This document shows, one piece after another, positions 1-64,000 of a DNA stretch of 64,000 bases. The notes under the pieces are model-generated. The model was not told where the DNA came from and did no database searches. It worked only from the letters and a program-made list of their open reading frames with translations. This stretch comes from Antedon mediterranea. Its lineage: Eukaryota; Echinodermata; Crinoidea; Comatulida; Antedonidae. The position numbers were made by a program, and so were the translations under genes. The stretch spans positions 18,626,001 to 18,690,000 of the forward strand of contig NC_092671.1 of the NCBI RefSeq assembly GCF_964355755.1, given 5' to 3'. The number at the start of each line of letters is the position of its first letter. Within the stretch, counting starts at the first letter, position 1.

Positions 1-2
1 AA

Positions 3-146
3 GAACCTATTCCAGATGAGAACGCTGAAGAAGTTGATTTAGTCTCATTTGACCCTTCAACATACCGTCAAAAAGCAAGCCACAATCACGCATATAATGA
101 GGATGATGACATGGGCGGTAGACGAGTCCAATGTCAAAGTCATTGA
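3..146 (+). CDS. DNAJA1: DnaJ homolog subfamily A (type I Hsp40), last coding exon, partial
   Basis: The window opens inside an open frame of 47 codons that ends at TGA 144-146. The peptide begins EPIPDENAEEVDLVSFDP and ends GGRRVQCQSH. An acidic stretch with V(D/E)L(V)xFDP, then a His/Asp-rich linker, then VQCQ at the very end is the tail of animal DNAJA1/DNAJA4 co-chaperones; human DNAJA1 ends in VQCQTS. In the family this cysteine is farnesylated and the protein stimulates Hsp70 ATPase activity in cytosol and mitochondrial import. The last four residues here are CQSH; the terminal His is an unusual CaaX end. J domain, zinc fingers and substrate domains lie upstream of the window. The tail could also be called DNAJA4-like. 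Confidence 0.8.
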   Translation, partial: EPIPDENAEEVDLVSFDPSTYRQKASHNHAYNEDDDMGGRRVQCQSH

Positions 147-1530
147 CGACAGTTGTATTCTGATATGAATATTTCAAACGGTATGAAAATTGATGTACAT
201 GAAAATTATATTCTTTGTGGATATAAAGCATCACTATTTAAATGGTTCAGTCTACTCCTTTATGTACCACATATTTTTAAAAACTACAATTTATATTACT
301 GCAAAAAAGGACTGTTGTTAAATCTATCTATCGCCATAGTGTTTATAATTGCACTACACAATATAATAATTTATTTAGAAGCTACACTTTTTCTAAAGCA
401 TGACAACAATTTCTTGTGCAAGTACTGTAAAACTATTCCGCAAATGATTGCCTTAACTGATAATAGGTAATTGCTATTCATATTTTCATTTGTATATTTG
501 TGTATCTTAACAATTTACATAAACAGAATTATATAAACTGATACAATAAAAAGCAACTCAGACAGCATCGTATGACGAGGCCCATGAAACGTCTTGACTC
601 ATCGGTGCTGCCCGAGTTAAATCCCGACGAGACGAGTCGTCTTGTGATAGCATTTTGCGTATTTTTATGGTCGTCGGGGGAACTTTAAACATGATTAATT
701 TTCTCTCAACAAGATGACTTGTCATACAATGCTGTCTCAGTTGGCCTTAATACTGTATACACATCATTCTATCTGAATTAATATATATTTTTTACATAGC
801 GAGTATTAAATTACTGTGCTCAAATTGTATGACACTCGCAAGATTGGAAAATAGTCAGTATTAAAGCTATTCAGTTCAGTTTTCGACCTGAATTTATTTA
901 AATCAGTATCACATACTGACATATAACACTCAAAAGCTGTTCTCTAAATAAAGTCTTGTTTCTACTGTATGTTATGGTCCAGGTTCTGAGCAGCAATTTT
1001 ACTTAATATCTGTAAAAAGAAAATATCTATCTTAGATTCTTTAGCTAGTTATTATCAAAAAGGTTGTTGGTAGTGCTAAGTAAAAAGAAGAGACTTGTAA
1101 AATGTCCAGCTGTTATGTAATATTTCACAAATTCTTTGTATTCTATCACAATATATGCATTGTATTTGTATTGGCAACTTTGATCGTAACCACTGTTATA
1201 AAACATTTGTAAATAGTTTATTTGCATTTAAATAATAGATGTGTGGTTAATTATTTGTTCCAGAGGCCATGAATATTCTAGACTTAGAAATTTGGTTTAA
1301 TTTGGGTTCTTGTGCTTTATAAAGGTGTTTTTTGGACCCATCCCCACCTGAAAGGTAGTTTAACATTACGGTCAACTCGTACGTAAATTGTATACATTAT
1401 TGCTATAGGAATAGGATTACTTCTTAATTTTATTATTAATTATGTGCTTTGTTTTAATTTTTGTGATAAAATATTAGTTAATGGTGTCTTTGTACGTAAT
1501 ACCACAGTTGAATGTCAAAGAATAAAGTAT
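147..1530 (+). other. DNAJA 3' untranslated region with candidate poly(A) signals
   Basis: No coding potential is visible after the DNAJA stop. AATAAA hexamers lie at 545-550, 947-952 and 1521-1526, so the 3' UTR may end at any of these. A MITE at 554-743 sits inside this stretch, just after the first signal. Confidence 0.4.
554..743. mobile_element. MITE with ~26-bp terminal inverted repeats
   Basis: The left end CAACTCAGACAGCATCGTAT matches, as an inverted copy, the right end (CAACTGAGACAGCATTGTAT when reversed). The element is about 190 bp and has no coding capacity. A second, more decayed copy lies in opposite orientation at about 11575-11720 and shares internal blocks such as GAAACGTCTTGACTC and AACTTTAAACAT. 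The superfamily cannot be assigned from the ends alone. Confidence 0.7.
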
Positions 1531-3578
1531 TAATGATATCATTGTCTGTATGTGTCCATTGGGTGGAAACTAATTCTCATGAGTTGTCAGATCTAGCCGA
1601 CTCAGGCAATGCAAAAGATAGGACATTAGTTTCAGGTCAGCACTTCAGTTTAATACCATTAAATTTTTCAATGTGATGGAAAAACTACAGTATATAAAAA
1701 AAACATAAAATTCAATTCAAAGCAGTAATTTATTTTTTAAACATGAAAAAGTACATCTTATACCTCTACCACTGATATGAAAATGATCAATTATAGTACC
1801 ATCTACAGGAAATAAATCCAGTGTAAAGTACACTAATAAACCGAATTACACTGTATGTTTCATTTAAAAGTAGTAATTATTTTTTCATAGGAAAAAATTA
1901 TTTCTTTATAGTAATCACTAATAAATCATGTAGTATGCAGTAATATTGAGCAGGCAAAAAAATATTTTTTAAGGTATGATGCAGAAACGAATTATTCATT
2001 ATGTTGTATTTGTTGACCATGAAGATACCATTCCCTCTAGGCAATTGCCCGATACACCAGCGGTATTACCTCTAGCGACAATAAACATTTTGCTGTATCA
2101 CGTCTTCTGACAGTAACCTTAATCCCATATGGAATACTGTAGTATAGTGAAAAATTATTTAGAGAGTTTAGGGTTGGTTAATATTTAGGAGTTAGATGCT
2201 ATGGTATGGGTCAGTTGCCATAAGCAGATCAGATAAGTACAAGAACCAGCTGAAGCTTGTATCCAAGACGGTGAGTTAAACAAATTAACATGTGTAAAAC
2301 TTGAACCAAGGACCCTCACCGCACACTATGCCATTACGCATTAAGCCAATAGATAGAAAACATTATCATGAATTTCCAGTTATTACATATATCACATGTC
2401 ATGCATATTAAATCAGGTAGAGGATTATACAATAATGAATAATTCATGTTTTCTGCATCACATCCTACAAATAAGTGAGCAGGAATGGGTTTCACAATGG
2501 AATCTATTTCAATATACAGTACTAATAACTCTAAAGAATTACAACTGATAAACAATCAATGTTATTTCTATTGACAGTGAAAGAAGCAAAGAAATTTGAT
2601 TTACATAAAGCACCAACAATAATAGTGTACCTAGCACGACTAAACACAATAGAACTATTAAATATGTGATCCGAGTACAGTATTTATTCTTCCATGAAAA
2701 CCTGTACTTAGTTGAAGTTCAAAATACTGCTACTGCATTTTAAAACTCATTTTTCCATACAAATCCACTTAAGCGCAATAAAGGGTTGTTCAGAAACTCA
2801 GGAATTTAATTGGAGTCCCATGTACTGACACTAGCTTGTTCGATCGTTGGTATGAAATTAGATTTGCTTGCTTTATGATACACACACATGACAGTACATT
2901 ATTGTATTTGGCGGGTTGCTCAAATCTCTAAGAAAAGCTTGGAAAGCTTGTTTATGATTACTTTTTAAATTAAGTTTTAAAGAAGAATTTTATTTTTAAT
3001 TTGCCAAATTAAAATCACCTGTCATTGATGGAAGTTAACCTTTCATTTACTACCACAGTCTTTATCACTTGGTATTGAAATGAGTACAGAATTTAAAATC
3101 ATCTCAAATTAAATAATAAATACATGTGTTAATAGTTTATATACAGTAAATCAAATCTTATTAAATACTAGTAAATTAAACTAAAATTACAGAAACACAC
3201 ACAATCTATTAAATCTTAAATTATTCATAATATTTCTATAATAAATAAATTCCCTTTATTGAATTACCATTACCAATTCACAATAAAAACAATAATTTTG
3301 AAAAACAGTGTTAACAATTGTATTTAAAAAACCTAAGCTGGAAGTGAGGTTCGCATGTGTATGTGTATCAAATGTAAAAAAATGTGAAAATCATTTTACT
3401 GTACCAATGTATGTAATTATAATAAAACACATTGTAACATTTAAACAACAACATAATAATAATGACAATCTTAAAAATTAAAAACAAAGGATACTTTCAT
3501 GTACAGTAATTAGTAAATATGTACATTCATACAACCATTTTACATAAATATGGATTTTCATTATCCTTTGCATGTGGA

Positions 3579-3883
3579 CTTTCACATCATGCCCGGATTT
3601 GGTCTGGTTCCTTAAAATAATTTCATGAGTATTGAGCATGCTTTCACATCGAGCACAAATTTGGTTATTCGTTGCGAAGCGAGGTCATTTATACTCACTG
3701 CTAATTTGACAGAAGAAAGAAATCGTACAATTTTGAAAAACAAATGGCTTCTTGATCCATCACTCCGAACTCGGAGACCGAATCGTACGATTTTGGTGTG
3801 AACGATCATAATTATGCTTTACCACACAACTCATTTCCCACGATAATTGTCTCAGGGCACCGGACTAAATTCACATGTGAAAG
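3579..3883. mobile_element. MITE with CTTTCACAT termini
   Basis: The left end reads CTTTCACATCATGCCCGGAT and the right end, reversed, reads CTTTCACATGTGAATTTAGT followed by CCGGTGCCCTGAGA. Inverted termini, about 305 bp and no open frame make this a non-autonomous DNA transposon. Partial relatives with the same CTTTCACATCGAGCCCG end lie at about 14585-14690 and 17631-17715. Confidence 0.6.
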
Positions 3884-4870
3884 CAGCTTAATATCTATAT
3901 ACTAACCAATCTACATCTACAAATTTATGGAATGAACTTCTAAATTTTGCACTTTAATAAAACAACCTTTAAGAAGGCTTAAAAAGGTAGTTCTCTATTT
4001 CAACTATGGGAAGGTGTTTAGCTAATATGATATTATTGTAAAGTAAATATAAAATCAATACATTTAGTAGTTAAGGAGGCCCAGTCCAAATAATGGCATT
4101 TTTCTGCCTTGATTAAATAACTCTTTGTTGTAATTTTGATTATGTGCTGTAAAGCAAAAACATCTATATTCCTAATATTCCACCCATAATTTTTTTTTAA
4201 AATAGGGGCAGCTGTTGGCATTTTACATAATACTCTTTACGATACCTATCTATTATTAATTCATATATTTACATATATTGTGCAATACTTTTTCAAGGAT
4301 AGATTTTTACATTGCCCAACATCTAATCATATTTTTACTTTTACAATAAATCTCAACTCATAATATTGTCACATACAGTATATTAAGATTTGTAATCTAT
4401 GCAAGAAAAGTCAAGAGCTCTTCAATCCAATTTTCCAATACAAATATTATCATATGTTAATCTTACTACATGCATGACATGGATATGTTTATGCAAACAT
4501 TTTATAAAAATTTTTTTTATAGGACTTGGTAATTTAAGAAATTAATATAATATTTCTACTTGCTATCAACAACTTTTTTTTATATTTATGTAGTCTAATA
4601 TATACTAGATTATAAACATCTTAGTACAAATTTAGTAAAACATATTATAATTGAAAACATAATTATAAATGAATGTAAATGAAAGATCAAAACAAATCCT
4701 TATTTATACCAACAAATGTAAAATTGGTTTCTTGCATGTCAAGTTTTATAATTAATTTAATTTTGTAACAAACTTTCTCTACATCTAGAATATACTGTAC
4801 AAAAACGAAGCCAATTATTTCTTTATTATCAACAAATATATAGATTATTATATGATTATGTTTAAATAAC

Positions 4871-4988
4871 ATAACATAAAACTGACTCCAAATAACAAAA
4901 GGCAAGCCATGATTCAACGTTTTGATCAAATAAAGATCAAATCATGGCTTGCCTCTTGTTATTTGAAGTTAGTTTTATACTATGTTAT
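4871..4988. repeat. Long imperfect palindrome (hairpin-type element)
   Basis: The left arm 4871-4914 and right arm 4940-4988 are inverted copies, including GGCAAGCCATGATT and AATCATGGCTTGCC, with a spacer of about 25 bp. This would form a stem of over 40 bp. It is probably a foldback MITE. Confidence 0.75.
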
Positions 4989-5294
4989 ATAATCAAACAT
5001 ATTTTGATTTGATTTCTTGGAAAAGCTGTGTAATAAATACACATTTTGTAGAATGTTTGCTTCACATTTTGAATAGAGAATGGGGAGTAAGGAAACTAAC
5101 AGAAAGATTTAAGGCTTTATTTGGATGGTGAAATGGCTGCAAGCATTCAACTCGGTGATGAATATATAAGTCATGAATATTTTTCATTCATAGTAAGAAA
5201 TGTGACTGATAATATCATAAAAAATCAACCTAAAATACTAATTCATATTTTATTGTAGGTGAATCAAGTGCAACCAATTCCTTGCACGGAATAA

Positions 5295-5526
5295 TTTAAA
5301 GATATATTGTCTCCCTGAAAAAAATAATTGTTACTTATTTTTTGGTGAATACCATGACATTTTAATGTCACATATTCACTTTGACCAACAATTGGATAGA
5401 AAATTTTATCAGAAAAAAATTGTGAAATCATTATTTTTGTATGTTTACCTCTATGTAAAATGACCTATTCAAAATATAATTTTATTAATCTTCTTTTAAA
5501 GTTTCTGGGAGACAATACATCTTAAA
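5295..5526. mobile_element. MITE with TTAA-flanked ATTGTCTCCC inverted termini
   Basis: Left TTTAAAGATATATTGTCTCC (followed by CTGAAA) and right, reversed, TTTAAGATGTATTGTCTCCC (followed by AGAAAC) are inverted repeats about 232 bp apart with no coding capacity. TTAA at both borders fits the target preference of piggyBac-type elements, but that assignment is inference. Confidence 0.65.
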
Positions 5527-5662
5527 TTAAAATAAAAAACATTATTTATAAATCAAAGTTCATGGTTTCCTGATGATTCATTAATGGCAACTAGGCTGTT
5601 GACGATAGCTGACATCCTTCTCTTATCTTGTTAATCTTTCTTTCAAATTCCGGATGATTTTT

Positions 5663-5737
5663 TTACAGGAATGCATTTGGATTAGCACGAGGATCTTTTT
5701 GGTTACGATATCGGTACGTCAAAAAAACTCCAAGCAA
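5663..5737 (-). CDS. TSPAN13/31: Tetraspanin alternative last exon, distal
   Basis: After an acceptor AG at 5738-5739 the frame reads [20 protein letters not shown] then NAFL and stop. This is the second half of TM4 plus the cytosolic tail. Length (24 codons), phase and tail match the proximal exon at 8013-8087, but TM4 residues differ (LLGVFLTY versus LVGVWLAI) and the third residue from the tail end side is NAFL rather than SAFL. It lies 2.3 kb further downstream. Both frames are intact, so use as mutually exclusive terminal exons is likely. Confidence 0.85.
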   Translation of the reverse strand: MLGVFLTYRYRNQKDPRANPNAFL

Positions 5738-8700
5738 CTATGAAGAAAAATATAGTACAACATTATTTCACAACTCTTCAAGGTTTTCAAAATATAATTA
5801 TTGTACAAAGTATTCACTGGCAAATATGTGTACAAAACTGGGAAATTAAATTTAAAACTTCAATATTTTGTTTTCTTGTTCAATACAATGAGTTAAATGT
5901 TGATTAATAAAAACAATTCTAACAATATGAAAAAAAAATAGAATTCTAAACATCCACCTCAAAATACTTTAAACTGATAAATAAAACAAAATGTGTGGTG
6001 TTAATATGTTTGAATATAAAAAAATAATTTGTGGATAAAAAGAACAAAATACTGTATGTTCCAGTTTTAAGAAAAAACCTAACTTAGCTGTATAAACTAT
6101 AACTAATTATCTCATACAGTATGATTTTTAAAAATGATGTACTAATGAGGTACTAAACACATCAAACACAGAAAATAAAAATGAATTTGACACTGACATA
6201 CTAAACATGTCACATGAAACACATCACACCGACATTTGTATTACACTGACACATGACATTAAACACATGACACTAAGCACATAACACAAGAACACTTTAA
6301 ACACATACAGTACACAGACAAAATCTGGACTTGCATTACACAGATACATGACACTATAAACATCACACAAAAACACCTTAAACATGTACAGTATAGTACA
6401 CAAATAAATCTGAATTTGTGTTACAATAAACAATGGAACATTCAATTGGTTGAGAAGAAATTAGTGTATTTGTATTATTAAAAAACTCACAAAGCGCTTT
6501 CACATCACACAGAATTGTAATAATAATTTTGTCATATACTATATTAACGCTTCTAACAATAAGACTATCCCAGATGAAAAAAATATTTATTAGACACAAC
6601 GCATATCCTACACTGACAAAATTGGCGTTAACAATAATGCCAATCTATTGAACTGGAACTAAACTACAGTACTAAACTTTGGTGATTTTCTGCCACCAAA
6701 CGTCTATTAGCCATCTGTCCACAAGGACAGGGGATGAGATTGACCAGTACAACTGGGTAACCTCTTACTCTTTCAAAATAATGCACTAGGGCTAAGTCCG
6801 ATGTGTACAGTGGACTTTCAGTTTTTAATTTCATATCCGAGAAGACTTGTTTTACCACTAGAAAAATTGTCACGGAGAGAATTGAACCTGTGCTGATTAT
6901 TATCTATAGTTTGCAGCACCGCAGCAGCACTGCTGCCTTAACCGCTCAGCCACTTGACTTATCTGATGATGATTTGATGATGTCATATAAAAACAAATGA
7001 ACAAAAACATGTTATAATGACTTAATGTGTTCAAACGTGGTCATGATGAATGTCATTTTGAACACAGTACAAACAATATAATAGTTTAATACTTTCAAAA
7101 ATGTCTCTTTCTAACTAAACAATGTTAAACAGAAAGATGACATTTATCAAAATTGAAACAAAGTTGAGCAAATAACATCAAGTGATAGATTGACAGATTA
7201 TCATAGAGTTTAAAAAGAAAATGGAAATAATAAAGCAAAAAGAAAAAAAGTGAGAAGAAAATTAATAAAAGATTAAAACGAGAAAAAATCCAAGGTATAG
7301 AAAAGAAATAGAACAACTAACTTTTAAATGCTATATAACTTCTTGGGCCTCTGTGCAAATTCCGCTCTTAACATGTATTAAGTTAATATATCATATTTAT
7401 CGTATTTTTTTTAATGTTTAGTAAAAACTTAATAAAGTAATTTCTACAATAAAATGAAAATTGTGGGACCATAAAGTGGCATCTCAAAGTGATACTAATG
7501 ACTATAGCCACTACGCTGTGAATGTATTTTGTGTTTCGTAAAGTTACACTAATATTTAGACTTAATATACTGATTACAATTAGCTGAATATTCTAGTTTG
7601 TGAATTTTGCAATACACAATTGTCATATTTACATTCATTCATTGCTGAATATACAGTATAGAGTAATTATAGAAAAGCACCATTTTAAAAATATTCAATA
7701 CCACAACCAGTAAGGATATAAAAAAAACTTCAAAATAGTTTGAAAACAAAAGAAATAAATGGTTAATTAAAAATAAATTGTAAATTTGTCATCAGCTTTA
7801 TTTTATGCTTCTGGTATAATTTTGACGGAATAACAAAGTTATTGTAAAGCAACTAACTAACTCAACTGCACAATATTAGTTAGAACATGCTGCCTGAATA
7901 TAAATCAATATTTAACACTTAACACAACAAAATGAACTGAAATGAAAAAATACAAATCAAAGCACCAACCGATTTGGAAATTAAACAGAATCGTTGCGTA
8001 AATGTGCGGAACTTAGAGAAACGCACTAGGATTAGCCCGAGGATCCTTCTGGTTGCGATAACGAATGGCTAGCCACACACCAACCAGCTAAAGGAATGAA
8101 GGATGGTGGAGTCAACAGGGGTTATGAGATAGGGGAAAAAGAAACAGAATTTAGGAGAAAAATTAAAATCATTATGATTAACAAAATACGTAATGCAAAT
8201 AATATGGTGCAAGGGTCATTCCATCTCAGATCACCCAATGAGTTAAACCCTACCTCTTCCAATTTTGATGAAATTTGGTATATGGGTGATTCATAGCAAT
8301 TAAAGCCAAAATTTCAAATTTTAACTTTATCGGACCAACGGTTTTCGAGATATCGCAATTTCAATTTTCGGTTTTTACGCAAAAAAGGGCGCGTCCGCCA
8401 CGTTTCAAAGAGCTGTATCTCGGGAACTATAGGTTCGATTTTAAAAGCAAAGGTATTTTTGTAAAGGGGAGACCATAAGGAATCTAAATATACTAATTGT
8501 GTGTGTTTTATGTTAATTTTAAGTTGAATAAAACTTTGACATATATTTTGACCTTGAAATTGACCCCGTGGAACACGCCCGATTTGTTGGTGACTATCAC
8601 GAAAAATGTAGCCCTACGTGTCAACTACAACATATAAAAAAATTGGAGGGGTTTTTTTCTTTGTTTCCATGAAATTACAATTTGAAGTTGACATACCTCT

Positions 8701-11700
8701 TCCTTTTAGTGTATTTTTGGTGTCTGTCCATGCATTACTTCAATGTCAATTTGATGTATTCCAAAAATAATTTTATTTACAAACTAAATATTATTATAAT
8801 GTTACAATTGTCTATGTCTGGCCTTTACTCCTTGTCATCTGGCCAATTCAAACAGTATTTAGAAATGTTGTGGCGAACATTTTGGGAAATATTGTAATTC
8901 CTAGTCGAAGAGGATTTATAAACGGAGAGGCTATAAATAATACAATGTACATTTGATTCAGGAATCCAACAACAGTCTTCTTTGGACGGCCAATAAAAGG
9001 TTTTCGCTGGACCATGAGGATGCATAAATTTAATTTGATAATCCCCAAACTCTTCTGAGACATCCACAACCAAAACAATCCATGGGACACCATCATAACT
9101 ACAGCACACAAAATTCTGAAGTCTAATAATGGTGGGTTGTGTATCAGCAACAATTTCATTTTCATCACTGAAAGATTCTTGAATCACTACCACATCCAGA
9201 GGGTTTATCTGGGTACTAAGTTTGTAGACCTACATCTGTGCCAGAGAAACGGGAACAATGATATTGTAATGTACCCTTGATGGTCTGGGCGAGGTTGAAT
9301 CTCGGCTTTATTTCTTTTTCCACAGTAGATACCTCATCTATTCCCACATGAAAAAAGTTGATGCCTGGAATGTCCATATGAGCGAGTCATATGGGCGCCG
9401 TTTACTGTACCTAAAGAGCCAACAACATCGGCAAGGGTTCGAGGCCGACTCGCTCCTAGTTCTGGTGGTGGAACAAGTCTTCTCGGATAAGGACTATAAA
9501 CCGTAGGTCCAGTGTACACAGTTATAACCTGTGTGTACTTTAAAGAATCCAGTTCATTATTCGAAAAAGAGTAGGGGGTTACCCCGGTGAACTGGTTCAC
9601 ACAATAGCCCCTGTATCAGGGGGATTACCACCTATCTGATAGGACAGTGATTAATTAACTATTGGTAATCCTTGGCCACATTGCCTAAAGACATAAAATA
9701 AAAAATTACACAGTAGTCGAACATACTAAGAGATGTGAGAATATGACATTCAGTCAAACGCTGTAAGCTTCTCTTAGTGACAAGCCTCTTAACTGTTCCA
9801 CCTATGCCATCACAATCACATGCACTCTTGCCATGTGATGTAGCGAAAAAATTCCACTCGGCGTCTAAACCAAAATCTTCCTGGTGGTGGCAAAGATTAA
9901 TAAAGTTATATTTGTTTTTGTATTGGCCGCCACATCCATCTGTGAAATAATGAACTTTTTTCATGGTTGGTAGTTTTGTTTTTAAATAGGGGATGACAAC
10001 CTTTAAAAAGGCATATACAGTAACTGTTGTATGTTCTCTGCAATCACTTGTTATGCATATGTTAATGTGCATAATAACATAGTAAGGACACTAAACTATG
10101 TGTCAAAATTGATTTGAAAAGTATGTGAGTTACCCAGTATTTCTCATATCAAAATATATCTACTGTTTAAGTGGGCCTGATGAGAAAGCGTAACAATAAA
10201 GACACCTTAATAACAGTTAGTGTTCACACTGTGTATAAGTATAACAACACCAAAAATACACTAAAAGGAAGAGGTATGTCAACTTCAAATTGTAATTTTA
10301 TGGAAACAAAGAAAAAAACCCCTCCAATTTTTTTATATGTTGTAGTTGACAGGTAGGGCTACATTTTTCGTGATAGTCACCAACAAATCGGGCGTGTTCC
10401 ACGGGGTCAATTTCAAGGTCAAAATATATGTTAAAGTTTTATTCAACTTAAAATTAACATAAAACACACACAATTAGTATATTTAGGTTCCTTATGGTCT
10501 CCCCTTTACAAAAATACCTTTGTTTTTAAAATCGAACCTATAGTTCCCGAGATACAGCTCTTTGAAACGTGGCGGCCGCGCCCTTTTTTGCGTAAAAACC
10601 GAAAATTGAAATTGCGATATCTTGAAAACCGTTGGTCCGATAAAGTTAAAATTGGAAATTTTGGCTTTAATTGCTATGAATCACCCATATACCAAATTTC
10701 ATCAAAATTGGAAGAGGTAGGGTTTAAAATTCCATTTTTTTTGGGTGAACTGAGATGGAATGACCCGCAAGTGTAAAAAAAATTTCATAAAAAGAAATTT
10801 CAGATCGAATACTTTGGCTATTTTTATAAATTAAACTGTCTATTTGAGATAAATAAAATACCAAGTTTTGAAATCTACAGTACTATATTTGGATTGGAAA
10901 AAAAATAGTAATGTTAAATGCTTTTAAATTTTAAGTAAATGATACTAAAACAGAGTATAAAAAGGTATAAAAAATATATTCTAAAGGGAAAATACTGGAA
11001 GGAAGGTAATCATGTGGTACTATATATTACTGTACTGTATATTATTAACAACAGAAAAATAAATTTAACCAGATCTCAACATTTTTCCCGATTATGAGAA
11101 ATTCTTCATATTTATCTTATTGTGGGTCCCACATGTTAGATACTATTACAGTATGTAAAATAAAAACCACACATTTTTGGGTTAGCTCTAGGTTTCCAGT
11201 TTTGGGAGATTTGACAGGGAAAAGATCTTTATTTATTTAAATTATGTAATTATTGTACTTTTCTTTTATCTTACACTACATTACAGAAAATCTAAAATAA
11301 TTTAAAAATAAATCAGAACAAAAATTGTAATAAGATTCAAATGTTGTTAGTTATCAAAAAACCTTTCAAACAAGGATTAAATCTGGTTTTTTTGGTATAT
11401 AATACCAGCTTTATAAAATACATAATTTAGTGAAAATTTGATCAATAATCTGTTGTCACATAGTAACCAAAGCATTATTTGATTTTTTATGCAAACTAGT
11501 CTGTTGTGTGATCCAAGAGAATTATACAAGATTAATTGAAGAAACAGTTATAAATTATTAATTAATAAAGAATCATCATCAAATTGTAGTATTAAATCAT
11601 CTCGTCTGGAAAAAATTAAAAATGTTTAAAGTTCTCCCGAAAACATAAAAACTACACTCAATGCTACCGACGAGTCAAGACGTTTCGTCAGGCCTTGTCG

Positions 11701-14700
11701 TACAACACTGTATAAGTTGGCCTTTACACTTTCACTGCACAGTGTGCCTACCTCTGTGCGGAAATTATTTAAAGGAAAAAAATAAATATATTCCCTGACT
11801 CTGAGGTAAGTCTACGGGGGAGACAAAAAAGAATTTTCATAAAGTATGGTCATCCAATACAAAGAGAGTTATTGTTATTGTGTTAAACTATATTGAAAAT
11901 TTATAGTAATTTGTTTCACTGTAGTGTATAAATGTTTTGATGCATCTTAAATAGTATTGAGTGCCATTATATCTATATTAATATTATTATACAAGTTAAA
12001 AATAATAGCTTAAAACATGGCTTACCTCTGTAAAACTAAAGAAGAGTCCTACCCCACCAACGGATCTAAGAGCTTTGTGCATTAAGTCATCCAGTTGCTC
12101 AAGGCATGGATACTTCGTAGCACACTCTGATTCAGTCAAATTTTTACACCTTTCAACCTAGAGAAATCCAAAAATGCAAAATTATTTTTAAACTTTAAAA
12201 TACTAACAAATAACATGCATAATATAACCTTATTGATTCTGTCTGAATCTTTATTCATTTATTTATTCCCTAACTGGAATTGGCGAATTCCCCCTGACGT
12301 TTGTAATGAACGAAAAAATGTTTCTTATCACATATGTTTACCGGCAGAAAAAGTAGGCTAGGATCGTTTTGCTGTTTGCTACTGCGCTAAGTGTCGTTTC
12401 CGGCTAACTAGAGTTGTCCTGCTGATGAGTAGGCCTATTTTTTTTTCATTGGGAACTTCCCAACAAATTACTGAAAATGTTTCTTATCGCGTATGTTTAC
12501 CAACGGAAAAATAGGCTACGATCGTTTTGCTGGTTTTTTTTCCACTGGGGACTTCCCCCTGACGTTCATGATGAAATTGAAAAGAAAAAAATTATCATTT
12601 TGCTGTTTGCTAGCGCACTATCCGGCCAAACTAGAGGTGTCATTCAACGTGAAATTTATATATGAGAGTACCATTTCCGGCCATCTAAGGTGTCAATTAC
12701 CAAAAATCGCATCGTGTGTCGGAATCCAACCCCCGGGGGATGAGAGCGTGACGCTTGATGTGAATCCTGGGGAGAACACTGATGATATATAACATTAGAA
12801 ATAGTAGTCATGTTGGGTGTGTAGGTCAATTCAATGTAACTTCAATGTACAGTAGCCTTTTATTCTAGGCTATGGCTTATCATTTCTATCCTTTCAAAAC
12901 CTCTCTACAAAATTTCATTTGGAAAAAATATGCCTGCTTTCTGATTGGCTGTTTAAATTAGAAAAAACTACCCCATTATTTGGTGTGACAACATACACTT
13001 ACTGGGTAAGATAACTCGATGGCAGAAAAAAAAAAGATTAGCAATGTTCTATGTTTGAACTTACCTCTGAACAAGATGGATCAGACGGTGAGTTTGTCCC
13101 GTTTAAAGAGCAGCAGTTGTATTGTATCTGCACTTCATTTTTCGTTATATTTGATGCTTGATGTTCCCAGCCATATGTAATGACATCTTCCCGTTTGCTT
13201 TCACTGTATACAAGACATGCGATGGAAACAAACATTTCGATGAGGAATAAAAGTACTAAGATAACCATATACTAATAACAAGTTAAGAAAATCAAACAAT
13301 ATAATTTATTTAATTATTATACAAAATTAATTAATTGGATATTTTGTTGATTTATTTGGTATTTGTGTCCTTTTTTTTGTCCTTAATTTTTGTCTTGTTT
13401 TTTATTGTTACCATTAATTTCATAATATTGAATAAATGTTTTATAGATTTATTGATTGTTCTCATTTTGTTTGTTAGATATATTGTACCTAACTATTCTG
13501 TTAAAAAAAACGTGTGAGGTAGAGTATCTAGCGTAGTTTACAACAAAACCTTGTCTCTTCTGTAATTGCCATATTGCAATCATCATAAGACACTGGACTA
13601 ACACTATCTTTTCACAGTAAATGAAATATATTTTGTTGAAAGGATACAAAAAAAAGTAGAACTTGATGATGCTTGACTGCTCCGACAAGACCAATAAGAG
13701 CAACAATCAATAAAAATACACCACATGCTATGATTCCACCAATCACTGATGTACTAGTCACAACGGCTGCATACTTCGCAGTTGCAGCAACACTTATTAA
13801 AATTATAGACACAAGCTGTAGGTCAATAAAAAAAATGGATGTTAGTTTTATACTGTACAGTACACATTGAAATAATGCAAACAATTTAGTTTCAGTACTA
13901 TCACTCTACTGTATACATAAGCTTTAAATTAAACAAAAAACATTTATTATAGTGCATCAAATGTTATTATTATTATTATTATTATTATTATAGCACATTT
14001 CACAATCAATGTCGTCTCAAGGCGTTTTGGACTTAAGCCTTGTTCGAACAACAGTTCACTCAATTAAAATCATCTTGCATATCTGCTAGGATATTTTACT
14101 TCATAGTGCTACAGTATGTATTGGAATTTTGTGTTTTCTTTGGAAAACATTTTCTGTCCCATACTAAGCTAATATGATTTTTTTTACATGATCTAACTAG
14201 AAAATGCCTTTTAATTCATTTATGGCTGTTGCCAATTTTCATTTCTTTAGTTTGGCTACTAAATAAGTCATTGTTAACTAGCACTCAAGCTGTCAATTTT
14301 CATAATGTACAGTATAATGCTGTCAACTAAATATCATGGCCTAGCTTGTTGAAGAGAAAAACAATTGGTTATCTACAATAATTATTTGTCTCATTTATCA
14401 TTGTCAGAAAACAACATGTTAATTTACATTCAACCAAAATTTAACAATTCATGGCTTACTATCCAGGGAACATTGTAATTAAATATGTAGGATATTACTG
14501 CTGCTCAATCTGAATTTGGAGTAGGAAACAGTTTTGTATTGTTAGTTTTAATATTTATGCATTGCAAATAGTTTGAATATGCTACTTTCACATCGAGCCC
14601 GAATTTAGTCCGGTGTCCTGAGAAAAATATCATGGAAAGTGGGTTTAAATTTGTACCGGATTCAGACTCTGAATTCGGAGAAATGGATCAAGAAGATTTT

Positions 14701-17700
14701 TTCTTTACCAATCAACAGCTAGAATTATAAACTAGATTTAATTCGTCACTATGACGAATTATAGGTTATATGCATTGATTTAAATAAAGATAATTGATTT
14801 TTAAAAGATATATTGATTGATTGATTTTTTCAGAATCTTTAATTATTTATAATATATGATAGGACCTTGCTAACGCGACCACCGTAGCCGGTATCACAAT
14901 CCGATCAAAGATCCATATGCGTATAATGTCATAAACCACATTTGTTGTTACATAATAATAAAGACATAAGTTAATTTTTATCTAGATTTCATTATAAATC
15001 ATGTGTATAATCTATACACTAAGAAATAAATTTGAACAAACAATACGGATAAAAAAAAAAATCTTATTTCGTTTCCCAAGGTGAGACTCGATCTCGGTAC
15101 CTTGAATGCCATAGACACGAGCACAGACCATCGAGCCATACACAACTGACTAAAAGTTGTAGAAAAATTCCTCCGTGTATTTACTATGCAGTAACCAGTT
15201 TGGTGCAAATAGATTATTACATACCGCAATGAATTATAATTTTTTACTATGATGACATCTTTAAAATGTAAACAAATGATGCACTATCACACTATATACT
15301 TTTAACTTTAATATATGAACTTTGGAAGGAAGAAAGTTAATGTTAAGTTTGTTATTTTGGCCTAAGAAAATGTCATAATTTGTTTGATTGTCGAAATTAT
15401 TTTTTTTAAATTTAATATGCAATTAATGATGACTTAATCAACTTTTGTTCTCTTTATTTGATAATAAATCATACATATGATACATACACTTCAAGAAAAT
15501 GAAATAAAAAATAGGTGTTCCCCTGCATTCTGACGATATATATTAATTTTAAAATTTACCATATTTTCACCATTTTGTTAACTTTATACGTGCGTAGCCA
15601 GTCACTTTTGACGTGCTCGTATAACGCAATTTCGAGTTGAAACCTTAATCAAATATGATGATATTATTAAAGAAAGATTGTAAAACAGAAATCGGGCAAA
15701 AAGAGTGCGCATTAACGTTTAACGCGCAGTGCACGTGCAAAAATCTGCGCACTCATGGCAATTTTTTAAACGCTTAAAATTGCCTGAAACGTACTCTAAT
15801 TTCATCGAAAATAAATTTTGACAATTTTGAACATTTTAAGCGCGCGTACGCAAGCGTTATATGCGCTACGCACGTAATTTTATTTCCATATGATGAAATA
15901 TGACCTGAAATTCATGAGTACCAAATTTTGTTTAATTGTGATTCATGCTTGTGAAGATATGATTACAAACGTGATTTCGTAAAATCGCGCCTAGACCGCG
16001 TAATTTTTGATTACGCATCGTGAAAATATAACCACATCGATTCCTGGCCATAAGGAATATACTCTGAAAAATTGACTTAGATAGATGAAACTGATATCAA
16101 GATAATTCATGGACAAAATAGTGCTAAGGAAAGAATAAATAAATAAACTAGATTTAATTCGTCACTATGACGAATTATAGGTTATATGCATTGATTTAAA
16201 TAAAGATAATTGATTTTTAAAAGATATATTGATTGATTGATTTTCTCAGAATCTTTAATTATTTATAATATATGATAGGACCTTGCTAACCGGTATCACA
16301 ATCCGAACAAAGATCCATATGCGTATAATGTCATAAACCACATTTGTTGTTACATAATAATAAAAACATAAGTTAATTTTTATCTAGATTTCATTATAAA
16401 TCATGTGTATAATCTATACACTAAGAAATAAATTTGAACAAACAATACGGATAATAAAAAAAAATCTTATTTCCTTTCCCAAGGTGAGACTCGATCTCGG
16501 TACCTTGAATGCCATAGACACGAGCACAGACCATCGAGCCATACACAACTGGCTAAAAGTTGTAGAAAAATTCCTCCGTGTATTTACTATGCAGTAACCA
16601 CTTTGGTGCAAATGGATTATTACATACCGAAATGAATTATAATTTTTTACTATGATGACATCTTTAAAATGTAAACAAATGATGCACTGTCAAACTACAT
16701 ACTTTTAACTTTAATATATGAACTTTTGAAGGAAGAAAGTTAATGTTAAGTTTGTTATTTTGGCCTAAGAAAATGTCATAATTTGTTTGATTGTCGAAAT
16801 TAATTTTTTTAAATTTAATATGCAATTAATGATGACTTAATCAACTTTTGTTCTTCTAATTTCATAATAAATCATACATTTGATACATACACTTCAAGAA
16901 AATGAAATAAAAAATAGGTGTTCCCCTGCATTCTGACGATATATATTAATTTTAAAATTTAGCATATTTTCACCATTTTGTTAACTACGTGCGTAGCCAG
17001 TCACTTTTGACGTGCTCGTATAACGCAATTTCGAGTTGAAACCTGAATCAAATATGATGATATTATTAAAGAAAGATTGTAAAACAGAAATCGGGCAAAA
17101 AGAGTGCGCATTAACGTTTAACGCGCAGTGCGCGTGCAAAAATCTGCGCACTCATGGCAATTTTTTAAACGCTTAAAATTGCCTGAAACGTACTCTAATT
17201 TCATCGAAAATAAATTTTGACAATTTTGAACATTTTAAGCGTGCGTACGCAAGCGTTATATGCGCTACGCACGTAATTGTATTGCCATATGATGAAATAT
17301 GACCTGAAATTTATGAGTACCAAATTTTGTTTAATTGTGATTCATGCTTGTGAAGATATGATTACATACGTGATTTCGTAAAATCGCGCGTAGACCACGT
17401 AATTTTTGATTGCGCATCGTGAAAATATAACCACATCGATTCCTGGCCATAAGGAATATACTCTGAAAAATTGACTTAGATAGATGAAACAGATGCCAAG
17501 ATAATTCACGGACAAAATAGTGCTAAGGAAAGAATAAATAAATAAATAAATAAAGATTTTGACAGAATCAAGAGGTTATATGCATATCATGCATATAACC
17601 TAATTACCTCGCTTGAGGGTAACCAAATGCGTACTCGATGTGAAAAGCGCTCAACGCTCGCAATATTTTTCTTAGGGTACAGGACCGAATGCAAGCGCAA

Positions 17701-20700
17701 TGTGAAAACAGCTTAAGGATCCTATCGATCTTTATGCTTAATAAAATATTTTGAAGAATTATATAATCAGCAAAAAGATGATCACACTCATATTGAAAAT
17801 GATACCAATACAATAGAATACAGTACGAAAGCATTTTCATTTCATGGTATTTAAATTTGCTTTCATTGGTAAATTATTTAATAAATGGACTACGACTAAT
17901 ACACCTCCAATAATCAATATTTATGACAGCAACAAAACACGTCTGGTAATGGTTAATACTGTGATTATAGCTGGGGCTGCTTGGTTATACTTTATTTTGC
18001 GATATTCTTAACAGTATCTGTATTTTCTAAATAAAATTGTATCCCTTTGTTGATATATGGTGGTAATACCAGTAAAATTTTGTAATATTTTTGTTTGTAT
18101 ATCAACACTTTCATACAAAAAATAAGCATAATCATTCATTAAAATTTGATGAGGAACATTTTTTGGGAGCCACCAACATGATACTAATCTATGTACAGTA
18201 AATTTCCATAATCAATTCAATTTCCTTCATTTTTGCTTGGAAAATATATTTATTGTTAATGTTATTGTTTATGAAGGAAATAAATGTTATTTTGATTGAT
18301 TGAAAATGAAATTTCAAGGCGATTAGTAATCTCAGATTTGTCCTTTTTGTTTTGGAATTTGGTCGCCTAATTAGCAAGATATTGGCTAACAAACTGTTTT
18401 CCTACTGTAATCTTGCATGTTTATTGATCTTGTTATTTAATTGCTCACAGGATTATTTAATAAATACTCTATATACGGCCATACTGCGTTGAAACACCGG
18501 TTCTCGTCAGATCACCGAAGTTAAGCAACGTTGGGCCCGGTTGCGTTCTGGATGGGAGACCGTCTAGAAATCGTGGCGGGTGCTGTATATACTGGAGAGT
18601 GATGGTGTAATGGTAATATCGGACTAGCATGTGAAAGGCATGGGTTCGAGGTTATCTGTACCATACTAATTGCATCCTTAGGCAAGATGCTTTACTCTCA
18701 TTGCCTAATCTGGTAGGCGCTGCACTGCTGGCTGCTGTGGGTCCGTGGAGGGCCTAATCCGAATTTCCTCACTGAGGACAAATATTAATACAAAAAATAA
18801 TGAATTCAATATTTTTGTTACACACACTGAGCAATCGGAACGCGATGCTAGGCTAGGTTATTGACTGTGTGTTCGAAAATCAATCTGTAGTGTCACACTG
18901 ACTATAATTGTTACTCTACATTTAAATCTGGATTGCTAGATTTTTAATGGTTAGGACTTCCTAACCTCTCGTTAAAAGTAGTGTGTATTGAAAATATTTG
19001 AGTTCAATTTTTTTAAATATCACTTTTTCTTTAAATTTTAAAATGTACATTAACACTTTGACTGCCAAACACGAAGATCTTCGTGTTTTTTGGAAACACA
19101 ACGCTTGACTGTCAAACACGAAGATCTTTGTGTTTCACTTTTTTTTACGAAATCCGGTAGATAGGTTAATTATTGGTATAATACTATAAATATGGACACT
19201 AAATGTGCGGTCGGTATTTTACTAATTTGAAAGTAACTAATCTGGTTACGAACGACTGTCAAAATGGTACCTGTCGATATAACATACACCGCGAATCACA
19301 GTAGCGCGTAGAGCGATTGCTTGGCGCATTGTGTATCGGTCGCACGCTAGCTATGCCGCCGAAGCATCACAAAGGTTTTTGTGGATTGGCATGTTTGTTT
19401 GCTATCTGAATAAAAAACAATAGTCATTTTCAATATGAAGTCATTCATTTTATTATTGTATGTATACCATAATTGTTTTGGTGACCGACTTTCACGCAAC
19501 AAACTTGTTTAGAAATGGTATGGATATCATCATCAGTTTATTAGCTAGGCTAGTTGTACTAGGCTGGCCTAGGCCTAGTCTTAAAACGGTTCCGGACCGA
19601 CTTTAGGCCTGGTTAACTAGGCCTGGTGGGTTTACTATGTGGATTTTGGCGAAACATTGATGTAAGATTTATGATTTATAAAATGTGATACATTTTTCCA
19701 TAGTGATAACTTGTTTTTATAGGCCTATCGGTGCCGTGTAAGTAACTTTTTTGTTGTTTGTTGATCTCACCGGGCGATATTTTCATAATGAGATGTCTTG
19801 CACAAAATCGCAAATATCTCAACTTTCTTGCGCGAAACTACGATTGACTCAGGTCTCCGGCCCTCGAAACCTAAAAAATATCCCTCTTAGCAAATTATGA
19901 GAAAAAACGATGGTCAATAAAGAAGATGGCGAGTAAAAAAAAAACAAAATTGATGGCATTAACACAACAGGTTTTGTACCCGGGGCCAAGGCCAATGCTA
20001 CGGATGGGATGCCTGACTAAGCACTGACCTCTGTCAGCCATCCAACTGGTTTACGATCTATTGATTAAGATAGAATAGGCTTAGCCATATATAGAGAGTC
20101 CGAACAAGGCCTAGGCCCTCTAGCTAGAGTAGTAGGCTAATGTTTAATGACTATTTATTGGAGTGTGTAGAAAGCGATGACCACGAATTGGACGACCCCA
20201 ACGACCCGGGCGACCTCGAATTGGACGACCTAGAATTGGACAACCCATAACACGAAACCGACGACCCCTAGCCTACAGTAGCCTATCATTAAAACTGCAT
20301 TCGACTCGATTAGCACACGACCGTATACAATGCATGTGTGAACTGTAAAGCTTTCTTATGTCTCTCCCCATGCACATGTTCGCAACACGCTGCATGGTAG
20401 GCCTATACTATAGTGTTGGTTATAAGAAGACGAGATGTAATTATACGTCCATGGTTTAACCATGTAATGTATAATATTTATTTCTATTTAATTTATTTTT
20501 AATATGTCGAATGCAGTTTTAATGATGCACTCTTGGCGTTCCATATCTGTTTGTTTGTTCATGTCGACACATTCAGTATCAAATGGCACTGTTTCTGTAT
20601 TTTTTCAATCAATTGCTTGCTTCAAGTATTATATAAGGTATGGTTTAAAGATCTGACTTTAGCTATGTTCGGCTTCGGGATGTTATACCACACTTAGGCC

Positions 20701-21223
20701 TAGGCTATAGGGGTCGTCGGTTTCGTGTTATGGGTTGTCCAATTCTAGGTCGTCCAATTCTAGTAGGTCGTCCCAATTCTAGTAGGTCGCCCGGGTCGTT
20801 GGGGTCGTCCAATTCGAGGTCATCGCTTTCTACACACCCCTATAATTTATATTTATTGGCATTTCACGAGTCAATCAAACTCAACTCAAAAAGAAAGGAG
20901 ATACAGTAGGCCTAGCTTAGCTAGGTCTAGACTAGATCCTTCACAAAGAATCATAAAATATCATCAACCAAAAAAGGCTAATTTGTTTACATACATTTAA
21001 ACCATCGAGTCGCGGCTGTTTGCCCTCTTACTTGATATGGGGTGATGGAGGCTGATGTGGTGGGCCGCCAGCCGACGACGACGACGACCGGCCGGGGGTA
21101 AATAAAATAAAAATATATTTTATCAACTAAATGTCCACTTGATTTTGATTATATACTTACAATATACAATGTGTTTAATGCAATAAGTGCATTTCTGCTA
21201 CAGTGGAAATCTCCACAACCCAT
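5663..21223 (-). CDS. TSPAN13/31: Tetraspanin, TSPAN13/TSPAN31 type (five coding exons, alternative last exons)
   Basis: Coding exons, minus strand in transcript order: 21161-21223 (21 codons, starts [20 protein letters not shown]), 13648-13815 (56), 13065-13271 (69), 12026-12157 (44), then either 8013-8087 or 5663-5737 (24 codons plus stop). All junctions are GT/AG and in phase 0. The product is about 214 aa with four membrane spans. Exon 2 carries TM2 and the [12 protein letters not shown] junction typical of TSPAN13/31. Exon 3 carries TM3, a large-loop NCC motif and most of EC2. Exon 4 ends [12 protein letters not shown] at the start of TM4, and the tail is [16 protein letters not shown]. 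Tetraspanins organise membrane partner proteins. The NCC is followed by SLNG, so the usual CCG is not exact. Exon 1 was found by its CGxFxCSRNALxALNxLY pattern and its phase-0 donor. Confidence 0.9.
6180..6430. repeat. Degenerate tandem repeat, unit about 85-95 bp
   Basis: Blocks such as TTAAACACATACAGTACACA and TTAAACATGTACAGTATAGT, with ATTACACTGACACATGACA and ATTACACAGATACATGACA, recur in order about two and a half times with indels. An open frame across it on the minus strand is a by-product of the repeat. Confidence 0.6.
6668..6965 (-). mobile_element. tRNA-derived SINE
   Basis: On the minus strand the 5' end (6872-6962) is tRNA-like, of the Leu/Ser type: A box TGGCTGAGCGG with GTTAAGGC and B box GGTTCAATTCT in the right order and spacing, with a long variable arm between. 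It is followed by an unrelated body that runs to about 6668. This is the structure of a pol III SINE rather than a working tRNA gene, because the stems pair poorly. Confidence 0.6.
8013..8087 (-). CDS. TSPAN13/31: Tetraspanin alternative last exon, proximal
   Basis: The acceptor is TTCCTTTAG, then the frame reads [24 protein letters not shown], stop. The [22 protein letters not shown] end is nearly the same as vertebrate TSPAN13/31, so this is probably the ancestral last exon. A TTTATT at about 7799 (AATAAA on the minus strand) is a candidate poly(A) signal roughly 215 bp after the stop. Confidence 0.88.
   Translation of the reverse strand: MVGVWLAIRYRNQKDPRANPSAFL
8213..10766. mobile_element. 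DNA transposon with ~0.5-kb terminal inverted repeats and decayed transposase
   Basis: The ends are GGGTCATTCCATCTCAG and its inverted copy. Inverted repeats span about 8213-8723 and 10247-10766 and are very similar over their length. A GCAA duplication flanks the element at 8209-8212 and 10767-10770. The 1.5-kb interior has a broken transposase on the minus strand. The 4-bp target duplication and long TIRs are compatible with Sola- or Chapaev-like groups, but the superfamily was not determined. It lies in the last tetraspanin intron. Confidence 0.85.
8825..10072 (-). pseudogene. Transposase-like protein remnants inside the TIR element
   Basis: Frame 9659-10072 contains [33 protein letters not shown] and GIGGTVKR, a set of motifs I know from a repeated metazoan transposon-encoded protein with an RNase H-like fold. 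A short insertion breaks SACDGIGG into [10 protein letters not shown]. Frame 8825-9193 carries the C-terminal domain ([29 protein letters not shown]). Between them, 9230-9350 encodes [12 protein letters not shown] in another frame. The N-terminal part is absent, so the element is internally deleted and not autonomous. Confidence 0.7.
11575..11720 (-). mobile_element. Decayed second copy of the 554-743 MITE
   Basis: Read on the minus strand it shares GTTGTACGACAAGGCC, GAAACGTCTTGACTC, GGTAGCATT and GAACTTTAAACAT with the copy at 554-743, in the same order. The right terminus is degraded. Confidence 0.6.
12260..12640 (+). repeat. Diverged direct duplication, ~161-bp offset
   Basis: About 12260-12430 and 12437-12640 share ATGTTTCTTATC, ATGTTTACC, GATCGTTTTGCTG, TTGCTGTTTGCTA and CCCCTGACGTT in the same order. 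It lies in the intron between tetraspanin exons 3 and 4. The open frames across it have no recognised product. Confidence 0.5.
13962..14050 (-). mobile_element. SINE/LINE 3' tail fragment with (ATT)n
   Basis: On the minus strand the sequence CGCCTTGAGACGACATTGAT is followed by GTGAAATGTGCTATAATAAT and (AAT)n. The order 'CTTTGAGACG ... GCGCTATA(TAA)n' is the common 3' tail of L2-type LINEs and their partner SINEs in animals. Only the tail is seen. Confidence 0.5.
14729..17560 (+). repeat. Tandem duplication of a 1.4-kb unit
   Basis: Unit 1 (about 14729-16144) and unit 2 (about 16145-17560) are direct copies with an offset of 1416 bp; both start ACTAGATTTAATTCGTCACT and end in (AAATA)n. They differ by scattered substitutions and a few small indels, for example a deletion near 16288. 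Each unit has a tRNA-like stretch on the minus strand (about 15074-15150 and 16487-16562) and a CpG-rich block (GCGCAGTGC, GCGCGTACGC) shared with the repeat at 57147-57740. Confidence 0.9.
18471..18795 (+). mobile_element. Chimeric SINE with 5S rRNA head, tRNA-like second promoter and body
   Basis: Positions 18474-18591 follow the full 5S rRNA pattern (ACGGCCATAC, CACCGGTTCTCGTC, GATCACCGAAGTTAAGCAAC, GGATGGGAGACCG, GGGTGCTGTAT). Directly after it, 18595-18664 is tRNA-like with A box TGGTGTAATGG and B box GGGTTCGAGGT. The body includes GGCAAGATGCTTTACTCTCA and TTGCCTAATC. A 5S plus tRNA double head is known from AmnSINE1-type SINEs of deuterostomes. It sits in tetraspanin intron 1, antisense to that gene. 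Confidence 0.8.
18474..18591 (+). pseudogene. 5S rRNA-derived head of the SINE
   Basis: About 118 nt are collinear with animal 5S rRNA, including the internal control region. Substitutions near the 3' end (GTCTAGAAATCGTGGC against the usual GCCTGGGAATACCGGG) and the absence of a T-run terminator argue against a working 5S gene. Confidence 0.75.
19050..19140. repeat. Hairpin-forming direct repeat beside a TTAA end
   Basis: GACTGCCAAACACGAAGATC continues to TTCGTGTTT, and GACTGTCAAACACGAAGATC continues to TTTGTGTTT, 46 bp apart. Each holds the near-perfect palindrome AACACGAAGATCTTCGTGTT. The first follows TTAACACTTTGACTGCC, which resembles a piggyBac-type terminus; no matching right end was identified. 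Confidence 0.5.
20160..20841. mobile_element. Foldback-type element with long inverted arms and internal minisatellite
   Basis: The left arm (about 20160-20305) starts GTGTGTAGAAAGCGATGACC. The right arm (20508-20841) is its inverted copy, interrupted by about 170 bp of other sequence. Both arms contain repeats of GAATTGGACGACC. There is no open frame of note. Confidence 0.65.
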
Positions 21224-21774
21224 TTTTGTAGAAAAATTCAGTTAAAAAAGAGAATAATATTAATTCTGACGAAATTGTTATCGTTTGTTCGTCTTTTTCA
21301 GCTCTCTCAATGATGATTGCCACATACATTTCGTTGCCATGTTATTAAATTATTCTGTGAATATAAAGCATGAATAATCAAACAATACCAAGTTGTATTT
21401 CAATTTGTATTAATCATAAAAAATATTTATACCTTCAAATAAAGTATAAAAAATCTACTGACTGCCTAATTTTAAAAATAACGGATGAGTAGTAGCAAAA
21501 CATGGTAAATATTTCTGGCAAAATAATTATGAGGCCAAGTGTCAATGGTCAATGACCGAAGAAGATAGAGTAATAATTATTTATGACACAAACAAACACA
21601 CCATAGATATAACCGGTTGGTGGCGCAAATTTGGCGCAAAACAAGGCCGGCTAGAAAAAAAAATAAACAAAACATGCACTACTCTATGCCGCCTAGTAGT
21701 AGAGCCTAGCCTAGCCTGGTCTATCTCTTTTGTTTTGTATTTTACCACTGTAAAAGTAAACTTATCTCTTCAAA
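21224..21774. promoter_or_regulatory. Divergent promoter region between the tetraspanin and GATAD1
   Basis: The two start codons are 551 bp apart on opposite strands and nothing else separates them, so the 5' UTRs and promoters of both genes must lie here unless there are upstream non-coding exons. No clear TATA box is placed correctly for either gene. The segment has an AGCCTAGCCTAGCC motif at about 21703-21716. Confidence 0.5.
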
Positions 21775-24012
21775 ATGCCGTTCGGAACAAAGCCGTGTTG
21801 TACTATTTGTAAAACGACAAACTCTACAATGTGGAGAAGGAATTATATTCGACAAGTAATGTGTAATTCTTGTTTTCTAGCACAACAACAAGAAGAAGAC
21901 GAGCAGGATGTCGAAAAATGTCGCACAAATTCACTACTTAAACAAAATAGTAATAACAACGCTGGCAAAACACAAAATGGAAAAAAGTCTAAGGGCAACA
22001 GAAAATGTCGTCTTAAACAGTCAAATCACACAGCTACAAAGGGGAAAAGTAGACGTGTCATTTTCAAGAGAAATGTTAGTATCTTTTTTTATCTGATTCA
22101 TTTTGAGAAAAAAAAGAACTCTGAACTGTCAGTTTAGAAAACTGGGCACATACATACCTACCTACTACAGTACCACACAGCCTTGTTTGTTTTTATTTAT
22201 TAAATTTACTTTGATCTTGACACTTTTTTCCATTATAATATTTATTAATTATTATGTAGCCTAGGCCTATACTTTATAGGCCTAGATTTACTACACTATT
22301 TTCCAATCAAATGTTGCTAGGCCTAAATATTTTTGTTTCTTTTTTAGCCCATGAAGTCCCCACCTTCCGTGTCTACTATTGTAACTTCAAATGGAATATT
22401 TTATCAGGTAAATATTTTGTTTTTCTTAATCTTATTAAGGGTCAAACCTGCTGCAATGTTCAGTTTTCACAGTGCCACGCAGCTACGTGTCATTGTTTCA
22501 ATAAAGTAAAAAAGATCATTACTTTTCAACTGTATGCAATATTCGATAAGCATGTGGCGTGCCGTGAAAACAAAAAATACTGTGTGCAATCCAACGCGAG
22601 CCAGATTGGAGCAGATTGGAAACACCTCTTTTAGACTGAATATTGAATTCCCAATTTTATTTTTTACAAGCATAGATACAGATGAAATTGATTCACAATC
22701 TTGTTTTCTTCTATATAGGGTATATATATTCAAGTAGGAGATATTGTATCAATTATAGACATTGAAGGCGGTATATTTTACGCACAAATTCGAGGCTTGC
22801 TGCAGGATCAGTATTGTAATAAGAGTGCTGTTATAACATGGTTACTCCCAACACAGGCTACAAACAAGTCCAAATTCGATCCTTCAACATATATTGTAGG
22901 TAAGATCAAAGGCCTTAAAACATGGTGGTTAAAGATGCTTGCCACTGATCCCTGGTTCAAATCAACTCTACTCTAAAAGATTTGTGATATAGAGCTCTGT
23001 TTACACTATCAAACTAGTGTGATGTGGCCAAATATGGTAGTGAAATGAAATCATCATGTCCATAAAAGGGCACATCATATTTTTTGCCACATAAAGTTTG
23101 GTAGTGTTGATAGTGATTAAAACTGCCAGTGTTAAATTTCCTAATGAAGTCTGATGCATCAGATATCTGAACTTGTTTTAAAGAAAATCCTAGACTTTCA
23201 AAAGTCAAACTTCGGCTAAAAACATATACTGTCTATGCTCACACTACCTATTCGCGTTTTTGCAATGGAGATTGGAGTTATTATTATATTATTATTTGCA
23301 AAAATAAAATGATATCCTTCGCAAAACTGGTGAAAATGAGAATTTCCCTTCAAAAAAATATTTTTACATTGAAACAAGAATTCTGTTACTGTAGCCCTAT
23401 GATTAAATAAAGTAAATTTTGTTGGTTCCTAATTAATTTCATACCCTTTTAATTTTGTCTAGTACAACATTTGTACTATTTCACTATTTTACTCATTCAA
23501 CTTCTATTGCTATTTTTTAAAAAGAACTTAAAACGCATCTTTTTAACATCCAATATAAGCGCCTTTGATTTTTACTTCGGTTTAGTTGATTCTGGCGCTA
23601 TACAAATACCTAAATTATTATTATTTCAATGCATCACGTAAAAAATTTCGATTTCACTTTACCATAAATGGGTTTACTTGAATTGCTCATGATCTGTTTT
23701 TATCATCACACCACACCTGATCACTATGAATAAACCTTCAATTAAGATTCCCACCCCATATGCCGTTTTCTTTATTGTTATTAAGCTTCCTAATAATAAT
23801 TATATTTTTTTTAAATGGCAGGTCCAGAAGAAGATATTCCACGATCATTAGAATATATGGAATTTGTCTGTCATTGTCCATCGGATTACTTCAAACTCAT
23901 AGACACTCCTTATCCAGTTATACCACCAAGAAATGACACAAACTTTATATGGACGAATATTGGCCCTAAACAACTACCCACAACAAGCCAAATATTTGGG
24001 TCAGCATCTTGA
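21775..24012 (+). CDS. GATAD1: GATA zinc finger domain-containing protein 1
   Basis: Four coding exons: 21775-22074, 22348-22407, 22719-22899 and 23822-24012; all junctions are GT/AG and the phases match. The 243-aa product starts MPFGTKPCCTICKTTNSTMW, a GATA-type zinc finger (CxxC then CNSC at residues 9-34). A basic Ser/Lys-rich linker follows to RRVIFKRN. The conserved C-terminal half has SVSTIVTSNGIFYQ, then QVGDIVSIID, YAQIRGLLQDQYC, ITWLLPT, FDPSTYIVGPEEDIPR and EYMEFVCHCPSDYFK. This matches human GATAD1 exon by exon; the human protein (269 aa) has a longer Gly-rich linker. GATAD1 is a nuclear protein found with histone-deacetylase complexes at H3K4me3 promoters. AATAAA at 24151-24156 is 138 bp after the stop. 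Confidence 0.95.
22993..23121. mobile_element. MITE related to the element at 35030-35153
   Basis: GCTCTGTTTACACTATCAAA followed by CTAGTGTGATGTGG matches the termini of the 35-kb element, and ATCATCATGTCC lies in both. The right end is diverged. It sits in GATAD1 intron 3. Confidence 0.5.
23515..23630 (+). mobile_element. L2/CR1-type LINE 3' end fragment
   Basis: CTTAAAACGCATCTTTTTAA (reading LKTHLF, the usual end of L2/CR1 reverse transcriptase ORFs) is followed about 70 bp on by GGCGCTATACAAATACC and ATTATTATT. Only the 3' end remains, in GATAD1 intron 3. Confidence 0.5.
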
Positions 24013-24150
24013 AAAAATGTAGACAATTTGAAATGATTATTACACCCACTTTACATATTAAATTCACAATACTGTATATCTTTATACTTTTTTAACTGTA
24101 ATAACTGTATGCTCAAACAAAATGTATAATAGGTAGTATAGAGATTATTT

Positions 24151-24156
24151 AATAAA
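24151..24156 (+). terminator. GATAD1 poly(A) signal
   Basis: Canonical AATAAA, 138 bp after the GATAD1 stop codon and on the coding strand. Confidence 0.6.
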
Positions 24157-24259
24157 ACAGTTCAATTATGTTGAATGAAATGAAATCTTGGTGTTATTGA
24201 CGCCACAACCATCTCAATAAATTACCCAGCTGTATATAAACCATATACTGTAAATCATG

Positions 24260-24665
24260 ATACACACAAAAGGAGTATTTGAGGGGATTGTGTTTGCAAG
24301 GAAACTAAATTTGCCAGAAATCTAGAATCTGGATCTAAAAAAATAACAGTTTAATCTTTATGTGGGTTCATCCTTGTACTTTTATTTCCATACATATATG
24401 TTACTCATCTCTATACATTTTTCTCTAAAAAACAATAAAATGATGATGAAAAACATGAAAAGAGTATTTGAGGGGATAATATGTGCAAGAGAAAATAAAT
24501 TGGCCAGAATTCGAGAATCATCTGGCTATTGGCAAAACAATTGGAAAACGAGCTGTGTATATACTGTAAACCATATAAATGATGACAAACACAAAATGAA
24601 GTATTGGAAGGGATACTGTGTATGAAATTAAATTGGCCAGGAATCAAGAATCATCTGGGTCTTGA
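24260..24665 (+). repeat. Degenerate tandem repeat, three copies
   Basis: The block GAGTATTTGAGGGGAT, then TGTGCAAGAGAAA, then AATTGGCCAGAATTC and GAGAATCATCTGG recurs at about 24271, 24461 and 24600 with drift and an insertion after the first copy. TATACTGTAAACCATAT also recurs. Confidence 0.55.
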
Positions 24666-27425
24666 CAAAGACCCATATGTAACGAATATCTTTTGAATGT
24701 AGAGGCCAAAACATAGTCTATAAGAGCAGAATGAAAATTAACTCCCAGTCCGTAAGGGTTCTTATAGATGTTTTTCCGTGTTTCTTCTGACACTCCCACA
24801 ACATTTAACACTGCACTACATCCTCATTTTTTTAAACCAAACTACAGAAGCTGTCCAATTTATTGGATTCAAGCTTTCCTGTTCATTATTGTATTCAAAC
24901 TGATTTTAATGCTGATGAACTGAACAGTTGTTAAGAGAATGTGCCTTTGGTATGTTGTAACCAGGATTATGGCTGTACTGGCATTGACTACAATTTATAT
25001 TGTCTCTGGTTACACGACTAATTAGTGAGCCCATTAATTAGAATACTGTGTTGTTTTTCAAAAGGACTTTTGAAATATTATCACCAGAACTGGCGGCGCT
25101 TAATGAGTTCATGTATAGTCCTCTGAATTGTTATTGGTTGGGAACATTGGAGCAAATTTTAAAACGAAACTCATCTCAAACTTGTGAGAGAAATATGAGA
25201 CAGGGCCATATTTCTTTTATTCAAATATTTAATAATATTTCTTATTCAAATACCAACCCACACCATTACTATTGTTATAGCATTATGCCACTATTATTAG
25301 TTAATATTAAACAATGTTACAAAATAAACAAAATGCTTTTTAGTGGAGCATGCGCCGTTAAGCTGACATGTATTTATTGTACCCACCTCCAAATAGAATC
25401 AAAATGCTTAATACCAGATCCAAAAAACTATCAAACTTAGCTAAATTTATTCATTTGAAATTTTGTATTTGTTTTAGTTAGATGTTGCTTTTCGATATAC
25501 CAATTTTGTATAAGACCAAAACAATTATGTCTGGAAGTGTTTAGTTTGTTTCTGTTCAAGATTGAAAGAATATTCTTTCATACCCTGAAAAGGGTCGTTA
25601 AAGAAATAAAGAATCATTGTCATTGTCATTGTCATTGTCAAAACGAGCGCGAGTGGGACGGTTAGTGACGTATTGCAACTGGGCAGCAAATCCCAGATCA
25701 GGGACCATGGGTTGGATTCGAATAGGCCCGGTGATTAGGTGTGATGTAGATGACCAAACCACTAGCCAATCACCAGACACTATACTTTAAATAAATCATA
25801 TTGATAATTAAAGGAGATTCATGAAAAACCGCTGCTTATCTATACATTTAAAACCAAATTATTGCACTGTACACCACCGCACACGGTAAAGACATACCTA
25901 TGTATATGACTAAATGCATTATTTAATATTCTTTAAATTAACGTCATTTTTTCGTAGTTTTTCGGATTAACATGAATCTTATTAAAATATAAAAATTGCA
26001 TATTTTGTTATGTGATTCGCAACGTTCTAGAGGGCCGCGGTAAGTTCAAAGAGCGTGTTTGTTTGGCAGCAGTGCTTTACTACTAGCGCGTATCTTTTTG
26101 CTATTTAATCCATGATCGTACTTACGAAAATTTTTGAAGCAAGGGGAAGCAAGAACTGGTTAATGAGTACTGTATTTCCGTTCTCAAAATAAAGATATTA
26201 TGATTATTAATTAACATCCTTTTATTCTTTTATTTATAGCAGTTATTAATTAAAGGGTAAGCTCATCTGTAACGTGATAAATCAAATGAGTACAGTCATC
26301 GATCATCTAAAATATACGCACTGGATTAATCACTAATATTTCCTTATGTAGGCCTACTTTAGAAAAGCTATGACTTCACATTTCAATTTACTTATTATTA
26401 TTATATAGGTTTTACAGTCTGAACTAATATAAGGGTTTTCGTGTAGAGATGATTGTGCAGTAATTACACATTTAAGGCCATATATTGAATTAGGTATTCT
26501 TACATTCGGCGTAATATCATTATTTCAAACATGTTATGTGATGCCCTTATATAGGCTACTACGTGTTACAAATGCATATACATTATCATTGAGTAAGCTA
26601 CGTAAGTTGTATAACACAATGTGTATCTATATCGTTCCTCTTAAAAAATGAATATGTTTTAGTTTCAAATCCACATTTGACTGCATGGCCTATCTATCTA
26701 TACCAGCAATAAAAACCATCATTAAAATTAAATGAACGATTGAAGGCAACAAGATACAACACTAGAAAGATACAACGTCACAGAATGTCATCGATTCATT
26801 TATGACTCATTTTTATTCTGCTTGTATTCAAAATGATATATAAATTATAAAGCATGTCATTAATAGTGAGTCGCATGTTGATCGTATTGAAGCAGGGTCT
26901 GACTTAAGTCTTTCATTAAAGCAGATCGTTTTCACTCGGCAGAACGTAAAGTTCATTAGGCCTATATAACCGGAAGAGGTGAGGTTTATAATACCGGATC
27001 AACATCAGGTTTGCCAAAAACAAGTACGCATAGATCCTATATTTTCCTACGTACAGTGTTGTTTGTATGGGTTTAGTAATTATAAACTTGAACACGGAGT
27101 ATTCAAGTAAGGGTGATAGTTCAATAATGATTTTGTATTTTGAAAGAGCACACACCCTTTAAAGAATACAGAGGACGATGATTGAAAGACGAGATTAGTA
27201 TTGATGTATTGATTTGACTATTGGAATTAGAAGTTGCTTGTGATTCTGTTCATATTTGAAAGAATGTATAATACAGTACACTACAGTAGTGTACCAGGTA
27301 ATGCAGTGAACATTCTTTACTAGGCCTTACGTTTGAATGAGATGATTCACCGTTAGAACGATAATCATTCGTTTATTTTTCCCTGATACTCGCTGAACTC
27401 ATTTCGATTCATTCAGTCACTCAGT
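24666..27425. other. Intergenic region before the first Ig receptor
   Basis: No exon is recognised on either strand. A 130-codon open frame at 25048-25440 has no signal peptide, domain or family resemblance and is probably chance. A (CATTGT)4 run and a tRNA-like SINE head lie at 25617-25790. Confidence 0.4.
25617..25790 (+). mobile_element. tRNA-Cys-like SINE head beside a (CATTGT)n tail
   Basis: CATTGT repeats (25617-25638) look like the tail of one retroelement. Next, 25648-25735 is tRNA-like: GGTTAGTGAC in the D-arm region, an anticodon arm CTGGG-CAGCAAA-TCCCAG with anticodon GCA, and B box GGATTCGAATA. Stems are imperfect, so a SINE head is more likely than a gene. Confidence 0.45.
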
Positions 27426-29033
27426 ATGCCGCTTTCTCCATTCAAGATAATATATAATATACTGTTGGTATTTTATTGTTCGCCTAATTTTGTATTGTAT
27501 TGTAGCAGCATCTACATCACAGAGGGACCAACAGACAAACGTGTGGGGATTGGGTCAAATGTGGTATTGAAATGCCTTGTTAGTGATATAAATGGTGAAC
27601 ATGTTAGATGGATGTTCACACGAGATAAAACAACTGAAACTATAAGTCAGGATCGAGCTTTATGGGCGACTCTGTCTGCAGAAAAGAAACTGCGATTTTC
27701 GATCGATGCGAGCGTTCAAAATCAGTTTAATTTGGAAATTGAACGAGTTTTATATTCTGACAGAGGTACGTATGAATGTGTGTTTATGCGTTATGATAAA
27801 CAATGGATTGGACAATCTTTTAAACCTTCCGCTGTAGCTAACTTGACGGTACTCAAAGAGCCGTCTCGTGATTCTCCTGTATGTACTATTATTAAGGATG
27901 GTATCGCTCTTTCTATAACTGGACAAACTCCTACACTGCAAGGCGATGGCCATGTTCAGTTCCAATGCTCTTCTCATTCACATGGCTACACCACTCCAAA
28001 TATAACATTGCTGTTATCAGGGGTAGCATATAATGGAACTAATAATGAAACATCTGTATATGATTTAAAAACAATAACAAGTAATGCTGTTTCGCCAGAA
28101 CAAGGAATGACTGTGAGATGTATTCTTGAAAGTGAGGCTCTTCAAGAAATGAGAACATGTCAATTGATGCCTGAAGTCCAACCAGTTATCAATATACAAC
28201 CAAACAATGTAACTATGAACGTTGGTCATGAAGTAAAATTTAATTGTATTGCATCCGGTTTTAGCAGTGAAATACATAAATATAATTGGAAAACATCTCC
28301 AGAATTATCTGGTAGTGATACCAACCAAGTAAACTCATCTTCCCTCTATATAACATTACCAGATAAACCATGTAATTGTTTTTATCATGTAAGTTGTGAA
28401 GTTCAGCATTTAAATGAAACGTATACTGCTTCCACAGTAATCCATGTTAATAATAAACCTATGAAGACAAGTGAAGTCAATACCAACCAATCAAATAACA
28501 ATTTAGCCGTCTTATCATTACTATTTTTAATATTAATATTAGTGATATCATTCTTTATTTGGAAAAGACACAAGAAACAAAAACTAAATCGGTTCAAAGG
28601 TGCTTTACGTTATACAATTGAACCGAGTACAAATTCGAGTACAAATGTGCCTATACGGTCTAGCAGTGGTAATAATTCGCCTGGTGACGAGTTTGAAAAA
28701 CCTGTTACTCGAAGCAGTTCCATTAAAGAAAGCCTATATGCAAAGGTTCGGAAGTTGAGGAAATCTCAGGATTTTAGCATTCGTCCTGTCAATAGTAGTA
28801 ACACCAATGACGACAGAGTTCAAGAAACAGTAAACGCAATTATTGAGAATCATAGATTGTCATCTGAAATTGATCCCCGATCGTCGTTTATTGATGAAAA
28901 TCTAACAAGTATAGATGAAGATTCTCTCCCTAAAAACAATGGTGTCCATGAAGCCGTGACTGAAGATCTTTCTAATGAAGTGTCCACTGCGCATATCTAC
29001 GAGAATGTAGTAATCAAGTTAGAAGAAAATTAA
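27426..29033 (+). CDS. Intronless type I membrane receptor, three Ig-like domains, tyrosine-motif tail (Ig receptor 1)
   Basis: 535 aa in one exon. A hydrophobic leader (about 1-28) is followed by a V-type Ig domain (C50, W62, SDRGTYEC ending at C118), a second domain with four cysteines (C153, C181, C232, C245), a third Ig domain (C274, C324), a membrane span (about 360-379) and a 155-residue tail. The tail has one ITIM-type motif, SLYAKV (Y438), and ends near HIYENV (Y525), a YxN motif suited to Grb2-type SH2 domains. Domain 2 shares the ESEALQEMRTC pattern with the receptors at 36.5 and 39.5 kb. Unlike those, the tail lacks the LDL-ITIM plus terminal tyrosine pair. Ligand is unknown. AATAAA at 29083-29088 follows. 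Confidence 0.85.
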   Translation: MPLSPFKIIYNILLVFYCSPNFVLYCSSIYITEGPTDKRVGIGSNVVLKCLVSDINGEHVRWMFTRDKTTETISQDRALWATLSAEKKLRFSIDASVQNQFNLEIERVLYSDRGTYECVFMRYDKQWIGQSFKPSAVANLTVLKEPSRDSPVCTIIKDGIALSITGQTPTLQGDGHVQFQCSSHSHGYTTPNITLLLSGVAYNGTNNETSVYDLKTITSNAVSPEQGMTVRCILESEALQEMRTCQLMPEVQPVINIQPNNVTMNVGHEVKFNCIASGFSSEIHKYNWKTSPELSGSDTNQVNSSSLYITLPDKPCNCFYHVSCEVQHLNETYTASTVIHVNNKPMKTSEVNTNQSNNNLAVLSLLFLILILVISFFIWKRHKKQKLNRFKGALRYTIEPSTNSSTNVPIRSSSGNNSPGDEFEKPVTRSSSIKESLYAKVRKLRKSQDFSIRPVNSSNTNDDRVQETVNAIIENHRLSSEIDPRSSFIDENLTSIDEDSLPKNNGVHEAVTEDLSNEVSTAHIYENVVIKLEEN

Positions 29034-32000
29034 TATTAAAGTTAGAAAGCATACTAAAGCAAGCCGACTATTAATTATCAATAATAAAAACATTATTAAT
29101 TAATTATGTTTCCTTGAAAATGGTTGAAAATTGTTTTGCAAATGACAGGTCAGTTTTCTTCTCGTTACGTTTGTCATCGTGTTGTGCAAAGTATTGCTTT
29201 CGTGTGTGTGTCTGACTCGTGTATGGCCTAACATTAATAATGAAAGCAAAATAAAAAATTTTAAACTGGATATTAGTACTGCCTTCATTTAATCTTTTGT
29301 CCCGACTGGAAAAATAACTTCTTGTTTGAAAACACCTGGTTGATAATCAACCACGAAATAGCCCTCCGAAAATACTGTAGGTCGGTATTCGTATTTATTG
29401 AAGCTGTAACTGCAGTAGAGCTATATGCCAATTATAGCCCAATATTCCACGGGTTTTTTAAATCATGAATTGGAAACAAAAAAGTCAGATCATATGCCAC
29501 ACGCATAGCTTTCAAACACGATCGGCTATATAAATAAAATTAACAGTTTATAATATCGACAATCAATCATTTGTATGTATAATCTTGGATAGGACTAGTT
29601 AAATAAATAATGTAAATTTAATATATTAACAATATCATTAAACATTAGATTATAATTCTTGGAGGTTTTGGATATTCAAGTATTAGTTTTGAATATTGCA
29701 TGTATAAACTATTATTTTCACATGTAGGATACCATAGTTTAGAATTATACCATTGATTGATGATGATTCCATGAATTTTCAGCAGAATTGTTTGTTCTTG
29801 TGCAGGATACATTTTGAAACCTCTATAAAAACAGTTCCTTCTTTCGAATCTAGTCAGAAATGAATTGTAACCTTTTTGTAGATTTTGTTATATTCATCAA
29901 AAGTTGAATAAAGTTTGGAAATTCCGTATAAAGTAAGCGATAAATGGTAGCTGATAGCTATGATTTAGGAGGATTGTAGCATGTGTAGAATAATTTCATG
30001 AATAAAAAGCTATAGCTAAATCTTTGACAATAGAGGGCGAGAAACATAATTACTAGGGAAGAATCCGTCGCAGCAGATAGGGGATTTGAAAGAGGAACGT
30101 GTGTGATGCGTATAAGCTGACGTTTTCGATTCGCATTAACAAATTCGCCTTGAGGAAAAACGGCTTTAGATATTTTGTTCGATTCTGAAATATTAAAAAA
30201 AAAGCTTTTGTAAGTGCGGCCATTAAGGGTGGCCGCTTATGAGAGGTTAACTGTAAAACAAATGTGAAAGAAAGGGAAAATGCGTAACAATCTTAATAAA
30301 ATAAAAATAAAGTAGCTTAGAATCTGTAAACACATAGATAAGTATTTTGTCTAAGTATGATAAAGTGTTACATACACTAGATGCTTATGATTTTACATTC
30401 AATTATTAGGCCTAATATATTTTTTTTAAAGGTATTTTTCTTAAATCTATCCTTTTAATCCGCATTCACCGTAACCTGGTTTTCGTTTCTTTACTTATTA
30501 CAACCTATAATATTATTTATATACTGTACATTTTTATTCGTTAATTTTTTTAAATTTCAGATAAAAATATATTCAGTATATTTATAGGTATAAGGGTGTG
30601 AGAAAACATGCAATTAAATACATATAAAAACAAATATAAATTAATATTCTTTAATTGAATTTATCTATGCTAAAAATGCAATTATAATAATATAATTATT
30701 ATAAAAAAAGAAAATAATATATATGATTATCTCTTTTATTTAATATATTTATATGCCTTTTAAATAGGAATCTATCTACAAAAATAATAGCTATATACGA
30801 ACAATGTTATTATTTTGACAGAAACTTTCTTTCAATATTTATTTACTGGTTTAAAAAAGCATCTTATGTTAGGTTAATAAACACCTGAGTATTCCTTTTC
30901 TTTCACGTATTATTTGTTTCCATGGAAACTGTAAACATTTTTTTGTTGTCAATTGTGATTTTGTTTTAAATAAAGATCTAATCTGATCAGAATTATTTTT
31001 TATCTGATATTTATACTTGGTTATAAAAAAAGATATCTTTAATGATCGGGAATAAAACGCAATCGATTTAATGAATCTTAAATGTTCTTAGTAAACAATC
31101 TTTTGGAAAGAGGAAACCTGTGAGTAAATGGACGCAAAATGTATAATTCGTATTTGATTGTCCTAATGACACGTATAACGTTGTTGCGCGGAATAGAGTT
31201 TGTGTACACAACCAAAACCTCAGTATACAACAAGCGCTAGTTCCGACAACACGGTAAAGAGAAATCATCTCCTTACTTAGTTTTTCTGTGCTTAGTATCT
31301 TCCTAAAATATTGATAAATATTGATTTATGTTATTAGTAGTATTATATTTACTATATATTTATCATAAAATTACGAATTATGCCTATCTTATTTTGTGGT
31401 GTAACAATACGATTGCCTAAGTGTCTACGAAGAAATAATAAAGGTAAGAATAAGATGATTTCAAATCGAAAAAGAGACAATAGACTTTGTAGATTCCAAG
31501 TGAAGTAATAACATGAATACATTAAGCTTAGACATAAAGTTATAAAGTAACATTTCTAATATTAAAGTGAAAATAATTCAAATTATTAATATTTTGTAGT
31601 TTTTTAGAACAAAAATAAGTAAATAAAAGATAGTAGGCCTACCCTATCTTGGCTTAAGCCTAGGCCTAGTTATACATTTTTATCCGATTTTATAACAAGT
31701 TTATATTATAAATAAAATTGTTTATTTAATTTAATAGGCCTAATTGATTATTTAGGAATGAAATATAATATTAAGAAAGCTATTTTTATAATGATTTCAA
31801 TGATTTATTTAGAATTATTATAACTAGGAAAAGATTGTTTTGATATGTAACTATAGAGATTTAAATCCCCCTAGTTACGTACGCGTATAATGTGTATATA
31901 TTGTGCGCGCTTGCGCAGTTAACATGGACGATGATGATCATCTTGGTTCGTCGTCGTTCGTGATTTGTCGACATAGCGCCCTCAATTACTTGTCTCCAGT

Positions 32001-32225
32001 TGCGCCCCTCTCTCTGACGTCACTCAAAGTTACAATGCAATGATGCATGTCGGTGGTGGTGTTGGTTTTTCTTACGAGAAGACAGTTCTGATTGGCGGAA
32101 TAGTCCGGTACACATAACTTGCAGCCAATGATGATCGACGTAAATATTTATACGTACGTACGTACGGACGGCGAATAGGCCTATTTAAAATTATTACATA
32201 ATCAATGTAATTTGTATATTTATAG
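29034..32225. other. Intergenic region after Ig receptor 1
   Basis: Very AT-rich with no recognised exon. The GC-richer part at about 31860-32180 (TGCGCGCTTGCGCAG, TGACGTCA, a TACGTACGTACGTACG run) probably holds the promoter and untranslated first exon(s) of the gene at 32226-34428; the start codon of that gene could not be placed. Confidence 0.4.
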
Positions 32226-34428
32226 TTTTGCCGTTGCCAAAGAAAGATGGTGAATATGAATCAGTACAACAGGTATTGGCTGCTCGAGCAACTGAAGAAA
32301 AACGAAAACTGGATGTGAGTTTATACGCACATAATGTATTTATTTTTAGACCACTCATAAATAGAGGACTAGTCCTAGTCCAAGAAAGAGCATAGGCCTA
32401 TCTCTATTAACTATTATTATATTATAATATAATAATATTAGGTTATAGGGTCTAGAATAATAGTATTCAAATGCTAGGCTATATTTTACCTTAGTGATAA
32501 TTAAAGAGACAGGAAGTTAAAACTTGTAAGGGTTGCCTCTTCTCTTACTTAGACTAGTGTTTGTTATGTGTCTGTCAAAGTTAAATCTTTAATTTAACTT
32601 TATTTATTCATTCATTCCATTTCTTCTTACAGGAGATGTTTGGAGTTCCTCACGGTAGCATTGACACTTTTGCTCGTCTCACCACTGCATCACGTAAATT
32701 ATATTTATTTTATATATTATACTATACTATACTAATACCCTACTAAACTACTAGCTAGTTAAGTCTACGATAATATGTTTTGTTTGTATTGGACAAAAAT
32801 ATACTGATTAATAACTAGGATATTTAAAGACAAAAAACTGTAACAAAACGAATTATTTCAACACACAGTATATATTCTATTTTTATCTTTATCACAGTAC
32901 CTAACTGTACAGCAACCAAGGACATGTCAGCAAAACCAAAACGTCGTGGTAGCAGAGAAAAGGGTGCCATCATTATCTCTCCAATCAACTCATCGACTCA
33001 TACAGCAATTAAACCAGCCGAACATATTCCAGCAGGTTGGTAGAATCATGGTAGAATGTTTATGCGGAATTTATAAAATGTGCCTAATGTTTAAAAGTTA
33101 TCTACTGTGACTATGGCGAAGGGAACACAGCGTGGATGAGGATTCAACTGTCCAATGCAAACATATCTGATGTTTTCTAATTATTAAGGGAACAGTCTTT
33201 AATTTGTAACATTTTTTTTTTGTTTCAGGTGGATATGAATCTGTCCAGCAAGTATTGGCTGCACGAGCTGCTGAAGAACATAAACAAAAACTGGATGTAA
33301 GTTTATTTTAGTTAGCTTTACCTTATTAATTATCACTTTAATAATGCCAAACAGGTTTTAAAAAGTATAGTATTTATTTAAAGGTACTTTCTGTATTTTC
33401 CATTTTAAGAATAATTAATTTATCATTTTAAATGCATCTTTTACAGAAAATGTTTGGCGTTGCACATGATAACATTGACTCTTTCGCTGATCTCACCTCT
33501 GCATCAGGTAATTTTTATTGCCTAGTATTGGACCCCTAGTATGCATTTTGTGATGGCTTACAATAAACTAACTAAAAAAGTTAATTTAGGATCGTGGATG
33601 CAGTAATTATAAACATCTAATTACCAATCCTTGGCTAAGTTAATAATAAATTATTTGATGTTAATTATTACAGTACCTAACTGCACAAAAACCAACAAAA
33701 ATCACACGTTTGCAAAACCAAAACGTCTTGGTAGTTGTGAGAACGTAGACACTGTCAGAGAAAATGGTGCCATCATCATCACTCCAGACAACTCAGCACT
33801 TGACACAACAGATAAACCAGCCAATGATGATGTCATGCCACAATGCAATGCAATTGCAGCAGATCTAATCTTTCAAGTAGATGCCCTTACCCCAATAATA
33901 GCAATGGAAGAGGATACCAGAGTTGCAACACTCACTGAAACAACATCAGATGTTGACATCCTCACTCCAGAATGCAATGACGTTGATGCAGATGCATTGG
34001 AATTAGAGATAGAAAAAATGGCATCAATTCATGTAGAGAACACACTAGCCAACATTCTAGCAACACCTAATGAGGAAGTAAACATCTTTCTTGGTCTGTA
34101 TGGTAAGGCACATTTTTTAACCTTTTAAACTAGAAATTACCCTGAAAGTAATCAATGAGCATGCACGCCTAGTCAAACAACAACACATTGAACTAGTATA
34201 GTTCAAAATGATTCATTCATTGAATGCATATGCATAAAAAGGCTGTAGTAATTACCATATATTTTAATACCAATTGTAATTTCAGGAAATGAACAGCTGA
34301 AAAATGTAGAACCGGTAGAAGAAGTACCAGTGGAAGGAGAAAGAGAAGTAAATGAGGCAGACAAAGTAGAAGATGTAGAAAGAGAAGTAGAGGAAGCAGT
34401 AGTAGAATATGTAGAGAACGTAATCTAA
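32226..34428 (+). CDS. Unrecognised acidic protein built from a duplicated three-exon module (5' end unresolved)
   Basis: Coding exons: 32226-32314, 32633-32693, 32898-33035, 33229-33296, 33447-33507, 33674-34102 and 34286-34428. All have GT/AG borders and compatible phases, giving about 328 residues, but the exon with the start codon was not found. Exons 1-3 and 4-6 are two copies of one module: YESVQQVLAARA(T/A)EE then KLD, (E/K)MFGV(P/A)H then (D/N)(S/T)F(A)xLT, and (L/V)PNCTxT then AKPKR then GAIII(S/T)P. Both middle exons are exactly 61 bp. The sixth exon runs on into a Thr/Asp/Glu-rich stretch, and the last encodes EPVEEVPVEGEREV-type acidic repeats. No signal peptide or membrane span was seen. 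I do not recognise the family. A poly(A) signal lies at 34646-34651. Confidence 0.75.
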
Positions 34429-35335
34429 AAGGCAGTAGTAGCTCTGAAGTTCTAGAAAAAGAAACAAAAGAAGAGGCAGTGGCAGAAGCTGAATAATCCC
34501 ATTCATAAACTGGATAGATACGACACAATCACAGAAGAAAAACACCTCAAAACATTAGTTATGGAATCATGTTTAAAATGCAGTCTACCTCATTATTGAT
34601 TTTTTAACGGATATTAATTTTCTGGATGCATTTTAACTTGGATATAATAAAACAAGCTTATATTTTTAATATCGATCAGTTTAATTTCATTGTTTGTTTT
34701 TATAGGTTATCTTAATTTAATATCTGAATAATAATAATGACAATAATACTATAAGATAAATGGCCAACTGAGTATAAAGCAAACATAGGAGGATGAAGGT
34801 ATGGGAAGTGGAGGTTACAGGAACGCATACTTAATTGTGTATTTTAATTTTAGATAACACATCAGTAATACAAAACCATTTCTTGCAAAATAAGTTTCTA
34901 AAATAGTATAATTGTCATTTCCGGAGTGATTGCACCACGCTAAGTCCTATGTACGTCCACAATTATGTTTAAGCCCACAAATGGCCTGATAAACGACTCA
35001 CACATAAGCTTAAAAAGTAAAAAGTAAAGCTCTGTCTGCACTATTAAACTTTATGTGATGTGCTCACAAATGGACATGATGATGTCATATCAGTACCGTA
35101 TTTGGGCATATCACATCACACTTTTTGAAACTAGTTTGATAGTGTAGACAGAGTATAAAAGAAGATGCTCATTCTATTTATCGGGTTACCTTTTCCATCT
35201 TAACATTCACCACTTCAAATTATGCGTTTGTATGGTGTTAGAGAAATAATTTTGATTCTAAAAATAATCGCATGAATTACTACCGAGGGCCAGACATATT
35301 GCCGTTGCTTTTGCTTTGCTTTCGATGACACCAGC
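34429..35335. other. 3' UTR and intergenic DNA after the modular gene
   Basis: No exon is recognised. It contains the poly(A) signal at 34646-34651 and the MITE at 35030-35153. Confidence 0.4.
35030..35153. mobile_element. Short MITE, CTCTGTCTACACTATCAAAC termini
   Basis: The left end CTCTGTCTGCACTATTAAAC and the inverted right end CTCTGTCTACACTATCAAAC enclose 124 bp with no open frame. A related copy is at 22993-23121. Confidence 0.65.
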
Positions 35336-35642
35336 TCAGATGTTGTCTTCAACTTCAAAGAAACTTATAATGTGAATGATTATACATTGTTTTGGAAACA
35401 CGAATATCGGTATCTTACCAGGGGTGACTGGTTGTTTCAATCTGCCAGCAAATACTATGTTTCCACTTAAGTTCATCTTACCGTTTAGCGATCTCAAACG
35501 TACAACTTTCTGATGCAGGATTATACGAGTGCCTGTTATGGTTATAATACTGTAGAAACAATGCATACTCTTTCCAGTAAAATCTGGTCACTACTAAACT
35601 AACACTCCTCCCAGCCACCATCTGCAATTTTTCCTCTGTGTT
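35336..35642 (+). pseudogene. Relic of an Ig V domain from the neighbouring receptor family
   Basis: Translation in broken frames gives DVVFNFKE, then TLFWKHEY, then NVQLSDAGLYEC, then CYGYN and QPPSA. This matches, in order, the V domain of the receptors at 36.5 and 39.5 kb (DVIFKC, LIW, NVQITDAGDYEC, YGY, QPPSA). At DNA level CCACCATCTGCAA and CCTC-GTGTTT are shared with 39947-39975. The first domain cysteine has become Phe, stops interrupt the frame, and it ends at a T-run. It is a truncated former gene directly upstream of receptor 2. Confidence 0.7.
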
Positions 35643-36497
35643 TTTTTTTTTTAAGCAATCGTAAGCGATTTTTAAAGCGGATTTAATCTAATCAGATCTA
35701 AGAATAATGTGGTGATTTAATTATTTATCATTACATAAAGTTGAACATCATCATCATCATTAACTACTTTTGCATCAAATTTTGTTTTATTTTATTACTA
35801 AAATATATTCATTTCATAATGGGTTTCATTATATTCATATCTCAACATATTCATTTCTCCACATATTCATTTCTTAACCCATTTATTCGCATATTAACTT
35901 CCAGGGAAATGTGAAACTAGAGAGTAATTTCATCGGCATATAAGTGGCAGGTGATACTGATCTTTTTGTCTTGTTTGGTGAGAAATAATGCTGTTTCACT
36001 ATTAATTTTTATGGAAATTAATTTATAAACAACCTTTTTAACTATTTTCCATAGACTATTAATGTTTAGGCCATATTCAATAAAAGAAAAGGTGTTCTTA
36101 TTTATTCCCATAAGGTACAGTGTATTGCTCTTTTACAATACATAGTAAATGTTCCAATTAAAACATTACCAATAGCATACTTTCGTTTCAGTTTTTCCAA
36201 TTGAAAGTAAATTTATCCTCATGTTGTAGGTAAAGAATTATTTAATTGTGCATGTAGGCGTGTGGCATAGAAACCTGTCTCCATCCTATTGGCGGAGATA
36301 GAAAAAATATTATGAGGAAATAATTGCCGGTAACCATTTGCAGGCGAGGTAAGATCCATACAGAAGTACATGACTGATGAACCCGGTAATGCGTGGTAAA
36401 AGATTAGCTATAAGATAGTTAGGTAACTAACAACAGGAAATAGTTTCACGGAGGCTTCACATAACACTCTCAGCCAAGCCTTTGGAGCACGGTAAAT

Positions 36498-38051
36498 ATG
36501 TTTGAATTATGGACTATGGAATTTATCAAGCTATTTAAATTAGCTGTATATTCTTATATAATAATAATAACGTTAAGATGTACTGTAAACAGTCAGACAC
36601 TCATTTCTGGCCCATCAGACGTTCGAGCCGCAGTTGGTACAGATGTAATCTTTAAGTGCTCCGCAGCTAATATCGAGTCACCGTCCGCTCTAATCTGGAG
36701 AGATTTAAATGACATTGGTTATATTATTAGCTTTGGTGAAAATACATTCAGTTCTCAAATTTACTCAATAGTTGTTTCTGATGGTGGTTTATCATATGAT
36801 TTGAAGATCACAGACGTACAGATCAATAATGCTGGAGAATATGAGTGCATATATGGGTATCGTAATGAAAACAATAGGTATTCAATCACACGTTGGACAA
36901 CACCTGCTACGGCTACATTAACAGTACTTCAACCACCATCTCCAACTTCTCCTCGGTGTTTGCTATCTCGCAATGAGGCCTTGATTTCAGCTGAGGCACC
37001 ATTATACGTAGGAGAATCCATCAGATTACAGTGTATTTCAGAGGGTCATGGAAGTACATATCCAGCACTCGACATCACGGTATCTAATATCAGTGTTGCT
37101 GCGAGTATTATACTTAACAAATATAACTACAGGGAAGCAGAATCTGAAGACATAATGGTCGAAAATTATGATACCGAATTGAAATGTTATCTTAGTAGCG
37201 AAGCTTTGGAAGAAACAAGAACCTGTACAATAACGCTTAATGTACTTCTTCCTGAAGTGGAAATATATCCAAGTATGCAATCTGTGCAAGAGTCAACTGA
37301 CGTATATTTCCAATGTTGTGCAAGTAACTTTAAGACAACTAATCTGCATTATGAATGGCAGATATCCCCATATGTTCCTGGAGACATCTTTAATTCTAAA
37401 GATTCAATTTTAAACATTACTGACATTTCTCTCAATAACACTTTACTCGAAAAACAAATCTTTAATATCACGTGTTTAGTAACAGAAGATGGTAGGATTT
37501 GGAATGCTGCTACCACTTTGTCCATAACGCGGATTGAGCTACCATCAACTAACCACAACAGTAATAACATTGATGGACATACTAAAACTAATACCACCAG
37601 CGAATCTGAAAATTCAATAGTTGGAGTACTTATAGGAACGGTCGTCGTTGCTATATTTGTCGTATTATTAATTGTTGTATTTGTTTTTAATCGCCAAAAA
37701 TTAAACAGCATAATATTCAGAAATAAAACTATAAACATATCAGTTGATAACACACAATTATATTCGGATGTCCAAAACATGAATACAATTACAACCAATG
37801 CAGATAAAGGGAGAGACTCGTGTGATAATACTGTTTACTATTCATCAGTGCCTAATGATGCCGACAATTACGATAATGTTTGCAACATTAATGAAAATGA
37901 TGAAGCTCTGTATGAGAACAGACCTTTCACACGAGACGTCACAGAACTTAACGTAGAGGGCCTCAACTATGCTGTGTTGGATCTTCAAGAATCGCCATGT
38001 GATATTATAAACACCAATCATACCACCACATATGCCACATTGGAAAATTAA
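36498..38051 (+). CDS. Intronless ITIM-bearing Ig receptor 2
   Basis: 517 aa in one exon. The true start may be the ATG at 36516 (residue 7), because MEFIKLFKLAVYSYIII aligns with the start of the paralogue at 39528. Order: leader (about 7-32), V domain (C54, W67, NAGEYEC to C117), four-cysteine domain (C154, C179, C230, C243), third Ig domain (C273, C326), membrane span (about 375-398), tail. Tail tyrosines: LYSDV (Y422), VYYSSV (Y448, ITIM), NYDNV (Y458), LYENR (Y472), LNYAVLDL (Y491, strong ITIM) and TTYATL (Y512) five residues from the end. No charged residue is seen in the membrane span, so it does not resemble adaptor-paired activating forms. A role as inhibitory receptor through SH2 phosphatases is inferred from motifs only. 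Confidence 0.9.
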   Translation: MFELWTMEFIKLFKLAVYSYIIIITLRCTVNSQTLISGPSDVRAAVGTDVIFKCSAANIESPSALIWRDLNDIGYIISFGENTFSSQIYSIVVSDGGLSYDLKITDVQINNAGEYECIYGYRNENNRYSITRWTTPATATLTVLQPPSPTSPRCLLSRNEALISAEAPLYVGESIRLQCISEGHGSTYPALDITVSNISVAASIILNKYNYREAESEDIMVENYDTELKCYLSSEALEETRTCTITLNVLLPEVEIYPSMQSVQESTDVYFQCCASNFKTTNLHYEWQISPYVPGDIFNSKDSILNITDISLNNTLLEKQIFNITCLVTEDGRIWNAATTLSITRIELPSTNHNSNNIDGHTKTNTTSESENSIVGVLIGTVVVAIFVVLLIVVFVFNRQKLNSIIFRNKTINISVDNTQLYSDVQNMNTITTNADKGRDSCDNTVYYSSVPNDADNYDNVCNINENDEALYENRPFTRDVTELNVEGLNYAVLDLQESPCDIINTNHTTTYATLEN

Positions 38052-39527
38052 CTAACACTAACAAAATAGTTGAGTTAATTATAATTCAAGTAATTGTAAA
38101 TAGTTAAACAAGGGACCTTATGCAGTTTATACTTCATGTAGTAATAATGGATATTGGCACGACGCGGTATTTTGAACGATACGTGCCATCAAGTCTAGTT
38201 TAGGCTCGAACGACAATTTAGATATTTGATAAAAAGATAGACATTTTGGCAAACATGGCGTGGCGTTGTAAACTTGAGTAGGCCTACTGTTAAGGAAAAA
38301 ATCACATTAGGACCCTTAATTGGGTATCCGCTGAATAGGGTTTGGATCTAGGCCTAGTTAACGTTTTAACTTCGTTCATCAATGGGAAATTGCCTCCTTG
38401 ATAGATGTGTCCCCAGAGGATGAACTCTACTGTACTATAACAACATAAAACACATTGGAGACTTTGGAGTAAGTGTATGAGTATGTTTCAGCATCGACAA
38501 CCATTAGACAGTGTATACCACGTTAAAACACCCCTATTCGGTGTAAATCGTTTAACCTAGATTCATTTTTATAAATAATTGTCTAGCGAAACTTAATTAA
38601 TTTTACATTAGGTGATTAAAATCAGTACCGGAAGTAAGTATGTACTAACTTTCTATAGAATTGAGTAAAGATTCTAGAAGTTACGCGCGAGTTACCATTT
38701 TTTGCCCTTAAAAAGATATCAGTTATACGTGTATTATACTTTCCATTCTCAGTTTTTGTTATTATTATACGAATAGTAGGCCTAGTCCTTCATAAGTGTT
38801 TTTTATTTCAATTGAATTAAATAGAATGAGATTGATTAAAATACATATTGTATTAACGTTAATTATTATAATTATTTCATTCACGCCCAATGAGTCTTGT
38901 AGTAACTTATTACATTATTGGCATGTGGAGTGTGTGCGCACATGCAGGTTGATATATTTTGGAAAATATATTTTCTATCTGAATATAGTTGAATGTAGGT
39001 TTAATTGTATATGCCTAGCATTGTATATAGCCGTTCATTCATTGCTTTATGTTAAGGGTTTTTCATAGAATAAAACATAGACGGGGAAATTTGAAATTCT
39101 TCTCCTTTTCATTTCTATGAGAATTGTATTCGGCATATATTATATTATAACCGTTCGATTCCGTTGCGAATAATGTTAATATTATGATCTTATAGATTTG
39201 GTACTTAATATGTGTAAATATATTATACTTCCGGAAACTTTCCCTTATTCTATAAATTGGCGGAGGCGTAATTTTGCAGGAAGTAATCTGGTTTTGAATT
39301 ACTTTCTCAACACTGTATATTCCTTGTCATGCTGTGTATAGACGTGACTGAAACCACGGTAACGGATTTTGTGGTGAAATACTATATTATCTACTTTAAA
39401 TAGTTGTAGATCTATTCTCAACCATCAGCAACTATGCAGGGCTCTGAATGAAGCTATAACGCGTAAATATAAATTTCACGACCAAGCCATTGAAACACGT
39501 CGGTGACTATACTTTCAATTTTTGATT
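38052..39527. other. Spacer between receptors 2 and 3
   Basis: No recognised exon. It contains a short cysteine-rich open frame (38826-39068), listed separately with low confidence, and the putative promoter of receptor 3. Confidence 0.4.
38826..39068 (+). CDS. Possible small secreted cysteine-rich peptide
   Basis: An 80-codon frame starts MRLIKIHIVLTLIIIIISF, which looks like a signal peptide, followed by about 60 residues with seven cysteines (SCSN, VECVRTC, VECRFNCIC). It lies between two immune-type receptors. The DNA is AT-rich and Ile codons are common by chance, and no family is recognised, so it may not be a gene. Confidence 0.2.
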   Translation: MRLIKIHIVLTLIIIIISFTPNESCSNLLHYWHVECVRTCRLIYFGKYIFYLNIVECRFNCICLALYIAVHSLLYVKGFS

Positions 39528-41036
39528 ATGGAGTTTGTCAGACTATTTAAAACAGTTGCATATGCTTATATAATAATCTCGTTAATTCCTATAACTGTAA
39601 GTAGTCAATTACTACTCTCTGGTCCTGAAGATGTTCGAGCTGTAGTTGGTACAGATGTAATCTTCAAGTGCTCGGCTTATAATATTGTGTCACCGAATAC
39701 TCTGATTTGGACTGATTTAAAATATGATAACTATATTATAAGCTTTGGTGAAAGTACATTCGGTTCTAAAGTTTACTCAATAATTGTTTCTGGTGGTGGT
39801 TCATACGATTTAAAGATCACTAACGTACAGATCACTGATGCTGGAGACTATGAGTGCACATACGGTTATTACGATTATGAACGTTTATTTTACATCTATT
39901 CATCTTTTTCAACACCTGCTACAGCTACGTTAACAGTACTTCAACCACCATCTGCAACTTCACCTCGGTGTTTGCTATCTCACAATGAGACCGTAATTCC
40001 AGCTGAGACACCATTATACGTTGGAGAATCCATCAGATTACAGTGTATTTCGGAAGGCCATGGAAGTACATATCCAATACTTGGCGTCACGGTATCTGAT
40101 ATTAATGTTGCTGCGAGTACTATACTTCGTGGTTATAACTACACAGCAGTGGAATCCGTAGCCATAACAGTCGGAAATTATGATACCGAATTGAAATGCC
40201 ATCTTAGCAGCGAAGCTTTGGAAGAAACAAGAACCTGTACAATAACGCTTAATGTACTTCATCCTGAAGTGGAAATATATCCAAGTATGCCATCTGTACA
40301 AGAGTTGACTGACGTAAAATTTCAATGTTCTATAAGTAACTTCAAGACAACTAATCTACAGTATGAATGGCAGATCTCGCCATATGTTCCTGGGGACATT
40401 TTTTCTCAAACAGATTCAATTTTTAAAATTACTGACATTTCTCTCAATAACAATTTACTCGAAAAACAAATATTTCACATTGTGTGCTTCGTAAGAGAGA
40501 ATGGAAAGATGTGGAATGCATCTACCAATTTGTCAGTAACGCAGGTAAATACACCTATCACTAATTTTAACAATGATACCAGCAGCGAATCTGAAAAGTC
40601 AGTAGTTGGAATAATTCTAGGAACGGTCGTCGTTGCTATAGTTGTCATACTAATAATAATTGTCTCTGTTCTTAATCGGCAAAAATTAAACAGCATTATA
40701 TCCAGGAATAAAACTATAAACGCATCAGTCAATGACACGCCCTTATATTCTGATGTTCAAAACATGAATACAATTACACCCAATGCAGAGGAAGGGGGAG
40801 ACTCGTGTGATAATTCTGTTTGTTATTCATCAGTGCCTAATGATGCCAACAATTACGATAATGTTTGCAACATAAATGAAAATGATGAAGCTCTATATGA
40901 GAACAGACCTTTCACACAATACGTCACAGAACTTAACGTAGAGGGCCTTAACTATGCTGTGTTGGATCTTCAGGAAACATCACGTGATATAATAAGCACC
41001 AATCATACCACTACATATGCTACACTAGAACATTGA
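39528..41036 (+). CDS. Intronless ITIM-bearing Ig receptor 3 (paralogue of receptor 2)
   Basis: 502 aa from the ATG at 39528 (the frame extends six bases upstream without an ATG). Same plan as receptor 2: leader (1-26), V domain (C48, W61, DAGDYEC to C110), four-cysteine domain (C148, C173, C224, C237), third Ig domain (C267, C320), membrane span (about 358-381) and tail. Tail tyrosines: LYSDV (Y407), VCYSSV (Y433), NYDNV (Y443), LYENR (Y457), LNYAVLDL (Y476, ITIM) and TTYATL (Y497). Long stretches, including LEETRTCTITLNVL and GTVVVAI, are the same in both proteins. The V domain differs most, mainly in the loops. AATAAA at 41077-41082 is 41 bp after the stop. A recent tandem duplicate. Confidence 0.9.
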   Translation: MEFVRLFKTVAYAYIIISLIPITVSSQLLLSGPEDVRAVVGTDVIFKCSAYNIVSPNTLIWTDLKYDNYIISFGESTFGSKVYSIIVSGGGSYDLKITNVQITDAGDYECTYGYYDYERLFYIYSSFSTPATATLTVLQPPSATSPRCLLSHNETVIPAETPLYVGESIRLQCISEGHGSTYPILGVTVSDINVAASTILRGYNYTAVESVAITVGNYDTELKCHLSSEALEETRTCTITLNVLHPEVEIYPSMPSVQELTDVKFQCSISNFKTTNLQYEWQISPYVPGDIFSQTDSIFKITDISLNNNLLEKQIFHIVCFVRENGKMWNASTNLSVTQVNTPITNFNNDTSSESEKSVVGIILGTVVVAIVVILIIIVSVLNRQKLNSIISRNKTINASVNDTPLYSDVQNMNTITPNAEEGGDSCDNSVCYSSVPNDANNYDNVCNINENDEALYENRPFTQYVTELNVEGLNYAVLDLQETSRDIISTNHTTTYATLEH

Positions 41037-42898
41037 CAAACAGAACAGTTTAATTAGCAATAATTCAAGTAATATTAATAAATGTTTAGATCGCCTTGTA
41101 GTAAAAAGTATAGTGGCAAGATTTAAACCCGAGTTTTTTTTAAAGAGATAAAATTGAACAATACAATTTCCATTTATATCATATTGTTTTGCTTTGCTTA
41201 TGACAGTGTTAAGAATTACAGTACTTTATATTGTATTTTGTAGTTTGTTGTTTCCATTTTGTTTCATATTTATTGTAGGGGCCCTCATGAAACAAGCTTT
41301 TCTAATAAAGGTCCCAGTTATTCCTAACTGAATAAATGTGGAATGAATTGAATTGAAAAAATATATTATGTGTTTTTTGTTGTATTACTCATATGAGCGA
41401 CCTTGTTTCGATGATGTCGAAATAATTGAAATAGCCAATTATCTGCATCAACATCAATAAACTTTTCCCAACTCAGTAGTTATTGTCTTGTTTATGTTAG
41501 ACCACCAGTCGGCTTTCCGTTTTTTGTCTGAAAATAGTTTACGAGCGCAAATAGTATACGTATGAAACGCCATATGTGCCAAAAAAATTGTATTAATATT
41601 AAGTCAAAACTCTGTCTAGAACCTAGGCTACATCATAAAAAACAAAACTTGACGCCTCCTGTTGCACCTCGTCCACTTCATGAGCTCCTTTCTGAAGCAA
41701 GAGAAATCAAATACTTTACGCTGTCCGTTTAGGCCTACTTACTGTTAAAAACAATTTAATGATCGTGCATTTGTATTTATCATCTTTATTATATCTTGCT
41801 GCACAGTCTTATACCCATTGGATGTTAGTGACATTATTTTTTTAATTGTTACATGAAAAAGCAAGGTAAATTTTCGAAACACTGTTTATATGTTTTACCA
41901 AATAAGATGAATTGCATAATGCAGTTTGGATTCTGACAACATTAACGCTTACTCTAACGCTAAGCCGACTTGGTTATCCAAACAAAGGCAAGTACAGAAC
42001 GAAGATATATCGGAAGTGCTTACTTTATAGGTTGACAGTAATTTTCCGGTATCGATCTGGTGGGTCATGGTTATACGTTAACAATCTATAATTATTTAAA
42101 ATGTTAATACAATAAACATTTTTAAATGTTAAAACATTGTTTTGTAATCACATAATACTGTAAACAAAATGAAGTTAATGATAATTGTTATGTATCAATG
42201 TTACGTTACAGTTTGTCCTTTTATTTATCGAGGCTCAGGGTAATGAACCGCAGTTCACTGATTCGAACCCGGGTTAACGACCAAGGCGTAACCTTGTACG
42301 TCAGTTTAAAAGTGCTGACATAAACTTTCACTTTCTCTATTTTTCATATGATCTTGATTCACAGAATTTGAGAATTTGTTGAGCTTTGCAAACTTCATTA
42401 CCATTAACCATTATAAAACCAATACTTTTATTACAAACAACACCTATGATCAAGTATCACAAACCTCATAATGTAAAAATATGGCTATTTTTAGGGCAGT
42501 TTGGGGTATTTTAAATCGGTGAATAATCATCAATATGTTAATCAATATTTTGGGTTTGACTGATTTCTTTCCACTTACAAAATCATAACCAAATATACTT
42601 TTTTTTAAAGGTGTGGCTGGTGAGCAAATACGTTCAAAGAAGGGACTACCCACCGGAAAAAAATTGAATTGAAAAATAAGATATCAAAATAAATATAGTT
42701 GTATACATAGTACATACAAATACTGAAACTAATTATATATACAGAGACATGCTTTATATTTGAAACTAGAGGCTGTACGTTTACGTTTCAATACGTGTAA
42801 ACAAAATGAAAAACGTTACATATTCGAAACAGTTATAGACACTAACCAATTGATTGATGTTTATTATTTTTTTAGTATGTCAGAAGACATAGAGAATG
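41037..42898. other. Spacer between the convergent receptors 3 and 4
   Basis: No exon is recognised. About 41271-41360 ends in GAATTGAATTG repeats after CTGAATAAATGTGG and may be a retroelement 3' tail. A lone B-box-like GGTTCGAATC on the minus strand near 42270 has no matching A box. Confidence 0.4.
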
Positions 42899-44518
42899 TC
42901 AGAGACTTACTTCAGAGTAAGTTACTTTGCAACAAGTATCATGGATTAATGTTCCAGTGTATGGTAGATCCAGTTCGGCATATTTAATTCTCTCTGCTGT
43001 ACGCGAGGATCTACATTTCATCTCAACTGCAAATTCAGGTGCGTTGCATGTTAACGAAAAGTCTTCGATTGTTTCAGATGGATCTACATTTTCGTAAACA
43101 GTATCTCTTTCTTCACTCACTTCTACCTTAAGATTCGTATACGTTGGCAGGCTTAACTTCGGTTCGCTTGGTGGACTTTCAGCGTACATTTTGCGACGTA
43201 TTTTAACTGACGACGACAAGGTAGATCTATTTGGTGCTGTATATTCTTCTATTGTGTTTTCTTTACCTGATTGATAATCGTGTGGTAAATTAAGTTTGTC
43301 TATTGTGTTTGCTCGTCTTGCTTTGGAATAATTTCGAGGGTTACGATTTACTGTATTACCATGAATTGCTATCGGGTACTCCCTCGCTGTTAGTACTCTC
43401 CTGGATGACGATCTTTTATTAAAAACTCTGCCTTGTTTAGAATTTCTTTTATGAATAAAACATATCGTACATACAATAAAAATTAGAAGAAGCCCTAATG
43501 TACAGCTTATAATTATTGGTAGAACCACTACACCAGATTTTTTATTGACGTATAGAATAGTTGTTGCATTTTGAATTGTTCCACCTCCTGTGACGGTACA
43601 CGTCACTTTAGTGCCATTATACTCAGCGTGAACGTCAGGAATTCTTAATGTTGATGATGTCAATGTAAGTTCTAACAAAGATGAATATTCTGGATAGAAA
43701 TGCCATCTATATTTGAGTTGATTATTCCTAAAGTCGGTTGCGCTACATTTGAGTACCGCAGTCTTTCCCGTTTGTATCATAGGATACTGTGGTGTAAGGG
43801 TAACCTTACCGGGAGGAAGCAAATCTAATTGACACGTTTCAAGCATTCCATCGTCAATACGAAAGCGACATTGAAATGTTGTTTCATTTTCAATGACGTA
43901 GTGACCAGTTGTTTGTACTAACCTTCCTTCTACATAGTTGGGACTAGTCTTAACTTTTTTTCCATTGCGAAGAAGCTTTAACTTTGTATGTGTATTTACA
44001 TGAGAAGTTGTTGTACATGTAAACCTGACTGAGTTCCCGACAAAGAATGTAAGCCCTTCGTCAACTTCAATATTACACTGAACACCTTTCTCTGTTGGTG
44101 AAAGAACTTTCAAGAAAGCTGCAGTATTAGACGCTAACTGAACTGTATTCCCCTTTTCTGTAAAATAGACACATTCATATTTTCCACTATCACTTGCCTG
44201 AGCGTTTACAATCCTTAGATCATAACTTCGATCTCCCGAAACACCGGGTAGGATGGAGAAACGATTACTCTGATCGGAGTTTATCGTATCCAGAATTTCC
44301 CAGTTACTACTGAGATAGTCATTTATCGTAAAACTGTACCATTGGATAAAGTCGCTGTCTTTCCGGCCGTCAACATTACATGAGAGTGTGGTATCAGATC
44401 CTACCCGGATTGTTTGATTGTCTGGCCCTTTTTTCAGGTACAATCCATTGATATTTAAATATAGTGAAAATAAAATCATTAAAAACATACTGAAGTTATA
44501 ACATACATACAGCACCAT
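42899..44518 (-). CDS. Intronless ITIM/ITSM-bearing Ig receptor 4
   Basis: 539 aa in one exon, opposite in orientation to receptors 1-3. Leader (about 1-25), V domain (C47, W60, DSGKYEC to C116), four-cysteine domain (C148, C168, C217, C229), third Ig domain (C258, W272, C307), membrane span (about 329-355) and a basic then tyrosine-rich tail. Motifs: TVYENV (Y475, fits ITSM TxYxxV), IKYAELDL (Y513, ITIM) and VTYSEV (Y534, ITIM) four residues from the end. Further tyrosines are EYPIAI (Y381), YAES (Y445) and TYTNL (Y460). The last two motifs are 21 residues apart, as in receptors 2 and 3, although the ectodomain is far diverged. TTTATT at 42860-42865 (AATAAA on the coding strand) may be the poly(A) signal. 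Confidence 0.9.
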   Translation of the reverse strand: MVLYVCYNFSMFLMILFSLYLNINGLYLKKGPDNQTIRVGSDTTLSCNVDGRKDSDFIQWYSFTINDYLSSNWEILDTINSDQSNRFSILPGVSGDRSYDLRIVNAQASDSGKYECVYFTEKGNTVQLASNTAAFLKVLSPTEKGVQCNIEVDEGLTFFVGNSVRFTCTTTSHVNTHTKLKLLRNGKKVKTSPNYVEGRLVQTTGHYVIENETTFQCRFRIDDGMLETCQLDLLPPGKVTLTPQYPMIQTGKTAVLKCSATDFRNNQLKYRWHFYPEYSSLLELTLTSSTLRIPDVHAEYNGTKVTCTVTGGGTIQNATTILYVNKKSGVVVLPIIISCTLGLLLIFIVCTICFIHKRNSKQGRVFNKRSSSRRVLTAREYPIAIHGNTVNRNPRNYSKARRANTIDKLNLPHDYQSGKENTIEEYTAPNRSTLSSSVKIRRKMYAESPPSEPKLSLPTYTNLKVEVSEERDTVYENVDPSETIEDFSLTCNAPEFAVEMKCRSSRTAERIKYAELDLPYTGTLIHDTCCKVTYSEVSL

Positions 44519-44924
44519 CGTGAATCCTTGCTAGAAATGTTCGTTTTTAGAGTGACACGGACAGTGACTAATATGCTAGGGTTTGATTATTTCCGTTTTG
44601 TGGATGTATTATGATTGTCGTAATCTTTAAAAATATACCAAACCCAACAACATCACCTTAATTTAAATTGGACCTAACTCAACTTTAGTAAATTAGTCAC
44701 TACCCGTTGAAGGCCTACTCAAACCCATTTTCTCATAGCGTAGAGAGCGTAGTTGAACCGCCTGGATGTGTGATATTATGATTTGCATTCAATTCATAAG
44801 TCCTAAAACGATACGGTACTGTTTGTAATTCATCATTGTAATTGGATTGAACTAAACAAAAACAAACTATATTTAGGTTCTACAGAACAAAAAGTGGTAC
44901 TGGTTTTACGTGTTTATTTTAAAG

Positions 44925-45670
44925 GCCATGTGCGGGCAAAACATTTCTATTGATTAGAACATTCCAATAATTATCAATCTATAGTTTCCCCCATGTTCCA
45001 TAATTTTTTGGATTTTATTTGTCTTACATGAGTTTGTTGAAAATAAGGAATTTATTATCAGTGGGTGTAGTTCAAATTACACATTAAAATCGCTATTCTT
45101 TTGTACAAAATTTTGTAAATAGAGAGGCATTTTTAAAGCAAGGCCAACAGCCATAAGTCGCGTGCTCTCAGAAAAAAATGAACTTTCAACAAGTAATGTA
45201 CTTTAAAACTTTTCTGTACATCAAAACAGTTCATAAAGTACAGAAAAGCGATAAAACGCATAGTGATAGCGGACCGACAGACAGACCGACAGACCGAAAG
45301 ACCGACCGACCGACATAGTGAACTATAGAGTCTATAGAGAATATGAAAAATAAACTTGAATTTTACGTTTCTGGTAATTTTATTCAACTTCAGAGTTTTA
45401 TTTTTATGCTATAGCAAAAGTTATCCACCGTATATATACCATCTTTTTTCACCTTCTAAGGAGTCACCAGACATGTTATCGCATTAGGTTAAACTACCTA
45501 ACTACTGAAAAAAGGTCTTCCTGGTTTTTATAGCAGAATTTTGCCAAATTTTGTATTTGACCATTTTAAGGGAAATTCATGTTTTTCGTCTTGATTTCTG
45601 TTATAAATATTTGATTTATGTACAATTAACCCGATATTATTTAAAAAATTCATGCTTGTACCTGAGCTTT
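44925..45670 (+). repeat. Dispersed repeat, copy A (with nested insertion)
   Basis: Matches 54619-55190 in reverse orientation. Shared blocks include GCGGGCAAAACATTTCTATT, CACCTTCTA, GGAGTCACCAGACATGTTAT, TTAGGTTAAACTACCTAACT and AAAATTTTGTATTTG-like segments. About 45137-45320 is absent from copy B and holds a (GACC/GACA)n tail, so another element has inserted here. Confidence 0.75.
45260..45325 (+). repeat. GACC/GACA microsatellite tail
   Basis: A run of GACC and GACA tetranucleotides between ACGCATAGTGATAGCG and CATAGTGAACTATAGAGTC. The same arrangement, inverted, lies at 57165-57235, so this is the end of a transposable element family. Confidence 0.7.
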
Positions 45671-45915
45671 AATGATTAGATTGGGTCATTTTACCCACAT
45701 CATTATTTTCTTTTCATTCTAGAAAGACTAATGGATGTTTATAGTTGTGAAAAAAAAATACATTACAAATACAGATTCATAAAATTGGCTATAGTAGTAA
45801 CTGATTTGCGGAAAAACATTTTTAGATTACAAATACAAATAGGCCTATACATTTTAGAATTCAAAATGTTAATATTATAAAAAAATACAATTTAAAATAT
45901 AAGCAATAATTAATT

Positions 45916-48249
45916 TCAAATATGATTTACCAATCTGTCCCGTGGACAGTTAGGTGACATGAGAGCAGTTTCCAGCCTAGTCCAAAATAAGGCCTGCCTT
46001 TCTGGATGTTTATGATGCCATCGTATATATGTTTTCTCCTTAAGAGTTTTGTGTAAAAGAGTTGGCATGTCTTTTACTGACACCTTTTCAAGAAGCAGTA
46101 CAATCAAGATATTCTCATGATTGTCAAACATCCGCATACGTGCCATCTCAAGCTCAAAATTACACCATTCACTCTCTGCAAAGCTTTTCGAAACTACCAA
46201 TACTACTTTTTGGCTGTTTTTTATAGCGTTTACAATATTGTTTGCAATACTATCTCCTCCAAGAAAATCTCGGTAATCAACGCATATTTTAAAATTACGT
46301 TGGGTCTCTAATGCAGGATGTAACACATTGAGAACCCAATTTTGATCTTTGCTGTTGTAAGCTATAAACGCATCATAGGGTTTATCTGCATTAGGTGGTC
46401 CTTCAATTGCAAATTGTTCGTATTGTTTATGAAGACGTCGTTGTTGAATCCAGAGCTGTACATCAGATCTCATGTAAAATAACAGACAAACTCCGATTGC
46501 CAAAAAGGTAGCCACGGCTAAACAAGTAAGTACTATTACCACAACTTTTTTACACGCTAACTTTCCAATATCTATTGTTTCAAGAGACTGAAGATGGGTT
46601 GAACTTACGTTAAGGCATTCCATATCAATGTGTGCTTTAGTTTCCTCCATCCAATGCTTAAGCCACACTATATTGCAAGTACACTTAAAAGTATTGTTTT
46701 TTAGATTTAGATAAGATACCTTTTCAAGTTTTGCTAATCCGGTGTTTCTTGAAACAGTAGAAAGACGATTATTACTAAAATCGATATAACGTAGTTTTTT
46801 GTGTGAATTTGAAAATACATTTTTTTGTATTTTTTCGATTCCGTTAGAGGATAAATTTAGAAGAATAAGCGACGAAAGATCTTTGAAAGTTGTTTTAAAT
46901 ACTTCCGTTAAATTGTTTGAGGACATAAGAATTTTGTTTAGCTTGTTATTGTTTATAAAGATGTCTTTCTCAATTGTAGATATTCCGCAATGTGATACAT
47001 CTAACTTTTCCAGAGATGACAGATCGGCAAACCATGTTTTACACATCTTATGAAGTTTGCTGTTTGCACGTAGAGAAAAAAAACTCAGCTTTCTTAAACC
47101 ATGAAATGCATCGTCTGAAATGTTTTCACCAACCAATTCGTTATTAGCCAAGTCTAATTTTTCCAACAACTGAAGCTCTTTAAATGTGTTTTCATGTAAT
47201 GAATGTATATCATTACTGATTAGGTATAGTTCACGTAGATTCATGTACTTGGAAAATGTGTAAACCTCGAGTGATTTTATACCACAGTATGAAATATTCA
47301 ATATGTCTAAGTTCTCCAAACCTTGAAACCAGTAATTTTGCAGTCTACCTAAGTACGTGTTGTGAGATAAATCGAGAAATTTTAGTTTTCTTAAACCAAG
47401 AAATGAATCAACTTCGATCGTTTGAATCCCACAATATGACACATCCAATATTTCTAGGGATAAAAGATCGGCAAACCATTTTTCACGTATCTTTATAAGT
47501 TTAGGGTTTCCACGTAGAGAAAAAACTTTCAGACTTTTTAAACCTCGAAATGCCTCATCGGAAATGTCTTCACCAACTAATTGATTATAAGAAAATTGAA
47601 GTTTTTCTAAAAGAATAACGGTGCTAAATGTGTTCGCGTGTAAAACATGTATTGGATTAAGTGCCAGATCAATTGATTTCAACTGTTTTAGATACTTAAA
47701 AGTGTTCTCTCCAAGACTGTAAATTTTACAAGACGATATATCTAATATTTCCAGAGACACAAGATCCTTAAACCAGTAATAGTTTAACTCAATCAGATCG
47801 TTATTGGATAGATCCAACTTCTTTAGTTTCGACAAACCTCGAAACGCATCCATTTCAATGTATCCAGATGTTAGAAAGTTACTAGACATTTTCAAAATGT
47901 ATAGATCTTGCCTTGTTATAAAGGAATTGTTCCTTATAGATTTAATATCGTTCATATCTAAGTAATAAACATTAGCATCAGTTGGAACCTTACTTTGTGA
48001 TGGAATAGCTTGTAATTGTTTATTCTTGCAGTTCACGACATGGCTATACACGTTGTTGTTGTTGTTGTTGGTTGGGCAATATGTGCAATTACATTGCTCT
48101 GGGCATCGTAGTTCACTTACAGGCTGTGTTCTTGCATACGGCTTTTCCTTGTAACATGCCGGCACTTGATATTCACAAGAAGACTCAAGAAGAACAGAAC
48201 TCAAGAACTCAAGAATATACAGACACAATATCTTAAGATTCATCTTCAT
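45916..48249 (-). CDS. Toll-like receptor (LRR-TM-TIR), intronless
   Basis: 777 aa in one exon, starting at ATG 48249 (MKMNLKILCLYILEFL). Leader, a cysteine-rich LRRNT-like segment (about 45-75), about 18 leucine-rich repeats, an LRRCT (CTCNIVWLKHWMEETKAHID then MEC and LAC, about 520-566), a membrane span (about 569-593) and a TIR domain (about 622-764). Box 1 is YDAFIAYN, the BB loop is YRDFLGGDSI and box 3 includes FW. TLRs sense microbial products and signal through MyD88/TRIF-type adaptors. The single LRRCT is the vertebrate-like arrangement. Oddities: the conserved BB-loop proline (RDxxPG) is Gly664, and a 148-residue block of LRRs is duplicated. Codons for Asn6 (near residue 62) form a TTG microsatellite on the plus strand. 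Confidence 0.95.
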   Translation of the reverse strand: MKMNLKILCLYILEFLSSVLLESSCEYQVPACYKEKPYARTQPVSELRCPEQCNCTYCPTNNNNNNVYSHVVNCKNKQLQAIPSQSKVPTDANVYYLDMNDIKSIRNNSFITRQDLYILKMSSNFLTSGYIEMDAFRGLSKLKKLDLSNNDLIELNYYWFKDLVSLEILDISSCKIYSLGENTFKYLKQLKSIDLALNPIHVLHANTFSTVILLEKLQFSYNQLVGEDISDEAFRGLKSLKVFSLRGNPKLIKIREKWFADLLSLEILDVSYCGIQTIEVDSFLGLRKLKFLDLSHNTYLGRLQNYWFQGLENLDILNISYCGIKSLEVYTFSKYMNLRELYLISNDIHSLHENTFKELQLLEKLDLANNELVGENISDDAFHGLRKLSFFSLRANSKLHKMCKTWFADLSSLEKLDVSHCGISTIEKDIFINNNKLNKILMSSNNLTEVFKTTFKDLSSLILLNLSSNGIEKIQKNVFSNSHKKLRYIDFSNNRLSTVSRNTGLAKLEKVSYLNLKNNTFKCTCNIVWLKHWMEETKAHIDMECLNVSSTHLQSLETIDIGKLACKKVVVIVLTCLAVATFLAIGVCLLFYMRSDVQLWIQQRRLHKQYEQFAIEGPPNADKPYDAFIAYNSKDQNWVLNVLHPALETQRNFKICVDYRDFLGGDSIANNIVNAIKNSQKVVLVVSKSFAESEWCNFELEMARMRMFDNHENILIVLLLEKVSVKDMPTLLHKTLKEKTYIRWHHKHPERQALFWTRLETALMSPNCPRDRLVNHI

Positions 48250-50087
48250 GAGCACGTTCAGACTGCAAATAATGCAACAATATTCTAATAATCATTTGCA
48301 ATTTGGAAGGTTTTTTTTGTTCTGTTCTGTTATAAATCAGCTAATGCTTTTATGTATATAGGCATACTAAAATGATTTAGAACAAACAACAACAAATTAT
48401 TTAGTAATAGGCTTACCTGTTGATTTTGTTATTCCTTGCAGTCCTAAAGTTTCAGAAGACGTGTATAGTTCATTCATGATAAGAATTAAAGACAAAACAG
48501 GGCCTTATGCAAAACCTTAGTGTTATTCAATTTATTGTCACGAGGTAGCATATTATTTTAAATACAATACTTCAGGGTAAAATCCGTTAATGACGTAATC
48601 TACTATTTCTATCAATAGAAAAACAAATACATAATCGTTTAATGCACTATATACCTTACTTGAATACTATACAACAAATATATATTATATATATTTATAT
48701 CGTTAGATATCTTGATAAGATTACAATTAGATAAAATTCTATAAATACAGTAAAGCATTATCCTCTGGCATTAGAAGGGCATAGAGCGACCCAATGTGTG
48801 TTTCCGGTCGCCAAACTATCACGGTAAAGCCGGTACTCGAGGAAGATATACGCTATGGTTTGGAAACTATTATTATGCCGTGACATGTTTGTATCATTTG
48901 TGTTACTAACCCTTATCTATATTATAAGAGAGAGTGTGTGCGTTAATTCGTTGTACACATAGGATATCAAAATGACTGGAAATGTACTGAGAAGGTTTAA
49001 ATGACATTTGAACCGCGCTAGGGCATGGGAGGTGGTAGTAATGGGGTATCAAAAGGAATTTGTACTGGTAAGGTTTTAAACTACAAACCCGTCCTGGAGT
49101 TGGGGCGGGAGTTACACGCTTTGGAATCATTTACAATTTATAAGAAAGGTAAAAGAAATTTATAAATTAGGAATATGTATAAATCCTAAGGCAAATTACT
49201 GGAGTGGCTGGATCTCAATGGAGATACAAAAAAAAAGCGAAAAGCTAAATCAAAACGAAAGTAAACAGCCAGAAAAGTTGGCAGAGCTTTCGGGCAACAC
49301 TAGCCCTTCATCAGTGCAAGTGAAGGAATTTGGATAACGTCATAGTATAAAGCTGGCAAGGGCTTATATATGTATCATTTAAAAATGTATCTGCTGTAGC
49401 TAACTTCTTTGGTAATGCCTATATTATATATCAAACACGGAGGATGGCACTTGGTACTTGGTTTGTTTCCTCCTGAATCTTCCAGGAGGGAAATTAACTA
49501 GGAGGTCTCAGTGAAGTGGTGGTACTGTTTAATTGGTTTTGACAAGGTGCTTGCTAAAATCTTTGTTTGCATGTTTAGTTACGTTAACAATAGACTGCGA
49601 TAGGGTATTCCATGTTCTAATAGATAATAGGGAGGGAAAAAAGATTGCTGGTAGACTGCGGATGAAGTTTGTGGAACTATTAACTGTTTGCTGTGTCTTC
49701 TTCTGGCCCTTTGACTTTTTAGTTTCAGGATCTCTGTACTGTCTTTGCATATAGTAATATCTTGGTTGATAATTTTAAAAGGCCAACTTATTAGCACAAC
49801 CTATGTACTACCTTAAAGGTAAAGGAACACTAGTATTACTATATTTGAAAACCCCGTCTGAAAGTAATATAAGGCCTACTATTTATATCTTTAAAAACAG
49901 GTCTAAACCGCTATCATTTAGAAATTATTTATTTTCTATCCTGCTAATTTATTGTTGTTAGCAATCTCGACTCGTGATGTTTCAAGCATTACGGATATTG
50001 ATTATCGTTATTACTTCCTTCACAGAACAGTGTTGTTATTTTAGTTAGTTCAGTTTACTTACAGTTATAGACCTAATTTATAACAAT
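48250..50087. other. Divergent spacer between the TLR and receptor 5
   Basis: No exon is recognised; both flanking genes point away, so promoters of both lie here. About 49215-49345 (AGCTTTCGGGCAACACTAGC then CCTTCATCAG) resembles the 3' end of a retroelement. Confidence 0.4.
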
Positions 50088-51536
50088 ATGATACGAATAC
50101 AATTGTTCTTTCTACTTTTTAGTATTGTAAAACACGCCAAATTTGCAACGATTGCCAATGGACCAATGAACACTACTGAAATTAAAGGAGAGACAGTGGA
50201 GCTAAAATGTGATGCAGACTATGTATTCCGAAGCTCAAATGTCGTTTGGTTTCACAATAGCAGTGGTACAAAAATCAGCAAAAACTACGATGTGTTGTTT
50301 AATGAATCTACTAAATCGGAAAGATATTCAATCCAAAACAGTGGTGGGTATGCTAATAAAGTATATAACCTTCAAATAACGAACTTTTCATCAGAAGACG
50401 CAGGTTTGTACTCATGTTCTATAGTAAAGCAGAATGATGAGCAGATTGTTGATTCAACTTGGGCAGTGTTATCTATAAATCCTCCTGGCCACATGACACC
50501 ACCAACATCTTCCCTTACCTGCAGTATTGATACAATGGATGCAGAAATTGGTGATGAAATCATGATTACCTGTCAATGCGAAGGCGGTGACCCTCCACCT
50601 TTACTGAGCTTATTGATAGACGGAGAAGAAGAAACAGAATCAATTTATACACAAAACCAAGTTCATACCTTAACCAGAAGTATAAGCTTAACAGAAAATC
50701 ATATCGATGTGTTATTTAAGTGTAAGATGGTAAGCGCAGCACTTATCAGTCCAGGTTATTGTTCCATCAAGCCATTGCCAGTTGTTTCAATTGTTCCATT
50801 TCAACCATCTGTCAGAGAGAACGAAACCCTGGAATTAAGTTGCCAAACTACCAGTGATGTATTCAATCAAGAATTTGAATGGTTAATTGATAGGTTGTCT
50901 TGCAGAACTGTATCGCTTGATAACTCAAAAGTTTCAAACATCCTCATCATTTATAATGTACCAATGTCATTCAATGACTGCAGTGTAACTTGTGTAGTGA
51001 AATTAATTGGACGTGCTACTGTCACGATTAGAGTCATGTCTAGAATCGTGAAAACGACCGAGATGCCTGTTACACTTTCCACGATGTCCACTGATGAAAT
51101 GTATGGAAAAACTATTCCAATAGCCATTGAGTCTGTAATTGTTATTGCAAGTTGTTTAACTGTGTTTATACTTATAATGACAATTGTGTGTGTTCTCAGA
51201 CGAAAGATTAACAATAAAAAATTGTCCAACCAACAAAATGTTAATGTTCAATCAAAAAATGAGGATTTATATGTAGATACAACAAACGAAAATATTCCCA
51301 ATAATCTAGAAAACACTTCGCCAGTTTCTCCAGAGTCAACTAATTCAGAGGACCAATCACTTTGCAGCGGTATCGTATACGAAAACGTACAGTTAGACAA
51401 TGGCGATTCTGAAAATGCAGCTGCTGAATGTGCCCCTCTACGTAGATTAAACTATGTTGAATTGGATTTAAGGTCTTCTTCAGTAGTTCATAATAATACG
51501 CAACCTACGTTGTACTCGGATATTGTTTTATCTTAG
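50088..51536 (+). CDS. Intronless ITIM/ITSM-bearing Ig receptor 5
   Basis: 482 aa in one exon. Leader (1-20), V domain (C41, W54, DAGLYSC to C110), four-cysteine domain (C145, C162 with an extra C164, C212, C225), third Ig domain (C252, W265, C302), membrane span (about 344-370) and a short tail. Motifs: DLYVD (Y395), IVYENV (Y431, ITIM), LNYVELDL (Y456, ITIM) and TLYSDI (Y476, fits ITSM TxYxx(V/I)) four residues before the last Ser. Spacing between the last two is 20. The tail is the most compact of the family and keeps only the shared core. AATAAA at 51857-51862 follows. The ectodomain differs widely from receptors 2 and 3. Confidence 0.9.
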   Translation: MIRIQLFFLLFSIVKHAKFATIANGPMNTTEIKGETVELKCDADYVFRSSNVVWFHNSSGTKISKNYDVLFNESTKSERYSIQNSGGYANKVYNLQITNFSSEDAGLYSCSIVKQNDEQIVDSTWAVLSINPPGHMTPPTSSLTCSIDTMDAEIGDEIMITCQCEGGDPPPLLSLLIDGEEETESIYTQNQVHTLTRSISLTENHIDVLFKCKMVSAALISPGYCSIKPLPVVSIVPFQPSVRENETLELSCQTTSDVFNQEFEWLIDRLSCRTVSLDNSKVSNILIIYNVPMSFNDCSVTCVVKLIGRATVTIRVMSRIVKTTEMPVTLSTMSTDEMYGKTIPIAIESVIVIASCLTVFILIMTIVCVLRRKINNKKLSNQQNVNVQSKNEDLYVDTTNENIPNNLENTSPVSPESTNSEDQSLCSGIVYENVQLDNGDSENAAAECAPLRRLNYVELDLRSSSVVHNNTQPTLYSDIVLS

Positions 51537-52873
51537 TTACTTATTTTTCTATAAGGCCTACCTGGTCTGTAAGGTTATGCTTAAAACGTCTGATTCTGTA
51601 ACGTCTCGGATATGTTCCCTAACAGTCTTTAACATTTCAAATAGATCAACATACAGTTTTTATTCTTTGAAGACGACTATATTATTGTTTCGTCGTGAGG
51701 TGGTTTCCCGATTAATCGTACGATCAAAACGGTACTGGGTATGATCAACTAGCGTTCGTGTTCCCACCTAATCATCCATTCATAGAAGTACTGATGAAGA
51801 TATCAATCTGTGGCGACAATAGAATGGACCCGAGACTTGGCTATCTTCGACTTTTAAATAAAGAAATTCCCATTTACTGTAGTTATATTCAATATTTATT
51901 ATATCGATAGAAAAATAAATGTACTGACAAATACTTGTACTAACATTCTAAACGTAAGTAAACTTTCACCGTAAATATGACAAGACATTTTTTAGAAACC
52001 TTTAATTTTAAAACATTGAAGGCCTGATTATAAGTAAATCAATGTTACATTATAGTATGATTGTGTATAATCAGCTATAACTATGTTATATTTGTATTCT
52101 GATTAATTATGTAACTTCTTTATAATCAGTTTTGACATGTGTGAAACAATGTTATATTTGTATTCTGATTTATGTGACCGTCTCTGAATACGTGTGAAAC
52201 GATGTTTTATTTTGACTTTTGTAACGTCTTTATAATCGCAAAGGAAGCCTATCGTATCAATAAATTGACTCAACACTTTGATGATAATATAAACCTTTTT
52301 ACTATTACTACTATTCAGGTTACTATAATTATATATTTTTATAATTGATATGATAATGTCATCATTTTCTTAATAAGTTTAAGTATAATCATAACATTAT
52401 GAATAAATCTGTATTAATTCAATATTTTGAATACAATATATTAATTACCTCAATAAGTTGCCCTTTTTTAGATTGTACAGTTTTTATTGCTTTTTTTTTT
52501 TGTATTTTTTGCTCCTGGACATCAAGTTTATACGCCCTTTATACATCTTGTTAACACCCTTTTTCATTATCTCTATTATTCCATATTGTAATTAAATATG
52601 TTGATGAGTACATTTGAATTGAATTAAATTGGTTTTTAAAATGCTCAAGTCTGTAGGCCACCTGATCATCAAAACAAACTTATCACCTCAACTATTTTAC
52701 CAAAAACCCAAACGTTTAAAATTTATTTTCTAATAATTAGTAAATGGTGCCACGATTAAGCACGTATGCTGAACAATCTGTTTGTTGTAAAAATAACTAA
52801 AGTGCGGCTATTTGTTTTGTTATAATTTATAAATATTTGGTTCCCATAGTTTCTGTAAGTAAGTTTTAATGAG
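51537..52873. other. 3' UTR of receptor 5 and convergent spacer to ACE
   Basis: No exon. Poly(A) signals: AATAAA at 51857-51862 (plus) and TTTATT at 52722-52727 (minus, for ACE). A degenerate tandem repeat lies at 52066-52250. Confidence 0.45.
52066..52250 (+). repeat. Degenerate ~75-bp tandem repeat
   Basis: TATGTTATATTTGTATTCTG, AATGTTATATTTGTATTCTG and GATGTTTTATTTTGACTTTT recur with TCTTTATAATC blocks and GTGTGAAAC between them. Confidence 0.55.
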
Positions 52874-55800
52874 TTATTCCCACCCAATCGTTTCCCCTTC
52901 GTTTTGTTCTTTAAGCCATTCAAATAATGGTTCAAAATAACTTTTAATTGCAGATGTATCAATTCTTCTCTGTCCAGTAATTTCTTGCATAGCATCCTGC
53001 CATGGTCGACTTGCGCCCATACGTAACATAGCACTATAAATAGAACACATATTTTAAAGTTACAGACCACGTCTATACATACTATTCAAAGAAGAATGTG
53101 TAAGATTGAATGATTTCATTATACGATAGTCAATTTTTTGACGGATCACCAATCGGGTAGCCATCCAATACTTCCCAGAACTTGTGTGTGCAATCAAGAT
53201 AATTGGGAATGTGATTGTACTCTGGATGGTATGGAAATCATGTTATTTTATTTAACTTGGTTTAATAATGAGCTTAAACTTTGAAGGATACAGATGTGGT
53301 ATACAATAGTAGATAAAAAGCCATAATGTGAATATTTGTATTTCGTATTACAAAATATAATAAATATTAACATTTTGATGACCTGACCTTCGATATGACG
53401 TAATGTTTTATAAATATATACACATGATATAAAAGTTTAAAATTAAATTTAATTAATTAAAGTGCCTCATATATAGTTATTAATAATCCAAATTGTTTTC
53501 TTTTAACACAACCCGTTTTTCTTTTAAATAAGTTTTGATTTACCGCTATTTGCAATAACTTACCCTAGTTTATCTCCAGCCTCTTTTGATTGGTAAATAT
53601 TACATCGATGGATGGGTCCCTCGTGGTGTTTTGCTTTACACAAGGCTTCATGAAATTGAAATTGAATTAAGAAGCTCACAAAATATCTGAAACAAACATT
53701 GGTGGAAATAAGTTACTTTCGGGTTATTGTGTTTTATAAACGACTGAACAAAAATAGATTTGAGCCTATAAAATATCTAGAAAATCAAGTTTTGGACATG
53801 TTTTATAAAGAATTGGAAAATATTTACAGTTAAGAATAACAGGCTTTATTTACACTGGGGCTACTAAATAAGAAAATCGCAATCAATCTCTATGTCATCC
53901 CTCGACCAAATGATACTTTTTTTTGGTTTGTAAATGAAGGCCTACATATGTTTCATTTTCATCGAAATAAACGATAAACTGAATTGAATTGTGAACGTAC
54001 CTTATATATGGAGTTCCTGATGGTATATGGTATTTTGCGCCAGGGTCAAAATCAGCAGCTGTTCTTTCAACCGGTGCTTCAATTCCTTGATATTTTGTCC
54101 TTAAAATATTTTAATTCACAAAATATTTACACACTTCCATTGATAAATTAACAAATGACACAATATCAACTGATGTTAACAAAGTAATTACATTACACTA
54201 TTCACTGTAGAATGGGAATGACCCACTAAAATTGAATTGCAGCCCAATAAAAAGGATTTTAAAAGTTGTAATAATGTAACAATAACCTGTGATTACCCAT
54301 GTATTTCAAAACTTTTACGAAGTGGTAACACAATTAAGGCGCTATAACGAAGACAATACTAGATCATACTATTATTTATTTTTGTTAGTTTATCATTATG
54401 AAATTGCATATTATTTCACAGGCACTTGTCATAGGGATTTAGTTTTGTGTTTCATTACTTTGAAGTTGTTTGTTTGTTGTTGTTGATTGGCAATAAAGAA
54501 TAAGAATTATAGGCCTATGTCAGTTTTATTGTAGAAATAAATTGAAATTGAAACTCTTTGGATCATGTGCACATCCCCAACCAAAAAATTCGATAGAGGA
54601 CGCTGCATAAACTTTTTTAAAGCTTAGATACAGGTATGAATTTTAAATATAATATCTGGTTAAATGTACATAAATCAAATATTTGTATCAGAAATCAAGA
54701 CGAAAAAACATGAGTTTCCCTTAATTTGGTAAAATACAAAATTTGGCAAAAATCTGCCATAAAAATCAGGAAGAATTTTTTTCAGTAGTTAGGTAGTTTA
54801 ACCTAATGTAATAACATGTCTGGTGACTCCCTAGAAGGTGAAAAAAGATAGTGGATATACGTTGGATAATTTTTGCTATAGAATGAAAATAAAAATCTGA
54901 AGTTGAATAAAAATACCAGAAATGTAAAATTTAAGTTATATTACCTATATTCAGTCTTCTGATTAATTTTCATAGCTTTTTAAAATGCCTCTCTATTTAC
55001 AAAATTTGTGTACAAAAGAATAGAGATTTTACTGTGTAATTTTAACTTTCTGATAAAAAAAGTGCTTATTTTCAACAAGCTCGTGTAACACAAATAAAAT
55101 CCCAAAAATTATGAAACATAGGGGAAACTATAGATCGATAATTATTGGAATGTATGATCAATAGAAATGTTTTGCCCGCACCGGGTCTTGTATGAATGTG
55201 TTTGTTAAAAGGAAGGCTTCCGCGATTTGGAAATTCTATAAACATTACAGTAAACAAAAATAAGCATCACCCTATCAATTCTTATTGATGGTTATAGTAG
55301 AAAGCAATAGCATAACCTCGCCGGAAAATAAATGTAAAATATGTACTCATCTAAAGATGTAAGCCTACCTGAGCTCCCACCACTTGGAATTGTAATTTTC
55401 TGGAGTTGTTATGCCTCTGAAAACGTCCCATCGCCATTTATCAATCATAAAGCCAAATGGTAAAAACGCTACTTTGACAAGAGCTTGACGTAGAAGAAAG
55501 TCAATATCATGATCTGTAAAGGAAAAAAATATTTTCGTCGTACTTTCTATTTTTCCATTTATTTATTCGACAAGGAAGAGTAAAATTACACAGGCGGTTA
55601 AGTTGCGATACCCACTATCCACTATCCTGAAGTTTGTTCGTTAATTGTTATGCTTTATTTATCACCGAACATCAACGTTTCATTTCACTTTGTAATTGAC
55701 ACTTTGTAAATTGGATTCAATTATGACTATTTTCGTACGAACATACGGCGCTTAATTAGTAGAACACATAATGTGGATTTTAATTCAATCTGATTATATC

Positions 55801-58800
55801 AATCTGATTAGAAATACTAAGTAATTGGTTCGCTTTGGTTTTTACGTTGAAATGGACATAGATTAGGTAATTTATCATAGAGTTAAGTAAACCACGTCGC
55901 TGAAGAAACTGGTTTGTAGAACATGATATCCACTTAACTTATAATCTAAGTTTCTTTGACATATACTAATGACTGATCATGTTTTCGGATATTGGTATCT
56001 TAATACTTATTTTGAGTGTGTTTTGTTAGTGCGGTGAATTTTAAAGTATTTTTATAAAGATCAACCTAATTCATGCTATTAAAAGCTCAGCTGATCCATT
56101 TTTCGGCAACCGGGTTTTCTCTACTGTCCGTTATCACGTGACGTATGCAATGAACATTGACATCATTTATTGTTCACAGAAAAGGTGTCACTTACTTTTT
56201 GTAAATTCTCCGCCGTCTAGAAGGCCCATCTTGCTGAGGTAGTCGGATGTTACAACAGAAAGGGCAATAGTGTCTCCGACTGCTTCATGAAATCCATGAT
56301 TTGCTCCCGCCCTGAACACCAGAGGCTGATCACGATATTGAAGGTAATATTCACAATGTCCCATTTCATGATGAACTGTATAAAAATCATCATAATCTAT
56401 CTGCGTACACATTTTTATCCTTAGAAACAAATCAAATAAAACAAATTATCTGGTATTTTAAAATAAAATAAAGTAGTTAGTTGTAAATGGTTGGAAGTAC
56501 TCAACTGGAATTATCTGTAGTTTTGGTGCTTTACATGCCATGTCTATAAAATATGCGTATTAATATTTCGTATGTTGGCTACGCAAACATGTTTTTATAG
56601 GAAAATACATTTTTAGAAATGTACATACTTCCTTACCCAGTATAATACCGTACACTAACTGTAGTGAGTTGTAAATTCTTTCCAACCTGCTTGTAGGATA
56701 ATCAGTCGGCTGGTTCATATTAATGACTGAGCAAGCGAAAATATCGTCCCTACGTAATGTAACTGACACATGCGCGTACACATACCTGACGTCATTTCCT
56801 TTCTGCATATCGTGAGCTGAACCATGACAGATCACTTCACGGTCTCTAGGCTTCACCAGCATCGACTTCTTCCAGAAAGACGAAGGCATTCCACGAAGAC
56901 CTAATGATGTGAAGAAGTTGTTTGCGATGTGGAACATTTGTAGAACCGTATAATCTTGTTCGCGCATGTTTGGTGTAATGTCTACACTTTCCAAATCTGG
57001 AAACGGTCGTACAATATCATAGATATTGTCCCATTGCTGAGCCCACATATTGCCTACAAAACATAATAAATCATAACCAAATTGAAAAGTTGGAGAATAC
57101 AAAGTTGCTATCAAAGCGTCGTTTCTGCTTTTGTATTGTTTGTAAACATTTTTAGTCGCGTCGACGCGACTCTTTAGTTCACTATGTCGGTCGGTCGGTC
57201 GGTCTGTCTGTCTGTCGGTCCAGTATCACTATGCGTTTTATCGCTTTCTGACCTTATCTTCAGTTTAATCTAGCTAAGTCAATTTTTCACAGTATATTCC
57301 TTATGGCCAGGAATTGATGTGGTTATGTTTTCACGGTGCGCAATAAAAAATTACGCGGTGTATGCACGATTTAACAAAATCACGTTTGTAATCATATCTT
57401 CAAAACCATGAATCACAATTAAATAAAATTTGGTACTCATAAATTTCAGGGCATAAATCATCATTATGGCAATACAATTACGTGCGTAGCGCATGTAACG
57501 CATGCGTACGCGCGCTTAAAATTTTCAAAATTTATTTTCGTTGAAATAAGAGTACGTTTCAGGCAATTTTAAGCGTTTACAAAATTGCCATGACTGCGCA
57601 GATGTTTGCGCGCGCACTGCGCGTTAAATGTTATTGCGCACTCTTTTTGCCCGATTTCTGTTTTCTTGACTAACTTTTCAACTCGAAATTACGTTATACG
57701 ATCACGTCAAAAGTGACAGGCTATGCACGTGTAAATTAAAAAAATAACACTAATGAGCACGCGACTGCAGCCATCTATATGGCCTTGTTTGTTTGTGAAC
57801 AACTTTTAGATGGATGCTGAATAAACGATTTATAGTCCCAATGTATTTAGGTTGTTCCCACGTAGGATCCAGCGCAATGACATACACGCGACGCATACGA
57901 TGGCACTTTGGAACTGCAACTTTTGATTGGTGAAATTACTAGTTAGTTGCGTCATAGTTGGAACCAAGCATAGGCCTATGACATTAATAATAATAATAAT
58001 AATAATGTGTGGTCGATGACTTCGTATAAAGTTTAATTAGAACGAATAATTATGTATTGTTGCATATTCTACTGTATATTTTTTTGTTGTCAATTAAGTA
58101 ATTGCTATAACCTGAAAGCCAACATTGTCCTGATTCCATTGTAATAAGCATAATTAAAGTGACTCTGTATACTGTAATTGTTTTTCACCATGACCTTACG
58201 TTGCTGCATTTTATGTAAAATACTTTGTGCCGTATCAAACTCCATAGAGTTGCAAGATAAATTTGCTGATCTTATCCCACCGACTAGATTTGGTTGTAAT
58301 GGAAGGAATTTAAGAAATAAAAACAAAATTACCAAACTAGTCACTTAAACAGCAAGATATGCTAATAGTCTACCTTTCTTTTTATTGAATTCTTAATTTT
58401 ACCGTCCATGACAACTTGCGACGATGCTCCTTTTAAACTTTTGATGTGTTTTTTTTTTTTTCCCCTTTTTAATGCGGTTTTTATTCTTACACGTTTTGAT
58501 ATTTTTTTTTACATGTTTTTACACGTAATTTGGCCACTTGGCCACGAGATATCAGTCAGTGTATTTGAAATAAAGAGAATATACATCTAGGCATATTCAT
58601 GTACTTTTAAATCACTCAAAATGATAAAGCATGTGCCTATTCAAAATGTTAAATTACTTTTATGCAGCTTGAATCTTGCGTCAGTAGAATTTTAGAAGAC
58701 ATTATTGCTCATTGTGAAGATTATAAAACTAATTATAACTGCATTAGTATGAACGCATGGAGTATGATGACTGTGATGTCGGTGTTTTTGTTATTTCATC

Positions 58801-61800
58801 AACCGTTCAATGTACAGGTACACGGTCTCTGCTGTCCTGTATCTGGCTCGAACGTATTCCCCAACGGCATCCTAACATTGTTTAACCGAAATGTTAGGTA
58901 ATAATCTGATTATTATGGTCTATTATATTCCCTAGAGATTCTAATCTCACAGCTCTTTAAGACTAATAAATCGAATCATTATGTTAATGATTGTGAAATA
59001 TATCATGATATACGAAATGAATCATGCATCTTAAAGCATGACATTAACATAATAATATCTACTGACATGACTGCAACTAATACATTTTATCAAGATTCAA
59101 TGTTATTAGTTTATATTATTGTTTTATTTTTCAGTTAATTCTATTGGATATCGCGTCATTTATTATTTGTTAACAGGCCTACTAAAGCTATCAAATTCTA
59201 AAGGTAATCCATGCCCTCGTCAACAGTGATCGATTCGGTTAAATTTAATCTCCAACGATGAGTTTTCCAACTAACAGATATGATTACCTAAGTACAGTCC
59301 TAATAGATTAACTAATTGTATTTTTGAACAATACCGTAACCACATATCATAGAGAACGATGACAATAATATCGAGTTTTAATAAAAGTGTAATTTCCACT
59401 AATTGCATGAACCGTTAATTACTGGCATAAATACATAGAATTCAGAAATAGTTAATTATAATCTTATTTATCCTATCATACGAAATTGATATTAGGTGCT
59501 AGATGTTGATTGATTTGATGTTTAAGGTCGTTTGTTTAACAATATTGAGTGTAGTGCTATGAAATTATATTATTTTCTTCTTTTTTTATTGAAACATTTA
59601 CTCGATGTTGAATGTATTTAATCACACTGCTTTTTAAAAGATTTACCATTCATTTCCTGAAAAGGAAGACTATTATATCTCAAGGTAGAAAATGTTGGTT
59701 TAGGGCTATACAATTATATCGTCTTATACTGAAACAACCGTAATAATTCTAAAGACATTTCGCTGCGATTACTGTTGACATTAGTTAACGATACGGTTTT
59801 TCATTTATATTCTAAAAGGAAAACTACATTTCAAGAAATGTATCGTCATAGAATAGAAAATTTAAAATAGGTTCTATTATTATTGTAACAACTGGAGAAA
59901 GACATTAACAGTACCGGTAGTCTGCCATTGATCATCTGAAAACATGTTTTTATATTTTGAAATGTTTCTTATTGTTAAACTTGGAGAGCATTCAGTTTCA
60001 GTAATTGTATGACTGGCGTAAATTACAAGCAAAGGCCATGAATGTTTCAATTTACGAACGAATTTACGTTAGGCTATTACTTCTATTTTATTCTACAATG
60101 TATTATTCGTTGGATATGGCATGATTGACTGACAATATCCGTTACACAATCTTGAACATTTAACTCATCTCATTTTAGAAAGAAATAGTTATGTGATTGA
60201 TTTAATTGTCAATAGCATTTAGATTCGTGATTTATTGGCAATTTTATGAACTAGAAGAACCATAATACAATTTAAAACGATTCACATTTACTTGGCTTTA
60301 TAGTTTGAAAGGGAGTGATGCTGTTGTGAAATCAGGGTTTAAGTGTTCGAATAAACCTGATGTACGCCGCAACATTGTAAGGTGCATTTCATGATTCGTA
60401 AAAGCTTACAAGTGAAATATTACCGTAAATTATTAAGTGATGTAGTCACTTTGACTTTACTAGGGGAGTTTCCATAGTAATCCTAGAAATCAAATAGCAA
60501 TAATGCGACCATTACAAAAGGTTTATGTTACTGCAAGTATAATTCTAACTTATCATTTGAGAGTAGTGAAGTTGAGATACACTTAGGCACGATTACGTAT
60601 TATAAAATACATAAATCAATGCAAGATTATGCAGAGGTCTCTACTTAGCCTATACAGTGTATGTGTGAAAATTTCAGTAGATGAGAGCTTAACGAAAACA
60701 AAAGGTTGTCGCTCATGCGATAGAAATTTACTATACAGAACGAATTATTGCGTTCAATACTATGCTATACAATTAGTCCATATCATTTATATTTTTATAA
60801 CATTTTTAATACAGAATAAAAACAGTTTTTAAGATGCACCTTAATTGTCATGTTTTAAATATCTTTATATTACCCGAGACTGCATACTTTTACATATGAA
60901 CTGTCTTGTCTGTGTCTTTATAGGTGTTATGTTTTTAAAAAGTACTCATTATCTTAGTAGTGAATAGGTTCTTACCTAAAAGATGTGCGGGAATTGGCCC
61001 AGTAGCGCTTACACGATCCTGGTACCTGTCTTGAAGCTTTCGCCTTACGTACGCATGTAGATGTCTATATAAAGGTTTTATTTCTTCAAATAATTCATCT
61101 AAAATGGCTTCAAAGTCCTCCTCTTCGTAATTTTCCAACCAAACATCACTTTCATCATTATGACCTGTGTAAAACAAACTTATTATAAATGTTGAGTCAA
61201 GAACCTTTATGTTCATATATCTATTTCAACACAGGCCGTAACTCTCCTACTACTGTAGGTCTACGCTAATCCTATCCACCATGTGGGCCTAATTGGATAC
61301 GTATTGTTTAAAAATATTACTAAATTAAGAAACATTATCGAATTTTCCTAAATGTATTATAAAAAAAAGTATGTTCTCTGCTTTTTTTTTGTAAACGTTA
61401 ATTTATGTCAATGTGCGTCATTATGTAGTATTTCAAAACTAAGGTATTGTACAAATCTGTTGCAATTGCATCCTAAATGTCTTTAATGATATCTCAGACA
61501 TATAAATTATATCGTAAAGTTTCCAAAAGGCGAGCATAATTTTAAATGTTAATCAGCACTTTAAGGATAACTAAAAAAGGATGTACAAAGTTGATTGTGT
61601 AATATGCATCTGCATTATCTTTTGGACTATACAATGGTCTATAAAAAATGCGTATTCAGACGAAAATATATACAGTGGTGACAAAAGTACAAAACGTGTA
61701 ATATTTACTTCGTGGTCATTGATTTTCGGAAAACAACTGAGCCATAACAAAATTCCCATGGTAAGTTAATTTGGTTTAGTCATCCTGAATTTCTTTACAT

Positions 61801-63801
61801 TAATTGTAGAGAAATATATATGATAATATGTGGCAACATCTTCTTCTTCATCTGAGAACTCTTCTTCGTCTGAAGGTCTAGTCAAAGAACCTTTAAAATC
61901 TCAATTTCAAAGTTAATGGAGCGGAGCGTACAAACAAAAGAGAAAAGAACACTTGCGTCCAGTTCTACCTAATTTTAAACAATCTTACCCGTATTTCGTG
62001 CTGCTATATTTCTAAGTTCAACGTATTGTGGATACAGTTCACCAATAGGTGGGCCAACTGCATCTCTCCATCCTTTCCAGGCCCATAATAATTCGTCGTA
62101 ATCACGAGAATCAGCCATTATACTTTCCAGATCTGGCTCCAATGACAAACACTCAGTACTAGGTGGGTCACGGCAAACTTTAGCCTGGGCAAATATTGAT
62201 AACATCTCAGTTGTAATAGCATTGTATCGTCTGAATTTTATAAAAAGAAACAATCATTTTTATATTCTTTTTAGACATATTTATTACTGGGATAATAGGC
62301 CTAATTCTCCAAACCCAAAGTCATCAGTAATAGTTTCTCAAAGGTTTGTTTGCACGTTTGCAACAAACACCATGTCGGCGGCACAACCCAATGTGAAAAT
62401 GTTATTGGTAAGACACAAACAAAGCTGTTACTGCGCTATACAAATCTAAAACACGTACGCCTGAAACATTATCTCTTGTCAGAAAATAGTACGATTTTCC
62501 TACCTAACTTGTTGATCATCGCGAAGTTCCCCGCCTTGCAGCAATAGTTGAAACATTCTTTTGATCTTATAACTGAAATTTTCTGTGTTGAACTTTCTCG
62601 CTCGTTTTTTAACTTCAGTATCCCAGTCGTGGAGCTCTAATGAGATTGTATTCATAATCTATATCACAACAAATAACAATTAGTTATAATAATAATATTG
62701 AACTCATCACACGAATTACTTATCACAGTAAAGAATGTATTAAAATCTAAATCATTTTGGTTATTACTACAATTATAAATATGGCCTACTTGTTATGTAG
62801 GCCTAGAACCGTTATAAAACCTTTTTTTCATCTGTGTGCGTGTTTGAATGGGTCTAGAGTAATACCCATAAAATTCGCACATAAAGCCTGTTTTGCAGTT
62901 GCCGAATAAATACGCGCGTATTGAAACTGTCAACTTATGCGCATGTGTATTCATATTTCCATTTTCTAAATCTCTTTCTGATGAGATCTAGTTTGAATTC
63001 TAGTTTCTTTAGTAGCTCGATCAGTTTCTACCTTTCACTTAGCGAACCTTTGAACCAATTAAATCTCTATAAATGAGTTGTTCGCGCGAATCAAAAGCTT
63101 TAGCTTATACGCATGCGTATTTTCACACTTTCCTCTTCCAAATCCTTTTCTGCGACGAATTCTAGTTCCTTGAGTACGAAGTTTCTACTTTTTGCAAAGC
63201 GAAACATCTGCAGAAATTAAAAATAAGTTACGATACTATCTATTTTCGAAGTATGGTAGGGATAGTTATTAATACAGCATCACATGTGGTGCCTGTATCA
63301 TGTAAGGTTAGGTTACCAAATATTCCTATGATACTTCAGAAATAGATACAGTATCGATAATCGGCTGTAATGACAGCTTATATTGATTACCGTAGCTGAT
63401 CGCTCTTGTAGTGGAAAAACGCAGTGCGATTTTTTCTCTACGAAACATTGGATTCGCGCGAACTTTCAGTCTACTGAAAACAGGCTTCAGATTCTATCAA
63501 TTCGCCCAGTGGTACACAACAAACGGTTTTTAAAATTTCTCTGCCACTATAATTACTAGCATCCTCACGTTGGTTTTTTTTTTGTCAAGAATCAGTGCAT
63601 TGGCTTATTTAAGAGAAAGGGATGTGATCCTAAGGAAATCTTAAACGACATGTTTTACAATACTCACTATAGAGTTGTGATCAGTCATGTTTGTTTCGTA
63701 ATTCCAATTAGCGATGGCTAATTCATTGTTTTTTTCAATTAACCTTGTATTCAGCTCCGCAAGCCATACTTTCGCTAATACTTCATTGTCAATACTACCG
63801 T
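52874..63801 (-). CDS. ACE: Angiotensin-converting enzyme, single catalytic domain, soluble form (5' exon(s) outside window)
   Basis: Ten exons, transcript order: 63668-63801, 62504-62658, 61989-62230, 60976-61164, 56786-57053, 56196-56419, 55369-55513, 54001-54099, 53564-53686, 52874-53033. All have GT/AG borders and phases join, giving about 579 residues. Recognised peptidase M2 landmarks: [58 protein letters not shown], the zinc site HHEMGH followed by [10 protein letters not shown] with the third ligand Glu, [35 protein letters not shown] and [10 protein letters not shown]. The catalytic set is complete, so the dipeptidyl carboxypeptidase should be active. It stops at ETIGWE with no membrane anchor, as in insect AnCE. 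The leader exon is missing from the window. Confidence 0.95.
54619..55190 (-). repeat. Dispersed repeat, copy B
   Basis: Inverted relative to copy A at 44925-45670 and without the nested insertion. It lies in the ACE intron between the exons at 54001-54099 and 55369-55513. Shared blocks: GGAGTCACCAGACATGTTAT, AGGTAGTTTAACCTAATG when read on plus, and TTTTGCCCGCA at the edge. Confidence 0.75.
57054..60975. other. Largest visible ACE intron (3.9 kb)
   Basis: No exon is recognised. Its 5' part holds the repeat at 57147-57740, and an (AAT)7 run lies near 57986-58006. Confidence 0.5.
57147..57740 (-). mobile_element. Repeat element with palindromic end and (GACC)n tail
   Basis: Read on the minus strand, most of it matches the CpG-rich half of the 14.7-17.6 kb tandem units (ATCGGGCAAAAAGAGTGCGC, CATGGCAATTTT, GCCTGAAACGTACTCT, CCTGGCCATAAGGAATATAC). 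It ends in GACA/GACC tetranucleotides and the perfect palindrome AGTCGCGTCGACGCGACT (57147-57164). No coding capacity. The copy at 45137-45325 shares the tail. Confidence 0.7.
62925..63230 (+). repeat. Diverged tandem duplication in an ACE intron
   Basis: Two copies about 170 bp apart share CTTATGCGCATG/CTTATACGCATG, TTTCTAAATC/TTCCAAATCC, GAATTCTAGTTTC/GAATTCTAGTTCC, AGTTTCTAC and a GCGAAAC-like end. Confidence 0.5.
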
Positions 63802-64000
63802 CTAGAAAAAAAAAGTTAAAGCTTTTTTCAGTGATTTGTATGGTTTGATAACGACGTTAATGATAATATTTTTTTAGTTTTATTGGTGTAGATGGTAAAC
63901 AAAAGTTGCACAGAAATGTTAATTACAATTTAAAAAAAAAAAATTATAAAATATTTTTATTTTTTTTTAATAATATAAATACATTTTTAATATAATTATA
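63802..64000. other. ACE intron running off the window
   Basis: Upstream of the acceptor at 63802-63803 there is only AT-rich DNA with A/T runs; no further ACE exon is visible. Confidence 0.5.

Follow-up and report, generated by a model that had tools for sequence, protein, structure and literature searches.

Which kind of receptor is encoded by the five immunoglobulin (Ig)-type genes that cluster with a Toll-like receptor (TLR) gene in the crinoid Antedon mediterranea, a feather star related to the sea stars, and does it act as a brake on signalling? The window analysed is a stretch of 64,000 nucleotides of contig NC_092671.1, in which the cluster occupies positions 27426-51536. The answer that we favor is that the genes form a type I, single-exon Ig superfamily (IgSF) family of ITIM type, which is probably inhibitory via SH2 phosphatases. 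The open reading frames (ORFs), their homology, the domain plan and the excess of tail motifs over chance are read directly from the sequence.

Layout of the locus

The five receptor genes (R1-R5) and the TLR gene are the sole ATG-started ORFs of at least 200 aa within 27426-51536. The broken remains of a sixth member of the family lie nearby:

27426-29033, + strand, R1, one-exon Ig receptor ORF, 535 aa
about 35336-35641, + strand, broken sixth member, V-domain pieces containing stops
36498-38051, + strand, R2, one-exon Ig receptor ORF, 517 aa
39528-41036, + strand, R3, one-exon Ig receptor ORF, 502 aa
42899-44518, - strand, R4, one-exon Ig receptor ORF, 539 aa
45916-48249, - strand, TLR, one-exon ORF, 777 aa
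50088-51536, + strand, R5, one-exon Ig receptor ORF, 482 aa

All five receptor ORFs (482-539 codons) are intact and lie where an earlier note on this DNA had placed them, and its one-exon TLR gene between the fourth and fifth receptors was likewise recovered. The note had also taken the host for an invertebrate deuterostome; it is a crinoid, as shown by a flanking ACE-like gene that matches Antedon mediterranea. For R2, the alignment with R3 points to the second ATG, at 36516, as the start. A tRNA scan was empty.

Ectodomains and membrane span

Each receptor is built in the same order: a leader, a V-type Ig domain, a four-cysteine Ig-like domain, a third Ig-like domain, a membrane span, and a tail with tyrosine motifs. 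This plan, described in the earlier note, is seen in all five by Pfam, homology, cysteines, and the hydrophobic span. Pfam Ig_3 exceeds its cut-off in all five receptors, and V-set is at or above its cut-off in R1, R3, R4, and R5 and slightly under it in R2. The V-domain stretch alone passes the Pfam cut-off in R2 and R3; hence, the later Ig domains of these two rest on homology and cysteines. The second domain has four cysteines in every receptor, with spacings of 17-28, 49-51, and 12-13, and is located as follows:

27855-28202, + strand, second, four-cysteine Ig-like domain of R1
36930-37271, + strand, second, four-cysteine Ig-like domain of R2
39942-40283, + strand, second, four-cysteine Ig-like domain of R3
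43790-44101, - strand, second, four-cysteine Ig-like domain of R4
50481-50798, + strand, second, four-cysteine Ig-like domain of R5, with one extra Cys

As to the C1 or C2/I set, a modest five-sequence model of this domain and the sequence profile point different ways; in the alignment of that model the fourth Cys of R4 is out of register, but it is in register in the whole-protein alignment. For R4, AlphaFold (mean pLDDT 57.9) predicts three beta domains, poor around residues 71-95, and a transmembrane (TM) helix at about 333-360 followed by a disordered tail. The 21-residue hydrophobic span is without any acidic or basic residue in all five receptors and therefore gives no hint that a charged activating adaptor pairs with it.

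Tyrosine motifs in the tails

Paired tyrosine motifs of the ITIM type are brakes in vertebrate immune cells, Yxx-hydrophobic sites also serve in endocytosis, and YxN sites can activate. The pattern [ILVS]xYxx[ILV] occurs nine times in the five tails, at least once in each, versus a shuffled mean of 1.7 (reached in 0 of 5000 shuffles), and Yxx[ILVM] occurs 19 times versus 6.2 (0 of 5000). The R2 and R3 tails are non-independent counts; with R3 left out, the values are 7 versus 1.3 (2 of 5000) and 14 versus 4.8 (0 of 5000), respectively. Yxx[ILVM] takes in 19 of the 31 tail tyrosines versus 17 of the 70 in the ectodomains, which hold four ITIM/ITSM-type matches. The tails of R2-R5 end in a tandem motif pair 20-21 residues apart, with the last Tyr 5-6 residues from the C-terminus; these pairs have a hydrophobic residue or Thr at Y-2 and L, I, or V at Y+3. 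The motifs are located as follows:

28731-28748 and 28992-29009, + strand, R1 tail motifs SLYAKV and HIYENV
37962-37979 and 38025-38042, + strand, R2 tandem motifs LNYAVL and TTYATL
40947-40964 and 41010-41027, + strand, R3 tandem motifs LNYAVL and TTYATL
42971-42988 and 42908-42925, - strand, R4 tandem motifs IKYAEL and VTYSEV
51447-51464 and 51507-51524, + strand, R5 tandem motifs LNYVEL and TLYSDI

Under a strict criterion chosen after the data were seen (a pair 18-25 apart and at most 10 from the C-terminus), 0.045-0.105% of shuffled R2-R5 tails contain such a pair (20000 trials each). Under a loose criterion that accepts every pair with a spacing of 15-35, 1.1-3.3% of shuffles do, and pairs are present in four of the five tails and in none of the five ectodomains. 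The ITIM-type tails reported earlier are thus beyond chance by shuffling, though R1 has no tandem pair; its one strict ITIM lies 87 residues from a YENV site. YTNL and YENV are also present in the R4 tail and IVYENV in the R5 tail, and YxN sites occur in all five. The strict ITAM, Yxx[LI]x(6-12)Yxx[LI], and the hemITAM pattern are found in none of the five tails; ITAM-like spacing exists in R2, R3, and R4, where one or more of the motifs have V at +3. Taken as a whole, R1-R5 display the general plan of an ITIM-bearing IgSF receptor: a type I TM protein, an Ig ectodomain, and an ITIM-type motif beyond chance.

Divergence within the family

The receptors are, as the earlier note supposed, a homologous and diverging linked family: 31 alignment columns are invariant across all five, and identity is 73.9% between R2 and R3 and 19-27% in the other pairs. 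The R2/R3 ratios given here are point values without confidence limits: dN/dS is 0.50 for the whole protein and also for the V domain, 1.43 for the TM, and 0.30 for the tail, the lowest of the parts compared. The tail also has the top identity (83.5%), and its five Yxx-hydrophobic tyrosines are all retained between the two, indicating that it may be under selective constraint. Among the Ig-like domains, identity is 67.3% for the V domain, 77.6% for the second and 80.6% for the third, and the protein sequences of the signal peptide, stalk, and TM have diverged further than that of the V domain.

The dS between R2 and R3 is 0.50 in the V domain versus 0.23-0.29 in the second and third domains and the tail (Fisher p 0.012, rounded counts). 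This is only a hint of possible gene conversion because dS is mixed in the parts outside the Fisher test (signal peptide 0.59, stalk 0.53, TM 0.15). The default blastn match spans 36474-38094 versus 39482-41073. The score of the upstream flanks was reached by 68 of 200 shuffles (500 nt) and 9 of 200 (200 nt), and that of the downstream flanks by 1 of 200 (500 nt) and 0 of 200 (200 nt). The pair may have arisen as a retrocopy or a tandem copy.

Searches for related proteins and folds

With R4 as the single-sequence query, 7826 candidates in the protein set were scored and none reached E<=0.001; this search needs shared exact words, so that distant crinoid relatives could escape it. R4 itself is not in the set, though the neighbouring ACE gene of Antedon mediterranea is, and R1, R2, R3, and R5 are most likely missing likewise. 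The earlier note had proposed a profile search with all five proteins. It was run on the protein set and yielded only two matches at E<=1 among the 7994 candidates with the most words in common: a weak one to a CD22-like protein of a gecko (4.2e-5, over 30% of the query, 24% identity) and a weaker one to a multi-Ig protein, P0002 (0.011).

Among the 60 PDB profile matches listed, the leading ones are Robo, Dpr2, and SYG-2 (neural) or LRIG1, not immune receptors. SIRP-alpha (2wng, E 2.4e-10, rank 7) aligns with all three domains in a single stretch, PVR aligns across the ectodomain (E 2.3e-8), and the second-domain profile finds PVR at E 0.24 and nectin-2 at E 1.2. In the Foldseek list for the predicted R4 structure, SIRP-alpha ranks third by E-value with a low TM-score. 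Whole-model fold matches place DIP-theta, Rst, and nectin-like 4 level in Z with SIRP-gamma and PD-L1, so that the model suggests a tie between immune, neural, and antibody chains. NCBIfam, which serves the annotation of bacteria and archaea, returned nothing for the receptors at E<=0.01.

Comparison with known receptor systems

The earlier note knew of no family with this exact build, and we also found none in the protein set or among the matches listed from the literature searched (titles, abstract openings, and passages). Among the matches listed, titles and abstract openings named no echinoderm ITIM IgSF family, most subscription papers being outside this scope. The general kind of receptor is not new since, in the available passages of PMC12065747, ITIM-bearing IgSF clusters are already known from a tunicate and ITIM/ITAM motifs are described on cnidarian Hydractinia alr candidates. 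The crinoid receptors thus seem, by their sequences, to be an undescribed version of a kind known in other animals.

According to the same passages, Botryllus FcoR has 520-610 aa, with a V-type Ig, a sushi module, two C2 Ig domains, a TM, and a tail with ITIM, hemITAM, and Yxx[ILV]; its 53 loci lie in polymorphic haplotypes at the fuhc locus, its transcripts undergo alternative splicing, and it has fester genes as partners (PMC12065747). As far as those passages describe it, FcoR is the nearest published analogue that we found: both are type I TM proteins of similar length in an invertebrate deuterostome, with a V-type Ig first, more Ig domains, a long ITIM/Yxx[ILV] tail, and a clustered multigene family. 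However, the four ectodomain modules of FcoR contrast with three Ig-like modules in one-exon ORFs without a Pfam sushi match. Pfam Sushi gave no match to the whole proteins at E<=1 or to the second domain alone at E<=10, with HMMER filters that drop most weak matches. Sushi modules have four cysteines, the number found in the crinoid middle module. FcoR membership was rejected: the tail agrees (ITIM, Yxx[ILV]), but no Pfam sushi lies between the V and later Ig domains.

Vertebrate SIRPs share with the crinoid receptors three Ig domains, V first, and an ITIM tail; the four-cysteine second domain sets the crinoid receptors apart. The second and third domains of SIRP are C1-set, a point on which the model and the profile of the crinoid second domain disagree. 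SIRP and NITR carry in the G strand of the V domain, as a hallmark, a J-like [FW]GxG motif; it is absent from residues 91-160 in all five receptors, and membership was rejected on this feature. An NITR V domain is among the better PDB sequence matches, but the crinoid receptors, with three Ig-like domains and no J-like motif, are unlike teleost NITRs. Siglecs have a conserved Arg on the V-domain F strand and a Siglec-type cysteine placement. The crinoid F-strand Cys is canonical, and YxC is followed by V, I, T, V, and S in R1-R5, with no Arg; Siglec membership was rejected. The gecko CD22-like tail does carry YENV and YxxL motifs. PVR and nectins likewise have a V and two further Ig domains, unlike the crinoid receptors in the tandem distal ITIM/ITSM-like pair. 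The Alr genes of Hydractinia, likened by description only, are clustered IgSF genes with ITIM/ITAM-type tails that act in cnidarian allorecognition.

Amphioxus BbLcLRR, in the passages available, is an LRR receptor with ITIM-like tyrosines that is phosphorylated by Lck, binds SHIP1 and, to a lesser extent, SHP1/2, and acts as an inhibitor of signalling in Jurkat cells (PMC8211107). It is thus an invertebrate deuterostome receptor of ITIM-like type, but with an LRR instead of an Ig ectodomain. Oyster IgSF immune receptors, in partial text, include CgIgIT2, with five Ig domains, a TM, and an ITAM (PMC11999971), and CgSiglec-1, with two I-set Ig domains (reviews PMC11999971, PMC5877582). CgIgIT2 differs from the crinoid receptors in its five Ig domains and its ITAM.

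Proposed inhibitory signalling and its alternatives

In the inhibitory mechanism that we propose, the V-type domain, atop two membrane-proximal Ig-like domains, would bind the ligand, and a Src-family kinase would phosphorylate the tail. The distal tyrosine pairs of R2-R5 could then dock a two-SH2 phosphatase of SHP-2 type, and the YxN sites could recruit a Grb2-type adaptor. The net output would be mainly inhibitory or threshold-setting, in immune cells such as coelomocytes. Sea urchin Lck and amphioxus PTPN11 appear in the available parts of PMC8211107. Expression, ligand binding, phosphorylation, phosphatase docking, and the inhibitory sign are what we infer here. We count in favor the intact homologous ORFs, the motif excess, the tandem pairs, the uncharged TM, the constrained R2/R3 tail, the CD22-like match with its YENV/YxxL tail, the SIRP-alpha three-domain alignment, and BbLcLRR inhibition. 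Against it stand the absence of R4, and most likely of the other receptors, from the protein set that includes the neighbouring ACE gene, R1 without a tandem pair, the neural or LRIG1 proteins as best PDB profile matches, the thin CD22-like match, the endocytic reading of Yxx-hydrophobic and the activating one of YxN sites, and the R2/R3 dN/dS of the whole protein and TM.

The same tail logic could serve allorecognition or self-recognition of a polymorphic ligand, as in Alr and FcoR, possibly with inhibitory and activating members. This is possible but doubtful. The build, tail, and 53 polymorphic loci of FcoR and the Hydractinia alr motifs (PMC12065747, in part) speak for it, as does the V domain being the most diverged of the three R2/R3 Ig-like domains. 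However, there is no Pfam sushi match, the V domain has a dN/dS of 0.50, and three other parts (signal peptide, stalk, and TM) exceed it in protein divergence; moreover, feather stars are solitary animals. We consider it unlikely that the family is adhesive or neural (nectin/PVR, DIP/Dpr, or SYG/Neph type), with tail motifs for endocytosis (YxxPhi) or adaptors. The lead of Robo, Dpr2, and SYG-2, the PVR alignment, and the predicted fold tie point that way, but the Y-2/Y+3 residues, the pair near the C-terminus in four of five tails, and the local cluster suit ITIM receptors better.

Activating receptors with loose ITAM-like or Grb2/PI3K/PLC docking sites would fit the YxN sites in every tail, the ITAM-like spacing in R2, R3, and R4, and the oyster CgIgIT2, which signals via ERK (PMC11999971, in part). 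We regard them as quite unlikely, with the strict ITAM absent from all five tails and a conserved distal pair that suits ITIM/ITSM. Unexpressed or recently silenced copies, their ORFs kept by youth, are very unlikely. The absence of R4 from the protein set is as expected if the receptors had no transcript support, and a broken sixth copy lies nearby. In contrast, five ORFs are intact, Ig cysteines are kept at about 25% identity between copies, distal motifs are kept in four receptors, and the R2/R3 tail dN/dS is 0.30.

Recruitment of SHP-2-type phosphatases by these tails would mean that crinoids have inhibitory IgSF signalling on a vertebrate-like tail plan, with paired distal ITIM/ITSM-like tyrosines, and would place echinoderms beside tunicates and cnidarians in the history of immune brakes. 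The receptor genes, being single-exon, can be cloned in one piece from genomic DNA; therefore, the time of receptor origin is directly testable. At least R4 has no entry in a protein set in which another Antedon gene is represented, and similar families may therefore be overlooked elsewhere.

The neighbouring Toll-like receptor

The TLR gene encodes an LRR ectodomain (Pfam LRR_8, 6.4e-64) and a TIR domain (8.9e-23), both above cut-off, with a hydrophobic span, read by eye, ahead of the TIR, as a Toll-like receptor is defined. LRRNT and LRRCT are weak and below the Pfam cut-off, and NCBIfam gave only below-cut-off matches. From proximity, one may speculate that the receptors set thresholds for this TLR. 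A wider and rather doubtful suggestion is an echinoderm innate-receptor complex, in which a diversifying, single-exon ITIM family that arose independently of those of vertebrates, tunicates, and cnidarians would be kept beside a TLR for co-regulation of activating and inhibitory receptors. If true, it would parallel vertebrate receptor complexes in function, within an early-branching class of living echinoderms. R5 and the TLR gene are head to head, about 1.8 kb apart, and could share a promoter region; R4 and the TLR gene are co-oriented, with about 1.4 kb between. In the 400 nt upstream of the six genes, an NF-kB pattern was found in none and a TATA pattern in R3 only.

Organization of the receptor locus

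An ORF scan across the window recovered six ATG-started ORFs of at least 200 aa, and all six lie where an earlier note had placed five Ig receptor genes, with a Toll-like receptor (TLR) gene between the fourth and the fifth.

Large ORFs of the locus
27426–29033, +, R1 Ig receptor (ORF scan)
36498–38051, +, R2 Ig receptor (ORF scan)
39528–41036, +, R3 Ig receptor (ORF scan)
42899–44518, −, R4 Ig receptor (ORF scan)
45916–48249, −, TLR (ORF scan, Pfam)
50088–51536, +, R5 Ig receptor (ORF scan)

Each receptor contains a V-type domain (V), a four-cysteine domain (D2), and a third Ig-like domain (D3), followed by a transmembrane segment (TM) and a tail. Ig_3 exceeds the Pfam cut-off in all five receptors, and V-set reaches or exceeds it in R1, R3, R4, and R5, with R2 slightly under it; the V-domain stretch is the sole part of R2 and R3 to score over the cut-off. 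The TLR gene, with LRR and TIR matches over the cut-off, is co-oriented with R4 across a ~1.4 kb gap and head to head with R5 across a ~1.8 kb gap. Its LRR coding sequence is duplicated internally (46982–47652, 74–76% identity).

The right flank carries minus-strand exons of an ACE-like peptidase. Joined into one query, these pieces match an Antedon mediterranea angiotensin-converting enzyme-like protein with 99% identity across 391 aa; identity drops to 88% for Anneissia japonica and to 60–63% for the six named echinoderm entries that follow. The window therefore comes from a crinoid, either A. mediterranea or something very closely related, which bears out the proposed invertebrate deuterostome origin. 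Aligned back, the Antedon protein is covered over residues 32–610, with residues 1–31 matchless within the window; no mismatch falls in the interior of an exon, and those seen lie where alignments overrun exon edges into introns. A repeat in the R4/TLR gap (44922–45672) recurs in the ACE-like gene region (54617–55189, 87–89%).

Relationships among the receptors

R2 and R3 share 73.9% identity and the remaining nine pairs 19.3–26.5%, and the five-way alignment holds 31 invariant columns, of which eight are cysteines and two are tryptophans within the Ig domains. A five-sequence HMM searched against six-frame pieces of the window detected the five ORFs and a sixth-copy relic with stops at ~35336–35641 (3.7e-5), the next best E being 0.55.

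When R2 and R3 are compared part by part, the tail is the most similar (83.5% identity) and also shows the smallest dN/dS (0.30), and V is the most diverged Ig-like domain (67.3%, dN/dS 0.50), all dN/dS being point values without confidence limits. Protein divergence is greater still in the signal peptide, stalk, and TM (TM dN/dS 1.43, based on 25 codons). Synonymous divergence (36498–41036) is 0.50 in V and 0.23–0.29 in D2, D3, and the tail, a hint of gene conversion, but a weak one because the signal peptide and stalk values are also high.

Tyrosine motifs and proposed signaling

The tails of R1–R5 carry 1, 2, 2, 2, and 2 [ILVS]xYxx[ILV] motifs, and the total of 9, where shuffling gives 1.7 on average (9 reached in 0/5000 shuffles), upholds the ITIM-type motifs reported earlier; with R3 left out, 7 remain against 1.3 (2/5000). 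Yxx[ILVM] encloses 19 of the 31 tail tyrosines versus 17 of 70 in the ectodomains, which also carry 4 ITIM/ITSM-type matches. R2–R5 terminate in two [ILVST]xYxx[ILV] motifs 20–21 residues apart, the final tyrosine lying 5–6 residues before the C-terminus. Under this tight criterion, chosen after seeing the data, a comparable pair arose in 0.045–0.105% of 20000 shuffles of each of these four tails; a loose criterion (15–35 apart, anywhere) gave 1.1–3.3% and was positive in 4/5 tails and 0/5 ectodomains. The R1 tail lacks the pair under both criteria. YxN sites occur in all five tails, and a pattern search found a strict ITAM in none.

Beyond the tail motifs, we infer that ligand would trigger Src-family-dependent phosphorylation of the tail and that the distal pair of R2–R5 would dock a two-SH2 phosphatase; R1 is a divergent member, probably with different signaling. 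An inhibitory role is likely. The gene arrangement would permit shared regulation of the TLR with R4 and R5, and proximity is what prompts the speculative idea, proposed in the earlier note, that the receptors may set TLR thresholds.

Relatives and published analogues

These genes make up a real crinoid family of ITIM-type IgSF receptors, apparently undescribed, which adds a version to a general kind known already. R4 had zero matches in the protein set and is missing from it, as R1, R2, R3, and R5 most likely are too, although the set does include this species' ACE gene; annotation without transcript or homology support may explain the absence. The R1–R5 profile matched a gecko CD22-like protein (4.2e-5) and a multi-Ig protein (0.011) in that set. 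Among PDB chains, 4030 distinct sequences match the profile at E ≤ 0.01, led by Robo, Dpr2, SYG-2, and LRIG1, and SIRP-alpha (2.4e-10) and PVR (2.3e-8) align over all three domains in a single stretch. Membership of the Siglec, SIRP/NITR, and Botryllus FcoR families was rejected on the hallmarks tested: R1–R5 lack the V-domain F-strand Arg of Siglecs and the J-like [FW]GxG of SIRP/NITR, and they give no Pfam match to the sushi domain of FcoR.

FcoR is the closest published analogue found; PMC12065747 describes a V-type Ig, a sushi, and two C2 Ig domains, a TM, and an ITIM/hemITAM/core tyrosine tail, reports 53 loci in Botryllus, and, as a review, notes ITIM/ITAM motifs in Hydractinia alr candidates. 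In amphioxus, according to PMC8211107, the ITIM-like tail of BbLcLRR is Lck-phosphorylated and inhibitory in Jurkat cells, a precedent for such a tail in an invertebrate deuterostome. Oyster CgIgIT2 and CgSiglec-1 are covered in the reviews PMC11999971 and PMC5877582. Among the literature matches listed, titles and abstract openings name no echinoderm ITIM IgSF family.

Other features of the window

At 18471–18760 (+), a 5S-rRNA-like stretch (Rfam 74 bits) precedes a tRNA-like one recognized by eye, perhaps a 5S-headed SINE; blastn (E ≤ 1e-3) found no further copy within the window. Tetraspanin-like exons under the Pfam cut-off lie at 13038–13905 (−), and a GATA zinc-finger ORF at 21760–22976 (+) is followed by an ORF that we take to resemble GATAD1. 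An inverted repeat pair of ~520 nt (8213–8723/10247–10766) shows 96% identity, as does a ~1.4 kb tandem duplication at 14727–17546, part of which recurs at 57260–57745 (84%).
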